Below the pieces are notes generated by a model that ran no database searches, had not been told where the DNA came from, and saw only the letters and a list, made by a program, of their open reading frames with translations. This document shows positions 1 to 64,000 of a stretch of 64,000 nucleotides of DNA, in pieces. Position numbers and translations under genes: made by a program. The stretch's first letter is position 1, and every line of letters begins with the position of its first letter. Source of the DNA: Georgenia sp. SYP-B2076 (GTDB taxonomy: Bacteria; Actinomycetota; Actinomycetes; Actinomycetales; Actinomycetaceae); assembly GCF_003991205.1 (NCBI RefSeq), contig NZ_RXOZ01000022.1, positions 124,001-188,000 on the forward strand, written 5' to 3'.

Positions 1-350
1 AGCACTCGAGCGTCGCGCAGCGGGTCTTCGAGCGCCTCGATGCGGAGCTGTCCGAGACCGACGACGAGGGCCGGCTCCTGACGTTCGGCAAGGTGGCGGT
101 CGTGGTGGTCGTCGGCAACGAGGACGGCGCCCACCACATCTCCGCGGTGGCCTTCCAGTGCCTCAACGACGTCGGCTTTACCATCCCGGCGAACGGCGTC
201 ACCTACTGGAACGGCGAAGCGATGCACACGGTCGACTACAAGGATCTCGAGGAGACCCCGAAGGAAACCGCCTCTGCGACGGCCACCCTAGCCGGCAACG
301 CCGCCCACCTCGCCCGGGTGCTGCGCCGCGACGGGTATCCGGCGGTCTGA
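1..350 (+). CDS. NADPH-dependent FMN reductase / flavodoxin-like protein, C-terminal part
   Basis: This reading frame is already open at the left edge of the window (first full codon at base 3) and gives the last 115 residues of a protein whose start lies outside. The run SSVAQRVFERL followed by a hydrophobic strand VAVVVVVGNEDGAHH, and the later NDVGFTIPANGVTYWNGEA, is the pattern of the second half of NADPH-dependent FMN reductases, which are flavodoxin-fold proteins of about 190-200 residues that reduce flavin or quinone in the cytosol. The flavin-phosphate loop would be in the missing N-terminal half. The frame ends in a normal TGA, so this is a window truncation, not a broken gene. Confidence 0.75.
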   Translation, partial: HSSVAQRVFERLDAELSETDDEGRLLTFGKVAVVVVVGNEDGAHHISAVAFQCLNDVGFTIPANGVTYWNGEAMHTVDYKDLEETPKETASATATLAGNAAHLARVLRRDGYPAV

Positions 351-1114
351 CGGCCCGGGATTCTGCCCGTCATCCCGAGCCCCTGGTCGCCGCTCGCCGC
401 CTGCCCACGCGCGCCCCGTCAGGTCAGGATCGCCAGAGGGTTCTCGATCACCGTCTGGAAGGCGCGGAGCCACTGGGCGGCGGGGGCGCCGTCGATGGCG
501 CCGGCCCGACGCCACGGACAAGAACTACATGGTGCTCTCCCTCCTCCCGCGCGGCGCCCTGGCCGACGCGTAAGGCCGGTTGCCCTTCCGGCGCCGGGCA
601 GCGGCCCGCCCGGTTACGCGACGGGCGGGCGCGATCCTCAAGGATCTCGCCGGCCCCGACCTGCGCCCCGGCTGCCTTCCGCATCAGGAGGCGCCATCCG
701 CATCGTCGGGCGCCCGGAACGTCGCCTCATCCCGCAACGACACCGTGCGAGCGCATGCTCGGCAGCAGTGCACTCGAGGTCGCCGCCGTCCGGGCTCGGC
801 TGTACGGGCCACGGCTACGGCGTCCGGGCGGTCGCCATGGCGGGGCCGGCGACCTCACTGACGCTGTACTCCCAGACGCGGTCTGAGCGTTGGAGAATCC
901 GCAGAACCGTCACGTGGGCTACGCCGCCGCTCTGATCGCACCCGACGCACATCGTGCGCGTCGCCTCAACCTCGCCCCGCGTCGGCCGCTTATTGGCAAC
1001 GCCGGGCAGTACGCGAATGTGCTCGAAGGGCACCTGGGCGGCCACCCTGCCCGTTCTCGCGCACGGTGGAGGTCGCGCGAGGGTCGCCGTGACAGCTGGG
1101 CGACCGTTTAGGGT
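351..1114. other. 764-base stretch without a supportable gene
   Basis: No frame here looks like a complete protein. The only protein-like signal is a short minus-strand frame ending in a TGA at 419-421, whose last residues read QWLRAFQTVIENPLAILT; it looks like the C-terminus of a lost gene that I cannot name. A long minus-strand open frame that crosses this stretch continues antisense to the dehydratase gene and is His/Gly/Asp-rich shadow sequence. I see no hairpin, repeat or clear promoter. It fits the decayed character of the first 10 kb. Confidence 0.5.
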
Positions 1115-1120
1115 GTGCGC

Positions 1121-2656
1121 ATGACTGGTTTCGTGCCCGACATGGTGTTGCTGCGACCGGACGACGACGTTGCGATCGCCACGCGTGACCTCGCGGCCGG
1201 CCGGCGACTGAGCCTGCCCGGAGGTGGCGCGACCGAGGTGGCCACGACGGTCCCGCGCGGTCACAAGATCGCGGTGCGCACGGTCGCGACAGGCGCCCAG
1301 GTGCGCAAGTACGGGCAGTCGATCGGCCGCGCCACCGCCGCGATCGCGCTCGGCGAGCACGTCCACACGCACAACCTGGGCATGGACGAGACCGAGCGCG
1401 CGCACGAGTTCGGCACCCACCGGGTCCACGTGCCGCCGATCATGGCCGGGCGCACGTTCGAGGGCTACCACCGCGGTGACGGGCGGGTGGGCACGCGCAA
1501 CTTCATCGGGGTCATCACCTCGGTGAACTGCTCGGCCTCCTCGGCCCGGATGATCGCCGACCAGTTCCGTGGGCCTCGTGCCCTGGACGCCTACCCAAAT
1601 GTGGACGGCGTGATGGCGTTGACCCACGACTCCGGGTGCGGCCTCGTGCCGGCCTCCGAAGGCGGTCAGGTGCTGCTGCGCACGCTGCGCGGGTACGCCC
1701 GCCACCCCAACTTCGGCGGCCTGCTCGTCCTGGGGCTGGGCTGCGAGATGATCCCCGTCACCGCCTTGGTGGAAAATCTCGGCCTCCCCGAGGGCATGGT
1801 GGTGGAGACCATGACCATCCAGGACTCCGGAGGCATCCGCGCGACCGTGCGCGCCGCGGTGGAGAAGATCCACGCCATGCTCGAGGTGGTGGACCAGGCC
1901 CGCCGCGCGCCCGCCGACGTCTCCCACCTGGTGCTAGGCCTGAACTGCGGCGGCTCGGACGGCTACTCCGGCATCACCGCCAACCCGGCCCTGGGCTATG
2001 CCTCCGACCTCCTCGTCGGCGCGGGCGGCACCTCCGTGCTGGCCGAGACCCCGGAGGTCTACGGCGCCGAGCACCTGCTCACCCGCCGGGCGGTCCGGCC
2101 CGAGGTGGGCCACAAGCTCCTCGAGCGCATCGACTGGTGGAAGGACTACGCCGCCGCGGGCGGGGGCACGCTGGACAACAACCCCTCCCCCGGCAACAAG
2201 GCGGGCGGCCTGACCACCATCCTGGAGAAGTCCCTGGGCGCCGTCGCCAAGGGCGGCACCGCCGAGCTCCGCGCGGTCTACGAGTACGCCGAACCGATCG
2301 CCACGCCCGGCTTCGGCTTCATGGACACCCCCGGGTACGACCCCGTCTCGGTCACCGGCCTGGTCGCCGGCGGCGCGACCGTCGTGTGCTTCACCACGGG
2401 GCGCGGGTCCGTGCTCGGGTCCAAACCCGCGCCGACCATCAAGCTCGCGACCAACACCGAGATGTACGAGCGCATGCACGAGGACATGGACCTCAACTGT
2501 GGACGGATCGTCGACGGCACCGCCACGGTCGAGGAGGTCGGCGAGGAGATCTTCGAGGCGATCGTGGCCGTCGCCTCGGGCCGGAAGAGCGTCAGCGAGG
2601 AGCTTGATCTCGGCCAGGACGAGTTCGTCCCCTGGCAGCTCGGCGCCGTCACCTAA
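1121..2656 (+). CDS. UxaA-family sugar-acid dehydratase (altronate/galactarate dehydratase-like)
   Basis: A 511-residue protein of about the normal length for UxaA-type dehydratases, which remove water from hexonates or hexarates in the cytosol using Fe2+ or a similar metal. Residues about 8-85 form the small SAF domain and contain HTHNL near its end; the rest is the catalytic UxaA C-terminal domain, with intact conserved blocks VTSVNCS, HDSGCG, GLGCE, LNCGGSDGYSGITAN, NPSPGNKAGGL and CFTTGRGS. I chose ATG 1121; an in-frame GTG lies two codons upstream at 1115 and no strong ribosome site separates them. The exact sugar acid is unknown. The SDR downstream may act in the same sugar-acid route. 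The last codons are the first copy of a 32-bp tandem repeat. Confidence 0.85.
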   Translation: MTGFVPDMVLLRPDDDVAIATRDLAAGRRLSLPGGGATEVATTVPRGHKIAVRTVATGAQVRKYGQSIGRATAAIALGEHVHTHNLGMDETERAHEFGTHRVHVPPIMAGRTFEGYHRGDGRVGTRNFIGVITSVNCSASSARMIADQFRGPRALDAYPNVDGVMALTHDSGCGLVPASEGGQVLLRTLRGYARHPNFGGLLVLGLGCEMIPVTALVENLGLPEGMVVETMTIQDSGGIRATVRAAVEKIHAMLEVVDQARRAPADVSHLVLGLNCGGSDGYSGITANPALGYASDLLVGAGGTSVLAETPEVYGAEHLLTRRAVRPEVGHKLLERIDWWKDYAAAGGGTLDNNPSPGNKAGGLTTILEKSLGAVAKGGTAELRAVYEYAEPIATPGFGFMDTPGYDPVSVTGLVAGGATVVCFTTGRGSVLGSKPAPTIKLATNTEMYERMHEDMDLNCGRIVDGTATVEEVGEEIFEAIVAVASGRKSVSEELDLGQDEFVPWQLGAVT

Positions 2657-2708
2657 GGGTGCTCGCCCAGCTCGGCGCCGTCACCTTAGGGTGCTCGCCC
2701 AGCTCGGC
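2636..2708. repeat. 32-bp tandem repeat duplicating the 3' end of the dehydratase gene
   Basis: Two full 32-bp copies (2636-2667 and 2668-2699) and a 9-base start of a third (2700-2708) lie head to tail. The first copy holds the last codons and TAA stop of the dehydratase; the second repeats the same bases after the stop with a single change that turns TAA into TTA. The rest of the intergenic stretch to 3064 shows no gene, only the candidate operator at 2961. Confidence 0.95.
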
Positions 2709-2960
2709 ACGACCGCTCTAGAGCGCGTTGCGGGCGACCGTGGGAGCGCCGGCCGACTGTGTCGTCGAGCCCGCCTTGCCGCTGCCCGGACAGGCGTCTT
2801 CTGGACTCGCAGGGCGGCGCCCTTCGGGTGGAGGTCGCCGCCCAGCGAAGCAAGACCGCCCCCATGAGCTCGCTGGCAGGAGCGGGGTCGTTGCGCGCGG
2901 TGGTCTGAGCAGCTCGCCCAGAGCGTCCGTTGGCCGGGCGGCTTGGATCTGGCGGGGCGT

Positions 2961-2976
2961 TGTGACTCGCATCACG
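2961..2976. promoter_or_regulatory. CRP/GlxR-like palindrome upstream of the SDR
   Basis: The 16 bases TGTGACTCGCATCACG match the CRP-family pattern TGTGA-N6-TCACA at nine of ten positions. The site lies about 90 bases before the SDR start codon, a sensible place for an operator. Actinomycete CRP-type regulators recognise this pattern, but a single chance match in GC-rich DNA cannot be excluded. Confidence 0.4.
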
Positions 2977-3064
2977 CGCCGACCAGGACTACCGGCTCAG
3001 CTTCCCGCCTCCCGCGACGCGTTGACTGGTGGCACACACCGACACCGCGAGAGAGGGTTCGACG

Positions 3065-3868
3065 ATGAGCACCCAGCTGGAGACGCTCCCCACCCTGAGG
3101 GAACTGCTGTCGATCGAGGGCAAGACCGCCGTGGTCACCGGCGGCGCCAAGGGCATCGGCGAGGCAATCACCCGGCGGCTTCACGAGGCCGGCGCCAACG
3201 TCATGATCGCCGACCTCGACGCGGAGACGGCCTCCAGGCTCGCGTCCGAGCTCGACGGCGGCCGGCCGGGCTCCGCCGTCGCCCAGGCGTGCGACGTCTC
3301 CGACTCGAGCCAGGTCCGTGCCGTCATCGAGGCCACGGTCGAGCGCTTCGAGGGCATCGACATCCTTGTCAACAACGCAGGCATCTTCCCGTTCGCGTCG
3401 CTCGAGGAGCTGGACGTAGAGCTCCTGGACCGGGTGTACGCCACGAACGTCCGCGGCGTGCACATGTTCACCCAGCTCGTCGCGGCGCACCTCAAGGCGG
3501 AGCGGCGGCCGGGCCGCATCGTCAACGTCTGCTCCATCGACTCGCTCCACCCCTCGGGCGCGGGTCTCGCAGCCTACGACGCCTCGAAGCACGCCGTATG
3601 GGGGTACACCAAGACGGTCGCGCTCGAGCTGGCGGAGTACGACATCGCGGTGAACGGGGTCGCGCCGGGTGGCATCTCCACCCCGGGGGTCGCCGCGATG
3701 GCCGGCTCCAACACCGACGAGATCCGCGCGGCGGGCTCAGGCGTCCCGATGGGGCGCTGGGGCGAGCCTGACGACATCGCGAAGGCGGTGCTCTTCCTCG
3801 CCACCGACCTGTCCACGTACATGACGGGGTCCATGGTCGTCGTCGACGGCGGCAAGCTCCTCCAGTAG
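3065..3868 (+). CDS. Short-chain dehydrogenase/reductase (SDR), classical type
   Basis: A 267-residue cytosolic NAD(P)(H)-dependent oxidoreductase. It has the cofactor loop TGGAKGIG (residues 25-32), NNAG at 103-106, a catalytic serine in CSIDS near 157, and YDASK giving Tyr171 and Lys175. An acidic Asp50 at the end of the second beta strand favours NAD over NADP. It ends in the usual TGSMVVVDGG block. ATG 3065 was chosen because GAGAGGG sits 8 bases upstream; an earlier in-frame GTG at 3029 lacks a ribosome site. Its position behind the sugar-acid dehydratase suggests a sugar-acid or polyol substrate, but the family is too broad to say. A strong hairpin follows the stop. Confidence 0.85.
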   Translation: MSTQLETLPTLRELLSIEGKTAVVTGGAKGIGEAITRRLHEAGANVMIADLDAETASRLASELDGGRPGSAVAQACDVSDSSQVRAVIEATVERFEGIDILVNNAGIFPFASLEELDVELLDRVYATNVRGVHMFTQLVAAHLKAERRPGRIVNVCSIDSLHPSGAGLAAYDASKHAVWGYTKTVALELAEYDIAVNGVAPGGISTPGVAAMAGSNTDEIRAAGSGVPMGRWGEPDDIAKAVLFLATDLSTYMTGSMVVVDGGKLLQ

Positions 3869-3885
3869 CTGGACCGGGCGTCTCG

Positions 3886-3915
3886 CCGCGAGCCCGGCCG
3901 CTGCCGGGCTCGCGG
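3886..3915 (+). terminator. Stem-loop after the SDR gene
   Basis: Perfect 13-bp inverted repeat, arms CCGCGAGCCCGGC and GCCGGGCTCGCGG, around a 4-base loop, starting 17 bases after the SDR stop. There is no T run, which is common for actinomycete terminators. Confidence 0.75.
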
Positions 3916-4057
3916 CCGTCGTGCGTGTGCGCGGCCCCCCACCCTGTACACCGCGGCCGGCCCCACGATCGCGCGTACGATTCGGAACTCAAGGACTGGA
4001 TCGTTGGCAAGCTCGCACCAGTGGCCCGCTGACCAGGTGTGACTTTGCCGGGACGCG

Positions 4058-5065
4058 ATGTGTGCAGACATGGCAGGACGAGTCCGGCGCGCGGTCGACC
4101 GCACGGGACTCCTCGCGCGTGCCCTGGCGTGCACCATCTGCTTCGGCATCGCCGGGCTCGTCTGGTCCGTCCCGCCGCTTCGTGCTCGCCGGTTGCGCCG
4201 GGCCGCGGCGTGCGCGACGTGCGCGTCCCACCAGCGGGTGGGCACCGTCGTGGTCTTCGCACTCGCGGTCCTCCTGGTCGCGGGAGCCGGCGTCCGCGCC
4301 CAGGAGGCACTGTCCTCGCAGCTCGTCTGCCACAGCCACGTCACCCGCAACGGACAGATCCAGCCGGAGCCCCGCCTCCCGATCTCGCCACCGACCGCGT
4401 GGCGCGTCACCCGCGACGTGCTGGTCGCACCCGTCAGCGGCCTCGGCGTAGTGGCCGGGCGCGCTCTTGGCATGGAGTCGTGCGCGGGTCCGGCGCTGCT
4501 GGTCATGTTCTGGCTCCCGCCACGCACCAGCGGCGGCGGTACCACCCTCGGCGACGTGTTCGTGGCGTGGATGCCTCCCAGGGACCCCGTGGGCCCGTTG
4601 AACGTCAACGGGTACGGCATCGCCAACGAGCGCGCGTACTTCCGCTACGGCCCGAACTTCACCCAGACCCGGCTGAACGAGGAGGAGGTCGCCCTCCACG
4701 AGTGGCGGCACGTGGACCAGTGGGCCGTGGGCTGCCTCCTCGCCGGCCCGTTCGCGTTCCCGGCCGCGTACGTCATCGACGGGGCCCTGTTCCCTTCCTC
4801 CCGCAACCACTTCGAGCGCGACGCCGGCTTGTACATCGGCGGGTACCCGCCCGCGGAGGACAACTGGCCGGCGCCACGCTGGCCCGACGTTGGGGTCCTC
4901 GCGATCCTCGCGCTGTTCATCCTGCGGCGTCGGCTCCGCTGGCTCACCCGCGTCGCGGCCGGTGGACGCTCACAAGCTCGAGCCCACGCACCACAGCGCT
5001 GCCCCGTCCACACCCGTGGCTGGTCGCGTGTCGCCGGCCGCACCACATTGCCGCCGCCGAGCTGA
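4058..5065 (+). CDS. Membrane protein with HEWRH metal-binding motif (uncharacterised)
   Basis: I do not recognise a named family. The 335-residue frame has hydrophobic segments at about 20-40, 61-79 and 278-290 and further apolar stretches at 120-155 and 223-245, so it is likely membrane-anchored. Between them lies HEWRHVDQW (His214, Glu215, His218), a match to the zinc-protease HExxH pattern, followed 35 residues later by NHFERDA, where Glu253 could be a third ligand. Several bacterial families of unknown role share this HExxH-x2-Q ... GP-x-x-x-P ... N-x-FE-x-x-A layout. The C-terminal 40 residues are basic and low-complexity. The start could be ATG 4058 or ATG 4070. A competing frame on the same strand lacks the motif and the hydrophobic pattern. 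Confidence 0.6.
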   Translation: MCADMAGRVRRAVDRTGLLARALACTICFGIAGLVWSVPPLRARRLRRAAACATCASHQRVGTVVVFALAVLLVAGAGVRAQEALSSQLVCHSHVTRNGQIQPEPRLPISPPTAWRVTRDVLVAPVSGLGVVAGRALGMESCAGPALLVMFWLPPRTSGGGTTLGDVFVAWMPPRDPVGPLNVNGYGIANERAYFRYGPNFTQTRLNEEEVALHEWRHVDQWAVGCLLAGPFAFPAAYVIDGALFPSSRNHFERDAGLYIGGYPPAEDNWPAPRWPDVGVLAILALFILRRRLRWLTRVAAGGRSQARAHAPQRCPVHTRGWSRVAGRTTLPPPS

Positions 5066-5186
5066 TTTCGCCTGCGGGTGCATCGAGGCCGATCGTGTGT
5101 CGGCCCCGTCGGTCTTGAACCCGGCTACGCATCGCGGGCGGCTGACGCAGCGCCGGACCATCACGACCATGCCCCGCAGAGCACGA

Positions 5187-5220
5187 CGCCGCCCGCACGG
5201 CCAACCTGCACTGGGCGGCG
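5187..5220. terminator. Possible shared terminator between convergent genes
   Basis: Arms CGCCGCCC and GGGCGGCG (8 bp, perfect) with an 18-base loop lie between the end of the membrane-protein gene (plus) and the end of the small minus-strand gene. The long loop makes this a modest candidate. Confidence 0.35.
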
Positions 5221-5233
5221 GGCGGGGGTCGGT

Positions 5234-5512
5234 TCAGGCCGACGGGCTGAGGAGCTTCCGGGCGGAGGCCTTCTCCGCGGCGAGCCGCTCGCGCGTGGCG
5301 GTGTGGTCCACCGGCGGGATGTCGGCGTAGCGACGCTCCGACCAGCCCGGGGTCGCGACCACGAGCTCGGCCAGCGCCCTCTGTGCACGCCGGTTCCCCT
5401 CCGCCAGGGTCCGGTCCGGCTCGGCGCCCTTCTCGACGGTGGCGGCGATGCGCGCCGCCCGGGCGGCCGCGAGGGCGTCGTCGAAGGCGGCGAGCTGGGC
5501 AGGGGTAGGCAT
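5234..5512 (-). CDS. Small hypothetical protein, 92 residues
   Basis: A short Ala/Arg/Glu-rich, probably all-helical protein beginning MPTPAQLAAFDDALAAA and containing GWSERRYADIPPVDHTATRE. I do not recognise it. An AAGGGA stretch lies just before the ATG at 5512. The same frame stays open far upstream but that extension is antisense to other remnants, so the internal ATG is preferred. It sits next to a truncated TetR gene and may once have been co-transcribed with it. No signal peptide or membrane segment is visible. Confidence 0.5.
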   Translation of the reverse strand: MPTPAQLAAFDDALAAARAARIAATVEKGAEPDRTLAEGNRRAQRALAELVVATPGWSERRYADIPPVDHTATRERLAAEKASARKLLSPSA

Positions 5513-5615
5513 GGAGGATCCCTTCGGGAGGTACGAGGCGCCTGGGTACGGTGCCACAGGCGGCTGTGGCTGAGCAAAATGAGGACAGGTCCGGGCACGG
5601 TCCTCGTGCAGCCGC

Positions 5616-5999
5616 CTACCCGCCGCGCTGGGTGCCTGCCTGCACGCGGCGGAGAGAGCTGGCGAGGAGCTCTCCAACCTGCTCGACGGCCTCGCGCACC
5701 TCCCCGGCATCCGCCACGGTGAGTTGCTGCAGCACGAGCCCGTCGAGGGCGGCGAACACGGCACGGGCGAGCGGCCGGGCATGGACGTGTCCGCGCCTGC
5801 CGAGAGCGTCCTCGAGCGCGGCGATGTATCCCTCGTAGAGGTTGACCGCCTCCTCGCGGAGCTCGGGCCGACGGCGTGACTCGAGGACGAACTCGTACTG
5901 GAAGAGCTGGAGATGTGGCTCGCCCGCCACCAGATCGACCAGGGACCGTGCGAAGTCCGCGTCGATCGTCTCGGTGGCCGACAGGTCGCTGAGGCGCGT
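5616..5999 (-). pseudogene. TetR-family regulator, C-terminal remnant
   Basis: Read from 5999 down, the frame gives about 127 residues beginning TRLSDLSATETIDADFARSL and going on through LQLFQYEFVLESRRRPELRE and VFAALDGLVLQQLTVADAG, which is the ligand-binding half of a TetR repressor. An in-frame TGA (6000-6002) stands immediately upstream and the DNA-binding helix-turn-helix (about the first 60 residues) is absent. Right at this point the plus strand enters the middle of an aldehyde dehydrogenase. The gene was cut by a deletion and cannot make a working repressor. Confidence 0.8.
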
Positions 6000-6601
6000 T
6001 CATCAACACCGGCCAGACCTGCGCCGCCCTGAAGCGGCTCTTTGTCCACGAAGATCTCTACGACGACGTCGTCCAGGCGCTGACCGAGGTTGCGCAGGCC
6101 ATGCCCATGGGCGTGGGTCTGGACGAGAACAACGTGCTGGGCCCCCTGCAGAACCGGGCCCAGTTCGACATCGTCGCCAACCTCGTCCAGGCCGCGAAGG
6201 ACGCCGGCGCCCGCATCGTCCTCGGCGGAAACCCGGCGGAGAGCCAGCCCGGCTACTTCTACCCGACCACCCTGGTCGCCGACATCGACAACGACAACCC
6301 GCTCGTGACCCAGGAGCAGTTCGGTCCCGCCCTGCCGATCGTCAGGTACACCACCATCGACGAGGCGGTCGAGATGGCAAACGCCCTCGAGGTGGGTCTG
6401 GGCGCCTCGGTGTGGTCCACGGACGTCGCCAAGGCCCGGAAGGTCGCCGCCCGCATCCAGGCCGGCACCGTCTGGATCAACAAGCACGGCGCCGTCGACC
6501 CGCGCGTCCCCTTCGGCGGTGTCAAGCAGTCCGGCTACGGGCTCGAGTTCGGCGTCGAGGGACTCAAGCACCTCGGCGCCCCACACGTCATCAGCTACTG
6601 A
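5993..6601 (+). pseudogene. Aldehyde dehydrogenase, C-terminal remnant
   Basis: The plus-strand frame opens right after a TGA (5990-5992) with GAFINTGQTCAALKRLFVHE. This is the active-site block of the aldehyde dehydrogenase superfamily, with the catalytic cysteine codon at 6020. It continues in register through NNVLGPLQNRAQFDIV, GYFYPTTLV, EQFGPALPIVRY, GTVWINKHG and PFGGVKQSGYG to a natural C-terminus. The first 280 or so residues, including most of the NAD-binding domain, and the promoter are missing, so it is a 5'-deleted gene. An internal ATG at 6101 is not a credible start because it would drop the catalytic cysteine. Confidence 0.85.
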
Positions 6602-6793
6602 ATGGCGATGCCAGGAGTCACCCGGAAGCGGTGACAGAAGCTCCGCCACGAGGCGAAGAAGCCACCCCAGAGCGTGCGTCGGTGCGCTGGTGCTTCTCGG
6701 CGCCGACGCGCGCGGTGGCCTCGGCTTCGACCCGCAGTTGCAGCGGCGAGCCGAGCAACCGGTGGATCATGTTGCGCTCGTCTGTGTCGCGAC

Positions 6794-7055
6794 GGCCACG
6801 TCGAGGCCCTCGACGCCGCCGGGCCGGCGCCCGCCCGGATCGATGACGACAGCCCCGCCGTGCGCGGGCCGCGGTCGGTCACCGTCCCGGGCGCGGTGGC
6901 CGGATGGGCGGAGCTCAACGAACGCTACGGTCGACTCAGCCTCGGCGAGTGCCTGGTCGATGCCATCGAGGTGGCGGAGCGGGGCTTCGCCGTCGCCGCG
7001 ATCACTGCGCAGCTGTGGGCGGCTACCGATGCCCCCGCCGAGTTCCCGGTCCCGG
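6794..7055 (+). pseudogene. Gamma-glutamyltransferase, internal fragment
   Basis: About 85 in-frame codons encode RDGHVEALDAAGPAPA, GPRSVTVPGAVAGWAEL and YGRLSLGECLVDAIEVAERG, the recognisable N-terminal-third signature of gamma-glutamyltranspeptidases, which are Ntn-hydrolases acting on glutathione and related peptides. The upstream part drifts into other frames and the downstream part stops where a luciferase-like gene fragment takes over. The region with the autocatalytic threonine is absent. It is a scrap, with no plausible product. Confidence 0.7.
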
Positions 7056-7094
7056 CTCTCGGGGACCGACGGCGTCGTCTACCCCTCCCGCGCC

Positions 7095-7687
7095 GACGGG
7101 GTGCTGGACTTCGAGCCCGTACGCCGCGACCTCCCCGTCTACGCCGGTGCCATCAACCGCAAGATGCTCGCCCTGTCCGGGCGCTGACCGACGGTGTGGA
7201 GTACGGCGCCATCACGAGCCCCGGATATGCCCGATGGGCGTGGGGGGAGATCAGCGCCGGCGCGCGCGCCGCGGGCCGCGACCCCGGCGGCGTGGACATC
7301 GTCTCCCCCGTGCTCATCAGTGTCGACCACGACCGCCGCAGGGCGCGCGACGCGGTGCGCCGGGTGGTCGCGTACTACCTGTGGCGAGTCGAGGCCGTCG
7401 TCGTCGAGCACTCGGGCGCCGACCCGGACCAGGTTGAGGCGGTCCGCGCCGTCGTGGCGTCCGACGGCCCCGACGCCGGCGCCGCCGCGGTCACCGACGA
7501 CCTCATCGACGTCTTCGCCGCGACCGGCGAGCCCGACGAGGTGGGCGAGCGGCTCCAGGCATGGGTGGATGCGGGGATCCGCGGGATCCTCGGGTGGCAC
7601 GTGCTCGGCCCGGACCCCGTCGCCGGCCTCGCGTTGTTCGCCGAACAGGTCGTCCCCGAGCTGCTGGGGTCGGCACGTGAGCGATGA
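7095..7687 (+). pseudogene. LLM-class flavin oxidoreductase, truncated and frameshifted
   Basis: The C-terminal part of a luciferase-like monooxygenase/F420-dependent oxidoreductase. It begins near GVLDFEPVRRDLPVYAGAIN, reads to a premature TGA at 7185-7187, and resumes one frame over with LTDGVEYGAITSPGYARWAW to a normal end at 7687. Adding one C at the point GGGCGC/TGACC would restore a single frame, so a 1-base deletion is likely. The N-terminal flavin-binding half is missing and is replaced by gamma-glutamyltransferase debris. The 3' end overlaps the start of the amidohydrolase gene, so the two were once an operon. Confidence 0.75.
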
Positions 7688-9032
7688 CCTCTGGCACCAA
7701 CCGGCGCTGGGGGCGCGGGTCGGCCTGCTCCACCGCGCCCGGCTCGGTGACGGCCGGCTCGTCGACATCACCCTCGACGACGGCGTGATCGTCCGCGTCG
7801 CGCCCACGCGTGACACCGGGCCCACGGGACCGACCGGCAACCTCCGCTCCGAGGCTGGCGCCGCCCAGCCAGCTGCCGCGGCGATGTCGGTGGACCTCGC
7901 CGGGCGCCTGCTGCTGCCGGCCTTGGTCGAGCCCCACGCGCATCTCGACAAGGCGCTGCTCACCCTTCCCGGGACGGGCCCCGGACTGATGGCGGCCGTG
8001 CGAGCCTGGATCGAGCACTACCCCGAGCGCACGGTCGAGGAGATCAGTGCCCGCGCGGTGCGGGCGGCCGGCGAGTACGTCCGGCACGGCGTCGGCACGC
8101 TGCGCACGCACGCCGACGCCGGCCCGGCGATCGGGACCCGCGCCGTCGGGGCGCTGGCGGGCATTCGTGACACGCTGCGGGACGTCGTCGCAGTGCAGGT
8201 GGTCGCCCTCACCGGCGTCCCCCTCACCGGGGCTGCGGGCGCCCCCGCGCGCGCCGCCGCCGCGGCGGCCCTCGATGCCGGGGCTGACCTGCTCGGCGGC
8301 GCACCCTGGCTGGATCCGGACCCCCGCGGGGCGCTGGAGTTCCTCGTCGGCCTCGCCGCGGACCGCGGGGTCGGGCTGGACGTACACCTGGACGAGACGA
8401 CCAACCCGGCGGTCCAGAACCTCCCCGGCCTGCTCACGGCGGTTCGCGGCTTCCCGGGTGCCGTCACCGCCTCGCACGCCGTCTCCCTCGGCAGCGCCGA
8501 GCCTCACCGCCAGGAGGAGATCGCGGCGCAGCTCGCCGAGGCCGGCATCGGCGTCGTCACCCTGCCGCGGACGAATTTGTGGCTGCAGGAGCGCGAGGTG
8601 CCCACCGGCCCCCGGCGGGGTCTGACAGCGGTGCGCGCCCTCCTCGACGCCGGCGTCGCCGTGGCCGCGGGGACCGACAACCTGCGTGACGCCTTCAACC
8701 CTTACGGACCGGCCGACCCCCTCGACGTGGCCCGCCTGCTCGCGACGGTCGCGGACGTCGACCGCTCGGAGGCCCTCGCGCTCGTCACGACCTCGGCAGC
8801 TCGGGTGGTCGGTGCGGCGACCGACCGTCGGGCCTGCGGAGGAGACATCACGCCAGGCAGCCCCGCCGATCTCGTCGTGGTGGGCGCCCACGACGCCGGC
8901 GAGGCCCTCGCCCGGGTCCCGGCTGACCGGCTGGTGCTGCACGGCGGCCGCGTGGTCGCCCGACGGGCGCTGCTCGAGGAGGATGCCGTGACCGCAGAGC
9001 GACCCGGCCGCCTCCCGAGACCATCGTTGTAG
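7677..9032 (+). CDS. Amidohydrolase, cytosine-deaminase-like
   Basis: A 451-residue metal-dependent hydrolase of the amidohydrolase superfamily (TIM barrel, cytosolic). It shows the HxH metal pair in PHAHLDKAL (His87, His89), a further His in LDVHLDET (237), another in TASHAVSLG and the catalytic Asp in GTDNLRDAFNPYG (334), the arrangement of cytosine deaminases and related N-heterocycle hydrolases. GTG 7677 overlaps the last codons of the broken oxidoreductase gene; the frame upstream of it is noise. It appears intact, but its upstream operon partner and probably its promoter are damaged. The substrate is unknown. Confidence 0.75.
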   Translation: MSDDLWHQPALGARVGLLHRARLGDGRLVDITLDDGVIVRVAPTRDTGPTGPTGNLRSEAGAAQPAAAAMSVDLAGRLLLPALVEPHAHLDKALLTLPGTGPGLMAAVRAWIEHYPERTVEEISARAVRAAGEYVRHGVGTLRTHADAGPAIGTRAVGALAGIRDTLRDVVAVQVVALTGVPLTGAAGAPARAAAAAALDAGADLLGGAPWLDPDPRGALEFLVGLAADRGVGLDVHLDETTNPAVQNLPGLLTAVRGFPGAVTASHAVSLGSAEPHRQEEIAAQLAEAGIGVVTLPRTNLWLQEREVPTGPRRGLTAVRALLDAGVAVAAGTDNLRDAFNPYGPADPLDVARLLATVADVDRSEALALVTTSAARVVGAATDRRACGGDITPGSPADLVVVGAHDAGEALARVPADRLVLHGGRVVARRALLEEDAVTAERPGRLPRPSL

Positions 9033-9187
9033 GGGCGCGATCACACGTCGGCGGCGGCCCTATCCATCTCCCGCCGGAACCGGAGCCAGGCCGGGCTAGC
9101 AGGTGACCTCTTGGCTGCAACAACGCCCACTGGGTGCGAGTCTCGCCCGATTGTCCCGGACGAGGCCCTGACCTGCGGCTCACTCAC

Positions 9188-9210
9188 AAATCTGTCGGGC
9201 TGACAGATTT
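9188..9210. promoter_or_regulatory. Perfect 9-bp inverted repeat
   Basis: Arms AAATCTGTC and GACAGATTT with a 5-base spacer GGGCT, in an otherwise GC-rich gap between the amidohydrolase stop and the left end of the IS3 remnant. It could be an operator for a dimeric repressor, or a bidirectional terminator because the arms give A and T flanks. The remainder of 9033-9287 shows nothing else. Confidence 0.6.
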
Positions 9211-9287
9211 AAGCGTGCGACCCCTTGACCCCCAGCTGAAGGCGCCCCATCCGCACCTGTTCGCCCTGATACGTCCGTGCAGGTCAC

Positions 9288-10380
9288 TGAAGCGCCCCAG
9301 GTTTGATGCCGCTCCTGTTTGAGTCCAGGAGGATGGCAGCATGCCGAAGATGATCGATCCCGAGGTGAAGGCTCGGGCGGTGCGTCTGGTGATGGAACAC
9401 CGAGCGGAGTACCCCACGATGACGGCCGCGGTACTGGCGGTGTCGAAGCAGGTCGGGGTCGGGAAGGAGAGCCTGCGACGCTGGGTCGCGCAGGCCGAGG
9501 TCGACGCGGGCGAACGCCCCGGGGTGACCACGGAGGAGAACGAGGAGATCAAGCGGCTGAAGGCCGAGAACTGGCGGCTGCGTGAGGACGTGGCGATCTT
9601 GAAGGCCGCGACGTCTTTCTTCGCGGGGGGCTCGACCCCCGCAACGATGATCCTGGCGTTCGTCGACGAACAGCGCGCCCAGGGACACGCGGTCGAGTCG
9701 ATCTGCCGGGTCCTGCGCGAGCAGGGCCTGCAGATCGCCGCACGCGCCTACCGGTCCTGGACGGCCCCGCAGCGAATAGTCGCGGCCCGCACGCTCACCG
9801 ACGCGGTCGTCCTGGACGCGGTCCGCGACGCCGCGTGGACCATCAACGCCGCCGCGGTGCGGGTGATGACCCCCGAAGGGCTCTACGGCCGGCGGAAAAT
9901 GACGGCCCTGATCCGCCGCACCACCGTGCCGGATGCCTCGGCTTGGGCGGTGGACCGCGCCATGCGGGCCCTGGCGTGGAGGGCGTGCGGCGCGGCAAGG
10001 CCGCCCGGACCACCGTGCCGGGCAAGGACGGCAAGCGGATGACCCCGCTGCGGATGGCGATCTGGCAGCGCGACCACGAGGGCCACCCCGTCCAGGGCCG
10101 CGGGCTGATCCACCACTCCGACGCCGGGTCGCAGGGCGGATTCAACCGGTGGAAGCAACACCTCGATCCGGTTCACCGAGCACCTCGAGCTCGAGGGCAT
10201 CCAGCCCTCGATCGGGTCGGTCGGCGACGCCTACGACAACGCCCTGATGGAGACGATCAACGGGCTGTACAAGACCCAGTGCATCCGCACCACGATCTTC
10301 CACCCCGGGCCGTTCAAGACGCTCGCCGACGTCGAGTCGCCACCGCCGGCTGGGTCGACTGGTACAACCAGCGCCGACTC
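9288..10380 (+). mobile_element. IS3-family insertion sequence remnant
   Basis: The left end is probably at 9288, where TGAAGCGCCCCAGG looks like the terminal repeat of actinomycete IS3 elements, 53 bases before the orfA start. The right end is missing: the last recognisable transposase codons (WYNQRRL) stop at 10380 and no matching inverted terminus follows. No flanking target duplication can therefore be identified. The element is dead and marks this segment as a site of rearrangement. Confidence 0.8.
9341..10380 (+). pseudogene. IS3-family transposase (orfA-orfB), multiply broken
   Basis: The orfA part is complete: a helix-turn-helix beginning MPKMIDPEVKARAVRLVM and a leucine zipper EEIKRLKAENWRLREDVAIL. 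At ATSFFAGG the frame runs straight into orfB residues (AVESICRVLREQGLQ) through a run of six G, so the two frames are fused rather than separated by the usual programmed frameshift. Further on there are frame changes near 9975, 10150 and 10340. An internal deletion between DGKR and MTPLRMA also removes the block with the first catalytic aspartate. Remnants HHSDAGSQ and GDAYDNALMET keep the second Asp and the Glu. The C-terminus is lost. Confidence 0.8.
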
Positions 10381-10477
10381 GCATGGGTGAGACGCCATGG
10401 TGACAGTTCGCAGGCGGGCATTCCCGCCGAACCGCGGTCCCCGGCCGTTCGACGTCGAGCGCCCGTCCCGGGGTCTG

Positions 10478-12478
10478 TCACCGGACAACCTCCTGTCGTG
10501 CCTCCTCGTCCGAGGACTCGGCCCCACGTTCCTCCACCACGAGATCGATGGTGAGAGCGCCACTCCAGACGGTGACCGCACGCGCTGACGTCGCCCCGTT
10601 CGGAAGGAGCGCCGTGAGCACGTACTGACCGTTGACGGGAAGCAGGAACTCGTAGCGGCCGGAGGCGTCCGTCCATGCGCGGTCGACGACGTCGCCACCC
10701 TGCCTGGTCAGCACGACCACGGCTCCGGCCACCGAGCCGGCAGCGTCGTGGGCTGTCCCCGACAGGGTGAGGAGATCGACGAGCACTGTCGAACCGGTGT
10801 CGCCATCCCCCGAAACCTCCACCGTCCGTGACTGCGGGTGCCAGCCGTCGGCCGCAGCCACCATGACGTAACGGCCGAGGCGCGGCACGGCGACCGTGAA
10901 CTCACCATCCGGGTCGACAGTGCCCCAGTCCACCTGCTGCCCAGTCGGGGTGAGGAACGTGACGACGGCATGACCGACCGGGGCGCCCCCCGCGCTCATG
11001 ACCCGTCCGTGGACCAGGACGTCCCCCAGGTGACCGACCGACTCCCGGGAGTGCTCGGCGTAGTCGCGCATCCCGAACATGGGCAGCGCCAGCATCGCGA
11101 CGACCAGCGCAGCCGCCGACGACGCCCAGAAGACCAGCATCAACGAGTGTGCGCTGGGGAACACCTGGTCTCCGACCCGCACGACCCCCATAGCGGTGAC
11201 GGCCGCGACGGCCGCGCTGGCCGCCGACGTACCCACCGACCGCAAGAGCGTGTTGAGTCCGTTCGCCGAGGCAGTCTCTGTCACTGGCACCGCCCGCATG
11301 ACAAGGGTCGGCATCGCCGCGTAGACCAGAGCAGTGCCGGCACTGACCACGACCGAGCCCGTGACGACCTGCCACAGGTCCGTGCTGAGGAATACGCGTG
11401 CGACATAGGAGAAAGCCATCACGAGTGCACCGACCAGGAGAGTGGTCTGCGCACCCCAGCGCCGAGTCACGGCTGCCGAGACCGGCGCCATCGCTCCGAA
11501 CGCCAGTGCCGTCGGCGCCATCCACAGCCCTGTCCGCAACATGTCGAGTCCGAGTCCGAGTCCGGTGCCGGAGCTCGTGGGCAGCTGGAGCAGCTGGGTG
11601 GTGATGAGCATGTTGGTGAACATCGCGAACCCGGCGAGCACCGCCGCCACGTTGACGAACAGCACGGCGGGACGGGCCGTAACCCGGACATCGATCAACG
11701 GGTTGCGGACGCGGGTTTCCAGCGGGACGAACACGACGAGCAGCAGGACACCCGTCCCGCCGAGGAGCAGCGTGAGCGGCGAGGACCATCCCCACTGCCC
11801 GCCCTTCGAGAGCGCGAGCAGCCCAGCCGTCAGTGCAGCCGAGAGCACGATGGCGCCGCCGTAGTCGAAGGACCCGCCGGTGCGCACCGGCGACTCTGAG
11901 AGCACGCGAAGCGCTACGACGAGCATCACCGCCCCCACTGCTCCGGTGAGCCAGAAGATCGCGTGCCAATCCAGGTACTCAGCGATCAGCCCCGACACGG
12001 GCAGCCCGACGCCCGCACCGATCGCCAGCGTGGCACTCATGAGAGCGACGCCGAGCGGTACCCGGTGACGCGGTAGCTCATCACGCATGATCGCGATGCC
12101 GACCGGCACCAACGCCATCCCCACACCCTGGAGCACGCGGGCGACGAGGGTCCAGGCCAGGGTGCCGCTGACCGACCCAAGCAGCGACCCGAGGACCGTG
12201 ATGCCGAGCGTGATGACAAGCATCCGCTTCTTGCCGAACATGTCGGCGAGCCGCGAGATGGATGCAGTCGCCAGGGCTCCGCTGAGCAGGGTCGCCGTTA
12301 CCAGCCACGAGGCGTTCTCAGCGGTGGTGCCGAGGAGTGCCGGGAAGTCCGGCAGCATGGGGAGAACGAGGGTCTGCTGGAGCGAGACCACCGTGCCGCA
12401 CAACGACAGCGCGAGCATGACGTGGACACTCCGACGGTCCGTCGTGTCGCGCCTACTGGACGCTGCTCGGATCTTCAT
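10478..12478 (-). CDS. MFS efflux transporter (DHA2-like) with C-terminal carboxypeptidase-regulatory-like domains
   Basis: Residues about 20-470 are a many-helix major facilitator permease with LADMFGKKR (the loop 2-3 motif A) and GVGMALVPVGIAIM, typical of the 14-helix EmrB/QacA drug:H+ antiporter group, which are normally about 500 residues. Here the chain continues to 666 residues. Residues about 488-570 and 572-648 are two consecutive beta-sandwich repeats of the carboxypeptidase regulatory type (VHGRVMSAGGAPVGHAVV... and LSGTAHDAAGSVAGAVVV...), ending in an acidic tail. The role of the extension is unknown. ATG 12478 follows a GGGGAGG site. It lies 14 bases behind pyc on the same strand and may be read with it. 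Confidence 0.8.
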   Translation of the reverse strand: MKIRAASSRRDTTDRRSVHVMLALSLCGTVVSLQQTLVLPMLPDFPALLGTTAENASWLVTATLLSGALATASISRLADMFGKKRMLVITLGITVLGSLLGSVSGTLAWTLVARVLQGVGMALVPVGIAIMRDELPRHRVPLGVALMSATLAIGAGVGLPVSGLIAEYLDWHAIFWLTGAVGAVMLVVALRVLSESPVRTGGSFDYGGAIVLSAALTAGLLALSKGGQWGWSSPLTLLLGGTGVLLLVVFVPLETRVRNPLIDVRVTARPAVLFVNVAAVLAGFAMFTNMLITTQLLQLPTSSGTGLGLGLDMLRTGLWMAPTALAFGAMAPVSAAVTRRWGAQTTLLVGALVMAFSYVARVFLSTDLWQVVTGSVVVSAGTALVYAAMPTLVMRAVPVTETASANGLNTLLRSVGTSAASAAVAAVTAMGVVRVGDQVFPSAHSLMLVFWASSAAALVVAMLALPMFGMRDYAEHSRESVGHLGDVLVHGRVMSAGGAPVGHAVVTFLTPTGQQVDWGTVDPDGEFTVAVPRLGRYVMVAAADGWHPQSRTVEVSGDGDTGSTVLVDLLTLSGTAHDAAGSVAGAVVVLTRQGGDVVDRAWTDASGRYEFLLPVNGQYVLTALLPNGATSARAVTVWSGALTIDLVVEERGAESSDEEARQEVVR

Positions 12479-12492
12479 GTCCTCCCCACCAA

Positions 12493-15400
12493 CTACAGAG
12501 CAACGCTCGCCTGGGCCGGACTTGTGGTGGCCGGAACGGCCTCGATGACGCAGAGAAGGTCACCGCCCTCGGCGTCCTGCCCGGGAACCAGGACGACCCG
12601 GCCCACGGTGCCGGCAACTGGCGCTGTGATCGCGGCCTCCATCTTCATCGCCTCTATCGTGGCGACCTGTTGGCCCTTCTCCACCCGGTCGCCGGCGGCG
12701 ACCCGGACCGTCACGGCACCGGAGTACGGCGCGGCGACGTGACCGGGCACCTCGGGGTCGGCCTTCTCCCGCGTGTCGACGACGGCCTCGACGGAGCGGT
12801 CGCGGACGTAGACGGGGCGAAGGTGGCCATGCAGAGTCGTCATGACCGTCCGCATGCCCTTCTCGTCCGGCTCACCCACGGCCTCCAGCCCGATGTGCAG
12901 CTGGACGCCACGGTCCATCTCGACCACATGCTCGGTGCCCGACTGCAGCCCGTAGAGGTAGTCGAGCGTGTCGATGACCGAGACGTCGCCGTAGCGTTCC
13001 CGCGCCTGGGCGAAGTCTTTTGCCGGGCCGGGGAAGAGGAGTCGGTTGAGGGCGTCACGGCGCGGCCGGCCCGGTTCGGCGAGCGCGGCGGCGTCGTCTG
13101 GCTCGAGAGGCTGTTCGGACAGGTCGGGCTCGCGGCCGGCGAGCACCTTCGTGCGGAAAGGCTCCGGCCAGCCACCGGGCAGCTCACCCAGCTCGCCCGC
13201 CATGAACCGGATGACCGAGTCGGGCACCTCGTAGGCGCCAGGGTCCGCGGCGAAGTCGGCGGCGTCGACCTTCCGGGCGGCGAGCTGGAGGGCGAGGTCG
13301 CCAACGACCTTGGACGACGGCGTGACCTTGGGGATGCGGCCGAGGATGGCGTCGGCGGCGGCGTACATCTCCTCGATCCGCTCGAACTCGTCGGCCAGGC
13401 CCAGGGCGATCGCCTGCTGGCGCAGGTTGGACAGCTGACCGCCAGGAATCTCGTGGGCGTACACCCGCCCGGTGGGGGCGGGAAGGCCGCTCTCGAAAGG
13501 GCGGTAGACCTGGCGGACCGCTTCCCAATAGGGCTCGAGGTCCGCGACTGCGTGGAGCGACAGCCCCGTGTCGCGTTCGGTATGGGCGAGCGCAGCGACG
13601 AGCGCAGACATGGCTGGCTGGCTCGTCGTCCCAGCCAGGGCTGCGGAGGCGGCGTCGACGGCGTCGGCCCCGGCGTTCGCCGCAGCGAGCAAGGTGGCGA
13701 GCTGGCCGCCGGCGGTGTCGTGGGTGTGAACGTGGAGGGGCAGGTCGAAGCGCTCTCGCAGAGCGGTGACGAGCGTCGTTGCGGCCGCCGGGCGGAGCAG
13801 GCCGGCCATGTCCTTGACGGCCAGGACGTGGGCGCCGGCGTCGACGATCTGCTCGGCGAGACGCAGGTAGTAGTCGAGGGTGTAGAGGTCCTCGGCAGGG
13901 TTGGTGAGGTCGCCGGTGTAGCACAGGGCGACCTCCGCGACAGTGGTACCGGTGGCGAGCACGGCGTCGATCGCCGGTCGCATCTGGGACACGTCGTTGA
14001 GGGCGTCGAAGATCCGGAAGATGTCGATGCCGGTGGCGGCGGCCTCGGCGACGAAAGCCTCGGTGACGACCGTCGGGTACGGGGTGTAGCCGACCGTGTT
14101 GCGGCCGCGCAGGAGCATCTGCAGGGCGAGGTTCGGCATCGCCTCGCGGAGCACGGCCAGCCGGTCCCACGGGTCCTCGCCGAGGAAGCGCAGCGCGACG
14201 TCGTAGGTCGCCCCGCCCCACGCCTCGACCGACAGCAGCTGGGGAGTGAGCCGGGACACGTGCGGTGCGACGGCGGCCAAGTCCTTGCTGCGGACGCGGG
14301 TGGCGAGGAGGGACTGGTGCGCGTCACGGAAGGTGGTGTCGGTGACGGCGAGCCCCGGCTGCTCGCGCAGCGCGCGGGCGAAGCCGGCGGGGCCGAGCTC
14401 CGTGAGCAGCTGCCGGGAGCCGGCGCGAGGCTCGGCGCGAAGGTCGGTGGTCGGCAGCTTGGCCGTGGGGTCCACGACCCGGGGACGGGGACCGTGGGGC
14501 TTGTTGACGGTGACCTCGGCCAACCAGGTGAGTAGGCGGGTGGCCCGGTCCTGCGGCTTGTGGGAGGTCAGGAGGTCGGGGCGTTCCTCGATGAACCGGG
14601 TGCTCACGTCCCCGGCGAGTATGTCGGGGGTGTCGAGCACCGCCTGGAGGAAGGGGATGTTCGTCGCGACACCGCGGATGCGAAACTCCGCGAGCGCCCG
14701 CCGCGCCCGGCCCACGGCCTGGTGAAGGTCGGGCGCGCGGCAGGTGAGCTTGGTGAGCATCGAGTCGAAGTACGGGCTCACCTGGGTTCCGGTGTGCACC
14801 GTGCCGCCGTCGATGCGGATGCCCGCCCCGCCCGGGGAGCGGTAGGTCGTGATCCGGCCGGTGTCGGGGCGGAAGTCCGCGGCGGGGTCCTCCGTGGTGA
14901 TCCGGCACTGCAGGGCAGCGCCATGCAGGCGGATCGTCTCCTGCCGCAGGCCGATCTCGGCGAGAGACTCCCCCGCAGCGACCCGCAGCTGCGCCTGGAC
15001 CAGGTCGACACCGGTGACCTCCTCGGTGACTGTGTGCTCGACCTGGATCCGCGGGTTCATCTCGATGAAGAAGTGCTTGCCGGCGCGCGACCCTTCGGTC
15101 TCGACGAGGAATTCGACCGTCCCGGCATTGACGTAACCGACGGCACGGGCGAAGGCGACGGCGTCTGCGTGCAGCCGTTCGCGCACGTCGTCGGGCAGGT
15201 TCGGTGCCGGCGCGACCTCGATGACCTTCTGGTGACGGCGCTGGACGGAACAGTCTCGGGTGAAGAGGTGGACGACGTCACCGTAGGCGTCGGCGAGGAC
15301 CTGCACCTCGATGTGCCGGGGCCGTTGGACGGCCTCCTCGAGGAACATGGTGGGGTCGCCGAACGCGGCACCGGCCTCACGCATGGCCGCGTCCAGCGCC

Positions 15401-15936
15401 TCGCGCAGCTCGTCGACGTTCTCGATCCGTCGCATCCCGCGTCCACCGCCGCCGGCGACGGCCTTAGCGAAGACCGGGAAGGTGAGGTCATCAGCCGCCG
15501 AGAGCAGCTCGTCGAGGTCGGCGGAGGCGGGAGTGGAGCGCAGCACCGGTAGCCCCGCACCGACTGCCTGCTCCTTGGCGAGCACCTTGTGGCCGGTGCG
15601 CTCGAGGACCTCGGCCGAGGGTCCGACGAATGTGAGCCCGGCGGCGGCCACGGCGCGGGGCAGCGCGGGGTTCTCCGACAGGAAGCCGTAGCCCGGGTAG
15701 ATCGCCTCGGCACCGGCATCGGCAGCGACGCGGACGATCTCGTGGACGTCGAGGTACGCGGCCACCGGCTGACCGCGGGTACCGATCTCGAAGGCCTGGT
15801 CGGCCTTCTGCCGATGCATCGAACCTCGGTCCTCGAAGGGGTAGACGGCCACCGTCTGCGCACCGAGCTCGACGGCGGCGCGGAACGCGCGGATCGCGAT
15901 CTCGCCACGGTTGGCGACCAGGATCTTGCGGAACAT
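12493..15936 (-). CDS. pyc: Pyruvate carboxylase
   Basis: A full-length 1147-residue single-chain enzyme that carboxylates pyruvate to oxaloacetate with ATP and bicarbonate in the cytosol, replenishing the TCA cycle. Domains in order: biotin carboxylase (about 1-450, starting FRKILVANRGEIAIRA, with the ATP-grasp loop AVAGGGGRGMRRI), carboxyltransferase (about 525-1000, TDTTFRDAHQSLLATR, LFRIFDALND-like block), and biotin carrier domain at the end, with EAMKMEAAI placing the biotinylated lysine at about residue 1098. A GGGGAGGAG site precedes ATG 15936. It starts 23 bases after panD, with which it probably shares a transcript. Confidence 0.97.
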   Translation of the reverse strand: MFRKILVANRGEIAIRAFRAAVELGAQTVAVYPFEDRGSMHRQKADQAFEIGTRGQPVAAYLDVHEIVRVAADAGAEAIYPGYGFLSENPALPRAVAAAGLTFVGPSAEVLERTGHKVLAKEQAVGAGLPVLRSTPASADLDELLSAADDLTFPVFAKAVAGGGGRGMRRIENVDELREALDAAMREAGAAFGDPTMFLEEAVQRPRHIEVQVLADAYGDVVHLFTRDCSVQRRHQKVIEVAPAPNLPDDVRERLHADAVAFARAVGYVNAGTVEFLVETEGSRAGKHFFIEMNPRIQVEHTVTEEVTGVDLVQAQLRVAAGESLAEIGLRQETIRLHGAALQCRITTEDPAADFRPDTGRITTYRSPGGAGIRIDGGTVHTGTQVSPYFDSMLTKLTCRAPDLHQAVGRARRALAEFRIRGVATNIPFLQAVLDTPDILAGDVSTRFIEERPDLLTSHKPQDRATRLLTWLAEVTVNKPHGPRPRVVDPTAKLPTTDLRAEPRAGSRQLLTELGPAGFARALREQPGLAVTDTTFRDAHQSLLATRVRSKDLAAVAPHVSRLTPQLLSVEAWGGATYDVALRFLGEDPWDRLAVLREAMPNLALQMLLRGRNTVGYTPYPTVVTEAFVAEAAATGIDIFRIFDALNDVSQMRPAIDAVLATGTTVAEVALCYTGDLTNPAEDLYTLDYYLRLAEQIVDAGAHVLAVKDMAGLLRPAAATTLVTALRERFDLPLHVHTHDTAGGQLATLLAAANAGADAVDAASAALAGTTSQPAMSALVAALAHTERDTGLSLHAVADLEPYWEAVRQVYRPFESGLPAPTGRVYAHEIPGGQLSNLRQQAIALGLADEFERIEEMYAAADAILGRIPKVTPSSKVVGDLALQLAARKVDAADFAADPGAYEVPDSVIRFMAGELGELPGGWPEPFRTKVLAGREPDLSEQPLEPDDAAALAEPGRPRRDALNRLLFPGPAKDFAQARERYGDVSVIDTLDYLYGLQSGTEHVVEMDRGVQLHIGLEAVGEPDEKGMRTVMTTLHGHLRPVYVRDRSVEAVVDTREKADPEVPGHVAAPYSGAVTVRVAAGDRVEKGQQVATIEAMKMEAAITAPVAGTVGRVVLVPGQDAEGGDLLCVIEAVPATTSPAQASVAL

Positions 15937-15959
15937 CGGGACTCCTCCCCGGCCGCTGG

Positions 15960-16439
15960 TCAGCGACCAGCCGACATGCCGGCACGCGCGTCCTCGAACG
16001 GCACACCGCTGGACTGCACCGGGAACGGCAGCGCGTCCCCAGTGTCCGGAACCTGACCGGGTTCGCTCCCCACCTCCAGCACCCGGTTCGCGGCGTCGAC
16101 GAGGACGACGGACGGCGTGTAGCTGTGCGCGTCGGCGTCACTGAGCATTCCGTACGCGATGACGATGACGACGTCGCCGGAACGGATGTGGTGCGCAGCC
16201 GCGCCGTTGATCTTCACCTCGCCCTGGCCCCGCTCCCCCGGGATGGCGTAGGTGGTGAGCCGAGCGCCGTTGGTGATGTCTACGACGTCGACCTGCTGGC
16301 CCGGCAGCAGGTTCGCGGCGTCGAGCAGGTCGGCGTCGACGGTGACGGAGCCGACGTAGTGGAGGTCGGCCGCCGTCACGGTGGCGCGGTGGATCTTGCC
16401 GATGAGCATGGGGCGCTGGAGCGAGCTGGGCGTGGGCAT
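15960..16439 (-). CDS. panD: Aspartate 1-decarboxylase precursor
   Basis: Makes beta-alanine from aspartate for pantothenate and CoA. The proenzyme cleaves itself at Gly30-Ser31 in [12 protein letters not shown] to create the pyruvoyl group; Lys15 (IGKIHRA) corresponds to the family's conserved Lys9, and INGAAAH and [10 protein letters not shown] complete the fold. At 159 residues it has a C-terminal tail of about 40 residues beyond the catalytic core, as seen in other actinomycetes. ATG 16439 follows an AGGAGGG site; an upstream in-frame ATG at 16523 has none. Placement before pyc links CoA supply with oxaloacetate/aspartate supply. The 200 bases upstream to fgd hold no gene and probably the promoter. 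Confidence 0.93.
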
Positions 16440-16639
16440 CGTCGCTAGCCCTCCTGTGTGTAGGTCGTATACAGCTAGGCCGTACTCTCGTCGTTCTACT
16501 CGTCCACAAGGCGGTCTGTGCATACAAACGCCTGGCGGTCGTGCAGTGGTCTACCCCTCGGCGGCGCACCTCACCGGCGCGTTCGCCCGGGACGGCTCTG
16601 TGCGGTCACGCCCCCGTCCGCAGCGCCGAGCAGCCGCCC

Positions 16640-17644
16640 TCACGCAGCATCGATGTTGCGCAGGCGGGGGAGCACCTCCTCCCCGTAGAGCTCGATGAAG
16701 CGTGCCTGGTCGGGACCCGGGGCGTGGAACACGAGGTGCCGAAAGCCCAGGTCGACGTACCGACGGATCTGCTCGACGTGCTCGTCGGCATCATCCGAGA
16801 CGATCCAGCGCGACGCTGCGCGCTCGATGGGCAGGGCATCGGAGAGCCGCTGCATCTCGATCGGGTCCTCTACCCCCGTCTTCTCCTCGGGGGAGAGGGC
16901 GAGGGCCGCCCAGTGGCGGGTGTCCCCCAGCGCTCTGCGACGGTCTGGGTCGAAGGACACCTTGACTTCCATGAGCATGTCCAGGTCGCTAAGGGATCGT
17001 CCGGCACGTGCCGCACCCTCCCGCAGCGCGGGCAGGAGCTTGTCGCTGTAGAGCTCCGGCGCCTTGCCCGATGTCGTGATGAACCCGTCTCCCTCGCTCC
17101 CCGCGAAGCGGGTGGCGATCGGTCCTGAGGCACCGATGTAGATGGGGACGGGGCGGTCCGGTCGGTCGTAGATCGTCGCCTTGTCGGTCCGGAAGTAGTC
17201 GCCCTCGAAGGTCACGCGCTCCCCCGCCCACAGCTCACGGATGAGGCTGACCGCCTCACGGAGGCGCGCTAGTCGCTCCTTGCCGGCGGGCCAGTCGATC
17301 CCGAGGGCGGCCTCGTTGAGGGACTCGCCGCTCCCCACGCCGAGGATGACGCGTCCGGGGTACATGCACCCAAGGGTGGCGAACGCCTGGGCGATGACGG
17401 CCGGGTGGTAGCGGAAGGTGGGCGTGAGCACCGAGGTCCCCAGCACGATCCGCTCGGTCCGTGCACCGACCGCCCCGAGCCACGGCAGGGCGGCCGGTGC
17501 ATGTCCGCCGTCGTGTCGCCAGGGCTGGAAGTGGTCGGAGATGAAGGCGGACTCGAACCCGGCCTGCTCCGCCAGCACGACGTAGTCGGCCAGCTCGGAC
17601 GGTCCGAACTGCTCCGACGACGCCTTGTAACCGATCCTCACCAT
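16640..17644 (-). CDS. fgd: F420-dependent glucose-6-phosphate dehydrogenase
   Basis: A 334-residue luciferase-fold enzyme that oxidises glucose-6-phosphate with coenzyme F420, supplying F420H2. The match to the mycobacterial enzyme is close along the length: GYKASSEQF at the start, [15 protein letters not shown] (Asp37, His38, Trp42 correspond to the known active-site Asp39, His40, Trp44), [30 protein letters not shown] holding the catalytic Glu, and [20 protein letters not shown] 17644 is preceded by GAGGA; a longer frame begins upstream without support. It is the last gene behind the etfB-etfA-cytochrome genes (81-base gap), so it may be transcribed with them. Confidence 0.9.
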
Positions 17645-17725
17645 CTCGTCCTCACTGTCTCTCGCGTCATGACGCACCCGAGTCCGACGTCCTCGTCTGC
17701 TGACCGGTGGATTGCCGGCCGGTGC

Positions 17726-19309
17726 TCAGCGCGCGCTCACCTTGCCGAACAGCCTCGCGACCGGGGCCAGGACGAGCGGCCTCGCGGCCACCAGCGCAGC
17801 CACGACGAGAACCATCGACCCGAGGAAGATCCAGAACCCGGTCCAGTTCGTCGCGTCCTGGGTGGCGTACATGTGGTTGAGGTTCCGCAGGGCTCCGGTC
17901 GCGAAGACCATGGCGACGTGGCCGATGATGAAGGCGACGAAGTAGAGCATCACCGGGAAGTGGACGGCTCGCGCCCACTCCACGCGGTACAGCGCGTTGA
18001 GCTTCCGGGCGTTCTTGGGCCAGATGCCGGACATCCGCACCCCACTCATCGCGGCCAACGGCGCCGCGATGAAGACGGTGGTGAAGTAGGCCAGCTGCTG
18101 CAGCCCGTTGTAGTTCACCCAGCCGCTCTCCGTCGGCCATGAGAGCGAGAGGTACTGCAGTCCCGCTGACACCGCGTTGGGGAACACCTCCCACCTGGTG
18201 GGCACGATGCGCATCCACTGGCCGGTCGCGAACAGCAGCACGACGAAGACGACGCCGTTGACCAGCCAGAGGATGTCGAGCGACTGGTGGAACCACAGCT
18301 GCAGACTGATCTTGCCCCTGCTGTTCCAGCGTGGGGTCCAGTACGCCGCCGGGCGCTGCTCGCGGCGGACCCCCAGACCGCTGCGGATGATCAGCACGAT
18401 GAGGAACATGTTGAAGAAGTGCTGCCACCCGAGCCACCCCGGGAAACCCACGGGTGCGGCCTCCGGGAGCTCATAGGCGCCCGGGTACCTCGTGAGGAAG
18501 TCGGCCACGGCATCGAGACTGACCAACCAGCGGCCGAGCAGGACCGCCAAGGTCGCGACGACCGCCAGCCCGACGACGGTGACGACCGCTGCGGCACCCC
18601 ACTGCGGTGCCGTGTACGGGCCGTAACGCCGACGTTCGGCGCCGCTCGCAGGCGGACGTATGGCGGGCGTGCTGCTCGTCGACGGGGCCGCGCCGGACTG
18701 CTGCGCGAGACCCGACCGGCGACCGGGCTCCCTCGTCGACGGCGGCTCGGCGGGAGCCTGGACCGCCTCAGCGCGAGCCGGGGCGGCGGGCGCTGCACCG
18801 GGTCGCGGGAGACCTGCGCGGCGTCCCGAGACCGGTGCGGCCGCCGTCGTCTCGTCGGGAGCCGCTGAAGCGGAGACAGGCGGAACCGGCTGCGTCGAGC
18901 GTGGTAGCCCCTGGCGACGTCCGGCAGCTGGTGGCCCATCCGTCGACGTGACCGCGGCACCGGCAGCGACCGCGGTCGCCGGTGCCGCCGTCGGGGACGC
19001 AGGCGCCCCGGCTGCCGCCGGCGCGGTGGAGGCCTGCGACCCGTTGCCCTCACCGGGCCGTCGGGGCAGCCCGCTGCGGGTCCGGGTCGGGCCGGGCGGC
19101 GGGGCGCTCGACGGATCAGGAGCACCGCCCGCCGCGGCGGCCGGTGCAGCGGAGTGCGCGGTCGGTCCAACCGTGACGGCGTCCGCGGTCGGTTCAACCG
19201 TCGCGGCGTGCCCGCCGTCGGGCGCCGTCGCGGGACCGGTGGCCGCAGGCCAGGCCGCACCCCCCGTGCGGCGCGGCAACCCTTGGCGGGTTCGCGATTG
19301 TGTCGCCAT
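17726..19309 (-). CDS. Diheme cytochrome b membrane protein with repeated R-x-G-L-P-R N-terminal tail, ETF-linked
   Basis: Residues about 1-228 are an Ala/Pro/Thr-rich, probably disordered tail carrying five copies of a short motif: RQGLPRR (8-14), RSGLPRR (78-84), RQGLPRS (132-138), RAGLPRP (164-170) and a weaker RSGLAQQ (198-204). Residues about 235-527 form a membrane domain with about five or six helices and four membrane histidines (His297, 341, 450, 464) suited to bind two b hemes, as in prokaryotic cytochrome b561-like proteins. The start lies 3 bases after the etfA stop, so the protein is probably made with ETF and may pass electrons between ETF and the quinone pool; this role is inferred. 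No iron-sulfur motif is present. Confidence 0.75.
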   Translation of the reverse strand: MATQSRTRQGLPRRTGGAAWPAATGPATAPDGGHAATVEPTADAVTVGPTAHSAAPAAAAGGAPDPSSAPPPGPTRTRSGLPRRPGEGNGSQASTAPAAAGAPASPTAAPATAVAAGAAVTSTDGPPAAGRRQGLPRSTQPVPPVSASAAPDETTAAAPVSGRRAGLPRPGAAPAAPARAEAVQAPAEPPSTREPGRRSGLAQQSGAAPSTSSTPAIRPPASGAERRRYGPYTAPQWGAAAVVTVVGLAVVATLAVLLGRWLVSLDAVADFLTRYPGAYELPEAAPVGFPGWLGWQHFFNMFLIVLIIRSGLGVRREQRPAAYWTPRWNSRGKISLQLWFHQSLDILWLVNGVVFVVLLFATGQWMRIVPTRWEVFPNAVSAGLQYLSLSWPTESGWVNYNGLQQLAYFTTVFIAAPLAAMSGVRMSGIWPKNARKLNALYRVEWARAVHFPVMLYFVAFIIGHVAMVFATGALRNLNHMYATQDATNWTGFWIFLGSMVLVVAALVAARPLVLAPVARLFGKVSAR

Positions 19310-19312
19310 CGG

Positions 19313-20299
19313 TCAGTCCTTCCGTGCCCGCAGCGACTCGATGAGCTGAGGAACGACGGTGAACACGTCGCCGACAACACCGAAGTCCGCGATCTGGAAG
19401 ATGGGAGCGTCCGCGTCCTTGTTCACGGCGATGATCGACTTCGCCGTCTGCATGCCCGCCCGGTGCTGGATCGCACCCGAGATCCCGAGTGCCACGTAGA
19501 GCTGGGGGGCGACGGCGACCCCCGTCTGGCCCACCTGGTGCGCATGCGGGATGTAGCCCGCGTCGACGGCAGCGCGAGACGCTCCCACGGCCGCTCCGAG
19601 CTCATCGGCGAGCTCCTCGACCAGCGAGAACTGCTCCTTCGAGCCGAGACCGCGGCCACCCGAGACGACCTTCTTCGCCCCGCGGAGCTCGGGCCGGCTA
19701 GACACGGCCTTGACCTCGTCGAAGCTCTCGACCCGGGCCGCCCTGCGAGCCGAAGGAGCGACGTCGAGCTGCTCGACCACGAGCGGGCGGGCTTCCGCCC
19801 GCGCATCGACGGCCCCCTGGCGGATGGTGACGACAAAGGTCCCCGAGGTCACCGCTGAGTCGACGTTGTACGCGCCACCGAAGACCGAGTGGTGTGCGAC
19901 GATCCCCTCCTCGTCCCGAGAGACACCGACTGCGTCAACAGCGATGCCGAGCCCGCGGCGTGCAGCCACCGCGCCGGCAACGTCTCGGCCGTCGACGGAG
20001 TTCGAGATAAGGACGGCGTCCGGCTGGACGACGTCGATCGCGGCGGACAGGGCGTCGGTCACGGGGCGTCCGAGCAGCGACGTCGCGTCGACGCTCTCGT
20101 GGACGAGCACCCGGACCGCACCGAGGTCCGCCGCAGCCTGGGCGGCCCGCTCGTGGGATCCGGGCGGGGTAACGACCACGGCGACAGGGGCGCCGATGCC
20201 GGCGGCCGCCCCAAGGAGGCCAGCGGCGCTCTTGGCCAGCCCGAGATCGGGCGTGACCTCCACCAGCACGAGGACAGGGGCCTGCTGTGCGTTCGTCAT
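19313..20299 (-). CDS. etfA: Electron transfer flavoprotein alpha subunit
   Basis: A 328-residue FAD-binding subunit that, with EtfB, accepts electrons from acyl-CoA dehydrogenases. The C-terminal FAD domain is intact: [73 protein letters not shown]. It starts 11 bases after the etfB stop and ends 3 bases before the cytochrome b start, so the three are one transcriptional unit. It lies directly downstream of a valine-type catabolic operon that encodes an acyl-CoA dehydrogenase. Confidence 0.95.
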
Positions 20300-20310
20300 G
20301 GGTCTACCCC

Positions 20311-21087
20311 TCAGGCGAGACGGTTGGCGACGAGGAACTCCGCGAGCTGCGAACCCGCGTCGCCTTCGTCGACGATTTTGACGCCGGCCCCTCGCGGTGG
20401 CCGCTCTGACAGGGCGATGACGATGGAGCGGCCAGTGCCCGCGGCTTCGGGGGCGATGCCCAGGTCGGCCGGCGTGAGCATCTCGTAAGGCTTCTTCTTC
20501 GCCCCCATGATGCCCTTGAAGTTCGGGAAGCGGGCGTCGGGCAGCGCCTCGGTGATAGAGACCACCGCGGGGAGCTTGGCCGACACCTGGGCGACGCCGT
20601 TCTCCGTGACGCGAGCTCCACGCACCTCGTCCGGGGTGATCTCGACGGTCGACAGGGCGGTGACATGAGGAACTCCGAGCCGCTCGGCGACCATCGCCGG
20701 CACGGCCGACCCTGACCCGTCCGTCGACAGGTTGCCGGCGATCACCAGGTCGAACCCGATCCGCTCCAGTGCCGCTGCCAGCACCTCGGACGTCAGTCCG
20801 AGGTCGGCTCCGAGCAGTGACTCGTCGGCGATGTGCACCGCGGAGCTGGCACCCATGGCGAGTCCCTTACGGATCGTCGTGACCGCCGACTCCGGACCCA
20901 TCGTGAGGAGGACGACGTCGACATCCCCCGACGAGTCGGCCGTCGAGAGCGCGACCTCGAGGGCCCGCTCGCAGATCTCGTCGAGCACGGCCTCACTTGC
21001 GGCCCGGTTGGCGAGTCCGGTCTCCAGGTCGAGCTTGCGGTCACCGTAGGTGTCCGGCACTTCCTTCACGAGGACGACAATCTTCAT
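20311..21087 (-). CDS. etfB: Electron transfer flavoprotein beta subunit
   Basis: A 258-residue subunit beginning [20 protein letters not shown], the standard EtfB start, with [20 protein letters not shown] and the signature [13 protein letters not shown] ... [29 protein letters not shown] near the recognition loop (quoted in parts; the loop docks on dehydrogenases). It binds AMP in the heterodimer. ATG 21087 is supported by GGAAGGAA; a longer start upstream is less likely. It follows the enoyl-CoA hydratase gene by 66 bases and precedes etfA. Confidence 0.95.
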
Positions 21088-21153
21088 CTTTCGTTCCTTC
21101 CAGTCGAGCACAGTCCGGTCTGCGGCCTGTGAGAGCTCAGGTCACCGCGTCAC

Positions 21154-21930
21154 TCATCGGTGGGTGAAGTCGGCCTCGCGCTTGCCGCTGAAGGCAGCCA
21201 TGCCCTCGGTCTGGTCGGCGAGGGCGAAGGTCGCGGCGAACGCCTGCTTCTCGAGGCGGAGCCCCTCCTCCAGCGTGGTGCCCTGCGCCGCCTGGAGTGC
21301 GTTCTTTGCGGCGTAGACGACGGGGAGGGACTTTGCGGCGATCGTCTCGGCGACGCGCGCCGCTTCCTCGAGGAGCTCGGAGGCCGGCACGACGCGGGAC
21401 ACCAGCCCCGCGCGCTCGGCCTCGTGTGCGTCCATCGTCCGGCCGGTCAGCACCAGCTCAGCGGCCTTGTACTTGCCCACCGCCCGCGGCAGGCGCTGCG
21501 TGCCACCGATGCCCGGGATGACGCCGAGGTTGATCTCGGGCTGGCCGAACTTCGCCGTGTCGGCGGCCAGGATGATGTCGCACATCATCGCCAGCTCACA
21601 GCCGCCTCCGAGGGCGTAGCCGGCGACGGCGGCGATGACCGGTGTCCGCAGCTTCTCGAAGTCGCCCCAGCGCACGAACGGGTCGTTGAGGAACATGTCG
21701 ATGTACTGCTTGTCGGCCATCTCCTTGATGTCGGCTCCCGCAGCGAACGCACGCTCGGAGCCGGTGAGGACGATCGCCCCGACGTCGGGGTCGTCGTCGA
21801 AGGCCGTCGATGCCCCGACGATGTCGGCCACCGACGCCGCGTCGAGAGCGTTGAGGGCCTCGGGCCGGTTGAGGGTGATCCACCCGACGCGCCCCCGCTT
21901 CTCGACGAGGATGGTGGTGTAGGCGGTCAT
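21154..21930 (-). CDS. Enoyl-CoA hydratase
   Basis: A 258-residue crotonase, full length. The oxyanion-hole block is [11 protein letters not shown] and the two catalytic glutamates lie in [13 protein letters not shown] and [19 protein letters not shown], as in active short-chain hydratases (EchA8-like). It hydrates 2-enoyl-CoA to 3-hydroxyacyl-CoA in the cytosol; in this operon the natural substrate would be methacrylyl-CoA. Its ATG overlaps the mmsB stop by 4 bases (ATGA), so translation is coupled. Confidence 0.9.
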
Positions 21931-22850
21931 CGTTGAGCTCCCTGCGTCGCCGTGGTGCTGTGTGCACGGATTGATCGGATGATGCCGGAGAAATCTCGGT
22001 CGGAACCCTCACCGTCCGCGTATGCGACATACATGTCACGAGCCAGGCGTCCCATCCGCGCGTCGACACCGGCGAGCTCGATCGCCTGGTCAGCCAGTCC
22101 GAGGTCCTTCGCCATGAGCGCTCCGGCGAACCCCGGCTGGAAGTCACGGTTGGCCGGGCTGGTCGGCACCGGGCCCGGGACCGGGCAGTTCGTGGTGAGC
22201 GCCCAGCACTGGCCCGTCGCGTTGGACGCCACGTCGAACAGCGTCTGATGCGTGAGTCCGAGACGCTCGCCGAGCACGAACGCCTCTGCGACCGCGATCT
22301 GCGAGACGGCCAGGAGCATGTTGTTGCAGACCTTCGCGGCCTGCCCGAGGCCGGGTCCGCCGCAGTGGACCACCCTTCGTCCCATGCTCTCGAGCAGCGG
22401 CACCGCCTGGGCGAAGTCACCCTCGTCCCCGCCGACCATGAACGCCAGGGTCCCGTTCTCAGCGCCCACGACGCCGCCCGACACGGGAGCGTCGAGGAAG
22501 CGGTGACCGGCGTCGACGGCGAGGTCGTGCGCGCGCCGAGCCTCATCGACCGCGATGGTGGAGGAGTCGATGAACAGCGTGTCCGGAGGGGCGGCCCCGA
22601 GGATCCCGGTGCGCGCGTCGGTGCCCGCGTAGAGATCGAGGACGTGCCTGCCTGCGGGCAGCATGGTGATGACCACCTGCGCCCCTGCCACTGCCTCGTC
22701 GGCCGACTCCACGACCTCGATGTCTGCCGCACGAGCGGCGTCGAGGGCGGCCGGGGAGAGGTCGAAACCGCGGACCGCGTGTCCGGCGGCACGCAGGTTC
22801 TTGGCCATGGGACCGCCCATGTGGCCGAGTCCGATGAATCCGATCTTCAT
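21927..22850 (-). CDS. mmsB: 3-hydroxyisobutyrate dehydrogenase
   Basis: A 307-residue NAD-dependent beta-hydroxyacid dehydrogenase converting 3-hydroxyisobutyrate to methylmalonate semialdehyde. It shows [15 protein letters not shown] (dinucleotide loop), [16 protein letters not shown] (substrate loop), [11 protein letters not shown] (catalytic lysine) and the family-specific [20 protein letters not shown] segment. ATG 22850 is preceded by AGGAGA, and a longer frame upstream was discarded. It overlaps the genes on both sides by 4 bases within the valine operon. Confidence 0.92.
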
Positions 22851-23911
22851 GAGGTCTCCTTTGACGGGACGCGGACGGAGCGGAACGAGCTCCACGGGGA
22901 CTCCTGGAAGAACGTCTCCACGAGGTCCGCTGTGACGTCACCAAGCGTCGCCGGACGCCATGCCGGCGAACGGTCCTTGTCGACGACCTGGGCGCGGATA
23001 CCCTCGGTGAAGTCCGGCGTGGTCAGGTGCCTGGTGGAGACCCGGAACTCCTGCTCCAGCGCCTCCTCGAGGGAGTCCAGTGCCCGGGCACGGCGCACCG
23101 CCTCGAGGGTGACGGTGAGCGCGGTGGGCGACTTCGCCGCGATGGTCTCGCGGATCGCCCGTTCCGGGCCGTCGGTGCCGAGGGCGCTGAGGATCTCCGG
23201 GACGGTCGTCCGTGCGAAGACGCGGTCGGTGAGCTCGCGCTCGGCCGCGAGCGGTGCCGGTCCCGGGTCGGCTCGAACCGCGGCGACGGCGGAGTCGGGT
23301 TCCTCAGACTCCAGCCGACCGAGCAGTGCTGCGACGTCCGCCGCCGGCACGAAGTGGTCGGACAGCCCGACGAGGATCGCGTCCGCCGCACCGACGTGGG
23401 CGCCGGTCAGGGCGAGCCGAGTGCCGAGCTCGCCCGGCGAGCGCGAGAGCAGCCACGTGCCGCCGACGTCCGGGACGAAGCCGATGGTGACCTCGGGGAA
23501 ACCGAGGCGCGAGCGCTCGGTCACGATGCGGTGGGAGGCGTGCGCCGAGATCCCGATCCCGCCTCCGAGCACGAGCCCGTCCTGGATGGCGACGACCGGC
23601 TTGGGGTACGCGGCGATCCGCGCGTTCATCGTGTACTCGTCGGCCCAGAACTCCACGGCCGGCTCCGGCGGGCCGACCGTCGCCGCCTCGTAGAGGGCGA
23701 CGACGTCACCGCCGGCACACAGACCACGGTCACCGGCCCCGGTGATGGCGACGGTCCGCACGCCGTCGTCGTGCTCCCACCTGTCGAGGGCATCGGACAC
23801 GAGCCTGACCATCTCGTGGGTCAGGGCGTTGATCGCCCGCGGGCGGTTGAGGGTGATGAGCCCGAGCGCCCCTCGGCGCTCGAGGAGTACGGCGTCGTCG
23901 GTCGCGTTCAT
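22847..23911 (-). CDS. 3-hydroxyisobutyryl-CoA hydrolase (crotonase family)
   Basis: A 354-residue crotonase-fold protein, longer than enoyl-CoA hydratases and with the hydrolase layout: LNRPRAINALTHEMV, GAGDRGLCAGGDVVALY, LVLGGGIGISAHASHR, FPEVTIGFVPDVGGTWLLSR and a C-terminal extension with RVSTRHLTTPDFTEGIRA. This is the pattern of enzymes that release free 3-hydroxyisobutyrate from its CoA ester in valine breakdown, which fits the mmsB gene immediately downstream. ATG 23911 is preceded by AAGGGA and overlaps the dehydrogenase stop by 4 bases. Confidence 0.88.
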   Translation of the reverse strand: MNATDDAVLLERRGALGLITLNRPRAINALTHEMVRLVSDALDRWEHDDGVRTVAITGAGDRGLCAGGDVVALYEAATVGPPEPAVEFWADEYTMNARIAAYPKPVVAIQDGLVLGGGIGISAHASHRIVTERSRLGFPEVTIGFVPDVGGTWLLSRSPGELGTRLALTGAHVGAADAILVGLSDHFVPAADVAALLGRLESEEPDSAVAAVRADPGPAPLAAERELTDRVFARTTVPEILSALGTDGPERAIRETIAAKSPTALTVTLEAVRRARALDSLEEALEQEFRVSTRHLTTPDFTEGIRAQVVDKDRSPAWRPATLGDVTADLVETFFQESPWSSFRSVRVPSKETS

Positions 23912-25062
23912 TGACGTCCCTTCGCGTTGCGGAGCACCTCGCGGCCGATGATCACCCGCATGATCTCGTTGGTGCCCTCGAGGATCTGGTGCACCCGCAG
24001 GTCGCGGACGACGCGCTCGATCCCGTACTCGTGCAGGTACCCGTACCCGCCGTGCATCTGCAGCGCCGTGTTGGCCACCTGGAAGGCGACGTCGGTGACG
24101 AACCGCTTCGCCGTCGCACACGCCACCGCCTCGTCCGGCGCCGCGTCATCCATCTTCTGCGCCGCCCGCTGCAGGAGGAGCCGCGCGGCCTGCAGCTCGG
24201 TGTCCATGTCGGCGAGCCCGAACACGATGCTCTGGTTCGCCGACAACGGCGCTCCGAACGCCTCGCGTTCTTGGACGTAGCGGGCGGCCTTCTCGAACGC
24301 CCACTGCGCGCCGCCGAGCGAGGCCGCAGCCACGTTGACCCGGCCGCCGTTGAGCCCCTTCATCGCCATCTTGAAGCCGTCGCCCTCGTCGCCGAGCCGG
24401 TGGGTCACCGGCACTCGGACGTCGTCGAAGATGACCTGCCGGGTGGGCTGGGCGTTCCAGCCCATCTTCCGCTCGTTCGGCCCGAAGCTCAGCCCCGCGG
24501 TCCCTGCCGGCACGACGATCGCGCTGATGCCGCTCGGGCCTGGGCCCCCGGTACGCGCCATGATGAGGTACACGGCCGAGGCACCGGCACCCGAGATGAA
24601 CTGCTTCGTGCCGTTGATGACGTAGTGGTCGCCGTCGCGGCGCGCGGACGTCGTGAGCGCAGCCGCGTCCGAGCCCGCCCCGGGCTCGGTGAGGCAGTAG
24701 CTGGCGAGATCCTCCATGGTCACGAGACGCGGCACCCAGCGGTGACGCTGCTCCTCGTCGCCGAAGCGGTCGATCATCCAGGCGACCATGTTGTGGATGG
24801 AGACGTACGCCGCGATGGCGGTGTCACCGCGTGCCAGCTCCTCGAAGATCGCGACGGCGTCCGAACGGCTCAGACCGGACCCGCCGACGTCCTCGCGGAC
24901 GTACACGCCGCCCAGGCCCATCTCGCCGGCCAGGCGCAGGGTGTCGACGGGGAAGTGCTTCTCGGCGTCCCACTCGTTCGCGTACGGTGCGAGCGCCGTT
25001 TTCGCGAAGTCGCGCACCGCCGCCACGAGCGCCCCGCGCTCCTCGGTCATGGTTGCGTCCAC
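23908..25062 (-). CDS. Acyl-CoA dehydrogenase, probably isobutyryl-CoA dehydrogenase
   Basis: A 384-residue flavoprotein with all family landmarks: YCLTEPGAGSDAAAL, GTKQFISGAGAS (FAD contacts), EREAFGAPLSANQ, ALQMHGGYGYLHEYGIER, and the catalytic base Glu362 in ILEGTNEIMR. The mms operon context favours isobutyryl-CoA as substrate, with electrons going to EtfBA encoded downstream; short branched 2-methylbutyryl-CoA is an alternative. It starts at GTG 25062, 3 bases after the mmsA stop, or at ATG 25050; neither has a clear ribosome site, which suits translational coupling. Confidence 0.88.
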   Translation of the reverse strand: MDATMTEERGALVAAVRDFAKTALAPYANEWDAEKHFPVDTLRLAGEMGLGGVYVREDVGGSGLSRSDAVAIFEELARGDTAIAAYVSIHNMVAWMIDRFGDEEQRHRWVPRLVTMEDLASYCLTEPGAGSDAAALTTSARRDGDHYVINGTKQFISGAGASAVYLIMARTGGPGPSGISAIVVPAGTAGLSFGPNERKMGWNAQPTRQVIFDDVRVPVTHRLGDEGDGFKMAMKGLNGGRVNVAAASLGGAQWAFEKAARYVQEREAFGAPLSANQSIVFGLADMDTELQAARLLLQRAAQKMDDAAPDEAVACATAKRFVTDVAFQVANTALQMHGGYGYLHEYGIERVVRDLRVHQILEGTNEIMRVIIGREVLRNAKGRQ

Positions 25063-25065
25063 GGT

Positions 25066-26583
25066 TCAGCCCATGGTCGGGATGACGAAGCTGGCGCCGT
25101 CCTTGATCCCGGAGGGCCAGCGGCTCGTGACCGTCTTCGTCTTCGTGTAGAAGCGGAAGGCATCGGGACCGTGCTGATTGAGGTCGCCGAACCCGGACTT
25201 CTTCCAGCCGCCGAAGGTGTGGTAGGCGATCGGCACGGGGATCGGCACGTTGACCCCGACCATGCCGACATCGATCCGCGCGGAGAAGTCCCGGGCGGCG
25301 TCACCATCACGGGTAAAGATCGCCACGCCGTTCCCGTACTGGTGGTCGTTGACCATCGCGACCGCCTCCTCGTAGTCCGCAGCGCGCGCGATGGTCAGCA
25401 CCGGGCCGAAGATCTCCTCCCGGTAGATCGTCATGTCGGTCGTCACGTGGTCGAAGAGGGTGGGGCCCAGGTAGAAGCCGCTCTCATGACCGGGCACGGT
25501 GTACCCGCGTCCGTCGGCGAGGAGCGTCGCGCCCTCCTCGACGCCCTGCTGGATGGCTGCGCTGACCCGGTCGACCGCCTCGCGCGTGACGAGCGGGCCG
25601 TAGTCGACGCCCTCGGCGAGCGCCGGGCCGACCGTGAGGTTCGTAACCCGCTCGACGAGCTTGGCGGACAGGGCCTCCGCTGTGGCCTCGCCGACGGGAA
25701 CGGCTACCGAGATCGCCATGCACCGTTCGCCGGCCGAACCGTAGCCCGCTCCGATGAGCGCGTCGGCGACCTGGTCCAGGTCCGCGTCCGGCATGACTAC
25801 CATGTGGTTCTTGGCGCCGCCGAAGCACTGGGCGCGCTTTCCGTTCGCCGCCGCCGTGGCGTAGATGTATTGCGCAATGGGGGTCGACCCCACGAACCCC
25901 ACTGCCCTGACCCGCTCGTCGTGCAGGATCGCGTCGACCGCCTCCTTGTCGCCGTTGACGACGTTGAGGACACCCTCGGGAAGGCCCGCCTCGAGGAACA
26001 GCTCGGCGATGCGCAAGGGCACGGAGGGGTCGCGTTCGCTCGGCTTGAGGATGAAGGCGTTGCCGGCGGCCAGCGCCGGGCCCATCTTCCACAGGGGGAT
26101 CATCGCCGGGAAGTTGAACGGGGTGATCCCGGCGACGACGCCGAGGGGCTGACGCATGCTGTAGACGTCGATGCCGGTGCCGGCACCCGTCGTGTACTCG
26201 CCCTTGAGGAGGTGCGGCGCCCCGGCCGCGAACTCGATGACCTCGACGCCACGCTGGATGTCCCCCTTGGCGTCGTCGAGCGTCTTGCCGTGCTCGCTGG
26301 AGAGGGTCCGGGCGAGGCTCGGCGTGTCCTTGGCGATGAGGTCAAGGAACCTCAGGAGCACGCGAGCGCGCCGCTGCGGGTTGAACGCCCCCCAGACCCG
26401 CTGCGCCTCCTCGCTCACCGTGATGGCCGCGGCGACCTCGTCGGCGCTCGCGAGGGGCACCCGGGCCTGCACCTCTCCGGTGCTGGGGTCGAACACGTCG
26501 GAGAAGCGACCTGACGTGCCGCTGACGTGGCGTCCACCGATGAAATGGGTGAGTTCCCGGGTCAGAGTCGTGGTGTGAGTCAT
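25066..26583 (-). CDS. mmsA: Methylmalonate-semialdehyde dehydrogenase (CoA-acylating)
   Basis: A 505-residue aldehyde dehydrogenase that converts methylmalonate semialdehyde plus CoA and NAD to propionyl-CoA and CO2. The CoA-acylating subgroup is recognised by GITPFNFPAMIPLWKMGPAL, LKPSERDPSVPLR, FVGSTPIAQYIY and the catalytic Cys288 in GSAGERCMAISVAVPVG. It is the first gene of the minus-strand valine operon. The 149 bases between its start and the divergent thiolase hold an AT-rich control region with phased direct repeats. Confidence 0.95.
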   Translation of the reverse strand: MTHTTTLTRELTHFIGGRHVSGTSGRFSDVFDPSTGEVQARVPLASADEVAAAITVSEEAQRVWGAFNPQRRARVLLRFLDLIAKDTPSLARTLSSEHGKTLDDAKGDIQRGVEVIEFAAGAPHLLKGEYTTGAGTGIDVYSMRQPLGVVAGITPFNFPAMIPLWKMGPALAAGNAFILKPSERDPSVPLRIAELFLEAGLPEGVLNVVNGDKEAVDAILHDERVRAVGFVGSTPIAQYIYATAAANGKRAQCFGGAKNHMVVMPDADLDQVADALIGAGYGSAGERCMAISVAVPVGEATAEALSAKLVERVTNLTVGPALAEGVDYGPLVTREAVDRVSAAIQQGVEEGATLLADGRGYTVPGHESGFYLGPTLFDHVTTDMTIYREEIFGPVLTIARAADYEEAVAMVNDHQYGNGVAIFTRDGDAARDFSARIDVGMVGVNVPIPVPIAYHTFGGWKKSGFGDLNQHGPDAFRFYTKTKTVTSRWPSGIKDGASFVIPTMG

Positions 26584-26625
26584 GCTGCGGTCCCTTCGTT
26601 GGGCGAGCTCGGGGCTCTCTGCAGG

Positions 26626-26685
26626 ATACTATGACACTCAACTATATACTACGAAGGTCAAGTACATACTATGTTGTCAAACCAT
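26626..26685. promoter_or_regulatory. Three direct repeats ATACTAYG at exact 20-bp spacing in the mmsA/thiolase divergent promoter
   Basis: ATACTATG (26626), ATACTACG (26646) and ATACTATG (26666) recur every 20 bases; copies 2 and 3 are also preceded by TCAACTAT and TCAAGTAC, giving an extended unit TCAASTAYATACTAYG. The stretch is strikingly AT-rich for this genome and lies between the two divergent start codons, so it should contain the promoters of both directions and an operator bound on one face of the helix. The regulator is unknown; the MarR encoded after the thiolase is a candidate. Confidence 0.7.
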
Positions 26686-26732
26686 CCCAGGCCGGCCATC
26701 GACGGCGGGCCACACTCGACGAAGGAGAAGGC

Positions 26733-27902
26733 ATGGCCAGCGTCATCGTCGCCGGAGCGCGCACACCGATCGGCAAGCTGCTGGGCGCCCTGGCCTCCGT
26801 CAGCGCCGCGGACCTTGGGGGCGCCGCCATCAGCGCGGCCATCGATCGGGCACGGATCGAACCCGGTGACGCTGAGGCCGTCTACTTCGGCAACGTCGTC
26901 CAGGCCGGTGTGGGCCCCAACCCGGCGCGTCTCTCGGCGATCTCCGCGGGTGTTCCGCTGAGTGTCCCGGCCACGTCGATCAACAAGCTGTGCCTGTCCG
27001 GGATGACCGCCATCGGCCATGCCGACCTCGCCGTGCGCGCAGGCCTTGCGCGCACCGTCATCGCTGGGGGGACGGAGTCGATGACCAACGCCCCACACCT
27101 CACCCACGTGCGCACAGGGGTGAAGTACGGAGCGGGCGAACTGGCCGACGCGCTGGACCGCGATGCCCTGGTGTGCGGAGTCGACCACGTCAGCATGGGG
27201 GCCGGGACGGAGAAGTACCAGGCCGGCCTGGGGATCTCCCGCGAGGAGCAAGACGACCTTGCTGCACGGTCGCACGCACGCGCGGCTGCCGCTACCGCCA
27301 GTGGTGTCTTCGCTGAGGAGATCGTGCCGGTAACGGTACGGCGCGGTCGCAGCGAGCAGACCGTCGCACAGGATGAGGGTATTCGTCCGCAGACGACCGC
27401 CGAGTCACTCGCCTCGCTCCGTCCAGCCTTCGCACCCGACGGCACCATCACCGCGGGATCAGCGTCACAGCTCTCGGACGGTGCCGCAGCCGTCGTCGTC
27501 ATGGACAAGGCCGAGGCCGAGCGTCGCGGCATCCCCTGGCTCGCCGAGATCGTGTCGTTTGCGACCGTGGCCGGACCCGACCCCTCTCTGCTGCATCAGC
27601 CGGCCCGCGCGATCGCACAGGCCGCGAGCCACGCGGGTGTCGCTCCCTCCGACCTCGACGTCGTCGAGATCAACGAGGCCTTCGCGAGCGTGACGATCGC
27701 GTCCACCCGGGAGCTCGGCATCGACCCCGAGCTCGTCAATGTCAACGGCGGGGCGATCGCTCTCGGTCATCCCGTCGGCATGTCAGGCGCTCGTCTCGCC
27801 CTGACCCTGGCCCTCGAGCTGCGTCGCCGCGGCGGCGGTCTCGGGGCCGCCGCCCTTTGCGGGGGCGGCGGCCAGGGTGATGCCCTCATCCTGCGGGTCT
27901 GA
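26733..27902 (+). CDS. Acetyl-CoA C-acetyltransferase (thiolase)
   Basis: A 389-residue thiolase with the complete catalytic set: Cys87 in NKLCLSGM (acyl carrier), His346 in GHPVGMSGAR, and Cys376 in ALCGGGGQGDA (general base). It condenses or cleaves acetoacetyl-CoA-type thioesters in the cytosol. ATG 26733 follows GAAGGAGAA; an upstream in-frame start lies inside the control repeats and was rejected. It diverges from the mms operon and is followed by a MarR gene 51 bases on, so both may form one short operon. Confidence 0.92.
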   Translation: MASVIVAGARTPIGKLLGALASVSAADLGGAAISAAIDRARIEPGDAEAVYFGNVVQAGVGPNPARLSAISAGVPLSVPATSINKLCLSGMTAIGHADLAVRAGLARTVIAGGTESMTNAPHLTHVRTGVKYGAGELADALDRDALVCGVDHVSMGAGTEKYQAGLGISREEQDDLAARSHARAAAATASGVFAEEIVPVTVRRGRSEQTVAQDEGIRPQTTAESLASLRPAFAPDGTITAGSASQLSDGAAAVVVMDKAEAERRGIPWLAEIVSFATVAGPDPSLLHQPARAIAQAASHAGVAPSDLDVVEINEAFASVTIASTRELGIDPELVNVNGGAIALGHPVGMSGARLALTLALELRRRGGGLGAAALCGGGGQGDALILRV

Positions 27903-27953
27903 CCTCCCGGCCACTCATGACCAGGCACGAATGCGTGAAGGAAGTGATCGATC

Positions 27954-28487
27954 GTGCAACGCCCACCCCTCCCCGTCGACCCGATCGCGGAGGCCCGACG
28001 ACATTGGCGAGCCCACGGCTGGGAGCGCGCTGCGGACGGGATGGCCGCCGTCACCAGTGTGATGAGGGCACAGCAGCTCATGCTCGCGCGGATCGACCAG
28101 GCGCTCAGACCCCACTCACTGAGCTTCGCCCGCTTCGAGATGCTCCGCCTGCTCGCCTTCACCCGTGAGGGCCGCCTCCCGATGGCCAGCGCGACCGCAC
28201 GGCTTCAGGTCCACCCGGCCAGCGTGACCAATACGGTAGGCCGACTCGAGCACGACGGCCTGATGCGTCGGGAGCCCCACCCACACGACGGCCGCGCGAC
28301 GATCCTCGTGCTCACGGACGCCGGTCGGGAACTGGTCGAGGCGGCGACCCGCTCTCTCAACGCCGAGGTCTTCGAGCAGCCCGGCCTGGACGACGACGAG
28401 ACGCAGACACTCGTCCGGACGCTCGCAGCGCTCCGGCAGCGCGCCGGTGACTTCGCCGAGCCCCGCTCGCTGCCTGACCCGCTCTGA
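27954..28487 (+). CDS. MarR-family transcriptional regulator
   Basis: A 177-residue winged-helix repressor. The core reads SFARFEMLRLLAFTREG, then MASATARLQVHPASVTNTVG (recognition helix region, about residues 76-95), RLEHDGLMRREPHPHDGRAT (wing) and a C-terminal dimerisation helix. MarR proteins bind palindromic promoter sites and release on binding small aromatic or acyl ligands. The GTG start at 27954 has GAAGGA about 12 bases upstream. Its position suggests control of the thiolase and of the divergent mms operon. Confidence 0.85.
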   Translation: MQRPPLPVDPIAEARRHWRAHGWERAADGMAAVTSVMRAQQLMLARIDQALRPHSLSFARFEMLRLLAFTREGRLPMASATARLQVHPASVTNTVGRLEHDGLMRREPHPHDGRATILVLTDAGRELVEAATRSLNAEVFEQPGLDDDETQTLVRTLAALRQRAGDFAEPRSLPDPL

Positions 28488-28528
28488 GCCGCGCCTCGGA
28501 GCGGACGGGCAGGCACGGGGTGGCCGCG

Positions 28529-28963
28529 TCAATCGCGCAGGCGTCGCGGACGCACCAGGAGCGGCTGGCTGACGGTTCCGACGAATCCCTCCCTGTCATG
28601 AAGATCGCCGGAAGCAACGGCCGTGCCGCCGGCAGAGATCACTGTTCGCGCCACGATGTTGATCCACTCGCCTGCGGGCGCCCGCCCGAGGGTGAGCGTC
28701 ATCGTGGGCGGGATGAACGTCCAGTCGGAGAGCGGCAGCTCCGCCGACAAGCCATTGACCGAGTCCGCGACGACCGCCAGTCGTTGGATGGGTAACGACC
28801 CTGAGGCGCGGCGGATTCGCCAGGCCGTCGCGCTGACGGCGAGTCGGCCGTTGGCCCAGAGCTTCGCCTCGACCAGCTCGATGCGTCGGCCCGAGCGGAC
28901 GACCTGGGCCTCGGTGACTGGCAGGTAGAACGAATCCGCACGCTCGACGGTCGTGGATCCCAT
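28529..28963 (-). CDS. TesB-like acyl-CoA thioesterase, C-terminal half only (probably truncated)
   Basis: The 144-residue frame matches the second half of the TesB-like double-hotdog thioesterases of actinomycetes, which are about 260 residues: VVRSGRRIELVEAKLWANGR, TAWRIRR, LSDWTFIPPTMTLTL and ARTVISAGGTAVASGDLHD. The N-terminal hotdog is absent, and upstream there is only low-complexity repeat DNA in which no frame carries it. It may be a 5'-deleted remnant, or a stand-alone C-terminal domain starting at ATG 28963. It converges with the MarR gene 41 bases away. Confidence 0.6.
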   Translation of the reverse strand: MGSTTVERADSFYLPVTEAQVVRSGRRIELVEAKLWANGRLAVSATAWRIRRASGSLPIQRLAVVADSVNGLSAELPLSDWTFIPPTMTLTLGRAPAGEWINIVARTVISAGGTAVASGDLHDREGFVGTVSQPLLVRPRRLRD

Positions 28964-29003
28964 CGCTCAACTCCCTGCTCAGGTCGCGATGGAGCGCCCG
29001 CAC

Positions 29004-29063
29004 CGCCGGGGCGGACGCATCGCCGGCGGAGCCCGCCGGGGCGGACGCATCGCCGGCGGAGCC
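29004..29063. repeat. Perfect 2 x 30-bp tandem repeat
   Basis: Two identical, adjacent 30-bp copies (29004-29033, 29034-29063), each beginning CGCCGGGGCGGACGCATCGC. They lie in the gap between the truncated thioesterase and the next gene upstream and are not part of a convincing coding frame. Confidence 0.95.
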
Positions 29064-29090
29064 TGCCTGTGCGAGCCCCGCTCGGCGGCG

Positions 29091-29609
29091 TCAGTCGGAC
29101 CGGCGGATGCCCATCACTCCGCTCACCGGAGCCGGCCACCCGAGCGCCGCGTCCTCGGCGAGGGCGCGATCGATGCTCTCCTCGACGCGCGGCGGGAAGG
29201 CGGTGGCGCGACGGGTGGCGACATCCACCTGGACCGCCACCAGCTCCATCGTGAATGCCAGGCGGTTGTTGGTCCGGTCGAGCAGGAATGCCATCGCGTG
29301 GAGCGCACGGTCCGAGCGGTCCAGCAGCCTCGTGTGAACCGAGATGGGAGTGCCTGCGCGCAGCTCCGCGTGGTAGCGCAGGTGGTGCTCGGCAACGAAC
29401 TGGGTCTGGCCGAGCTCCGGGATGTTGTGGACACCGAGCCCGAGCTGGCCGAACCTCAGCTCCAGCCCGAGAGACCCGAGCACGAGGTAGTACTGCACGT
29501 TCATGTGGTCGTTCGCATCGAGGTACTCGGGCGGGACCTCTCGCTGCAGGGCCTGGGGCAGCTGCACGACCTCGTCGAAGCCGGGCGGTCGCACTCGTGT
29601 CCTGCTCAC
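29091..29609 (-). CDS. Hotdog-fold acyl-CoA thioesterase (4HBT type)
   Basis: A 172-residue single-hotdog protein with EYLDANDHMNVQYYLVLGS, where the Asp of the D-x-N-x-H-x-N motif is the 4-hydroxybenzoyl-CoA thioesterase-type nucleophile or base. It hydrolyses acyl-CoA to acid plus CoA. The GTG start at 29609 overlaps the upstream MaoC stop by 4 bases (GTGA), so the gene is translated with it. It closes a three-gene unit ligase - MaoC - thioesterase on the minus strand. Substrate unknown. Confidence 0.8.
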   Translation of the reverse strand: MSRTRVRPPGFDEVVQLPQALQREVPPEYLDANDHMNVQYYLVLGSLGLELRFGQLGLGVHNIPELGQTQFVAEHHLRYHAELRAGTPISVHTRLLDRSDRALHAMAFLLDRTNNRLAFTMELVAVQVDVATRRATAFPPRVEESIDRALAEDAALGWPAPVSGVMGIRRSD

Positions 29610-30064
29610 GAGCCGGCCAGGATGAAGATGGCCTCGACGACGCAGGCCGGCTTGGCCGCGCCCTCGATCTCGACGACCACGCCGATGTGCGCCTGGATCC
29701 CGGGACCGCTCGGCGTCACGCGGTCGAGGGTCGCCGACGCTCGGACCCTCGAGCCCACCGGAACCGCCTGGGGGAAACGCACCTTGTCGGCGCCGTAGTT
29801 CACGCCCAACGCGAGATCCTCGATGCGGTAGATCGTCTGCATGAGCACCGGGACGAGCGCCAGCGTGAGGAAGCCGTGCGCGACCGTGCCCCCGAAGGGC
29901 CCGGACGCGGCGCGCTCGGGGTCCACATGGATCCACTGCCGGTCACCCGTCGCCTCGGCGAACTGGTCCACCAGGTCCTGGGTGACCGTGACCCAGTCGC
30001 TGGTGCCCAGGACCTCTCCGGCGGCCGCGCTGAACGCCGCCACGTCGTCGAACACTCGCACCAT
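29606..30064 (-). CDS. MaoC-family (R)-enoyl-CoA hydratase
   Basis: A 152-residue hotdog hydratase. The catalytic Asp/His pair of (R)-specific hydratases is visible in FAEATGDRQWIHVDPERA, followed by GTVAHGFLTLALVPVL, the typical substrate-tunnel helix, and VNYGADKVRFPQAVPVGSRV. The compact length is right for a complete homodimeric R-hydratase. ATG 30064 follows AAGGAGA. It sits 45 bases after the acyl-CoA ligase and overlaps the thioesterase downstream. Confidence 0.85.
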   Translation of the reverse strand: MVRVFDDVAAFSAAAGEVLGTSDWVTVTQDLVDQFAEATGDRQWIHVDPERAASGPFGGTVAHGFLTLALVPVLMQTIYRIEDLALGVNYGADKVRFPQAVPVGSRVRASATLDRVTPSGPGIQAHIGVVVEIEGAAKPACVVEAIFILAGS

Positions 30065-30109
30065 GTCTCTCCTTCTCCCGCCCACAGCCGAACGCATCCG
30101 GCGGAGCCC

Positions 30110-31693
30110 TCAGGTCACGATGCGGTCGGAGGCCTGTGCCGGCGCCTCGGATGCCGATGTGAGCCGATCGACGATCTTGAACTTCTGGAGCTTCCCGGAC
30201 GCCGTCCGGGGCAACGGCTCGTCGAGGACGACCCACTTCTTGGGCACCTTGAACTTCGCGAGATTCTCGCGCGCGTGGGCGCTGAGCTCGGCCTCGCTCA
30301 CCGGGTCCTTGAGGACCACGACCGCGGTAGGCGTCTCTCCCCACTTCTCGTCCGGCGAGCCGACCACCGCAACCTCGCGCACCGCGGGGTGACGCATGAT
30401 CGCGTGCTCGAGCTCGGCCGGGTAGATGTTCAGGCCGCCGCTGATGATCATGTCCTTGCGGCGTCCCGCGATGAAGACGAAGCCGTCCTCGTCGACCGTC
30501 GCGAGGTCACCGGTGCGGAACCATCCGTCGGCGAAGGTCGCCGCTGTCTCCTCCGGCCGCCGCCAGTAGCCGGTCGCGGTCCCGGGGGACCGCACGACGA
30601 TCTCGCCCACCTCGCCCACCTCGACGTCCTCGAGCTCGACGTTGACGACCCTGAGATAGCTGATGAGCCCGCCCTTGCCCACCGACCCGACCTTGGCGAT
30701 GGCGTTCCGTGCGGGCAGGTAGGTGCCGCTGAACGGCCCCTCGGTCATGCCGTATATCTGGACCACGTCACAGCCGGGGAGGCGATCGGCGAGCGTCGAC
30801 AGCAGCTCTGCCGGCACCGGCTCCGAGCCGGTGAACACCATCCGGAGCCGGCCGAGTCGCTCGTGCGTGAACGCATCCAACTCAAGCATCCTGCGGATGA
30901 TGACGGGTGGGAGCCCGCTGATCGTCGCCTGGTGATGGTCAAGCGCACGCGTCAGGCTCGCAGCGTCGATCGCGTGGTTCGGCTGGAGAACGACACGCCC
31001 TCCGACCATGAATGTCGCAAGGGTGAACGAGTGGAAACCGGCGACCCAGGCGAGCGCCACGATCAGCACGTACGTGTCCTCGGCCGTGATGTCGTAGTCA
31101 CCGATCTGCTGGAGCACGTTGAACAGGATCGTGGCCTGGGTGTGGATGGCGGCCTTCGGTCGTCCCGTCGTGCCGCTGGTGTACTGAAGGAGGAACGGCT
31201 CCTCCATTCCCGCGCCGTCCTCTAGCTCCAGCCCCGGGCTGAACGGGTAGGTCTCGACGTCGACCCGCAGCCAACCGGGGCGGTCCGCGTCCACGACCAG
31301 CATCGCGCCGGCGAACTCCGGGCGCTCGGTGAGGTGGTCGAGCTTGTCGCACAGGCCGCTCTCGGACATGACGAAGCGGGCGCCGGAGTCCTCGATCAGG
31401 TAGTCGAGCTCCGCCGGAACGAACATGTAGTTCGCCGGCACGATGACCGCCGACAGCTTCGCCGCCGCGAAGTACAGGTCGAACCACTCGACCCGGTTGT
31501 GCATGAGGACGAGGATGCGGTCCCCTCGCTGCAGGCCCAGCTCGCGCAGCTTCCCGGCGAGCTTGTTCGCGCGCTCGTTGAGCTCCTCGTAGGTGTACTC
31601 GGCGCTGTCAGTGACCAGAGCGACGCGGCTGGCATGCTGATGCAGAACGCTCGTCGGTTTGGTGATGAGCTGATCGAGTCGAAGATAGGTCAC
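30110..31693 (-). CDS. Acyl-CoA ligase (AMP-binding, class I)
   Basis: A 527-residue adenylate-forming ligase that activates a carboxylic acid to its CoA ester. Motifs: P-loop YTSGTTGRPK (171-180), VQIYGMTEGPFSG, GWFRTGDLATVDEDGF, GRRKDMIISGGLNIYPAELE (hinge and mobile domain) and the catalytic lysine in PRTASGKLQK. It is clearly paralogous to the ligase starting at 43048: both share the opening LRLDxLI, HNRVEWFDL and FLLQYTSGTTGRPK. It is first in a minus-strand unit with MaoC and a thioesterase. The acid is unknown. Confidence 0.88.
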   Translation of the reverse strand: MTYLRLDQLITKPTSVLHQHASRVALVTDSAEYTYEELNERANKLAGKLRELGLQRGDRILVLMHNRVEWFDLYFAAAKLSAVIVPANYMFVPAELDYLIEDSGARFVMSESGLCDKLDHLTERPEFAGAMLVVDADRPGWLRVDVETYPFSPGLELEDGAGMEEPFLLQYTSGTTGRPKAAIHTQATILFNVLQQIGDYDITAEDTYVLIVALAWVAGFHSFTLATFMVGGRVVLQPNHAIDAASLTRALDHHQATISGLPPVIIRRMLELDAFTHERLGRLRMVFTGSEPVPAELLSTLADRLPGCDVVQIYGMTEGPFSGTYLPARNAIAKVGSVGKGGLISYLRVVNVELEDVEVGEVGEIVVRSPGTATGYWRRPEETAATFADGWFRTGDLATVDEDGFVFIAGRRKDMIISGGLNIYPAELEHAIMRHPAVREVAVVGSPDEKWGETPTAVVVLKDPVSEAELSAHARENLAKFKVPKKWVVLDEPLPRTASGKLQKFKIVDRLTSASEAPAQASDRIVT

Positions 31694-31798
31694 GTGGGGG
31701 CCTCCGCGTCATTGCTGGTGCCTGGATTTTATGCGTCACCCGGTTTCCCGGAGCCCGGCGTGCAGCGGTATGCGACACGTCCGCGACGCCCTCGTTGG

Positions 31799-32215
31799 TC
31801 AGGAGGCTAGGAACCGGTCGAGCCCGCGGATCGACGCCCGGTACAGCCGTTCGACCACTGCGACGAACTCCTCGCGTGAGCCGACGACGTTCGCCTCGCA
31901 CCACCACTCGACCTTCGTCCGGCCGTCGCTCGTCCCGGTCAGGCGCGTGGTGCCGACCACGTCGTCGGCCGGGAAGTGGTGCGGCGGCAGGACCGCGTAG
32001 GAGATCACGTGGGCCGCGGGGTCGCACGTCTCGAGCCGTTCCTGCACCGTGTACCCCGCCACCGTGACGGTGCGCACCGACCCCACACCGGCACCGTCGA
32101 GGCTGCAGCTCTCCAGCCGGGGGATCCATCCGCGAAGCCCACCGAAGCTGGAGAGAACCGCCCAGACCTCGGCAACGGGGTGCGCGATGACCTGCTCGAC
32201 GCGAACCTGTTCCAT
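31799..32215 (-). CDS. SRPBCC-family protein (START-like ligand-binding fold)
   Basis: A 138-residue protein beginning MEQVRVEQVIAHPVAEVWAV with LRGWIPRLESCSLDG and TRLTGTSDGRTKVEWWCEA, the polyketide cyclase/SRPBCC pattern of a small hydrophobic-pocket protein. These may bind or process lipophilic intermediates; a function cannot be given. ATG 32215 is preceded by GAGGGA. It diverges from the PPOX gene across 115 bases and lies about 105 bases upstream of the ligase on the same strand. Confidence 0.75.
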   Translation of the reverse strand: MEQVRVEQVIAHPVAEVWAVLSSFGGLRGWIPRLESCSLDGAGVGSVRTVTVAGYTVQERLETCDPAAHVISYAVLPPHHFPADDVVGTTRLTGTSDGRTKVEWWCEANVVGSREEFVAVVERLYRASIRGLDRFLAS

Positions 32216-32330
32216 GTGTCCCTCTTTCGTACGTTCTGTCGTTTGGCTAGGCCATCCGTGACATCCATGGTCATGACGATTCCGACGTTGGTTCTCGGTG
32301 CGTGACCCGCGCCGAGAGAGAGGTGGAACC

Positions 32331-32792
32331 ATGGGTGTCAGACTCAGTGCCGAGGAGCGGGAGACGTTTCTGCAGAACGGCCACACGGGAATCATCACGA
32401 CGCTGAGACGCGATGGGTCGCCGGTCAGCCTCCCGGTCTGGTACGCGTACCTGGACGGCAAGGTCTACGTCGGCTCGCCCGAGTCCGCTGCCAAGGTCAA
32501 GCGCATCCGGCACGACGACCGGGCGTGGTTCCTCGTGGAGTCGGGCGAGAAGTGGAAAGAGCTCGCCGCTGTCGGCTTCCCTGCCCGTGCCACCGTCGTC
32601 GAGGGCGCCGAGGCCGACCGGGCGATGGCCGCCTACGAGGAGAAGTACGCCGAGTTCCGCACTCCTCCCGAGGAGATGCCGGGTGCGGCGCAGAACCACT
32701 ACGCCAAGACCGTCATGCTTCGGCTCGACCCGACGGGCGACGCACTGACGTGGAACAACGCCAAGATCAGGCTGAAGTCGCCGGTCAGCTGA
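32331..32792 (+). CDS. PPOX-class flavin/F420-binding split-barrel protein
   Basis: A 153-residue split-barrel protein with HTGIITTLRRDGSPVSLPVW, YVGSPESAAKVKRIRHDDRA and a KTVMLRLDP C-terminal strand, the pattern of pyridoxamine-phosphate-oxidase-like proteins that bind FMN or F420. With an F420-reducing fgd nearby, F420 is a reasonable cofactor, but this is inference. ATG 32331 follows GAGAGAGGTGG. A strong hairpin ends the gene and is shared with the convergent racemase. Confidence 0.8.
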   Translation: MGVRLSAEERETFLQNGHTGIITTLRRDGSPVSLPVWYAYLDGKVYVGSPESAAKVKRIRHDDRAWFLVESGEKWKELAAVGFPARATVVEGAEADRAMAAYEEKYAEFRTPPEEMPGAAQNHYAKTVMLRLDPTGDALTWNNAKIRLKSPVS

Positions 32793-32805
32793 CCGCGGTG
32801 CCACC

Positions 32806-32839
32806 GACCGGGCTCCTCCTCCACAGGAGGAGCCCGGTC
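32806..32839. terminator. Strong bidirectional terminator hairpin
   Basis: Perfect 15-bp arms, GACCGGGCTCCTCCT and AGGAGGAGCCCGGTC, around a CCAC loop, between the stop of the plus-strand PPOX gene and the stop of the minus-strand racemase gene. It can end transcription from both sides. Confidence 0.85.
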
Positions 32840-32851
32840 CGCCGTTTCCGG

Positions 32852-33967
32852 TCAGCGCTCCGCGCCCCACTCGTCGAACACCTCGGCGGTGTCCTGGCCG
32901 GCCGCGCGGGGCGCTCGGGGCGCCCGCGCCGACGTCCGCGAGAACCGAGGTGCCGGCGCAGCCTGGGTCACACCGTTGATCTCGGCGACCGTGCCACGCG
33001 CGCTCAGGTGCTCGTCCGCACTGGCCTCCGCCCAGCTCAGGACCGGTGAGACGCAGGCATCGGTCCCGTCGAAGACGGCCGCCCAGTGCGCGCGGCTCTC
33101 AGTGGCGAAGACCTCGGCGATGCGCTGCCTGATCTCGGGCCATCCGGACTGGTCCAGCTGGGCCGGCAGCGTCGTCGGATCGATCCCCAGGCCGTCGAGG
33201 AGCTGGGCGTAGAACTGGGGCTCCATCGCACCGACCGCGACGTAGCGACCGTCGGCGCACTCGTAGGTGTCGTAGAAGGGCGCGCCACCGTCGACGAGGT
33301 TGTCCTCTCGCGCGTCGGTGTGTGCGCCGGCCGCGCGCATGGCCCAGACCAGCTGTGCCAGCAGACTCGCGCCGTCGACCATCGCTGCGTCGACGACCTG
33401 CCCCAAGCCGGACCGCTCCCGCTCCCACAGCGCCGCGAGGACACCGACGACCAACAGCATGGAACCGCCGCCGAAGTCACCGATGAGGTTGAGGGGCGGC
33501 ACGGGCCGCTCACCTGCCCGACCGATCGCGTGGAGAATCCCGGTCGGTGCAAGGTAGTTGATGTCGTGGCCGGCCGTGGCGCTGCGCGGCCCGTCCTGGC
33601 CCCACCCCGTCATCCGTGCGTAGACCAGCCGCGGGTTCACCTCCGCGCAGTCGTCGGGTCCGAGCCCCAGCCGCTCGGCCGTCCCCGGCCGGTACCCCTC
33701 GATCAGCACGTCGGCGCGCTCGACCAGCCGCAGCACACGCTCACGGTCCTCTACGTTCTTGAGATCGGCCGCGACCGAACGTCGGTTGCGCAGCACGTGG
33801 TTCGGCACGCCGTCCATCGGGTCCAGCGCCGCCGTTCCCGGACGTTCGATCCGGACGACGTCCGCACCGAGGTCTCCGAGGATCATCGCGGCGTGGGGAC
33901 CGGGCCCGATGCCCGCGAGCTCCACCACCCTCATACCGACGAGCGGTCCGGCCACCGGCGTGCTCAT
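32852..33967 (-). CDS. Alpha-methylacyl-CoA racemase (CoA-transferase family III fold)
   Basis: A 371-residue CaiB/BaiF-fold enzyme. The racemase subgroup is identified by [11 protein letters not shown] (His134) and [10 protein letters not shown] (Asp164), which match the acid/base pair His126/Asp156 of the mycobacterial racemase, and by [15 protein letters not shown]. It interconverts (R)- and (S)-2-methylacyl-CoA so that the acyl-CoA dehydrogenase can act, which implies an alpha-methyl-branched substrate for the surrounding cluster. ATG 33967 overlaps the MaoC stop by 4 bases. It is last in a minus-strand operon starting with an acyl-CoA dehydrogenase. Confidence 0.88.
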
Positions 33968-34428
33968 GACCGTCCTCCGACACGCATGCCTCCGTCGGCG
34001 GGGAGGAGGACAGTCGCGGTACCGGTGATCGCTCGGTCCCCACCATGCACGGCAGCCCACACGTCACAGGTCACCAACTGCCCGTCGGAGGACTCCTCGA
34101 TGGCGGTGACGGTTCCTCCGACCAGGACGTCGTCGCCGGCGAAGACGTTCGCACTGAACCGGCACCTCAACCGGCGGATGTTCGATCGGGAGCCTGACCA
34201 CGCACTCAGCAGGTTGAGGATGTACGCGGCCGTCGCGCCTCCCTGGTTGACCTCTACCTCCCCCAGACCAGCCGCCGCGATGGCGTCGAGGTCGTAGTGG
34301 ATGGGGTTGGCGTCCCTGAGGATGAGCGCGAGCTGGAGGATGTGCTCGACGTCGATGTCGCCGACCTCCATGGTGGGCAGCTCGTCGCCCACCGCCACGG
34401 TGCCCGCCTCTGCTTGCTGGATCGTCAC
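33964..34428 (-). CDS. MaoC-like hydratase subunit (second of an adjacent pair)
   Basis: A 154-residue hotdog protein with [20 protein letters not shown], the hydratase Asp/His motif (D-x-N-P-I-H), then [20 protein letters not shown] and [20 protein letters not shown]. It starts at GTG 34428, one base after the stop of the preceding hotdog gene, with GAGGGG upstream. Adjacent short MaoC genes of this kind form heteromeric enoyl-CoA hydratases in steroid side-chain degradation (ChsH1/ChsH2); here the catalytic residues appear to be in this subunit. The overlap with the racemase gene indicates one operon. Confidence 0.8.
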
Positions 34429-34429
34429 G

Positions 34430-34864
34430 TCAGTCCCCTCGCTTGAACAGATACGTCGCTTCGACGACGCCGTGCGGGTCCTCGTCGGTACCGATCGCCA
34501 CCCGGACGACGATCCGGTCCAGGACGGTGTCGTCACGCATGGCGGAGCGACCGACGTCGACGATCGTGGCTGCGGCGCGGTAGGTGCGACCGACCAGCAG
34601 GGGCCGCTCGATCGAGACGTCCACCTGCCCGTACAAGAGGACGTCGTGAGGGCCGGCGCTGGCGAGTGCCATGAGCTCGTCGACGGAGATGCCCATGCAG
34701 CGCAGCGACGCGACGATGAACCACACGGGGTGCGCCACATCCGGGTCGCCCGGCGCGCGCACCGCATGGTCTGCGATGAAGCTCTCGTGGCGCGGGATCT
34801 CGATGGTGCCGCCGGGGAGCTCACGTTCCCGGAGCGACTCGAGCACGGCAAGTTCGACAGTCAC
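34430..34864 (-). CDS. MaoC N-terminal-domain-like subunit (partner hotdog)
   Basis: A 144-residue hotdog-like protein containing HPVWFIVASLRCMGISVDEL, ASAGPHDVLLYGQVDVSIER and PLLVGRTYRAAATIVDVGRS, the layout of the FAS1-type/MaoC N-terminal dehydratase domain. The Asp/His catalytic motif seen in the neighbouring subunit is not evident, so it probably shapes the binding site of a heteromer. GTG 34864 and a one-base gap to the next gene support coupled synthesis of the two subunits. Confidence 0.7.
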   Translation of the reverse strand: MTVELAVLESLRERELPGGTIEIPRHESFIADHAVRAPGDPDVAHPVWFIVASLRCMGISVDELMALASAGPHDVLLYGQVDVSIERPLLVGRTYRAAATIVDVGRSAMRDDTVLDRIVVRVAIGTDEDPHGVVEATYLFKRGD

Positions 34865-34897
34865 GGTGTCCCTCTCATCGTCAGTTCCTCGCTGGCG

Positions 34898-36061
34898 TCA
34901 GTACGAGCGGGGCATGCCGACCGACTCGGCGATCGAGTTGCGAGCCATCTCGTTGGAGATGGGAGCGATCCTGAACTGACGGACGTCTCGCCAGTAGCGT
35001 TGCATGTTGGTCTCCTGGGCAAGGCCCATCCCGCCGAGCACCTGCAACCCCAGGTCCGCTGCGGCCACGGCATGCTCGGAGGTCGCGACCTTGGCGATCT
35101 TGGCCTCCATCTCGTACGGCAGCCCGGCCTCCTCACGCCCCGCGACGTCGAAGGCCAGGAGCTCGGCCTGCTTCTGCCAGATGACGAGGTTCGCGATGTA
35201 GTGCTGGATGATCTGGTGGCCGCCGATGACCTTGCCGAACGCCTCGCGCTGGGTGGCGTAGTCGACGGCCTCCTCGACGACGCCGTCGATCATTCCCAGC
35301 GCCATCGCGGCGCTGATGACCCGCTCGTGGTTGAGCGTCGTCGTCATCGCCCGGAACCCTCGGTCCACCTCCCCGAGCACGTGCTCGTCGGGCACGAAGA
35401 CGTCGTCGAGGAACACCTCGCACGAGCCGACGGCGCGCATCCCGATCTTGGGGATGTAGGAGGTGGTGATACCGGGCTGGTCACGCTTGACCAGGAAAGC
35501 CGTGGTCCCCGGGTGGCGGGAGCCCTCCCTGGCTTCCGACGTCTTGGCGATGAGCAGGAGGTAGTCGGCCTCGGCGGCACCGGTCGACCACATCTTCTGG
35601 CCGTTGATTTTCCACCCGCCGTCGACGCGCTCCCCCCGGGTGCGCATGGCACCGAGAAGATCCGTCCCTCCACCCGGTTCCGTCGCCGCGATCGCGAACC
35701 GGAGGCGCCCCTCGGCGATCTGCGGGAGGAACTCACGCTTCTGTTCGTCGCTCCCCGCAGAGCCGATCGCACGTGAGCCGGCGAAGGCGGTGATCGCCCA
35801 GACCCAGGTCAGGCCGCCGAGGTTGCGCGCGAGCTCTCGGGCAGCGATCGCGGAGTCGACGGGCCCGCCACCGGCTCCCCCGTACTCCTCGCTGATGCCG
35901 AGCCCGTGCAACCCCATCTTCGTCATCTCGTCCCACAGGGCGTGCGGGTACACGTGCTCCTGTCTCTCGAGCTCGATGACGAGCGTCTTCGGGAACTCCC
36001 GGTCCACCCAGTCTCGGAGGGTCCCCTGGAACGCACGCCGTTCTGAGCTCAGCTCCACCAT
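34898..36061 (-). CDS. Acyl-CoA dehydrogenase
   Basis: A 387-residue flavoprotein with FAIAATEPGGGTDLLGAMRT, NGQKMWSTGAAEADYLLLIA, YATQREAFGKVIGGHQIIQH, LQVLGGMGLAQETNMQRYWR and the C-terminal block PISNEMARNSIAESVG. It oxidises a 2,3-saturated acyl-CoA, delivering electrons to ETF. It is the first gene of the operon acyl-CoA dehydrogenase - MaoC pair - racemase, a sensible order for an alpha-methyl-branched substrate. A palindromic candidate operator lies 30-50 bases before its ATG (36061), between it and the divergent DUF35 gene. Confidence 0.87.
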   Translation of the reverse strand: MVELSSERRAFQGTLRDWVDREFPKTLVIELERQEHVYPHALWDEMTKMGLHGLGISEEYGGAGGGPVDSAIAARELARNLGGLTWVWAITAFAGSRAIGSAGSDEQKREFLPQIAEGRLRFAIAATEPGGGTDLLGAMRTRGERVDGGWKINGQKMWSTGAAEADYLLLIAKTSEAREGSRHPGTTAFLVKRDQPGITTSYIPKIGMRAVGSCEVFLDDVFVPDEHVLGEVDRGFRAMTTTLNHERVISAAMALGMIDGVVEEAVDYATQREAFGKVIGGHQIIQHYIANLVIWQKQAELLAFDVAGREEAGLPYEMEAKIAKVATSEHAVAAADLGLQVLGGMGLAQETNMQRYWRDVRQFRIAPISNEMARNSIAESVGMPRSY

Positions 36062-36090
36062 CTCGGCCTCCCGCCTACAGTCCCAAGTTC

Positions 36091-36110
36091 AACCAACCGT
36101 CTGGTTGTTT
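36091..36110. promoter_or_regulatory. Palindromic candidate operator AAnCAACC-N4-GGTTGnTT
   Basis: The 20 bases AACCAACCGTCTGGTTGTTT form an inverted repeat with half-sites AAnCAACC and GGTTGnTT. They sit in the only AT-richer stretch between the divergent acyl-CoA dehydrogenase and DUF35-thiolase operons, where both promoters must lie. TetR-family repressors of acyl-CoA catabolism bind sites of this size and symmetry; the regulator gene is not evident in the window. Confidence 0.65.
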
Positions 36111-36202
36111 GGTATCTTAGCCACACGACGCCGTGCACTTCCAGCGGTTCGACGGAAGTTCGCAGTCGCGTCCGCCTCGAGACGTCGACGTTGAGGAAGC
36201 AG

Positions 36203-36598
36203 ATGACGATGAGCACCGATGTGATTGCGACGGAACGTTTCCCCGAACCGCGGCCGGCCACCGCCGTCGATGCCGGCGGACAGGTTCGCCTCGCGGGCTG
36301 GCGGTGCACTCGGTGCGTCCATCCGCTCGCTCTCCGCGCGCCGTGGTGCCCTCTGTGTCGCGGCGATCTACGCGAGCACGACTTCGGGCCGCACGGAACC
36401 GTCTGGTCGAGCACCGTCGTCCGAGTGCCCTTGCCCGGACGCGAGCCTCCGTACGCCCTCGCCTACGTCGATCTCGACGACGGGCCCCGGGTGCTCGGGC
36501 ACCTCAGCTCGCCGCACAGGCTGCCCGTCGGGGCGGCCGTCACGCTCCGTGGGAGCTCGGCACTGGGTGACCTTCTCTTCGACGGGACGGACGCCTGA
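36203..36598 (+). CDS. DUF35 (zinc-ribbon plus OB-fold) acyl-CoA-associated protein
   Basis: A 131-residue protein with a rubredoxin-like zinc ribbon, Cys35-x2-Cys38 and Cys49-x2-Cys52 in WRCTRC and WCPLC, followed by an OB fold (GTVWSSTVVRVPLPG, YALAYVDLDDGPRVLGHL). Such proteins are partner subunits of thiolase-like enzymes and can bind acyl-CoA. ATG 36203 follows GAGGA closely; TTG 36191 and ATG 36209 are alternatives. Its stop overlaps the thiolase start (TGATG), so the two products should be made in equal amounts and probably form a complex. Confidence 0.83.
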   Translation: MTMSTDVIATERFPEPRPATAVDAGGQVRLAGWRCTRCVHPLALRAPWCPLCRGDLREHDFGPHGTVWSSTVVRVPLPGREPPYALAYVDLDDGPRVLGHLSSPHRLPVGAAVTLRGSSALGDLLFDGTDA

Positions 36599-37719
36599 TG
36601 CCCACATTCGTCCACGGTGTCGGCACCACGATGTTCGGCAAGCAGCCCGAGCGCAGCACCGCCGAGCTCGTCTGGTCGGCGGTCGGCGAAGCGCTGCGGG
36701 ACGCGGAGGTCGAGAAGGTCGACGCCGTCTTCCTCGGGACCTGCTTCGGTGAACCTGGCATCGCGCAACGCGCGCTGCACCGGATGGGCATCACCGACCT
36801 GCCGATCTCGATCTTCGAGAACGCCTGCGCGAGCTCGACACAGGCGTTCCACGAGGCCGCGGCAGCGGTCGACCTCGGCCGTTACGACACCGTGCTGGTG
36901 GTCGGTGTCGAGCACCTGACCTCGCGCTTCACCGGCGCGATCCCCGTGGAACAGCGGGACCACGAAGGACGGACGGGACTCGCCCTGCCCGCCCTGTACG
37001 CGATGTCGGCGACCCGCTACCAGGAGCTGTACGGCCTCACCGCGGAACAGCTGGCCATGGTCTCGGTCAAGAACCATGAACACGGGCTCCTCAACCCCCG
37101 CGCCCAGCACGGGGCAAAGGTCTCGCTCGACGAGGTCCTGTCCTCTCGGCTCATTGCCGACCCGATGACACTGCTCCAGTGCTGCGCCATCGCCGACGGC
37201 GCCGGGGCGGCCGTGGTGAGCAGGACCAGGCGGACCTCACGCGATGTGACGGTCGCCGGCTCGGCCATGCGGACGGGAGGGCTGTGGGACCATCGCAGCC
37301 CCCACGTCTGGGGTTTCGACCTCGCCGCACGCACGGCGCAGGACGCCTACGTGGCGGCCGGCCGGGGTATCGAGGAGGTGGATGTCCTCGAGGTCCACGA
37401 CGCGTTCACGATCGGCGAGATCGTGACCACCGAAGCTCTGGGTATGTGTCCGGTCGGCGAGGGCGGCCGACTGGTCGAGTCCGGCCATACCCGACTCGGA
37501 GGTCGGCAACCCGTCAACCCCTCGGGCGGGCTCCTCTCCCGCGGGCACCCCCTGGGCGCGACGGGGGCCGCGCAGGTCGCCGAGATCGTCACCCAGCTCC
37601 GCGGGGAGGCCGGGCCCCGTCAGGTCGACGGAGCTCGTACCGGCCTCGTCGAGACCATGGGGGGCGGTGCCGGGGGCGTCGACGGCAACGCCTGCGTCGT
37701 CACGGTCTTCAGCGCATGA
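36598..37719 (+). CDS. SCP-x/lipid-transfer-protein-type thiolase
   Basis: A 373-residue thiolase-superfamily protein of the nonspecific lipid-transfer (SCP-x) branch. It keeps the nucleophile Cys77 in ENACASS, the branch-specific HDAF at 267-270 in place of NEAF, His317 in [10 protein letters not shown], and a second cysteine Cys366 in GNACVVTVF, so true thiolytic activity is plausible. In steroid catabolism, relatives paired with DUF35 proteins act as aldolases instead. The overlaps with DUF35 upstream (TGATG) and thioesterase downstream (ATGA) show a tight operon. Confidence 0.85.
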   Translation: MPTFVHGVGTTMFGKQPERSTAELVWSAVGEALRDAEVEKVDAVFLGTCFGEPGIAQRALHRMGITDLPISIFENACASSTQAFHEAAAAVDLGRYDTVLVVGVEHLTSRFTGAIPVEQRDHEGRTGLALPALYAMSATRYQELYGLTAEQLAMVSVKNHEHGLLNPRAQHGAKVSLDEVLSSRLIADPMTLLQCCAIADGAGAAVVSRTRRTSRDVTVAGSAMRTGGLWDHRSPHVWGFDLAARTAQDAYVAAGRGIEEVDVLEVHDAFTIGEIVTTEALGMCPVGEGGRLVESGHTRLGGRQPVNPSGGLLSRGHPLGATGAAQVAEIVTQLRGEAGPRQVDGARTGLVETMGGGAGGVDGNACVVTVFSA

Positions 37720-38498
37720 CGTCCACCTGGTTCTCCCGCGACACGGCCTCGACGCCGCATGGTGAGGGCGTCCGCCGCCTGTCGCTCTCCGAACGCTGGC
37801 TCACGCCCTTCGGGAAGGTCAACGGCGGCTACATCCTCGCGTCCATGCTCCGCGGGCTCGGCGAGGAGATCGGCCGGGACGACCCGGTCGTGGCCTCCGT
37901 CACTTTCCTCTCGCCGGCTCGGGTGGGTGAAGCAGAGCTGCGCTGCCGCTCGCTGAAGAAGGGCCGCCGGATCCACACTGCGCAGGCCGACCTCATGGCC
38001 GGCGACAAGCTGCTGGCGACTCTCACCGCCAGCTTCGGAGGGCGCCGTGAGGGCCAGCTCTACCAGGGCCTCCCCGCACCGAACCTGCCCTCCCCGGACG
38101 AGTGCGTCGATCCCATCCCTGACACGATGCTCCGGCGCGGCCTGCTCGAGAGAGTTGCCCAAGCCACACCGACACCCCCGGGCTGGTCGCTGGGCGCACC
38201 GACCGGTGACCCGGTGATCGACGGATGGCAGCTGCTCGAGGACGGAACGGAGGTGAGCCCACCCGCGCTCGCCCTCTTGACCGACAGCTTCGTCAGCACC
38301 TGCTTCGAGCTCGGTGAGTACTCGACCACGACCCTCCAGCTCACCGTCCACCTCTACGCTGCTCCGGCACCGGGATGGCTCGCGACCCGGATGAGCACCC
38401 GGTACCTCGAGGGCGGGCTGCACGATGAGAACTGTGAGCTGTGGGATCGTGACGGTGTCCTCGTTGCCCAAGCCCGTCAGCTGCAGCTCCTGACGTAG
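37716..38498 (+). CDS. TesB-like acyl-CoA thioesterase, full length
   Basis: A 260-residue double-hotdog protein: LTPFGKVNGGYILASMLRGL opens the first domain, SPARVGEAELRCRSLKKGRR continues it, and ALALLTDSFVSTCFELGEYS with LTVHLYAAPAPGWLATRMST forms the second. It hydrolyses an acyl-CoA, perhaps to recycle CoA from dead-end intermediates. ATG 37716 overlaps the thiolase stop by 4 bases. This intact relative shows what the truncated thioesterase at 28529 has lost. Confidence 0.8.
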   Translation: MTSTWFSRDTASTPHGEGVRRLSLSERWLTPFGKVNGGYILASMLRGLGEEIGRDDPVVASVTFLSPARVGEAELRCRSLKKGRRIHTAQADLMAGDKLLATLTASFGGRREGQLYQGLPAPNLPSPDECVDPIPDTMLRRGLLERVAQATPTPPGWSLGAPTGDPVIDGWQLLEDGTEVSPPALALLTDSFVSTCFELGEYSTTTLQLTVHLYAAPAPGWLATRMSTRYLEGGLHDENCELWDRDGVLVAQARQLQLLT

Positions 38499-38526
38499 CC
38501 GCGCCCCACGTCGACACTCCAGCTGC

Positions 38527-39501
38527 TCACGGGCGGAGCCTGACGACGAGCTTGCCGGCCACAGCCCGGTCGGCAAGGCGGTGCAGGGCGACCCGGACGT
38601 CGTCGAGGGCGAAGCTCTGGGCGACCGGTGCCACGAGCCGGCCGGCCTCGATGTGCGGCAGCAGCCGCTCCCACCAGCGCAGCGCCGCACCGGGGTCCAG
38701 CATGAGCTTGCGCCCGAGGTGGACGCCGACCACCGCGAGATTGCGGAGCAGGAGTCGGTTCGTCTGTGCCGTGGGGATGCCGCCTGCGGCGAACCCCACG
38801 ACCAGCAGTCGTCCCTCGTCGGCCAAGCACCGGACCGAGTCGTCGAAGCGATCGCCACCGACGGGATCCACGACCAGGTCGACGCCCCTGCCTCCGGTGA
38901 CGTCGTGCACTGCCCCCCTGAAGCCCTCGATCTCCAGGACGTCGTCGGCTCCGGCGTCCTCGGCCAGCCTCCTCTTCTCCGCCGAGGAGGCCACCGCCAG
39001 GATCCGGCCGGCGCCGAGAGCGCGCGCCACCTGGATGGCGGCGACACCCACGCCGCCTCCGGCTCCGTGGACGAGCACGGAGTCCCCGGGCCGGATGCCC
39101 CCACGGTCGAGGAGCATGTAGGCGGCGGTGAGGTAGTTGACGGGTAGCGCGGCGCCTTGCTCGAACGAGATGCCCTGCCCGAGGGGGAGAGTCATCGATA
39201 CCGGGGTGACCGCCAGCTGGGCCAGCCCACCAGTGGGCCCGATGCCGACGACGCGGTCGCCGGGGCGGTACCGGGATCCACGCGGGGCGCTGACGACACG
39301 TCCTGCGAACTCGGACCCGGGCACGAACGGCAGCTCGTGACGGGACTGATGACCTCCCAGTGTCTGCAGGACATCGGGAAACGCCAGGCCCGCCGCATGG
39401 ACGTCGATGAGGACCTCGTCCGGACCGGGTGCCGGTGCGTCGATCTCTCGGACGTGGACTGCGTCGGGCCCAGCGAAGGCCTCGATCCGGGCGGCCCGCA
39501 C
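38527..39501 (-). CDS. Zinc-independent MDR oxidoreductase (NADPH:quinone reductase-like)
   Basis: A 324-residue medium-chain dehydrogenase/reductase. The N-terminal GroES-like domain ends with PVNYLTAAYMLLDRGGIRPG and the Rossmann loop is VLVHGAGGGVGVAAIQVARA. Zinc-binding cysteines are absent, as in quinone oxidoreductases and enoyl-CoA reductases of this group. It is last on a minus-strand operon after two acyl-CoA dehydrogenases; GTG 39501 lies 3 bases after the preceding stop. A role in reducing an enoyl or enone intermediate of the pathway is possible but not shown. Confidence 0.82.
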   Translation of the reverse strand: MRAARIEAFAGPDAVHVREIDAPAPGPDEVLIDVHAAGLAFPDVLQTLGGHQSRHELPFVPGSEFAGRVVSAPRGSRYRPGDRVVGIGPTGGLAQLAVTPVSMTLPLGQGISFEQGAALPVNYLTAAYMLLDRGGIRPGDSVLVHGAGGGVGVAAIQVARALGAGRILAVASSAEKRRLAEDAGADDVLEIEGFRGAVHDVTGGRGVDLVVDPVGGDRFDDSVRCLADEGRLLVVGFAAGGIPTAQTNRLLLRNLAVVGVHLGRKLMLDPGAALRWWERLLPHIEAGRLVAPVAQSFALDDVRVALHRLADRAVAGKLVVRLRP

Positions 39502-39504
39502 CGA

Positions 39505-40623
39505 TCAGAGGCCCGAGAGTGCGCTGACCGTCGAGCGGTGCTGGGCTGGTGCTCCGAGGAGCTGGGCCGACGTCTTGGCGCGTTTGAGGTAGAGATGGGC
39601 ATCGCTCTCCTCGGTGAAGCCCATCGCGCCATGGAGCTGGACACACTCGGCCGCCGCGGTGAGCATCGCGCTGCTGGCGGCCGCGACCGCCACGGCCGCG
39701 CAGAGCGCGGCGTCCGTGGCGTCGAGATCGGCCTGCTCGGCCGCGAGCCGCACCGCAGCGTCAGCGGCCTCGACACCGCAGAAGGCGTCCGCGAGGCGAT
39801 GCTTGACGGCCTGGAAGGCGCCGATCGGTTGGCCGAACTGCTCGCGGTGCGTCACATGGTCGATGGTCATCTCGACACAGGCGCGCCCCACCCCCACGTG
39901 CTCGGCGGCCAGGGCGATCTGCGCGCGACCCAGCGCCTCGGTCAACGGCCCTCGTACGTCACCGTCCCCGACCCGCGTCCCCTCCACCCCCTCGAACGTC
40001 AGCCGGGCCTGGGGCTGGGTCGCGTCGAGGGTCGGCAACGGGGTGCGAGTCAGACCCGCCTGGCTGCTCTCGACGCGGTACAGGCCGAGACCCTGCTCGT
40101 CGGCGGCGCTGACGAGCAGCACATCGGCCGAGGCGCCGTGCTGCACGAACAGCGCCTCACCGGTGAGCACACCGACCCCTCCCCCACGGGTGGTGGCCGC
40201 AACCCCGGTCCCGTCCACCGACCACGATCGGGTGTCGGGGCCGCGGAGCGCGAGGGTCGCCGTCAGTGAACCCGCGGCCATGGCCTCCAGGAGGTCACGG
40301 TGGACACCGTCACGATCCACCCGGGTCAGCACGTGCGTGGCCACCACACCACTGGCGAAGTACGGCACGCAGGCCAAGGACCTGCCGAGCTCGATCTGGA
40401 CGACGGCGACCTCGGCCCAACCAAGGCCCAACCCGCCCGCGTCCTCCGGCACCAGCACAGCGGCGAGTCCCAGCTCGACGGCCAGTGCACGCCACACGGC
40501 CTCGTCGACGTCTTCGGGGCCGGCGATCACGCGGCGCACGTCGGCCGAGCCCGACCGCTTGGCGAGCACGTCGGCCACGACCGTGCGCATGTCCTGCTGA
40601 TCGGCAGTGAGTGTGTAGGTCAT
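39505..40623 (-). CDS. Acyl-CoA dehydrogenase, likely auxiliary subunit of a heteromer
   Basis: A 372-residue acyl-CoA dehydrogenase-fold protein. The N-terminal domain is recognisable (AVLVPEDAGGLGLGWAEVAV), the C-terminal domain has THREQFGQPIGAFQAVKHRL and CVQLHGAMGFTEESDAHLYL, but the middle beta domain is divergent and the usual GGTNEI-like catalytic ending is absent. This matches the weaker partner in paired dehydrogenases such as ChsE1/ChsE2. ATG 40623 follows AAAGGA. The partner gene ends 20 bases upstream. Confidence 0.82.
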   Translation of the reverse strand: MTYTLTADQQDMRTVVADVLAKRSGSADVRRVIAGPEDVDEAVWRALAVELGLAAVLVPEDAGGLGLGWAEVAVVQIELGRSLACVPYFASGVVATHVLTRVDRDGVHRDLLEAMAAGSLTATLALRGPDTRSWSVDGTGVAATTRGGGVGVLTGEALFVQHGASADVLLVSAADEQGLGLYRVESSQAGLTRTPLPTLDATQPQARLTFEGVEGTRVGDGDVRGPLTEALGRAQIALAAEHVGVGRACVEMTIDHVTHREQFGQPIGAFQAVKHRLADAFCGVEAADAAVRLAAEQADLDATDAALCAAVAVAAASSAMLTAAAECVQLHGAMGFTEESDAHLYLKRAKTSAQLLGAPAQHRSTVSALSGL

Positions 40624-40643
40624 GTCATCCTTTGCATTCGGTC

Positions 40644-41864
40644 TCACCGGGGTAGACCAAGGACACGCTCGGCCACGGCGTTGCGCTGGATCTCGTCGCT
40701 TCCGCCCCCGACGCTGTACGCCGAGATCTCCAGCCCGATCATTCGCCAGGCGTAGGTCCCCCACTCACCGGTATCGGCAACCGCCCGTTGCCCCAGCACG
40801 TGGTCGACCAGGCCGGCCACCTTGCGCACCGAGCTGATCATCAAGAGCTTGGCCACCGACGCAACCGGCGCCTGGAAGCTGCCGCTGAGCATCTCCTCGG
40901 TGCACCGCGCGTTGAACGCGTCGGCCACCCGGATCGCAATGAGCGCCTGCGCCAGTAGGTCGCGCGTGACGTCGTCCCCCGCGCCGAAGCGACGCACCAT
41001 CTCCACCAACAGCTCGACGTCGACCGGGTTGTTCGCCTGGCCCCCACCGATGGCCGAGCGTTCGCTGGAGATGGTCGACATCGCCACCTTCCAACCGCCG
41101 TCGACCTCGCCCAGCCGACGGTCGTCGGGCACGTAGACGTCGTCGAACGTCACCTCGTTGAACGACGCCTCCCCCGTCATCTGCCGGATACGGCGGACAT
41201 CGATCCCGGGGGTGTCCATGTCGATGAGGAACATCGTGAGGTTGCGGTGCCGATCTGCCTCATCACCCGTGCGGCACAGCAGCAGGCCCACATCGGCGAT
41301 GTGCGCGATGGAGCTCCACAGCTTCTGTCCCGTCACCCGCCAGACATCGCCCTCCCGACTGGCCGTCGTCCGCAGCGCCGCCAGATCAGACCCGGCCTCG
41401 CTCTCGGAGAACAGCTGGCAGCCCAGGATCTCGCCATTCGTGAAGGCTCGGCACACCCGGTTCGGCAGCTCGCCATGTCCCCACGCAGCAACCGTCGGTC
41501 GCAGCAGGTGCAGACCCATCACCAACGACGTCGGATCCGGCACATCGAACTGCGCCTCCAGACGCGAGAAGGCGAGCTGATGCGTGCTGGGCAGCCCGGT
41601 ACCTCCGAGCTCCCTGGGCCCGGTGATCCACCCGTAGCCCGCAGCGGCCTTCTCGGCCTGCCACGCGCGCGCCGCCAGGACACCCGGTGCGGCAGCGTCA
41701 TCGATGTCGGACCCCACCAGCTTCACCGAGTCACGTCCACGCCCCCACCTGGACGCCCTGCTCACACGACGCGCGCGAGCCCCCGCCAGGAAGCTCTCCG
41801 CACCGGCGACGAACTCGTCCAGTGCCGGCACCTGCGCGACCGCAACTCGATCTGACACGCTCAC
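40644..41864 (-). CDS. Acyl-CoA dehydrogenase, likely main subunit of a heteromer
   Basis: A 406-residue acyl-CoA dehydrogenase with GCQLFSESEAGSDLAALRTT, VTGQKLWSSIAHIADVGLLL, FNEVTFDDVYVPDDRRLGE and the C-terminal GGGSDEIQRNAVAERVLGLPR segment, quoted in part. It lies directly upstream of the divergent partner gene, which suggests an alpha-beta complex with one active site per pair, as known for cholesterol side-chain dehydrogenases. GTG 41864 has AGGGAGG nine bases upstream; a longer upstream frame was rejected. The order dehydrogenase pair - MDR reductase suggests action on one substrate. Confidence 0.84.
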   Translation of the reverse strand: MSVSDRVAVAQVPALDEFVAGAESFLAGARARRVSRASRWGRGRDSVKLVGSDIDDAAAPGVLAARAWQAEKAAAGYGWITGPRELGGTGLPSTHQLAFSRLEAQFDVPDPTSLVMGLHLLRPTVAAWGHGELPNRVCRAFTNGEILGCQLFSESEAGSDLAALRTTASREGDVWRVTGQKLWSSIAHIADVGLLLCRTGDEADRHRNLTMFLIDMDTPGIDVRRIRQMTGEASFNEVTFDDVYVPDDRRLGEVDGGWKVAMSTISSERSAIGGGQANNPVDVELLVEMVRRFGAGDDVTRDLLAQALIAIRVADAFNARCTEEMLSGSFQAPVASVAKLLMISSVRKVAGLVDHVLGQRAVADTGEWGTYAWRMIGLEISAYSVGGGSDEIQRNAVAERVLGLPR

Positions 41865-42170
41865 TAGTGCCCACCTCCCTGTCCCGAAGTACGGACCTGC
41901 CGACTGCTCCTGTGCCAAGTGTGGGGTCGGAGGTCACCGGGGCGGTGTCGCACGATGAGCCATCACAGCCCGCGAAAGGCGGCGGGTGACGACGTGCCGG
42001 TGCCGTCGGTTGGATGTCTCAAAGCACGACATGGAGGCTGCGACGCCGTCGGCCATAGTGGTCGTCACGCGCTCCGTGGGAGCGATCCACCAGTCGGCGA
42101 GGTTGGTCATGACGGGACTCCGAGGGCCCCTGCACGCGCGGCGCCGAGCTCCTGCTGCCGGGGGCTCGGC
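41865..42170. other. 306-base divergent intergenic region
   Basis: This gap separates the minus-strand dehydrogenase pair from the plus-strand enoyl-CoA hydratase and should hold both promoters. I see the ribosome site of the dehydrogenase and, just beyond it, an inverted repeat GTCC/GGAC inside TGTCCCGAAGTACGGAC (41880-41896), a weak relative of the TGTCCCA elements found further right. A minus-strand frame starting MTNLADWWIAPTERV runs through it, but I cannot support it as a gene. Confidence 0.4.
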
Positions 42171-42956
42171 GTGAGTAGCGTCGAGATCGTCGACGTCACG
42201 GGCGTCCGGATCGTGACGCTGGCTCGCCCCGAGAAGCTCAACGCCTTCGACCACAAGCTGGTCCGCGAGTACCTCGACGCCCTCGAGGCGGCAGCGGGCG
42301 ATCCTTCCGTGCGGGCGATCGTGGTCACGGGACAAGGGCGTGCCTTCAGCGTCGGTGGGGACATGGCCGCACTCGCGGACCTGTCCCGGCACGGGGCGGA
42401 TGCGGGAGCCGACGACCCGCGCGGGCACCTCGTTGCCATGTCGCTGTCCAAGCCGGTCATCGCGGCCGTCAACGGCTACTGTCTGGGGCTCGGGCTCGTC
42501 CACGCTCTCGCCTGCGACATCCGCTTCGCAGCCGCCGGAGCGACGCTGAGCGCCATGTTCAGCCGGCGGGGGCTGGTGGCTGAACAGGGACTCGCGTGGC
42601 TGGTACCTCACATCGCCGGACGTGCCGTCGCCCTCGACCTCCTGCTGTCCGGCCGGACCATCACCGCCGTCGAAGCGCTGGAGATGGGGCTCGTGCACCG
42701 CGTCGTCAGCGACGAGGATCTTCTCGACGAGGCGCTGGCCTACGCGAAGGACCTCGTGGACAACGTCTCCCCGGCCTCGATGCGCGTCATCAAGCAGCAG
42801 GTGAATCTCCACCCCGGGATGTCGCGGGACGATGCCGTCGAACACTCGGCTCAACAGATGCTCGACTCCTTCGCCTGGCCCGATTTCGCGGAGGGAGTGG
42901 CAAGCTTCCAGGACAAGCGCCGCCCCCGGTTCGAGCCCCTGCAGCCCGAGCCGTGA
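42171..42956 (+). CDS. Enoyl-CoA hydratase/isomerase
   Basis: A 261-residue crotonase: LARPEKLNAFDHKLVREYLD, GRAFSVGGDMAALADL (oxyanion hole), NGYCLGLGLVHALACDIRFA and FSRRGLVAEQGLAWLVPHIA. The first position normally occupied by catalytic Glu (GGGCEL type) reads LGLVHAL, so one classical hydratase glutamate is missing while the second region keeps Glu in VAEQGL; it may be an isomerase or ring-opening hydrolase rather than a hydratase. GTG 42171 was chosen because homology begins there; the ribosome site is weak. The ligase follows 91 bases downstream. Confidence 0.8.
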   Translation: MSSVEIVDVTGVRIVTLARPEKLNAFDHKLVREYLDALEAAAGDPSVRAIVVTGQGRAFSVGGDMAALADLSRHGADAGADDPRGHLVAMSLSKPVIAAVNGYCLGLGLVHALACDIRFAAAGATLSAMFSRRGLVAEQGLAWLVPHIAGRAVALDLLLSGRTITAVEALEMGLVHRVVSDEDLLDEALAYAKDLVDNVSPASMRVIKQQVNLHPGMSRDDAVEHSAQQMLDSFAWPDFAEGVASFQDKRRPRFEPLQPEP

Positions 42957-43047
42957 GGTCCGGTTCCTCACCGATAACGTCACGTCGCCCTGTCCGAAGC
43001 TGCAACACCGGACGACCGGCCGGCACTTCTGGTCGGACCATCTCCGC

Positions 43048-44586
43048 ATGCACCTGCGACTCGACCACCTCATCAGCAAGCACCCTGCCTCGGGCGCGGT
43101 CAACGAGCGCGGGTTGGCCGTGGTCGCCCGCGGCAGAGAGCACACGTACGCCGACCTCAACCGGCGGGCGAACGGGCTGGCCGCCTACCTGCGTTCGGTG
43201 GGCGTGCGCCGTGGCGATCGCGTGCTCGGATTCATGCACAACCGCGTGGAGTGGTTCGACCTGTTCTTCGCGGTGGCCAAGCTGCGGGCGGTCCTGGTAC
43301 CCGCCAACCACTTCCTCGTGCCGGACGAGCTCGAGCACCTGATCCAGGACTCCGGTGCCGTCGCCGTGGTGACGGACGGTGAGCTCGTGGCAGGCGCCGA
43401 CTTCCTTGTCGACCACCCAGGGCTTGCGAACCGGTTGCTGCTGGTCGAGGGGCAGCGGCCGGGCTGGCAGTCGGTGGACGTCGCCGCCCTTCCCGTCGAC
43501 CCGGCGCTGGAGCTCGACGAGGGAGCCGCGACCGACGAGCCCTTCCTGCTCCAGTACACGTCGGGCACGACGGGGCGGCCCAAGGGGGCGGTCCACACGC
43601 AGGGCACGGTGCTGCTCAACGCGCTCAGCCAGGTCGGCGACTTCCAGCTGGGTCCCCGCGACGTCATGTTCGTCGTCTCGTCCTTCGGCTGGGTTGCCGG
43701 CTTCCACGGGTTCACCTTGGCGACCCTCCTCAGCGGCGGCACCGTCGTCGTCGGCTCGGGCCACGCCCTCGATCCGGTCGAGCTCAGCCGCACTCTCGTC
43801 GAGCGGGGGGTCACCATCACCGCCCTGCCGATCCTGGTGATGCGCAAGCTGCTCGAGATCGAGGAGTTCAGCGCCGAGCGTGGATTCCAGCTCCGAATGA
43901 TCGTGACCGGGGGTGAGCCGGTGCCGGTGGAGCTGATGCGCGCCATCGGCGAGCGTGTTCCCGGCTGCGATGTCGTCCAGTTCTACGGGATGACCGAGTT
44001 CCCCTCCAGCGGCGTCTTCCTGCTCCCGGGGTACGCCGACACCAAGCTCGGGTCGGTCGGCAAGGGGGGCGTGATGACCCAGCTCCGCGTCGTCGACGAC
44101 GCGATGCAGGATCTGCCGCCGGGCGTCGTGGGCGAGGTCGTCATCCGCTCACCTGCCACTGCGCTGGGCTACTGGAACCGACCGGAGGAGAGCGCCGTGG
44201 CCTTCGCCGAGGGCTGGTATCGCACCGGTGACCTCGGTCGGCTGGACGAGGACGGGTTCCTGTTCATCTCCGGTAGGAGCAAGGACATGATCATCACCGG
44301 CGGGTTGAACGTCTACCCGGCCGAGGTCGAGCAGGTCCTGGCGCGGCACCCGGCGGTCGGTGAGGCCGCCGTCGTGGGTGTCCCCGACGACCGCTTCGGG
44401 GAGGTGGCCCTCGCCGTCGTGGTGCCCCGGGCGCCGGTGACCGTGGAGGAGCTGGTCTCGTTCGCCAGCGAGCGGCTGGCGAAGTACAAGCGGCCGCGCC
44501 GGTGGCTGTTCCAGGAGCAGCCGCTCCCCCGGACCGTGTCGGGCAAGCTCAAGAAGTTCGAGGTACGCGACCGGCTGGACGGCTGA
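43048..44586 (+). CDS. Acyl-CoA ligase (AMP-binding, class I), second paralog
   Basis: A 512-residue adenylate-forming ligase with P-loop YTSGTTGRPK (170-179), VQFYGMTEFPSSGVF, GWYRTGDLGRLDEDGFLF, GRSKDMIITGGLNVYPAEVE and catalytic Lys in PRTVSGKLKK. ATG 43048 is set by alignment with the paralogous ligase at 30110-31693, whose product starts at the same point (LRLDxLI); an open upstream extension was not used. It follows the enoyl-CoA hydratase on the same strand. The two ligases share so much sequence around the acyl pocket that they probably act on similar acids. Confidence 0.88.
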   Translation: MHLRLDHLISKHPASGAVNERGLAVVARGREHTYADLNRRANGLAAYLRSVGVRRGDRVLGFMHNRVEWFDLFFAVAKLRAVLVPANHFLVPDELEHLIQDSGAVAVVTDGELVAGADFLVDHPGLANRLLLVEGQRPGWQSVDVAALPVDPALELDEGAATDEPFLLQYTSGTTGRPKGAVHTQGTVLLNALSQVGDFQLGPRDVMFVVSSFGWVAGFHGFTLATLLSGGTVVVGSGHALDPVELSRTLVERGVTITALPILVMRKLLEIEEFSAERGFQLRMIVTGGEPVPVELMRAIGERVPGCDVVQFYGMTEFPSSGVFLLPGYADTKLGSVGKGGVMTQLRVVDDAMQDLPPGVVGEVVIRSPATALGYWNRPEESAVAFAEGWYRTGDLGRLDEDGFLFISGRSKDMIITGGLNVYPAEVEQVLARHPAVGEAAVVGVPDDRFGEVALAVVVPRAPVTVEELVSFASERLAKYKRPRRWLFQEQPLPRTVSGKLKKFEVRDRLDG

Positions 44587-44594
44587 CCCTGCCC

Positions 44595-44618
44595 GCCGGG
44601 GGCCGTGCTATGCCCGGC
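44595..44618. terminator. Possible terminator between convergent ligase and EthD genes
   Basis: Arms GCCGGG and CCCGGC with further possible pairing inside (GGC/GCC) and a two-base bulge, located between two convergent stops. A weak but suitably placed hairpin. Confidence 0.3.
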
Positions 44619-44630
44619 CGAGCATGGCGC

Positions 44631-45002
44631 TCAACGCTCGGCCAGCACGACCTCGTCGGCGAGGAGGATCGACGAGGTGGCGAAGTCGATGAACCGCGCC
44701 TCGTCGGCAACGAGCTCCTCCATGGCTGCGCGTCCTGCTGGGGACCTCCCCGCCGCGAGCATCGCCTCAAGGTCGTCGAAGTACACCTGCGCCACTCCGT
44801 CGAACGGCACGTCCGTGCCGCGTGCGCGACCCAGGGCGTCCGTGATCCGACCTGGCACCCCGTGGTGCTGGACGTACCGGCGGATGCCGAGCACCGCGGC
44901 GTGCGCGGACACCAGCGGCCCGTGCACGTTCCTCCAGTACTCGTGGAACTCCGAGACGCTCAGCTCCTTCTTGCGCCGAACGCTGAACATGACGGAGATC
45001 AT
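44631..45002 (-). CDS. EthD-domain protein
   Basis: A 123-residue protein starting MISVMFSVRRKKELSVSEFH, then EYWRNVHGPLVSAHAAVLGI and RRYVQHHGVPG, the ferredoxin-like fold of EthD proteins. Members are small cytosolic proteins, often encoded in ring or ether degradation clusters, some with dehydratase or decarboxylase roles; a function cannot be assigned. ATG 45002 has a perfect GAGGAGG site. It follows the SDR gene by 24 bases at the end of the Liv-SDR minus-strand run. Confidence 0.8.
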   Translation of the reverse strand: MISVMFSVRRKKELSVSEFHEYWRNVHGPLVSAHAAVLGIRRYVQHHGVPGRITDALGRARGTDVPFDGVAQVYFDDLEAMLAAGRSPAGRAAMEELVADEARFIDFATSSILLADEVVLAER

Positions 45003-45026
45003 CGGGGTCCTCCTCGGGTCTGTGAC

Positions 45027-45851
45027 TCACACAAGGGACAGCCCTCCATCGACCTGCAGCACCTGGCCGGTGATGTAGGAGGCCGCCGGGCTCGCGAGGA
45101 AGACGACTGCCTCGGCCACCTCGCGCGGCTGCGCGGTCCGCTTGAGGGGCAGGCGCTTGGCAGTCGCGGCGCGCACCTTCTCGGCGGACACGTCGTACCG
45201 ATCCGCCGACCGGCGGATGGTTCCCTCGGCCATGTCCGTGTCGGTGGCGCCGGGAGAGACCGCGTTTACCCGGATTCCCAACGGTCCGAGCTCGAGCGCC
45301 ATCTGGCGGGTCAGCGTGTCCACCGCCGCCTTCGAGGCCGAGTAGGAGCCGAAGTGGGTCAGCGGCCTGATGCTCGCCGTCGAGGACACGTTGACGACGG
45401 CCTTTCCGACGGCGTCGGCCTGCTCGATCATCGGCACCACCCGGCGCACGACGCGGTACGTGCCGGTGAGGTTGATGTCCATCGTCGCCTGGAACACGTC
45501 GTCGGGCGTCTCGTGCACCCGGTAGGAGCTTGCCTCGCCCGCCGTCCCCGCGTTGTTCACGAGCAGTGTCACCGGGCCAAGAGCGGTGAGGAAGTCGGCA
45601 AGCCGGTCGACGGACGCGTCGTCACGGACGTCGCAGGCGTGGCTCCAGGCCCTACCTCCCGCCGCGGTGATCTCCTCGGCCACGGAGGCCGCGCCCCTCC
45701 ATCCCGTCTCGCGCTCAGCCTGGGTCAGCGAGTCCGGGGAGCGCTCCGTGACCACGACGCCCCAGCCGCGCTCGGCCAGGAGGCGCGCGGTGGCACTTCC
45801 TATCCCGGCCCGCCTGCCGGCGCCCGTGACGATCGCGATCGGTGCCGACAT
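45027..45851 (-). CDS. Short-chain dehydrogenase/reductase
   Basis: A 274-residue SDR with a two-residue-longer cofactor loop TGAGRRAGIG near the start, NNAGTAGEA, the catalytic VVNVSSTAS serine region and YSASKAAVDTL for Tyr/Lys, ending YITGQVLQVDGGLSL. It interconverts an alcohol and a ketone, plausibly a ring or 3-hydroxyacyl-CoA intermediate of the cluster. ATG 45851 is preferred to ATG 45857 because AAGGA lies 6 bases before it. It follows livF by 9 bases, so import and this step may be co-expressed. Confidence 0.82.
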   Translation of the reverse strand: MSAPIAIVTGAGRRAGIGSATARLLAERGWGVVVTERSPDSLTQAERETGWRGAASVAEEITAAGGRAWSHACDVRDDASVDRLADFLTALGPVTLLVNNAGTAGEASSYRVHETPDDVFQATMDINLTGTYRVVRRVVPMIEQADAVGKAVVNVSSTASIRPLTHFGSYSASKAAVDTLTRQMALELGPLGIRVNAVSPGATDTDMAEGTIRRSADRYDVSAEKVRAATAKRLPLKRTAQPREVAEAVVFLASPAASYITGQVLQVDGGLSLV

Positions 45852-45860
45852 CTGCATTCC

Positions 45861-46589
45861 TTACGCTCTGGGGGTTGCGACCGTGTCGTCGAAGTACGCC
45901 GCCTGCACGCGGTCGCGGTCGCGCAGGAGGACCTCGGCAGGCTCGTCGAGGACCACGGAGCCGCGGTTGAGCACGAGCGCACGGTCGGCGACGGACAGCG
46001 CGACCTCGATGTGCTGCTCGACCAGGAGCACGCCGATGTTGCGTGCCCGCGCCAGTCTCCTGATCGCCGGGAACATCTCGCGGACCACCTTGGGCGCCAG
46101 TCCCAGGCTCATCTCGTCGATGAGCAGGAGCCGGGGCTCGGAGAGCAGCGCCTTGGCGATGGTGAGCATCTGCTGCTCGCCTCCGGACAGCAGACCGGCC
46201 TTCCTGCCCTGGATGTCCCGGAGCTGGGGGAACGTCTCGAGGGCCGCGTCCTCACGCTCCCGCGACCGACGGCGCTGGACCAGTCGGAAGTGCTCCTTGA
46301 CCGTGAGCCCCGGACACAGGCCTCGGTCGTCCGGTATCAGGGCCACCCCGCTGCGCGCGAGGGCGGACGCCCTCAGCTTGCGGCGACCGTAGCCCTTCAC
46401 GACGACGGAACCGGCCATCATCGGCAACAGGCCCACCGCGGCGAGCAGCGTCGTGGTCTTGCCGGCACCGTTCGGCCCGAGCAGGGCGACGACCTGCCCT
46501 TCCGCCACGGCGAAGGAGACATCGCGAATGACCGGCACCTGTCCGTACCCGGCGGTCAGCCGGTCCACCTGCAGCACTGCCTCACTCAT
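45861..46589 (-). CDS. livF: Branched-chain-type ABC transporter ATPase LivF
   Basis: A 242-residue nucleotide-binding subunit: Walker A GPNGAGKTTT, signature LLSGGEQQMLTIAKAL, Walker B LLLIDEMSLGLAP and the switch His in LLVEQHIEVALSVADRA. It powers import with LivG at the inner face of the membrane. ATG 46589 overlaps the end of livG by 8 bases. Liv-type importers carry branched-chain amino acids, but many actinomycete copies in catabolic clusters import aromatic or aliphatic carboxylates. Confidence 0.9.
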   Translation of the reverse strand: MSEAVLQVDRLTAGYGQVPVIRDVSFAVAEGQVVALLGPNGAGKTTTLLAAVGLLPMMAGSVVVKGYGRRKLRASALARSGVALIPDDRGLCPGLTVKEHFRLVQRRRSREREDAALETFPQLRDIQGRKAGLLSGGEQQMLTIAKALLSEPRLLLIDEMSLGLAPKVVREMFPAIRRLARARNIGVLLVEQHIEVALSVADRALVLNRGSVVLDEPAEVLLRDRDRVQAAYFDDTVATPRA

Positions 46590-47358
46590 GGCTCGCCTCC
46601 AAGGGTGCACCCAGGTATGCCTCGACGACGGCGTCGTCGCTCAATGCTTCCTTCGGCGGCCCGGAGAAGATGATCGAGCCGAACTGCATCACGTCGACCG
46701 AGTCGCAGACGTCCACCACCAGCGACATGTCATGGTCGATGAGGAGGACGCCGATCCCCGCGGCCGCGACGTCGCGCAGCCGAGCTCGAAGCTCTTCGCT
46801 CTCGTCGTTGTCGAGGCCGGCCGCGGGTTCGTCCAGGAGGACCACCGAGCAGTGCCCCGCGAGGGCCCTCGCCACGCCGACGAGCTTCTGCTGCCCCAAC
46901 GGGAGCTGTCCGGCGACAACCTCCGCGCGGTCGGACAGGCCCATGAGCTCGAGCACCCGATCGACTCGTTCCGGGCGCGACCGACGACGACGCTCGAAGA
47001 CGTCTCGGACGAGTGCGCCGAGGCCACCGGGCGTCGACGCCACCAGGACGTTCTCGGTCACGGTGAGGTTGGAGAAGAGCTCGCCGGACTGCCAGGTGCG
47101 GGTCAGCCCGGCCGCGCAGCGACGGAAGGGCCGCAGGTTGTCGATCCGTCTCCCGTCGAGGGTGACGCTGCCGGTGGAGGCCGCGAAGCCGCTCACGGCG
47201 TCGACGAACGTCGTCTTGCCGGCGCCGTTCGGGCCGATGAGGCCGCTGACCCGGCCCGGTTGCACCCGCAGCGAGACGTCGTTGTTCGCGACGACGCCGC
47301 CGTACTTCACGGTGAGGCCCGAGACTGCCAGCCCGGACCTGCCCTCGCTCGCCGTCAT
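46582..47358 (-). CDS. livG: Branched-chain-type ABC transporter ATPase LivG
   Basis: A 258-residue ATPase with Walker A GPNGAGKTTF, Walker B VVLLDEPAAGLDNDE and the switch LLIDHDMSLVVDVCD. The ABC signature reads LPLGQQKLVGVARAL, with Pro-Leu in place of Ser-Gly, a variation seen in LivG proteins. ATG 47358 overlaps the permease stop by 4 bases. The long open frame upstream on the same strand is out of register with the permease and is not coding. Confidence 0.9.
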   Translation of the reverse strand: MTASEGRSGLAVSGLTVKYGGVVANNDVSLRVQPGRVSGLIGPNGAGKTTFVDAVSGFAASTGSVTLDGRRIDNLRPFRRCAAGLTRTWQSGELFSNLTVTENVLVASTPGGLGALVRDVFERRRRSRPERVDRVLELMGLSDRAEVVAGQLPLGQQKLVGVARALAGHCSVVLLDEPAAGLDNDESEELRARLRDVAAAGIGVLLIDHDMSLVVDVCDSVDVMQFGSIIFSGPPKEALSDDAVVEAYLGAPLEASHE

Positions 47359-49391
47359 CGCACACCTTCCGAGAGAACCTTGGCCGCGTCGGGGGTAGCT
47401 GGCTCGCCTCTGTCCTCGGGCGGAGGCGCCGACCGGTCCTGCCGGTCGCCGACGAGCCGCTGACGCGCCCAGGAGATCTGGTGGCCCGTCGTCCCCGCGA
47501 TGCCCACCGGGTTGGCGATGGCGGTGATGATCAGGGCGATCCCCGAGATCAGGGCGTAGTAGTCCCCGATCGAGAGCCACTCCTGGGTGAGGGTGTAGAT
47601 GAAGCCGGCCGGCGCGAGGAACCCGGCGACGATGGCGCCTCCCGGCGAGCTGATCCCGCCTAGATAGGCGATGGCGAGGAACGTCAGCCCGTGCTGGACC
47701 GAGAACGACGCCTCCGAGACCTGCCCCTGGGCCATGGCGATCATCGTGCCCGCGAGCCCGGCGACGAAGGCCGCGAGGCCGAAGCCGATCAGCTTGGTCG
47801 AGCGGACATCGACTCCTGAGGACGCAGCAGATCGTTCGTTCGCCCGTACCGCGAGGAACGCACGGCCGGTCGACCCCGACGCAATACGGATGAACAGCAG
47901 CACGACGAGGACCAAGGTCGCCAGCACCATGAGCGCGAACGGTAGTCGCGCCACGTCGCGGCCCTCGCTCACGGCAAGGTTGATGCCGAGGACGTTCGCC
48001 GCACCGACCACGTTTCCCTGCAGCGGGGTCAACGCCACGTTGCCGAACACGAAGCGCTCGAGGACCAGGGCGCCCGCCAACGTCACGATCGCCAGCTGGG
48101 AGCCGCGGATCCTGATCGCGGGAATCGCGACCAGCACGCCGAGCACGGTGGCCACCGTCGCGGAGAGGAGGACGGTCAACGGGAATCCCAGGCCGGTGTT
48201 CATGGTCAGCTTGGACAGCGTGAAGGCGGCGGTTCCAGCGACGGCCAGCTGCGCCAAGGAGACCTGGCCCAGGTACCCGACGACGATGACGAAGGACAGG
48301 AAGAGGGTCGCGAAGATGAGGGACATCGTGAAGGCGAAGCGGTCTCCGCCGTCGGTCACGACGAGCACGAGCAACGCCCCGGCCACGAGCAGCGCGGCCG
48401 GCACGGGACGGAACCGCGGGATCGTGACGTCGGGAAGCTTGACGGTCTGGATCGACCCGCGCGACGGCAACCGGCGACCGAGGACGAGCAGGATGGCGAT
48501 GACGATCGCGAAGAAGAGCACGTACTCGATGCCCGACTGCGCCCACTGGGGCCACCACGGCTTGGCCGTGAGGAGATAGATGGAGGACTGGAACGCCCCC
48601 AGCGCCAGTCCTGCGACCAGCACGACGAACACCGACCTCATCCGCGCCATCAACAGCACCGCGGTGGCCGGGACGATCCAGGCGAGGGAGTTCTCGACGC
48701 TCAGACCGGACAGCGACCCCCCGAAGATGATGCCGAGGGCGGAGACCCCGGTCCCGAACCCCAGCGCGATGGTGGCGAGGAGGTTCGGGGAGAATCCCAT
48801 GAGGACGACGGCACGCTCGTTCTCGGCAGACGCGCGGGTGGCGGCTCCCGACCGGGTGAACCGCAGGTAGGCCCACATGACCACGGCGATCACCACCACC
48901 GACCCGGCCATCCACAGCTCGCGGGACGAGACGTCGACTCCGAACAGGTTCGTCCGGTCCGAGCCGAAGACCGACTCGACGGGCAGCTGGGCCGATCCGA
49001 AGCGGATCGTCGCCAGGGCGGCGAGCGTCAGCATCAGGGCGACCGAGATGACGACGTGGGCCAGCTCAGGTGCGTGACGCACCGGCCGGAACACGAGCCA
49101 GTAGCACGCGACGCCCAGGACCATGGCATACACGAGCCCGATCACGACCGCGGGCAGGAGCGGGGTCGGGCCTTCGGTGATGCGGACGCTGCCGATCGGG
49201 AGCACGAGCGTCCCGTCGCTCCGCAGACCGACGAACACGTACGCGCCCCAGGCGCCCATCACGCTCTGCGCGAAGTTGACGATCCCCGTCGCGCGATACA
49301 TGAGGAGCAGGCCACTGGCCACGGCCACGTAGGTCGCGCCGAGGCCAAGGCCCAGCACCGCGAACTGGAGCAAGGTATCCACAGAGATCAC
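47355..49391 (-). CDS. Fused LivH-LivM permease of the branched-chain-type ABC transporter
   Basis: A single 678-residue chain that joins two permeases normally encoded separately. Residues about 1-300 are LivH-like (LGLGATYVAVASGLLLMYRA, VNFAQSVMGAWGAYVFVGL, RASAENERAVVLMGFSPN) and about 330-640 are LivM-like (VVGYLGQVSLAQLAVAGTAA, AIRIRGSQLAIVTLAGAL, RAFLAVRANERSAASSGVDV, YLGGISSPGGAIVAGFL). There are about 16-18 membrane helices. The joint is a basic loop RRLPSRGSIQTVKLPDVTIP near residue 305-325. A Pro/Asp-rich cytosolic tail ends the protein. Confidence 0.9.
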   Translation of the reverse strand: MISVDTLLQFAVLGLGLGATYVAVASGLLLMYRATGIVNFAQSVMGAWGAYVFVGLRSDGTLVLPIGSVRITEGPTPLLPAVVIGLVYAMVLGVACYWLVFRPVRHAPELAHVVISVALMLTLAALATIRFGSAQLPVESVFGSDRTNLFGVDVSSRELWMAGSVVVIAVVMWAYLRFTRSGAATRASAENERAVVLMGFSPNLLATIALGFGTGVSALGIIFGGSLSGLSVENSLAWIVPATAVLLMARMRSVFVVLVAGLALGAFQSSIYLLTAKPWWPQWAQSGIEYVLFFAIVIAILLVLGRRLPSRGSIQTVKLPDVTIPRFRPVPAALLVAGALLVLVVTDGGDRFAFTMSLIFATLFLSFVIVVGYLGQVSLAQLAVAGTAAFTLSKLTMNTGLGFPLTVLLSATVATVLGVLVAIPAIRIRGSQLAIVTLAGALVLERFVFGNVALTPLQGNVVGAANVLGINLAVSEGRDVARLPFALMVLATLVLVVLLFIRIASGSTGRAFLAVRANERSAASSGVDVRSTKLIGFGLAAFVAGLAGTMIAMAQGQVSEASFSVQHGLTFLAIAYLGGISSPGGAIVAGFLAPAGFIYTLTQEWLSIGDYYALISGIALIITAIANPVGIAGTTGHQISWARQRLVGDRQDRSAPPPEDRGEPATPDAAKVLSEGVR

Positions 49392-49423
49392 AGGCCCTTC
49401 ATCAGGGGTGGTGTCGCGGAGCC

Positions 49424-49441
49424 GCCGGCCCGAGGGCCGGC
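49424..49441 (-). terminator. Intercistronic stem-loop between binding-protein and permease genes
   Basis: Arms GCCGGCCC and GGGCCGGC with a 2-base turn lie between the stop of the binding-protein gene and the start of the permease gene. A copy of GCCCTTCAT stands on each side of it (near 49393 and 49453). Such a hairpin can stop part of the transcripts or protect the upstream message, giving more binding protein than permease. Confidence 0.5.
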
Positions 49442-49486
49442 AGCAACGGGACGCCCTTCATGGCCGACGGTTGCCGGCCGCGCGTA

Positions 49487-50707
49487 CTAGCTGGGCGCGC
49501 TGACGGTGGTCAGCCCGTCGCTCACGGGCTTGAGACTGCCGTCCTCCTGGACCTCCAGGAAGAGGTTCGTGGAGCTGCATGCTCCTGGCACCGATGGCCA
49601 TGCCGAGCCGTCGCACGTGATCGTGCCCTGCAGGAACGCGGGATAGTCCTGCAGCCCTTCGAGCTGGGTCTTGGTGGACGTCGAGGTGATCTCCCCGTCG
49701 ATGTCGCTCAGCACGTTGGCGAGCGTCATCAGCCCGGCGAAGACCCCGACCGCACGGACGTTGTCGGTGTACTGCTCCTCGCCGACCGCGGCGAGCGCCT
49801 CGACGAGGACGTCGATCTCCTCCTGCACGTCCGGCGGCGCGTGCTCCTTCGTCGCCGGGAGCCAGGCGCGAGCCATGAGCAGCGTTCCGGCCGCTTCACC
49901 GCCCATCTCCTCGACGAACGACGTGCACGCCGCCGAGATCATCGGGCCCTCGTACCCCTGGCCGCGCAAGGCACGCAGAAGCCCCGTGCAGTCGTCCTCC
50001 GGCAGCTGGAACACTCCCGCGATGTCAGGATCCTCGGTCAACGCGCGGGCAGCGAGCACCTCGTGGTTGATGTTGCCGATGGTCGCGTACTGCGGGATCA
50101 CCTCGACGCCGGCGGCTTCGCCGGTGGGAATGAGGAGGTCGTTGAAGTAGATCTTGGCCTCGGGCGAGTCGACGATGCTCAGCGCGGCGGTCGAGGCCCC
50201 GGTGGTCTTGATGAGCTCGATCGTGCTCGGTGCCACATGTGCGTCGTTGTTCCAGTAGAAGCTCGTGCCGTAGGGCTGCGCCGTCACCGATGGCGCGTTG
50301 GACCACGCTCCGACAATCGGGATCTCCGCTGCGGAAAGAGCGGGAACAGCCGCGGACACGACGTTCACCATCGCATCGAACACGACGGGAATATCATCTT
50401 CGATGAAACGATGCGTACAGGTGATGATAAGTTCCGGAGTGCCGTCAGATCGGCAGATGTCGAATTGGATCGAACGCCCGTTGATGCCGCCCTTTTCCTC
50501 GTTGACGTACTTCTCGACCGCCTTGATGGCGGCTTCCGAGGCGGGCTCGTTAGGGGTTCCGGCGAGCGCTGCGTAGACGCCGATCGTGAGGGGGTCGCCC
50601 TCGAGATTGCCCGCGGAAGAGTCGTCTTCTGCCGCACAGCCTGAGACGACCAGGGCAACGACGGCAGCTGCGACGATTACCGATCCTCGAATGTTCAGTC
50701 CTCGCAT
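49487..50707 (-). CDS. Liv-type substrate-binding lipoprotein
   Basis: A 406-residue periplasmic-binding-protein-fold lipoprotein. Residues 1-24 are a signal peptide with lipobox VSGC (lipidated Cys24), then LTIGVYAALAGTPNEPASEA, NEEKGGINGRSIQFDICRSD and the type I fold with paired cysteines. It captures the substrate outside the membrane for the LivHM-FG importer. ATG 50707 follows AAGAAGGA. The 5' third uses more A and T than its neighbours. First gene of the minus-strand importer operon, divergent from a GAF/Fis regulator. The ligand is not deducible from sequence. Confidence 0.88.
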   Translation of the reverse strand: MRGLNIRGSVIVAAAVVALVVSGCAAEDDSSAGNLEGDPLTIGVYAALAGTPNEPASEAAIKAVEKYVNEEKGGINGRSIQFDICRSDGTPELIITCTHRFIEDDIPVVFDAMVNVVSAAVPALSAAEIPIVGAWSNAPSVTAQPYGTSFYWNNDAHVAPSTIELIKTTGASTAALSIVDSPEAKIYFNDLLIPTGEAAGVEVIPQYATIGNINHEVLAARALTEDPDIAGVFQLPEDDCTGLLRALRGQGYEGPMISAACTSFVEEMGGEAAGTLLMARAWLPATKEHAPPDVQEEIDVLVEALAAVGEEQYTDNVRAVGVFAGLMTLANVLSDIDGEITSTSTKTQLEGLQDYPAFLQGTITCDGSAWPSVPGACSSTNLFLEVQEDGSLKPVSDGLTTVSAPS

Positions 50708-50795
50708 GGGATCCTTCTTCCGGTCTGGCATGCGCGCCGACATCGAGCCGTGCCGGGCGTTCGTTGAAGTATCGCCAGGACATGCGCCGCCACCG

Positions 50796-50812
50796 TGTCC
50801 CAATTCAGCACA
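50796..50812. promoter_or_regulatory. TGTCCCA-type element, site A
   Basis: TGTCCCAATTCAGCACA lies in the 314-base gap between the binding-protein gene and the divergent GAF/Fis regulator. It shares TGTCCCA-N8-CA with two further sites in the window (56321 and 58221), with partial dyad symmetry TGT...ACA. The rest of the gap shows no gene. Confidence 0.5.
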
Positions 50813-51021
50813 GGAAGGAACGGCTGCAGGCGTAGATCTCGCGCTACATCGACGCCCAGATCGGCGCAGCTGTCGCGCCGCGCTACAGGCGCCCACCCGA
50901 GCGGGTGCCGGCCATAGGGTTCGACCATGACAGATCTCGTCGAGGAGCGGCACGCCTGTCGCCGCGTCGCCGGCCCCGCGCGTCATGGCCGGCGACGGAC
51001 GCTGCCCGTCACGGAGGACGC

Positions 51022-52797
51022 ATGACCTCTGACAGCGGGCCCTCGTCGTCCCAGCCCGCGGACCTAGCGCACGCACGCGACTACTTCGCGGCGCACGGCA
51101 GACTGCCGGAGGGCACCCACGTGCGCGACGTCATCCTGCAGTCCTGGCGCCGTTCCAGGCACCACGCCGCGGACCGTGCAGGCATCGCGGTGGCGACGCC
51201 GTCCCAGGTTCCTGTCGACAGTGCGCTCGTGCACGCCGCACGCGAGGCGGTGGCCGACCGGTGGTCGTGGCTGACCGACCTGCCGCACGCTCTCGTCCTG
51301 ACCGACGGGGAGGGACGGGTGCTCGAGCGCTGGGCGGATGACCCGTCGATCACCGCTGCCCTCGACGGGCTCCGTATCGTTCCCGGCGCGTCTCAGAGCG
51401 AGTCCGCCGTCGGGACGAGCAGCGTCGGCATCGCCCTGGAGGGAGGTCTGGACGTCGGGGTGTGGGGAGCGGAGCACTACCGGTCCGACGCCGCCGACTT
51501 GGCCTCCGCCGGCTCACCCGTCCTGCAACCCGTGACCCGGCGCGTCATCGGAACGATCAACGCCTACTCACGGCTGGTTCACGCAAGCCCGCTGATGCTG
51601 GCCCTTGTTCATGAGGTTGCCCGGTCTGTCGAGGACGCGCTGACGCACCGACACGCGGAGCACGACCGTGACATCGTCGAGGCCTACCTCGAGAGCATCG
51701 AGGACAGCTCCGAACCGGTCCTCTGCGTCAACGAGCACTCGATCGTCGGGAACGCCGCGGCTGCGGCCCGGCTGGAGTCACTGGACCAGACGATGCTGTG
51801 GGAGCTGGCGTCGAGGACGATCAGCGCCGACGGTCCGTTTCTGGCGTGGGTCTCCCTCGCAGACGGCACGGACACGGTTGCCGTGACGTGCGCACCCATC
51901 GAGCGAGAGGGCCGGGTGGTGGGTGCCGTGCTGCGCCCCGTGCCGTCGGCCCAGGCCGAGTCGGCCCACGCGGCTCATCGGCTGCTCCCGGACCTTGTGG
52001 GAGCCAGTCCGGCGTGGCTGCGTCTGTGCGAACGAATCGACCGGTCGCTGGTGGAGCGCCGCCCGATGTCGCTGGTGGGGGAACCCGGTGTCGGCAAGAG
52101 TGCGGTCGTCGCTGCCCTCGCCCGGTCGCGTACGACGGTCACGCTCATCGCCCACAGCGGCAGCGACGAAGCCGCGTGGCTGCGCCAGGTCGACGCTGCC
52201 GTGCGAAGCGAGGTCGAGCTCGTCGTCATGGAGAACCTCCACCTGCTCAGCCCCGCGGAGCTGGTCGGGACGACACGGGCGCTGAGCCGCTCATGGCGAA
52301 CCGACGGTCCTCAGCTGCTCGTGACATGGACCCGGTCACGCTCGCAGCCCCCGGGAGCGGTCGAGGTCGAGTGGTCCGGCGACAACCACGAGGTGCCCGC
52401 ACTGCGGAACCGGCTGGAGGATCTGCCGATGCTGCTCGACGCGATCAGCCGCGACCATGGTGCCCACATCGAGTGGAGCCCCGAGGCTGTGCAGGCCCTC
52501 AGCCGAGTTCCATGGGCGGCGAACCTTCGCTCGCTGGCCATCCTGGTCGGGCGCCTCACTCGCGATCGGCCGTCAGGGACGATCCGGCTCGATCACCTGC
52601 CCGCTGAGATCCGCGCGTCGGCTACTCACCTGGGACTCTCAGGTCTGGATCGGGTCGAGGCCCAGGCGATCGCGAAGGCGCTCACCGCGGCCAACGGCAA
52701 CAAGAAGCGTGCTGCTGACATGCTGGGCATCGCACGGTCGACGCTGTACCGGAAGATCCAGGCGCTCGGTCTCGACCTGGAGAACACGACCTACTGA
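51022..52797 (+). CDS. GAF-AAA-Fis transcriptional regulator (AcoR-like) without sigma-54 contact loop
   Basis: A 591-residue regulator. Residues about 30-320 include a GAF-type sensor (LVLTDGEGRVLERWADDPSI, VGTSSVGIALEGGLDVGVWG, VIGTINAYSRLVHASPLML). An AAA-like domain follows with Walker A GEPGVGKS (353-360) and a Fis-type helix-turn-helix at the C-terminus (GNKKRAADMLGIARSTLYRK). The GAFTGA loop that contacts sigma-54 is absent and the AAA part is shortened, as expected in actinomycetes, so it must act with another sigma factor. ATG 51022 follows GGAGG. It is divergent from the importer operon and likely controls it. Confidence 0.85.
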   Translation: MTSDSGPSSSQPADLAHARDYFAAHGRLPEGTHVRDVILQSWRRSRHHAADRAGIAVATPSQVPVDSALVHAAREAVADRWSWLTDLPHALVLTDGEGRVLERWADDPSITAALDGLRIVPGASQSESAVGTSSVGIALEGGLDVGVWGAEHYRSDAADLASAGSPVLQPVTRRVIGTINAYSRLVHASPLMLALVHEVARSVEDALTHRHAEHDRDIVEAYLESIEDSSEPVLCVNEHSIVGNAAAAARLESLDQTMLWELASRTISADGPFLAWVSLADGTDTVAVTCAPIEREGRVVGAVLRPVPSAQAESAHAAHRLLPDLVGASPAWLRLCERIDRSLVERRPMSLVGEPGVGKSAVVAALARSRTTVTLIAHSGSDEAAWLRQVDAAVRSEVELVVMENLHLLSPAELVGTTRALSRSWRTDGPQLLVTWTRSRSQPPGAVEVEWSGDNHEVPALRNRLEDLPMLLDAISRDHGAHIEWSPEAVQALSRVPWAANLRSLAILVGRLTRDRPSGTIRLDHLPAEIRASATHLGLSGLDRVEAQAIAKALTAANGNKKRAADMLGIARSTLYRKIQALGLDLENTTY

Positions 52798-53540
52798 GCG
52801 GTTCCTGCGGGTCCACTCCCGAGCCTGGACCAACGGTCGCGCAGGTCGGGAGTCAACGGCCGGGACCGTCGACCTCGGTGGTCCCAGGAGACGATGACCG
52901 ATGTGGCCCGGAGGTGGACGCGTTGCTCGTCCCCGACCTCCGTCACCACTGTGGCGGAGCTCGTCCCGAGGTGGTCGACCCACGACCGCGGCAGGTAGGG
53001 CTCGTCCCGCCACGGCATGGGCGCACCCAGGACGCACTCCGTTCTCGCCACGACGCGGTAGTCCGCCTCGGTGGGCTCACGAGACGGTTCGAACAGCTGG
53101 TTACGGGCTTCTTGGACGAGCCGGAACGCCCGTGCCGCGGTGAGCGACCCGGTCCCGTCGGTGTCACTCGGCCGCACGACGTGCTCGTACACCTGGCCGC
53201 CGGGTCGCGACGGCGGGAGTGCCGCCGGCGGCCCGCAGGCGATCTCGGTCCGCGCCGCGAGCACCGGCGCTCCATCGCGGTGCACGAGGAAGGATTGCCG
53301 AACGCTCGCACCGTCGACGGCCGACTCCACCACGACGTCGCGGTCGGCCAGCCGGATGGGGGCGAGGAAGTCGATCGCGAGCTGCCGCACACGCGGTACC
53401 GCCGGAAGCAACCCGTCACGGGCCGCAGCGGCCATGGCGTCCGTCGCGTACTCGGCATAGACGACGTTGCTCACGTGGTTGAGCAGGTCGATGTCGTTGG
53501 ACCGCACCCGGACCCGGTAGAGATGCCGCCGGACGCTCAT
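52791..53540 (-). CDS. Double-hotdog acyl-CoA thioesterase
   Basis: A 249-residue protein with two hotdog domains: the first has RVRSNDIDLLNHVSNVVYAE (the D-x-x-x-H-V-x-N motif of 4HBT thioesterases), the second starts VVRPSDTDGTGSLTAARAFR. It releases free acid from an acyl-CoA. Its stop lies inside the end of the convergent regulator gene (7-base overlap), and its ATG overlaps the kinase stop by 4 bases. It forms an operon with the kinase and probably the ligase. Confidence 0.78.
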   Translation of the reverse strand: MSVRRHLYRVRVRSNDIDLLNHVSNVVYAEYATDAMAAAARDGLLPAVPRVRQLAIDFLAPIRLADRDVVVESAVDGASVRQSFLVHRDGAPVLAARTEIACGPPAALPPSRPGGQVYEHVVRPSDTDGTGSLTAARAFRLVQEARNQLFEPSREPTEADYRVVARTECVLGAPMPWRDEPYLPRSWVDHLGTSSATVVTEVGDEQRVHLRATSVIVSWDHRGRRSRPLTPDLRDRWSRLGSGPAGTAQ

Positions 53541-54601
53541 TCGAGGATCGTCGCCTCTCCGCTCATGAGCGACTGTGCGGTGCGCATGAGCTCGCGGCCG
53601 ACCTCGTGCGCCGTGTCGCCGATGTCGCGGGGCGCCTTGCCCTCCTGCGACCTCAGATACGTCGTCTCGAAGAGGATCGACCACTTGAAGCACGCCAGCA
53701 CGACGTACCAGTCCAGGGAGCCGATGTCTCGGTTGCTGTGCTGCGCATAGGCCTCGGCCAGCTGCCGTCGGGACGGGAGTGCCGACAGGTGGATGAGGTC
53801 TCCTCCGCTGGGCACGTAGGAGGGCTGCCCGTCATGGGGCCAGCACAGCAGGAGCCACGCGAGGTCGAGGAGCGGGTCCCCGATCGTCACCATCTCCCAG
53901 TCGAGGATCGCCGTGACCTCGGGAGCCTGCTTGCCCAGCAGCACGTTGTTGAAGTGGTAGTCCCCGTGGGTGATTCCAGGCGACGTCTCGGCGGGACGGT
54001 TGGCGGTGAGCCACCGTGCCGCGCCCTCGACGTCACCCAGCCACGATCGGTCGTACCGCGGGTCGTCGTGGAAGGACTTCCACAGGGCGAGCTGCTTGTC
54101 GACCTGCCGCTGGAGGAACCCCTCGGGGCGACCTTCGTCGCCGATGCCGAGCGCGTCCGGGTCGAGGGCGCCGAGCTGGGCCAGCGTCGTCGCCATGGAC
54201 AACCCTGCCCGAGACGGGAACGTCGGGTCGCTCCGATACACCTCCGGGAGCTCGACGACGGGGTTGAACCCGTCCACCTCCTCCATGAGGTAGAAGGCGG
54301 CCCCGAGCACCTCGAGGTCATCGGTGCCGGCGAAGAACCGAGGCGTCGGGAGATCCGTGTCCGACAGGGCTCGCAAGACCCGCATCTCTCGTGCGATGGC
54401 ACGGTTGCTGTGTTGGCGCCCGCGCAGCGGCGGGTGCCGCAGGACGAGCCGGCGACCGTCCAGCACGAGGCTGATGACGACGTTCTGTGATCCGCCGCCC
54501 AGCAGGCGCGGCTCCGTGATCCGGGACGGAAGCCCTTGGGAGTCGAGCCACTGGCCGGCCCGCTCCAGATCCACGCCTCCGACGATCATCGAACCCGCCA
54601 T
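53537..54601 (-). CDS. APH-fold phosphotransferase (ACAD10/11-kinase or LvaA type)
   Basis: A 354-residue kinase-like protein with LLGGGSQNVVISLVLDGRRL (nucleotide loop), LVLRHPP (catalytic-lysine region), the Brenner motif ITHGDYHFNNVLL and the metal motif AILDWEMVTIGDPLLDLAWL. Relatives fused to acyl-CoA dehydrogenases in animals (ACAD10/11) and LvaA in levulinate-degrading pseudomonads phosphorylate 4-hydroxyacyl-CoA so that the hydroxyl can be removed. Its company here, an acyl-CoA ligase and a thioesterase, suits that role better than antibiotic resistance. ATG 54601 has AGGAGG nine bases upstream. Confidence 0.8.
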   Translation of the reverse strand: MAGSMIVGGVDLERAGQWLDSQGLPSRITEPRLLGGGSQNVVISLVLDGRRLVLRHPPLRGRQHSNRAIAREMRVLRALSDTDLPTPRFFAGTDDLEVLGAAFYLMEEVDGFNPVVELPEVYRSDPTFPSRAGLSMATTLAQLGALDPDALGIGDEGRPEGFLQRQVDKQLALWKSFHDDPRYDRSWLGDVEGAARWLTANRPAETSPGITHGDYHFNNVLLGKQAPEVTAILDWEMVTIGDPLLDLAWLLLCWPHDGQPSYVPSGGDLIHLSALPSRRQLAEAYAQHSNRDIGSLDWYVVLACFKWSILFETTYLRSQEGKAPRDIGDTAHEVGRELMRTAQSLMSGEATILE

Positions 54602-54669
54602 CCCTACAACCTCCTGCGTCGCGCGGTACGTCCGACCGCTGGTTGACCTTCCGGCGTCGAGGGCCGCGT

Positions 54670-56223
54670 TCACACCAGGTACGACCCTTCGGAGCCTGCC
54701 CAGTAGTGGTCACGGAGCTTGTGCTTGAAGAGCTTGCCGGTCTCGGTCCGGGGTAGCTCGTCGAAGAAGTCGACGGACCGCGGGCACTTGAAGGCCGCCA
54801 GCCGCGCCCGGCAGTACGCGATGAGCTCGCTCTCGAGCTCGGGCGTCCCTGCTCTTCCGGTCACGAGCTGGACGGCCGCTTTGACCTCCTGGCCGAACTC
54901 CTCGTTCGGGACTCCGAGAACGGCGACATCGTGCACGACCGGGTGGTCACCCAGCACGTTCTCGATCTCCTGGGGGTAGATGTTCACCCCTCCGGAGACG
55001 ATGGTGAACGCCTTCCGGTCCGTCAGGAAGAGGAACCCGTCCTCGTCGACGTAACCGATGTCCCCCATGGTGCTCATGTTCCTGTCCGCGCTCTGCGCCT
55101 CGGCGGTGAGCTCGGGGGCGTTGAAGTACTCGAAGCTGGTCGCCCCCCGGAACCACACCTCGCCGATCTCACGGGGACCGAGCTCCTCGCCGTCGACGCC
55201 GCGGATGACGAGCTCCCCGAGCAAGGGCCGGCCCACCGTCCCCGGCCGAGCCAGCCAGTCCTCGGTGTTGACGAGCAGCATCCCGTTGCCCTCGGTCGAC
55301 CCGTACTGCTCGATGACCACGGGTCCGAACCAGTCGATGATGGCTCGCTTGACCGAGTGGCGGATCGGTGCGGCACCGTGCTGGAAGGCGGTGAACGAGC
55401 CGACGTCGTAAGCGGCCTTGACGTCGTCGGGAAGCGCGAGGAGGCGGGACATCATGGTGGGGACGACATATGTGTGGGTGACGCGGTACCGCTCGACGGC
55501 GGCGAGGAACTCACGTGCGTCGAACCGTGGCATGACCACGTTGGTGCCGCCCACCCGAGTCGTCAGGACCGCGGAACCCAGGGGTCCCGCGTGGTACAGC
55601 GGACCGGCGTGGAGGTAGACCACGTGGTCCCTGTCGAGCTGAAAGGCGCGGGCGGCGTGGACCAGGGTCTCCAGCTGCTCATCGGGGCCGACGTCCGGAA
55701 GCGGCCGGATGACACCCTTCGGTCGGCCGGTGCTCCCGCCCGTGTACGCCATCGGCGTGCCGAGCCGTTCGTCGGCGACCGGCGTCGCGGGCAGGTCTGC
55801 GATCCTGTGGTCGAAGTCGTCGAACGCCCCGAGTGGCCCGTCCGCTCCCACCAGCAACCAGACGTCGACGTCCGGGCAGAGGTCAGGAAGGTCCCGTGAG
55901 GCCGGGATCTCCGCGGAGGCGACGACGACCTTGGCCCGGCTGTCGTTGATGATCCAGGCTGCCTCGGAGGGCGTCAGATGGAAGTTGACCGGCGTGTAGT
56001 ACAGGCCTGTGCGCTCCGCGGCTGACGCCACGATGGCGAACTCCAGGCGGTTCTCCATGAAGAGGGCGACGTGGTCGAGGCGCTGCAGACCAGCCCGACG
56101 GAGCAGGTGTGCGAGCTGGTTCGCGCGGCGGTCGAGCTCACCGTAGGTCAGCGTGACGCCCGTGTCGGCCATGATGAACGCCGGCCGTTCGGGATCGTGG
56201 CGGGCTTGCTCGTTGGGGTACAT
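54670..56223 (-). CDS. Acyl-CoA ligase (AMP-binding), third copy
   Basis: A 517-residue adenylate-forming enzyme of a different branch from the other two: the P-loop reads YTGGSTGRPKG (160-170), and it has NRLEFAIVASAAERTGLYYT, EQYGSTEGNGML, DIGYVDEDGFLFLTDRKAFT, SGGVNIYPQEIE and the catalytic lysine in PRTETGKLFK. It activates an unknown acid. GAAGGAGG precedes ATG 56223. It lies 68 bases upstream of the kinase gene and is divergent from the second GAF/Fis regulator. Confidence 0.87.
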   Translation of the reverse strand: MYPNEQARHDPERPAFIMADTGVTLTYGELDRRANQLAHLLRRAGLQRLDHVALFMENRLEFAIVASAAERTGLYYTPVNFHLTPSEAAWIINDSRAKVVVASAEIPASRDLPDLCPDVDVWLLVGADGPLGAFDDFDHRIADLPATPVADERLGTPMAYTGGSTGRPKGVIRPLPDVGPDEQLETLVHAARAFQLDRDHVVYLHAGPLYHAGPLGSAVLTTRVGGTNVVMPRFDAREFLAAVERYRVTHTYVVPTMMSRLLALPDDVKAAYDVGSFTAFQHGAAPIRHSVKRAIIDWFGPVVIEQYGSTEGNGMLLVNTEDWLARPGTVGRPLLGELVIRGVDGEELGPREIGEVWFRGATSFEYFNAPELTAEAQSADRNMSTMGDIGYVDEDGFLFLTDRKAFTIVSGGVNIYPQEIENVLGDHPVVHDVAVLGVPNEEFGQEVKAAVQLVTGRAGTPELESELIAYCRARLAAFKCPRSVDFFDELPRTETGKLFKHKLRDHYWAGSEGSYLV

Positions 56224-56320
56224 CGGCCTCCTTCTGTCGTCCCTGCGCCGACACCTCGCGCCGTTGCGGCGTGCGGGTCCTCGGACACCTCTATCCTGTG
56301 ACTATCGGCCGGTCGTCGGC

Positions 56321-56337
56321 TGTCCCAGTTCGGGACG
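56321..56337. promoter_or_regulatory. TGTCCCA-type element, site B
   Basis: TGTCCCAGTTCGGGACG contains the inverted repeat GTCCC/GGGAC with a 5-base centre and shares TGTCCCARTTC with site A. It lies about 70 bases before the second GAF/Fis regulator and about 100 bases before the divergent ligase. Confidence 0.55.
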
Positions 56338-56407
56338 GCTTGGCCTTCCCCTCGACTCGTGGCTGTCGCAAGGATGCGCTGCCACCAGCCCCGAACGGAC
56401 AACGCCC

Positions 56408-58204
56408 ATGCACACGATGACACCCGCTTTCTGGAGAGCGCGGGACGCGTTCTTCGAGCACGACGGAATACCAGACCCGCAGGTCATTCCGCCCGTGGTC
56501 ATCGACTCCTGGCGTCGCTCGCGGGACGTCGGGCTGCGGCCCGACTCCGTGCGACCGGTCAGCGTCAGCGAGGTCGACCCGGACCATCTCCTCCTGCGGG
56601 CGGCGCGCCCGGTGGTGAGTGCGCGCCTGGAGAACCTCGCGGACATGCCCTGCGGGGTTGCCGTGACGGACCACGAGGGCACCGTCCTCGACACCTACGG
56701 GTCGAACAGACCCTTCACCACGCTCATGCGCGAGACCGACTGTGTCCCCGGCTTCCGGCTTGCCGAGCACGACTTCGGCACGCTGAGCCCGGGGCTCTCC
56801 CTCGTCCTCGACTCAGCGGTCCTGCTCGTCGGCGGGCAGCACTTCTCCGAGCTGGCTCACGGCCGATCGTCGGCGGGCGTGCCCCTGCACCACCCCAGCG
56901 ACGGCCGCGTCCTGGGCACCATCAACTTCGCCTGTGAGCTCGAGTTCACCACACCGGTCATGCTGCACTGGGCCAAGGAGCTGGCCCGACTGGTCCAGGG
57001 CCAGCTCGTCGAGTCACTCGAGTCGACGGAGCGGGCGCTCCTGCGCGCCTACCTCAGCCGCTCGCACACGCGACGCGGACCCGTGGTCTACGTGAGCGAG
57101 AAGAGCTTCATCGCGAGCGCCCCCGCCTCCCGCCTTGCGCGCCGGCTCGACCGCTCCTTCGTCGCCGAGCTCGCGTCCTCCCTGCACAACGGTCCACGGA
57201 CCGGTGCGGTGAACCTTCGGGTGCGGGAGTCCGACGCCACGATCCCAGCGACCTGGGAGACCGTCGAGAACGGTGGGCGCGCCGTCGGCATCGCGCTGCA
57301 CCTGACGAGCCCGACCACGCAGCGGCAACCGCGCCCCCTCGCCAGCCGAGCCGTCCAGGTGCGGGAGCGCGACGCGGACGAGCTCGAGTCGACGTCCACG
57401 CCCCCGCTACCGGGTCTGGTCGGCACCGGGCCTGCCTGGCGCACCTTGGTCACCTCCGTGGCGGCCTGGGACGGAAGCACTCCGCTCCTGGTCGTGGGAG
57501 AGCCGGGCACGGGAAAGAGCGCCATCGTCGAGCAGCTGCGTGGCAGGAACGGCGTGATCGTCGACGTCGCGGAGCTCGCCGATGGACCGGACGGGTGGCT
57601 CGCAACGGTGACCGACGCGCTGGGCGGACGTCGGTCGCGCGTCGTCCTACAGGATGTGCACCTCCTGTCCGAGGCGGACGTGATGGCGGTGTGCGACCTC
57701 GCCGCCGACGCCGCGTCGCGCGGGGTCACCGTCCTCGCGACCTGGTCGGTGCCGGCGAACCACGACTTCGCCGACTCCGACGGCCAGCCCGGCCCCGCCA
57801 GCTGGCCCGGGACGACGGTGTTCGTGCCGCCGTTGCGCGAGCGGTTGGAGGACGTGCCCGACCTCGTGCGCGCGCTGGCGACTCAGCGACGCACGTGGGC
57901 ACCTGAGACGCTCCTTTTGTTGAGGCGGGTGACGTGGCCGGACAACCTGCACTCGCTGAGGGGCGTGGTCGCCGAGGTCCTCCGCCGACAGGCCGGGCCG
58001 GTCGTCCGCCCCGCCGACCTGCCTGCCTCCGTGCGTCGCCTGATGACGCGTCGGGAGCTGACGGGTCTCGAGCGGGTGGAGGCTGATGCCATCACGAGAG
58101 CGCTCGACTCCGCCGCCGGCAACAAGCGCCTGGCAGCCCAGACACTCGGCATCTCTCGATCGAGCTTGCACCGAAAGCTGAGGGCGTACGGCATCCACCA
58201 CTGA
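56408..58204 (+). CDS. GAF-AAA-Fis transcriptional regulator, second paralog
   Basis: A 598-residue relative of the regulator at 51022-52797 with the same plan. The sensor region includes CGVAVTDHEGTVLDTYGSNR and HHPSDGRVLGTINFACELEF, the AAA-like domain has Walker A GEPGTGKS (364-371), and the C-terminal Fis helix-turn-helix reads GNKRLAAQTLGISRSSLHRK. No GAFTGA loop is present. The start at ATG 56408 has only a weak ribosome site. It is divergent from the ligase-kinase-thioesterase operon and is followed by fadA, both plausible targets; the similar DNA-binding helices suggest both regulators recognise related sites. Confidence 0.85.
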   Translation: MHTMTPAFWRARDAFFEHDGIPDPQVIPPVVIDSWRRSRDVGLRPDSVRPVSVSEVDPDHLLLRAARPVVSARLENLADMPCGVAVTDHEGTVLDTYGSNRPFTTLMRETDCVPGFRLAEHDFGTLSPGLSLVLDSAVLLVGGQHFSELAHGRSSAGVPLHHPSDGRVLGTINFACELEFTTPVMLHWAKELARLVQGQLVESLESTERALLRAYLSRSHTRRGPVVYVSEKSFIASAPASRLARRLDRSFVAELASSLHNGPRTGAVNLRVRESDATIPATWETVENGGRAVGIALHLTSPTTQRQPRPLASRAVQVRERDADELESTSTPPLPGLVGTGPAWRTLVTSVAAWDGSTPLLVVGEPGTGKSAIVEQLRGRNGVIVDVAELADGPDGWLATVTDALGGRRSRVVLQDVHLLSEADVMAVCDLAADAASRGVTVLATWSVPANHDFADSDGQPGPASWPGTTVFVPPLRERLEDVPDLVRALATQRRTWAPETLLLLRRVTWPDNLHSLRGVVAEVLRRQAGPVVRPADLPASVRRLMTRRELTGLERVEADAITRALDSAAGNKRLAAQTLGISRSSLHRKLRAYGIHH

Positions 58205-58220
58205 GAGCGAGGTACGTCGA

Positions 58221-58237
58221 TGTCCCATCCGGAGACA
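58221..58237. promoter_or_regulatory. TGTCCCA-type element, site C
   Basis: TGTCCCATCCGGAGACA is a 17-base dyad (TGTCnC...GnGACA), the same length as sites A and B and starting with the same TGTCCCA. It ends 18 bases before a candidate -35 box of fadA, a usual place for activator binding. Confidence 0.5.
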
Positions 58238-58254
58238 CCGGTCACGCCTCGCCG

Positions 58255-58283
58255 TTGATCCTCCTTATATTGCCGCGTAAGCA
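58255..58283 (+). promoter_or_regulatory. Candidate promoter of fadA-fadB
   Basis: TTGATC and TAAGCA separated by 17 bases in a short AT-richer stretch, 42 bases before the fadA start codon and just downstream of site C. The -10 match is imperfect. Confidence 0.35.
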
Positions 58284-58325
58284 CGGCGTCGGCGCGACGC
58301 GCCCCTAATCGGAGGATCTCTGCCC

Positions 58326-59537
58326 ATGAGCCCGCAGCCGTTCATCTTTGATGCGATCAGGACTCCTCGAGGTCGCGGGCGCGCCGCCGGAGCGCTCCAT
58401 CCCGTCAAGCCCGTCAGTCTGATCTCCGGGCTCATCGTCGAGCTGCTCAGGCGCAACGCGTCGGTCGACCCGCACCAGATCGACGACGTGGTTCTCGGCG
58501 TGGTGTCGCCTCTCGGTGAGCAGGGTGGCGACATCGCCCGCACTGCGGCGCTCGTGGCGGGGCTGCCGGAAACGGCGGCCGGCCTCCAGGTCAACCGCTT
58601 CTGCGGGTCGGGGCTCGAGGCGGTGAACATCGCAGCGCAGAAGGTCGCCTCCGGCTGGGAGCATCTCGTCCTCGCGGGCGGTGTCGAGTCGATGTCGCGG
58701 GTCCCGATGGGAAGCGACGGCGGAGCCCTCACCGACGACCCCGAGACGATGCACCGGCTCGGCTTCGTCCCGCAGGGCGTCGGGGCCGACCTCATCGCCA
58801 CGGTGGAGGGCTTCACGCGCTCCGACGTCGACGCCTACGCGGCCCGCTCGCACGAACGCGCCGCCCACGCCTGGGACCACGGCTACTTCGAGCGATCGGT
58901 CGTTCCCGTCCGCGACCTCAACGGCGTCGGGTTGCTCGAGCGGGACGAGCACCTGAGACCCGGATCGACGGTCGAGAGCCTGGCCGCCTTGTCACCCTCC
59001 TTCGCCGACCTCGGGGCGATCGGATTCGACGACGTCGCCATCCAGAAGTACCACTGGATCGACAAGATCGATCACGTCCACACGGCCGCCAACTCCTCGG
59101 GAATCGTGGACGGCGCCGCCCTCGTCCTGCTCGGCAGCGAGGACGCCGGCAGGGAGTTCGGTCTGCGACCACGAGGTCGGGTCGTCGCGACCGCCGTCTC
59201 GGGAAGCGACCCGACGATCATGCTCACCGGCCCCACCCCGGCGACCCGGAAGGTGCTGAAGCGCGCCGGTCTGCGCCCGGAGGACGTCGACCTCTTCGAG
59301 CTCAACGAGGCGTTCGCGTCGGTCGTGCTCAAGTACCAGAAGGACCTTGGCATCCCCGATGACCGGATCAACGTCAACGGCGGAGCGATCGCCATGGGCC
59401 ACCCCCTCGGTGCCACCGGCGCCATGATCCTCGGCACCGCCCTCGACGAGCTGGAGCGCCGCGACCTCCACCGCGCAGTCGTGACGCTGTGCATCGGCGC
59501 GGGCATGGGCATCGCCACGCTCATCGAGCGCGTCTGA
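58326..59537 (+). CDS. fadA: 3-ketoacyl-CoA thiolase
   Basis: A 403-residue thiolase with Cys93 in [10 protein letters not shown], His359 in MGHPLGATG and Cys389 in LCIGAGMG, the complete catalytic triad. It cleaves 3-ketoacyl-CoA with CoA in beta-oxidation. Length and the order fadA-fadB equal those of the mycobacterial trifunctional-type pair, so it should form a complex with the product of the next gene, 36 bases downstream. GGAGG precedes ATG 58326. Confidence 0.92.
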
Positions 59538-59573
59538 CCGTCGACCACCCCCACCACCCGCGAGGTTGCACCC

Positions 59574-61790
59574 ATGACCAGCACGCTGACCACAGAGCTC
59601 ACCTGGACCAAGGACGACGACGGCATCGTCACGCTCGTCCTCGACGCCACGGACTCGAGCGCGAACACGATGACGGACGCGTTCCTCAACGACTTCGAGT
59701 CCGCCGTCAGGCGTCTCGAGGCGGAGCGGGACGAGATCACCGGCGTCATCATCACCTCGGCGAAGAAGTCGTTCTTCGCGGGTGGTGATCTGCACGACCT
59801 GCTCACGAAGGGGCCCGAGCACGCCGAGGAGCAGACCCACCGCACCAACCACATCAAGGCGCAGCTGCGTGCACTGGAGACGCTCGGACGACCCGTGGTC
59901 GCCGCGATCAACGGAGCCGCGCTCGGCGGCGGCCTCGAGATCGCACTCGCCTGTCACCACCGCGTCGCGGTCAACGAGAGGCACGTCCGGATCGGACTGC
60001 CCGAGGTCAACCTCGGACTGCTTCCCGGAGGCGGCGGCGTCGTGCGAACGGTCCGCCTCCTCGGCCTGCAGCGGGCGCTCGACGACGTCCTCCTCAGCGG
60101 CGCCAGCCACACTCCTGCCAAGGCGCTCGAGCTCGGGCTGGTCGACGAGCTGGTCGAGAGCTCCGCGGACCTCCTCGCAGCCGCCCGGGCATGGATCTTG
60201 GCGAACCCCGAAGTCGTCCAGCCCTGGGACAGGAAGGGCTACGTCGTTCCGGGATCCGCGAAGGGGTCCATCGCTCAGCTCGCAGCCGTCGCGACGGCGC
60301 GCCTCGCCAAGCAGCTCAAGGGCGCCCCGTACCCGGCACCCTGGGCGATCCTCAGCACGGCCGTCGAGGGCGCCCAGCGGGGACTCGACGAGGCACTGGC
60401 GAACGAGACCCGCTACTTCGTCAAGCTGCTGACCGGCCAGGTCGCAAAGAACATGGTCCAGGGCCAGTTCCTCGACACCCAGGCGGTGCGGTCGGGCGCC
60501 GGGCGCCCGGAAGGGTTCGAGAGGTTCAGCTTCGACAGGATCGCGGTGATCGGCGCGGGGATGATGGGCGCCGGGCTCGCGTACGTCGCCGCGAAGAACG
60601 GCATCGAGGTCATCCTCAAGGACGTCTCGCTGGAAGCCGGCGAGCGTGGCAAGGACTACAGCCGCACCCTCGTGAAGAAGAACATCGGCCGCGGGCTCAT
60701 GACGGAGCACGATGCCGAAGCACTCCTGGACCGCATCGTCGTCACGGACGACATGGCGCGGATCGCGGGCAGCCAGGCCGTAATCGAGGCGGTGTTCGAG
60801 GACACCGACCTCAAGAAGGCGACGTTCGCCGAGATCGCTCGGCACGCTCCCGACGCGCTCCTGGCATCGAACACCTCCACGCTGCCCATCACCGGGCTGG
60901 CGACCGGGGCTCACGACCCCGCAGGCTTCATCGGCATGCACTTCTTCTCACCGGTCGACAAGATGCCGTTGGTCGAGATCATCGTGGGTGAGCAGACGGG
61001 CGACGAGGCGATCGCCCGGGCATTCGATCTTGGGGTCGCCCTGAGCAGGACCTGCATCATCGTCAACGACGGCCGCGGGTTCTTCACCAGCCGGGTCATC
61101 ACCAAGTACATCGACGAGGCGATCGCCATGGTGGGCGAGGGCGTGCCCGTCCTGTCGATCGACCATGCCGCGACACAGTCTGGCTACCCCGCAGGTCCGC
61201 TGCAGCTGATCGACGAGACCAGCATCACCCTGCCCAAGCAGGTGCGGCACGAGGCGCGCACGGCTGCCGAGGCGGAGGGGATCCCCTGGGTCGAGCACCC
61301 GGCGGAGGCCGTGATGAACACCATCGTCGACGAGCTCGGTCGCCATGGTCGGCGAGCGGGCGCCGGCTTCTACGAGTACGAGGACGGCAGGCGCATCGGG
61401 CCGTGGAAGGGGCAGGCCGAGCGCTACGGAGTCGACGTCGACGCGGTCCCGTTCGAGGACATCAAGGACCGGCTGCTGTTCAGCGAGGCGATCGAGACCA
61501 TCCACGCGTTCGACGAGGGCATCCTGCGCTCCGTCGCCGACGCCAATGTCGGCTCGGTGCTGGGCATCGGCTTCCCTCGGTGGACCGGGGGTGTCGTTCA
61601 GTTCATCAACGGCTACCCCGGAGGGGTCGGCGGCTTCGTGCGTCGGGCCCGGGAGCTGGCCGCTCGGTACGGCGACCGCTTCACCCCGCCGCAGTCCGTG
61701 GTCGATGCCGTCGAGAGCTCTCGGCCGTTCGCTTCCGACCTGAGCCCGCGGCGCCGGGAGGCCGTGCACGGAGGAGCAACCCTCCGGTAG
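59574..61790 (+). CDS. fadB: Multifunctional enoyl-CoA hydratase / 3-hydroxyacyl-CoA dehydrogenase
   Basis: A 738-residue fusion. Residues about 1-190 are a crotonase with FFAGGDLHDLL and both catalytic glutamates in GGGLEIALACHHR and GLPEVNLGLLPGGGG. Residues from about 320 are the NAD domain with GAGMMGAG (from 327), SNTSTLPI and HFFSPVDKMPLVEI, and the C-terminal part has two helical dehydrogenase domains (GFFTSRVITKYIDEA, RWTGGVVQFINGYPGG). It performs hydration and oxidation steps of fatty-acyl-CoA breakdown and works with FadA. A terminator-like hairpin follows. Confidence 0.93.
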   Translation: MTSTLTTELTWTKDDDGIVTLVLDATDSSANTMTDAFLNDFESAVRRLEAERDEITGVIITSAKKSFFAGGDLHDLLTKGPEHAEEQTHRTNHIKAQLRALETLGRPVVAAINGAALGGGLEIALACHHRVAVNERHVRIGLPEVNLGLLPGGGGVVRTVRLLGLQRALDDVLLSGASHTPAKALELGLVDELVESSADLLAAARAWILANPEVVQPWDRKGYVVPGSAKGSIAQLAAVATARLAKQLKGAPYPAPWAILSTAVEGAQRGLDEALANETRYFVKLLTGQVAKNMVQGQFLDTQAVRSGAGRPEGFERFSFDRIAVIGAGMMGAGLAYVAAKNGIEVILKDVSLEAGERGKDYSRTLVKKNIGRGLMTEHDAEALLDRIVVTDDMARIAGSQAVIEAVFEDTDLKKATFAEIARHAPDALLASNTSTLPITGLATGAHDPAGFIGMHFFSPVDKMPLVEIIVGEQTGDEAIARAFDLGVALSRTCIIVNDGRGFFTSRVITKYIDEAIAMVGEGVPVLSIDHAATQSGYPAGPLQLIDETSITLPKQVRHEARTAAEAEGIPWVEHPAEAVMNTIVDELGRHGRRAGAGFYEYEDGRRIGPWKGQAERYGVDVDAVPFEDIKDRLLFSEAIETIHAFDEGILRSVADANVGSVLGIGFPRWTGGVVQFINGYPGGVGGFVRRARELAARYGDRFTPPQSVVDAVESSRPFASDLSPRRREAVHGGATLR

Positions 61791-61811
61791 CAGTCCGGGA
61801 CCGCACCGCTG

Positions 61812-61850
61812 CTGCCCCCGTCCCGCGCTCCTCGCGCTGGACGGGGGCAG
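61812..61850 (+). terminator. Rho-independent-like terminator of fadA-fadB
   Basis: Perfect 12-bp arms CTGCCCCCGTCC and GGACGGGGGCAG around a 15-base loop, beginning 21 bases after the fadB stop and followed by TTT. Confidence 0.8.
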
Positions 61851-62025
61851 TTTGCGCGCCAGGTCACGCTCGCACGCGGGACCGTCCGCTGGGTCGAGGA
61901 CGGGCGCCACCCGCGCGCACGTCACGCTGGGACCGGGGGGCAGCGCGAGCAGGTCACGCTGGGACGGGCGCAACCCGTTCGCAGGTCGCGCCGGGACGGG
62001 GCAGCACGCGCAGCTCACGCTGGAC
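61831..62025. repeat. Degenerate repeat array with about 32-bp period
   Basis: The phrase GTCACGCTGGGACGGG or close variants recurs at about 61831, 61863, 61921, 61953, 61985 and 62014; several steps are exactly 32 bases. Unit sequences are 70-90 percent alike by eye. The array overlaps the terminator and fills most of the 314-base gap up to the flavin reductase gene; no coding frame is convincing. Confidence 0.7.
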
Positions 62026-62104
62026 GGGGACCGTCCACTCGCGGGCCGCGCGGCCACGCCTCACCGGCGAGTCGGCCGGGCCTCTCCCCTGACGTGCGGT
62101 CGGG

Positions 62105-63250
62105 CTACGCCCGGGACACGAGCTCGCTGAGCTCGGCCGCCTCCTCGAGGAGCTGCTCGGCCCACCGCTCAGCCGTCGACCGCGTGCGCATGGCCGTCTT
62201 GCCCGGCACCAGACTGAGACCGAGCACGGCGGTGCCCTGAGGTCCGAGGACCGGGGCGTGGAGGCTCCGGATCTCTGCGAAGTCGTCCAGGGACGCGTCC
62301 GGCGGATCGTAGGGCAGATCGATGAGCACGCTCCAGGCCTCGTCGGTCAGCTCGTCCGCGGGTCGGGAGAGGAGGCCCTGGCGCCACATCCGCTCGAACT
62401 CGGCGTGCCCCTGCCCCCGCCGCAAGCTCAACGAGTAACCGCGACGTCGGACGTCCTCCATGCGACGCACCAGGTCGGCGCGCTCCTCGGGGTTTCGCGT
62501 GCGCCCGAGCCAGTGCTCTCGCGTCGCGTCATTCCCGTACGCACTGAACAGGACCGCCGGCGGCCCGACTGCCGGCAGCCAACGACCCACGTAGGTGTGA
62601 ACCGCGGGCGTGGTCACCCCGGCGGTCGCCGCCATGATGATCTGTTCACCCACCTTGACGGTCGCGTTCGCCTTCGCCTCGTGTGTCCTGGCCAAGCGCT
62701 CGAGTGTCGGCCGTGCCACGTCGAGGTGACGGAGGTCCGCATCGGTGAGGGGGTCGTCGATGGTGATGGAGGGCGTGGAGAACGCCCCGTACCCACCCTG
62801 GAAGAAGAGCAGCGGCAGGCTGCCTGCCTGGACGTCGAGGGCGTTGACCTTACCGGTCACGAAGTAGTGATCGCCCGCCACGCTCACGCCGTGCAGGTCG
62901 CAGTCGATCCACGACACCGCGTCGTCCAGGATCGGTGCACCACCCGGCGTCCGCCGCGAGGCGATGCGATCGAGCGCGCCGGGCTCCTTGCGGGTGACTG
63001 CCCGGCACAGGTCCTCCTGGCCAGCGCCCAGCACGTTGACGCAGAACCGGCCGACCTCCTGGATACGCGGCCACGTGGTCGACGTCCGAGCCGGCAGGAA
63101 TCCCACGAGCGGGGGGTACAGGGACACCGACGTGAACGTCCCGACGACCATGCCGAACGGCGTCCCGTCCTCACCGGAGGCTGTCACCACCACCACACCC
63201 GTCGGGTACCAGGACATCACCTCACGGAACCACATCGGGTCGATCGTCAT
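62105..63250 (-). CDS. Flavin reductase fused to an IclR-type effector-binding domain
   Basis: A 381-residue two-part protein. Residues 1-165 are a flavin reductase split barrel (REVMSWYPTGVVVVTASGED, FCVNVLGAGQEDLCRAVTRK, GDHYFVTGKVNALD) that supplies reduced FMN/FAD to a monooxygenase. Residues about 178-375 resemble the C-terminal ligand domain of IclR regulators (LERLARTHEAKANATVKVGE, GWLP-like and GPPAVLFSAYGND segments, ending GTAVLGLSLVPG), but the helix-turn-helix of IclR is absent. The effector domain may sense substrate and tune activity. ATG 63250 was chosen over an upstream start. The partner oxygenase is not in this window. Confidence 0.8.
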   Translation of the reverse strand: MTIDPMWFREVMSWYPTGVVVVTASGEDGTPFGMVVGTFTSVSLYPPLVGFLPARTSTTWPRIQEVGRFCVNVLGAGQEDLCRAVTRKEPGALDRIASRRTPGGAPILDDAVSWIDCDLHGVSVAGDHYFVTGKVNALDVQAGSLPLLFFQGGYGAFSTPSITIDDPLTDADLRHLDVARPTLERLARTHEAKANATVKVGEQIIMAATAGVTTPAVHTYVGRWLPAVGPPAVLFSAYGNDATREHWLGRTRNPEERADLVRRMEDVRRRGYSLSLRRGQGHAEFERMWRQGLLSRPADELTDEAWSVLIDLPYDPPDASLDDFAEIRSLHAPVLGPQGTAVLGLSLVPGKTAMRTRSTAERWAEQLLEEAAELSELVSRA

Positions 63251-63310
63251 GCCGCCTCCAACCGTGGGGTGCTGTCTCAAGGGTCATCGGATCCGAGAGT
63301 GCGCGAGCGC

Positions 63311-64000
63311 CTACTCGTCACGATCCCCACGGGACGCGCCGAGCACGCCGTGCAGGCGGGACCGGAACGCCGGGGAGTTGACGAGCTGGGGGATCGTCCG
63401 CGCCTCGTGGTCGGCGGCGGCCCGCCATGGGGCCAGCGTCACCAGATCAACGGCCTCGATCGACGCCCTCAGCCCGTCGGCCGAGCTCGCGCGCAAGGTG
63501 CTCAGCACGCGCTCGAGGGTCTCGTCGAGGTGGGTCTTCGCCACCACGTAGGTGACGAGTCCCGCGCGTTCCGCCTCGTACGCGGACAGCGGCTCGGCCA
63601 GCAGCGTCATCCGCAGCGCACGCATCCGGCCCGTCGAGGCGGCGAGGAGGAGGCTGGCGTTGCCTTCGGGCATGAGGCCGAGGCGCGAGAAGGCGATCAT
63701 GAAGCTCGCCGATTCGGCCGCGATGACCACGTGTGAGGCCAGGGCCAGCGCTACGCCGAGACCCGCTACCGGCCCGTCCAACACGGCCACGACGGGCTTG
63801 GCGCACCGTGCGATCGACCCGACCAGCCGCTCGACGTCACGTGACTGGATGGTGGGGCGCCCCGCGAGGGCCGCGTCCACCCCCTCGGTGAAGTCCGCCC
63901 CTGAACAGAAGGCGCCTCCAGCTCCACGCAGGACGACCACCCGTACTCCCGGATCGCTCGATGCCGCGTCGAACAGCTCGGGAAGCCCCCGGATCATCTC
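63311..64000 (-). CDS. Enoyl-CoA hydratase/isomerase family protein, 5' part beyond the window
   Basis: The frame is open through the right edge, so the true start lies outside; 229 C-terminal residues are visible. It is a crotonase: GGAFCSGADFTEGVDAALAG, DGPVAGLGVALALASHVVIA, FMIAFSRLGLMPEGNASLLL. The hydratase glutamate of the GGGxEL position is replaced (LGVALAL), while Glu remains at MPEGN, so isomerase or hydrolase activity is as likely as hydration. It ends 60 bases before the flavin reductase start on the same strand and may share its operon. Confidence 0.8.
   Translation of the reverse strand, partial: EMIRGLPELFDAASSDPGVRVVVLRGAGGAFCSGADFTEGVDAALAGRPTIQSRDVERLVGSIARCAKPVVAVLDGPVAGLGVALALASHVVIAAESASFMIAFSRLGLMPEGNASLLLAASTGRMRALRMTLLAEPLSAYEAERAGLVTYVVAKTHLDETLERVLSTLRASSADGLRASIEAVDLVTLAPWRAAADHEARTIPQLVNSPAFRSRLHGVLGASRGDRDE

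Follow-up and report, generated by a model that had tools for sequence, protein, structure and literature searches.

Parts of several described systems recur in the gene cluster analysed here, which lies in a 64,000-nt stretch of the Georgenia sp. SYP-B2076 genome (the window, to whose coordinates all positions refer). The igr module of steroid side-chain degradation (ChsE1/E2, ChsH1/H2 and Ltp2) likewise joins a two-subunit acyl-CoA dehydrogenase (ACAD), a MaoC hydratase paired with a subunit that seems to be inert, a thiolase-fold protein with a DUF35/OB partner and a racemase of the alpha-methylacyl-CoA racemase (MCR) type. Two-gene ACADs with an unusual large subunit are also found in IpdE1-IpdE2 and FadE26-FadE27, and BbsA/BbsB, the benzoylsuccinyl-CoA thiolase, again pairs a thiolase with a DUF35/OB protein. 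Among monoterpenoid degraders, the limonene/carveol pathway of the R. erythropolis DCL14 type runs through limABC, a BVMO and a lactone hydrolase to beta-oxidation; the passages on limonene in two reviews (PMC4097962, PMC7794910) have the ring-opened acids, one of them alpha-methyl, pass into beta-oxidation.

An earlier note on this DNA had proposed that 16 kb (29091-45002) encode a pathway resembling steroid side-chain removal, and gene calling with Pfam and NCBIfam profile searches recovered each gene it named at the given place. On the minus strand, the third ACAD (34898..36061, Pfam) is the first gene of an operon and is followed after 33 bp by a gene we call MaoC' (34430..34864), then by the catalytic MaoC hydratase (33964..34428; DANPIH motif; Pfam, 35.4 bits). 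The best solved match of MaoC is 5I7N (E 1.7e-8), then chain B of ChsH1-ChsH2 (E 6e-6), and its D, N, P, I and H residues are invariant across seven aligned sequences. MaoC' lacks the catalytic D/H present in MaoC and matched nothing in Pfam profile searches, nor MaoC in a profile comparison; its top Foldseek matches, obtained with a low-confidence query model (mean pLDDT 46), are the longer chains of ChsH1-ChsH2, suggesting that it probably adopts a hot-dog fold. The proposed ChsH1/ChsH2-like pair thus stands on a sequence match for MaoC and a weak structural match for MaoC'. The two-gene ACAD was also borne out: FadE26/27 and IpdE1/E2 are among the best solved relatives of the small (39505..40623, minus; 6WY8_A, 107 bits) and large (40644..41864, minus; 4X28_A, 92.7 bits; 6WY8_B, 84.8 bits) subunits. 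The window's pair differs from those enzymes: no relative found shares more than 47% identity with its large subunit, and the small subunit scores 175.5 bits against the IpdE2 equivalog NF050027, whose cut-off is 450.

Divergent from the third ACAD lie, on the plus strand, genes for a DUF35 protein (36191..36598; OB_ChsH2_C, 54.3 bits) and an SCP-x/BbsB-like thiolase (36598..37719). The former was missed by the gene caller and recovered through the Pfam search; its start codon is uncertain (TTG at 36191 or an ATG slightly later). The earlier note set this pair in parallel with Ltp/DUF35 of cholesterol side-chain removal, which needs correction: the closest relatives of the SCP-x protein are BbsB (7PXP, 217.9 bits) and an SCP2 thiolase (6HSJ, 216 bits), with Ltp2 (6OK1) at 88 bits, and because it retains the cysteine (NACASS, 75), HDAF (267) and GHP (316) of SCP2-type thiolases, we predict a thiolase rather than an Ltp2-type aldolase. 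YDHF, given as the Ltp2 aldolase motif in one account (PMC12329534, in part), is absent from it. The likeness to BbsB might point to an aryl-alkyl or aryl-ketone acid as substrate, with the thiolase cleaving an aroylacetyl-CoA-type beta-keto ester, and thiolase homologs (55-57%) do occur in R. oxybenzonivorans and R. pyridinivorans operons that carry biotin carboxylase, PEP-dikinase-like and SRPBCC genes and look like ketone carboxylation operons. However, those loci contain no match to MaoC' or MaoC, the nearest thiolase homologs (71-73%) sit instead in an operon with MaoC' and the triad described below, and the window thiolase reaches 243.6 of the 750 bits required by the NCBIfam BbsB equivalog; no benzylsuccinate genes were seen in the annotated stretches. 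We regard an aryl substrate as decidedly unlikely.

Beyond the window, 45 kb away at 81.2-84.0 kb, is a second thiolase-fold system, a triad consisting of a degenerate-thiolase pair and an OB protein. Its degenerate thiolase reads FNPY and CTN and has neither the thiolase residues nor YDHF; its chemistry is therefore a guess, and the set could be the lyase of the pathway. These features bear on whether the cluster is a steroid or bile-acid side-chain module with its ring genes elsewhere. The enzyme kinds are the same (ligase, MCR, two-subunit ACAD, MaoC pair, DUF35 with a thiolase fold), and the best relatives of both the ACAD and MaoC pairs include steroid enzymes of solved structure. Yet MaoC' and DUF35 are separate genes here, and the cluster lacks a ChsH2-type MaoC-DUF35 fusion; judged by its sequence, the window thiolase is catalytic; the candidate lyase is a pair devoid of thiolase or YDHF residues; and the IpdE2 model is matched far below its cut-off. 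Two steroid-ring genes were searched for: the whole genome has no KshA (KshA_C profile), and its best HsaA-like protein scores 266.8 bits against a cut-off of 450. Judged by these two genes and the features above, this is apparently not a known steroid cluster, and an igr-like role seems very doubtful.

The alpha-methyl chemistry proposed earlier is upheld by the racemase (32852..33967, minus), whose gene overlaps that of MaoC by 4 bp. It matches M. tuberculosis MCR (1X74) over its full length (514 bits over 362 residues; best CoA-transferase, 131 bits) and carries the conserved MCR segments GHDIN, GDFGGG and YDTYEC, which we take to include the catalytic residues; it differs from the M. tuberculosis enzyme in sharing an operon with ACAD-MaoC'-MaoC. 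Acyl-CoA ligases A (30110..31693, minus; AMP-binding, 272 bits) and B (43048..44586, plus; 259.5 bits) are indeed paralogs, 54% identical over 509 aa. The crotonase-fold enzyme (42171..42956, plus; ECH_1, 180 bits; 281.6 bits to NF004857, cut-off 341) has a non-classical active site, as had been noted: by eye, both classical glutamates, at positions we presume from the rat enzyme, are missing. Also present are a 4HBT-type thioesterase (29091..29594, minus; 4HBT_2, 73.7 bits), a third MaoC hydratase (29606..30064, minus; GDRQWIH; 89.3 bits), an SRPBCC (Polyketide_cyc2) protein (31799..32215, minus; 76.5 bits), a TesB-like acyl-CoA thioesterase (37716..38498, plus; 4HBT_3C, 86 bits), an MDR reductase (38527..39501, minus; ADH_zinc_N, 99 bits) and a PNPOx gene (32331-32792, plus) absent from the earlier list. 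The EthD-family gene (44631..45002, minus; 83.5 bits), where that list ended, apparently forms one operon with two features just beyond it: an SDR dehydrogenase (45027..45851, minus; adh_short_C2, 200 bits; YSASK as its YxxxK motif), a candidate 3-hydroxyacyl-CoA dehydrogenase, and a LIV-type ABC importer (two ATPases, fused permease and binding protein; 45861..50707, minus; Pfam), given that neighbouring genes overlap slightly or are no more than 95 bp apart. A GAF/AAA-lid/Fis-type regulator (51022..52797, plus; HTH_8, AAA_lid_14 and GAF) is divergent from the importer.

The pathway appears larger than 16 kb, with a second half outside the window: we consider it very probable that 29-51 kb and about 79.9-99.5 kb together encode one pathway. 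The divergent promoter gaps of both halves each hold one copy of a 20-bp palindrome, a candidate operator that in the window reads AACCAACC-GTCT-GGTTGTTT and lies between the ACAD and DUF35 genes (36091..36110). Across 184 kb no third site comes within four mismatches of the symmetric consensus, and ten shuffles gave on average 0 sites at 0-2 mismatches, 0.1 at 3 and 1.5 at 4. We infer a regulator for these palindromes; the Rhodococcus loci contain none at up to 3 mismatches. CoA enzymes are abundant from 19 to about 115 kb and many window genes have no conserved partner, as might be expected if unrelated CoA genes for general fatty-acid use had simply accumulated here, but the palindrome pair, the co-occurrence and the repeated neighbourhoods described next make the absence of a single pathway very improbable.

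The search for the same gene set in other genomes, suggested earlier, showed that MaoC'-MaoC recurs on Rhodococcus megaplasmids as well as elsewhere, in most cases together with an ACAD pair and the triad. MaoC' adjoins MaoC in all 13 module loci examined (in locus L077 as read from annotation and alignment); none of 16 ACAD-anchored loci contains MaoC'. Homologs of both ACAD pair subunits occur in 8 of the 13 (stretches searched), and the triad's first gene in 9 within searched stretches, or 11 counting the remaining plasmid or genome. In a sample of 393 further genomes from the class, MaoC' is present in five and the triad's first gene in four, all four shared (hypergeometric, 5e-9 by genome and 1e-5 by genus). 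Plasmids of R. opacus and R. rhodochrous unite homologs of the triad, MaoC'/MaoC, ligase, DUF35 and thiolase in one operon, genes that are split over 45 kb in Georgenia sp. SYP-B2076. The module and the co-regulation of its halves are well supported.

Other components recur less regularly. Third MaoC homologs (at least 110 bits) occur in 5/13 module loci versus 1/16 control loci, and DUF35 homologs (59-60%) beside a thiolase homolog in only three (L077, L078 and L098). Only two loci have a racemase homolog close to MaoC', with further copies elsewhere on four module plasmids (MCR is common, with 25 records); both kinds of importer ATPase are likewise found in two (L097 and L099). GAF regulator homologs (32-37%) were found in four of the first six Rhodococcus loci (L077, L079, L081 and L082) and also in L087, L089 and L090. 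Two Rhodococcus plasmids carry an SRPBCC gene two positions downstream of their thiolase homolog, but its product does not align with the window's SRPBCC protein at E 1e-4. Module loci offer no consistent counterpart for the thioesterases, EthD or SRPBCC, and most other window genes have no consistent close partner there. The ACAD that neighbours MaoC' is, in most module loci, closer to that at 87.4-88.6 kb (40-43%) than to the window's (34-36%), and the large ACAD subunit closer to the copy at 98.2-99.4 kb than to the window's.

In R. qingshengii CX-1, LimA (301.9 bits to 1NWW), a luciferase-like monooxygenase and limC lie 35 kb from MaoC', placing a homologous module beside limABC. LimA-like proteins (E 1e-20) occur in 2 of 72,556 plasmid records, both module plasmids, and three of six FMO-like proteins tested on module plasmids bear a BVMO fingerprint. 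The neighbours in CX-1 favour a terpenoid acid, previously one of several guesses, and we put a terpenoid-derived substrate at slightly under even odds. In contrast to the DCL14-type pathway, the whole Georgenia genome has no limonene epoxide hydrolase (PF07858) and the stretches examined no homolog of the Rhodococcus BVMOs, and a different ring-derived acid may be degraded instead.

Anaerobic limonene routes, which we compare by description only, offer a second parallel. For the lrc operon of Syntrophobacteraceae LiM6, the proposed steps are desaturation, hydration that yields a tertiary alcohol, and breakage of the chain at the alcohol-bearing carbon, and the ctm/mrc island of Castellaniella defragrans is described with adjacent MaoC-like MrcG/MrcH and valine-type end steps. 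In outline, a limonene-degrading enrichment was proposed to form a tertiary alcohol by hydration and to cleave it with an enzyme of the HMG-CoA-synthase superfamily (PMC12583861), and valine-type steps were proposed for the limonene remnant in C. defragrans (PMC4109377); in Georgenia sp. SYP-B2076, too, valine-degradation genes adjoin the cluster. These routes differ, as described, in opening the ring via perillyl-CoA by a hydrolase and in their cleaving enzyme.

These data are best read as a CoA-dependent pathway that degrades an acid with an alpha-methyl group or a beta-branch. The LIV-type importer would take up the acid, ligases A and B would activate it and the racemase would set the alpha-methyl stereocentre; the two-subunit ACAD would then introduce an alpha,beta double bond for hydration by a MaoC/MaoC' complex. 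A secondary alcohol so formed could be oxidised by the SDR, and the DUF35/SCP-x thiolase could cut the alpha-methyl beta-keto acyl-CoA to release propionyl-CoA, while a tertiary alcohol, arising at a beta-branch, might go to the outside triad for retro-aldol-type C-C cleavage. We consider this desaturation-hydration-cleavage logic likely.

The families MCR, ACAD, MaoC hydratase, SDR and SCP-x thiolase make up peroxisomal branched-chain beta-oxidation. All are present here, and propionyl-CoA handling is plausible beside the adjoining valine-degradation cluster (19.3-26.6 kb), so the locus might encode a bacterial counterpart acting on alpha-methyl isoprenoid fatty acids in general, of the pristanate type. 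This would leave unexplained the shared palindrome, the co-occurrence with the triad and the limABC neighbours in CX-1, and appears improbable. We favour, with a probability of about 0.5, the reading that 29-51 kb encode half of a co-regulated catabolic pathway for a branched acid, the likeliest being one that would form when the ring of a p-menthane-type monoterpenoid or a related compound is opened. The missing limonene epoxide hydrolase and the scarcity of racemase and DUF35/thiolase homologs near MaoC' count against it.

For aerobic actinobacteria, the same two reviews (PMC4097962, PMC7794910), where they treat limonene, give the fate of its acids after CoA activation only as 'beta-oxidation', whereas genes have been proposed for anaerobic degraders (PMC4109377, PMC12583861, in the parts that concern them). 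A more ambitious and rather unlikely proposal is that the module, made up of ACAD-MaoC'-MaoC, the two-subunit ACAD, MCR and a degenerate-thiolase/OB complex, constitutes the aerobic actinobacterial lower pathway for ring-opened p-menthane-type monoterpenoids and, in addition, that the triad represents a new C-C lyase family cleaving tertiary beta-hydroxyacyl-CoAs, with an active site unlike those of thiolases, Ltp2 and Sal. The recurring module and shared palindrome, beside limABC in one strain, turn the aerobic case into a testable list of genes and enzymes, and should the triad prove to be a lyase, it would be one more case of the thiolase fold being re-used for C-C cleavage.

Our data make it very probable (roughly 0.9) that two groups of genes, one within the window and one beyond it on the same 428-kb contig of this 4.28-Mb genome, are the halves of a single pathway. 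Gene calling and family searches recovered the genes that the earlier note had listed for the first half. On the minus strand, from 36061 to 32852, run genes for an acyl-CoA dehydrogenase (ACAD), a motif-less hydratase partner (MaoC', 34430-34864), a motif-bearing MaoC (33964-34428) and a racemase, separated by gaps of 33 and 1 bp and then a 4-bp overlap. A DUF35-thiolase-thioesterase unit with overlapping ends occupies 36191 to 38498 on the plus strand, an ACAD pair with an MDR gene 41864 to 38527 on the minus strand (gaps of 20 and 3 bp), and a crotonase and ligase B form a further plus-strand unit. The minus-strand unit from 50707 to 44631 (binding protein, permease, ATPases, SDR and EthD protein) extends beyond the earlier note's end of the cluster and contributes an SDR and a LIV-type importer, the latter suggesting uptake of an acid.

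Directly upstream, 19313-26583 holds valine/isobutyrate-type degradation genes (aldehyde dehydrogenase, 3-hydroxyisobutyrate dehydrogenase type, HIBCH type, ACAD and ECH) accompanied by ETF genes; these could process isobutyryl- or methacrylyl-type products. APH-type phosphotransferases, a kind of enzyme that acts on 4-hydroxy acids (levulinate type), adjoin acyl-CoA ligases at 53537-56223 and at 8866-14276 of L005, a stretch of this genome beyond the window, with further copies later in the island.

Homologs from both halves stand together in other organisms. Operons of R. rhodochrous GD02 and R. opacus DSM 44186 carry, in order, an unknown 370-aa protein, a thiolase, an OB protein, MaoC', MaoC, a ligase, an OB/DUF35 protein, a thiolase and a luciferase-like protein. 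Counterparts (56-70%) of the first three genes and the ligase lie here at 81194-85553, about 45 kb away from where the window carries its MaoC', DUF35 and thiolase genes. By profile comparison the 370-aa protein has a thiolase fold (hhalign 99.4%, E 1.2e-21), and its thiolase partner has none of the Cys, HDxF and GHP residues; with the OB protein they form a degenerate-thiolase triad (~81.2-84.0 kb). The triad's first gene occurs in 4 of the 393 other genomes of the class sample, all four among the five with MaoC' (P 5e-9 by genome, 1e-5 counted by genus), on the assumption, from identical totals and handles, that both counts used the same draw of 394 genomes; the fifth, G815, has MaoC' without it. 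Among plasmids, seven records match at E 1e-20, six of them MaoC' records and the seventh GD02, and the gene is absent at that threshold from the alphaproteobacterial MaoC' record.

A shared palindrome also links the halves. The sequence AACCAACC-GTCT-GGTTGTTT lies at 36091-36110, in the 129 bp that separate the ACAD gene from the DUF35 gene. Its counterpart, AACCAAAC-TATC-GGTTGGTT, lies at 81099-81118 (L005:17099-17118), where a thiolase gene and the triad diverge, with a minus-strand TetR gene (L005:15180-15854) one gene away. Both sites differ from AACCAACCNNNNGGTTGGTT at a single position, and no third site with four or fewer mismatches was found in the 184 kb scanned. Ten shuffles yielded means of 0, 0, 0, 0.1 and 1.5 sites at 0, 1, 2, 3 and 4 mismatches, against a post hoc consensus taken from the first site and symmetrised after the second; the position of both sites in divergent promoter gaps was not part of that fit. 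Among the loci scanned, the exact degenerate pattern returned only copies of the two sites, and the best palindrome at other loci with the module (MaoC'-MaoC and related genes) was one site with three mismatches (L096), some having four.

MaoC' is rare: at E 1e-5 it turns up in 7 of 72,556 plasmid records, one of them alphaproteobacterial, and at E 1e-8 in 6 of 394 genomes sampled from the class, our own included. All seven plasmid loci, the five genome loci other than our own, and the plasmid locus L077, which entered through its thiolase, make up 13 module loci, several from closely related Rhodococcus and two on plasmids of one strain. The earlier note had proposed looking for the same gene set elsewhere. 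MaoC' adjoins MaoC in all 13 (in L077 by annotation and alignment), and homologs of the ACAD pair occur in 8/13 of the stretches searched. The racemase was found in 2/13 versus 1/16 control loci, and the window's DUF35/thiolase in 3/13. The triad's first gene was found in 9/13 versus 0/16, the third MaoC (29606-30064 in the window) in 5/13 versus 1/16, and LIV-type ATPases in two (L097, L099), with thresholds picked after the matches were known. None of the 16 control loci, which were anchored on the ACAD large subunit, has MaoC'. Two findings count against a simple one-to-one picture: for the majority of module loci, the ACAD adjoining MaoC' resembles the copy at 87.4-88.6 kb (40-43%) more than the window's own (34-36%), and the large ACAD subunit is slightly nearer the copy at 98.2-99.4 kb. 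On the plasmid of Rhodococcus sp. DMU1, the homolog of the racemase (L081:18570-19576) matches in two separate pieces with no annotated gene, and may be broken in that strain.

Other markers were tried as well. At 1e-60 the ACAD large subunit had matches in 51 of 396 genomes at the level of the phylum and in 4 of 297 at that of the order (our own counted in each); 12 of these loci were fetched, none had MaoC', and this anchor was abandoned. A contig-level genome scan with the ACAD, which finds close relatives only, gave 12 loci of at most 42% identity, and MaoC' was absent from all of them at E 1e-8. The window thiolase matched 5 of 396 genomes at 1e-90, our own included; the other four loci retain the adjacent DUF35 but not the remaining genes. 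Two Rhodococcus operons (L107:3053-9252 and L108:8121-14301) group homologs of the window thiolase (55-57%) and DUF35 with genes for a biotin carboxylase and a PEP-dikinase-like protein, an arrangement that may serve ketone carboxylation.

The hydratase genes are suggestive of an active/inert pair, though this is not proven. MaoC and all six homologs aligned with it keep DxNPIH, while MaoC' lacks a motif of this type, had no Pfam match in seven sequences scanned up to E 10, and showed no detectable similarity to MaoC by profile comparison. In Foldseek, a low-confidence single-sequence model of MaoC' (mean pLDDT 46) gave four matches with E <= 0.001, three to the steroid ChsH1-ChsH2 complex (best E 3.5e-4, TM 0.44) and the fourth to itaconyl-CoA hydratase. 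The ChsH1-ChsH2 matches were the longer chains, and MaoC resembles the shorter chain B by sequence, with a better sequence match to 5I7N.

This likeness recalls the steroid side-chain parallel drawn in the earlier note, whose interpretation we could support in part and sharpen. The racemase matches M. tuberculosis alpha-methylacyl-CoA racemase at 514 bits over its length (best CoA-transferase 131). The proposed Ltp-like role for the thiolase (36598-37719) is ruled out by its closest relatives, BbsB (benzoylsuccinyl-CoA thiolase, 218 bits) and SCP2 thiolases (216) far ahead of Ltp2 (88), and by its retention of NACASS, HDAF and GHP; in Ltp2 and Sal, a passage of PMC12329534 states, YDHF or YDCY replaces the thiolase motif. 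From its sequence, the DUF35/thiolase pair is a predicted working thiolase. Of the steroid-ring markers, KshA and HsaA were searched for: the whole genome contains no KshA_C, and its best HsaA match reaches 266.8 bits against a cut-off of 450. Together with the lack of a YDHF motif and of a MaoC-DUF35 fusion in the cluster, the results for these two markers make a steroid pathway unlikely.

Limonene is a possible source of the acid. On the R. qingshengii CX-1 plasmid, the module (134.9-155.9 kb) is followed at 172.9-175.4 kb by limonene-1,2-epoxide hydrolase, a luciferase-like monooxygenase and limC. The hydrolase matches the solved limonene-1,2-epoxide hydrolase 1NWW, which we take to be the DCL14 enzyme, at 301.9 bits over 148 residues. 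LimA-like proteins occur in two plasmid records only, CX-1 and DMU1 (the latter at 54% over 77% of the length), both with the module, and three of six FMO-like proteins tested on module plasmids (those of both R. ruber MSA14 plasmids and of DMU1) carry a BVMO fingerprint. Counting against limonene, this genome has no LimA-like protein and the stretches of it taken have no BVMO homolog. A search for a ring-opening enzyme found a P450 cluster on contig C34 and FMO-like proteins on C1, C2 and C17, none near the window. The C34 cluster (178001-212000; L100, L101), with ferredoxin/reductase domains, and with SDRs and an MFS transporter that are 42-43% identical to their counterparts on the MSA14 module plasmids, is a possible upper pathway. 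The island at 85-101 kb encodes three luciferase-like flavin enzymes (L006:1593-2633, 8421-9458 and 16358-17371) plus SMP-30 and phosphotriesterase-family proteins (6582-7490; 11174-12172), candidates by family that could perform ring oxidation and lactone opening. A mycofactocin radical-SAM enzyme (C3:32955-33962; 646 bits, cut-off 265) makes mycofactocin-coupled alcohol dehydrogenases possible.

Passages of the reviews PMC7794910 and PMC4097962 have ring-opened limonene/dihydrocarvone products, including the alpha-methyl acid 6-hydroxy-5-isopropenyl-2-methylhexanoate, entering beta-oxidation. An alpha-methyl acid would fit the racemase and a thiolase releasing propionyl-CoA; a 3-isopropenyl acid would be hydrated to a tertiary alcohol and would require a lyase. 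We infer this scheme, which has a precedent in anaerobic limonene proposals: for a methanogenic limonene enrichment, parts of PMC12583861 propose that 3-isopropenyl-glutaryl-CoA is desaturated and hydrated, and that LrcC, a member of the HMG-CoA synthase superfamily, cleaves the resulting tertiary alcohol, and for C. defragrans part of PMC4109377 proposes a valine-type pathway end with a pair of MaoC-like genes. Titles and abstract openings in the open-licence PMC literature yielded no paper naming the genes with which Rhodococcus would take ring-opened limonene through beta-oxidation.

Taken together, a logic of desaturation, hydration and cleavage is probable for this pathway, and a terpenoid-derived substrate is a tentative assignment at slightly under even odds. 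The enzyme families are already known; within hydratase-plus-cleavage beta-oxidation, the novelty lies in how they are arranged, in the link through the palindrome and in the degenerate-thiolase triad.
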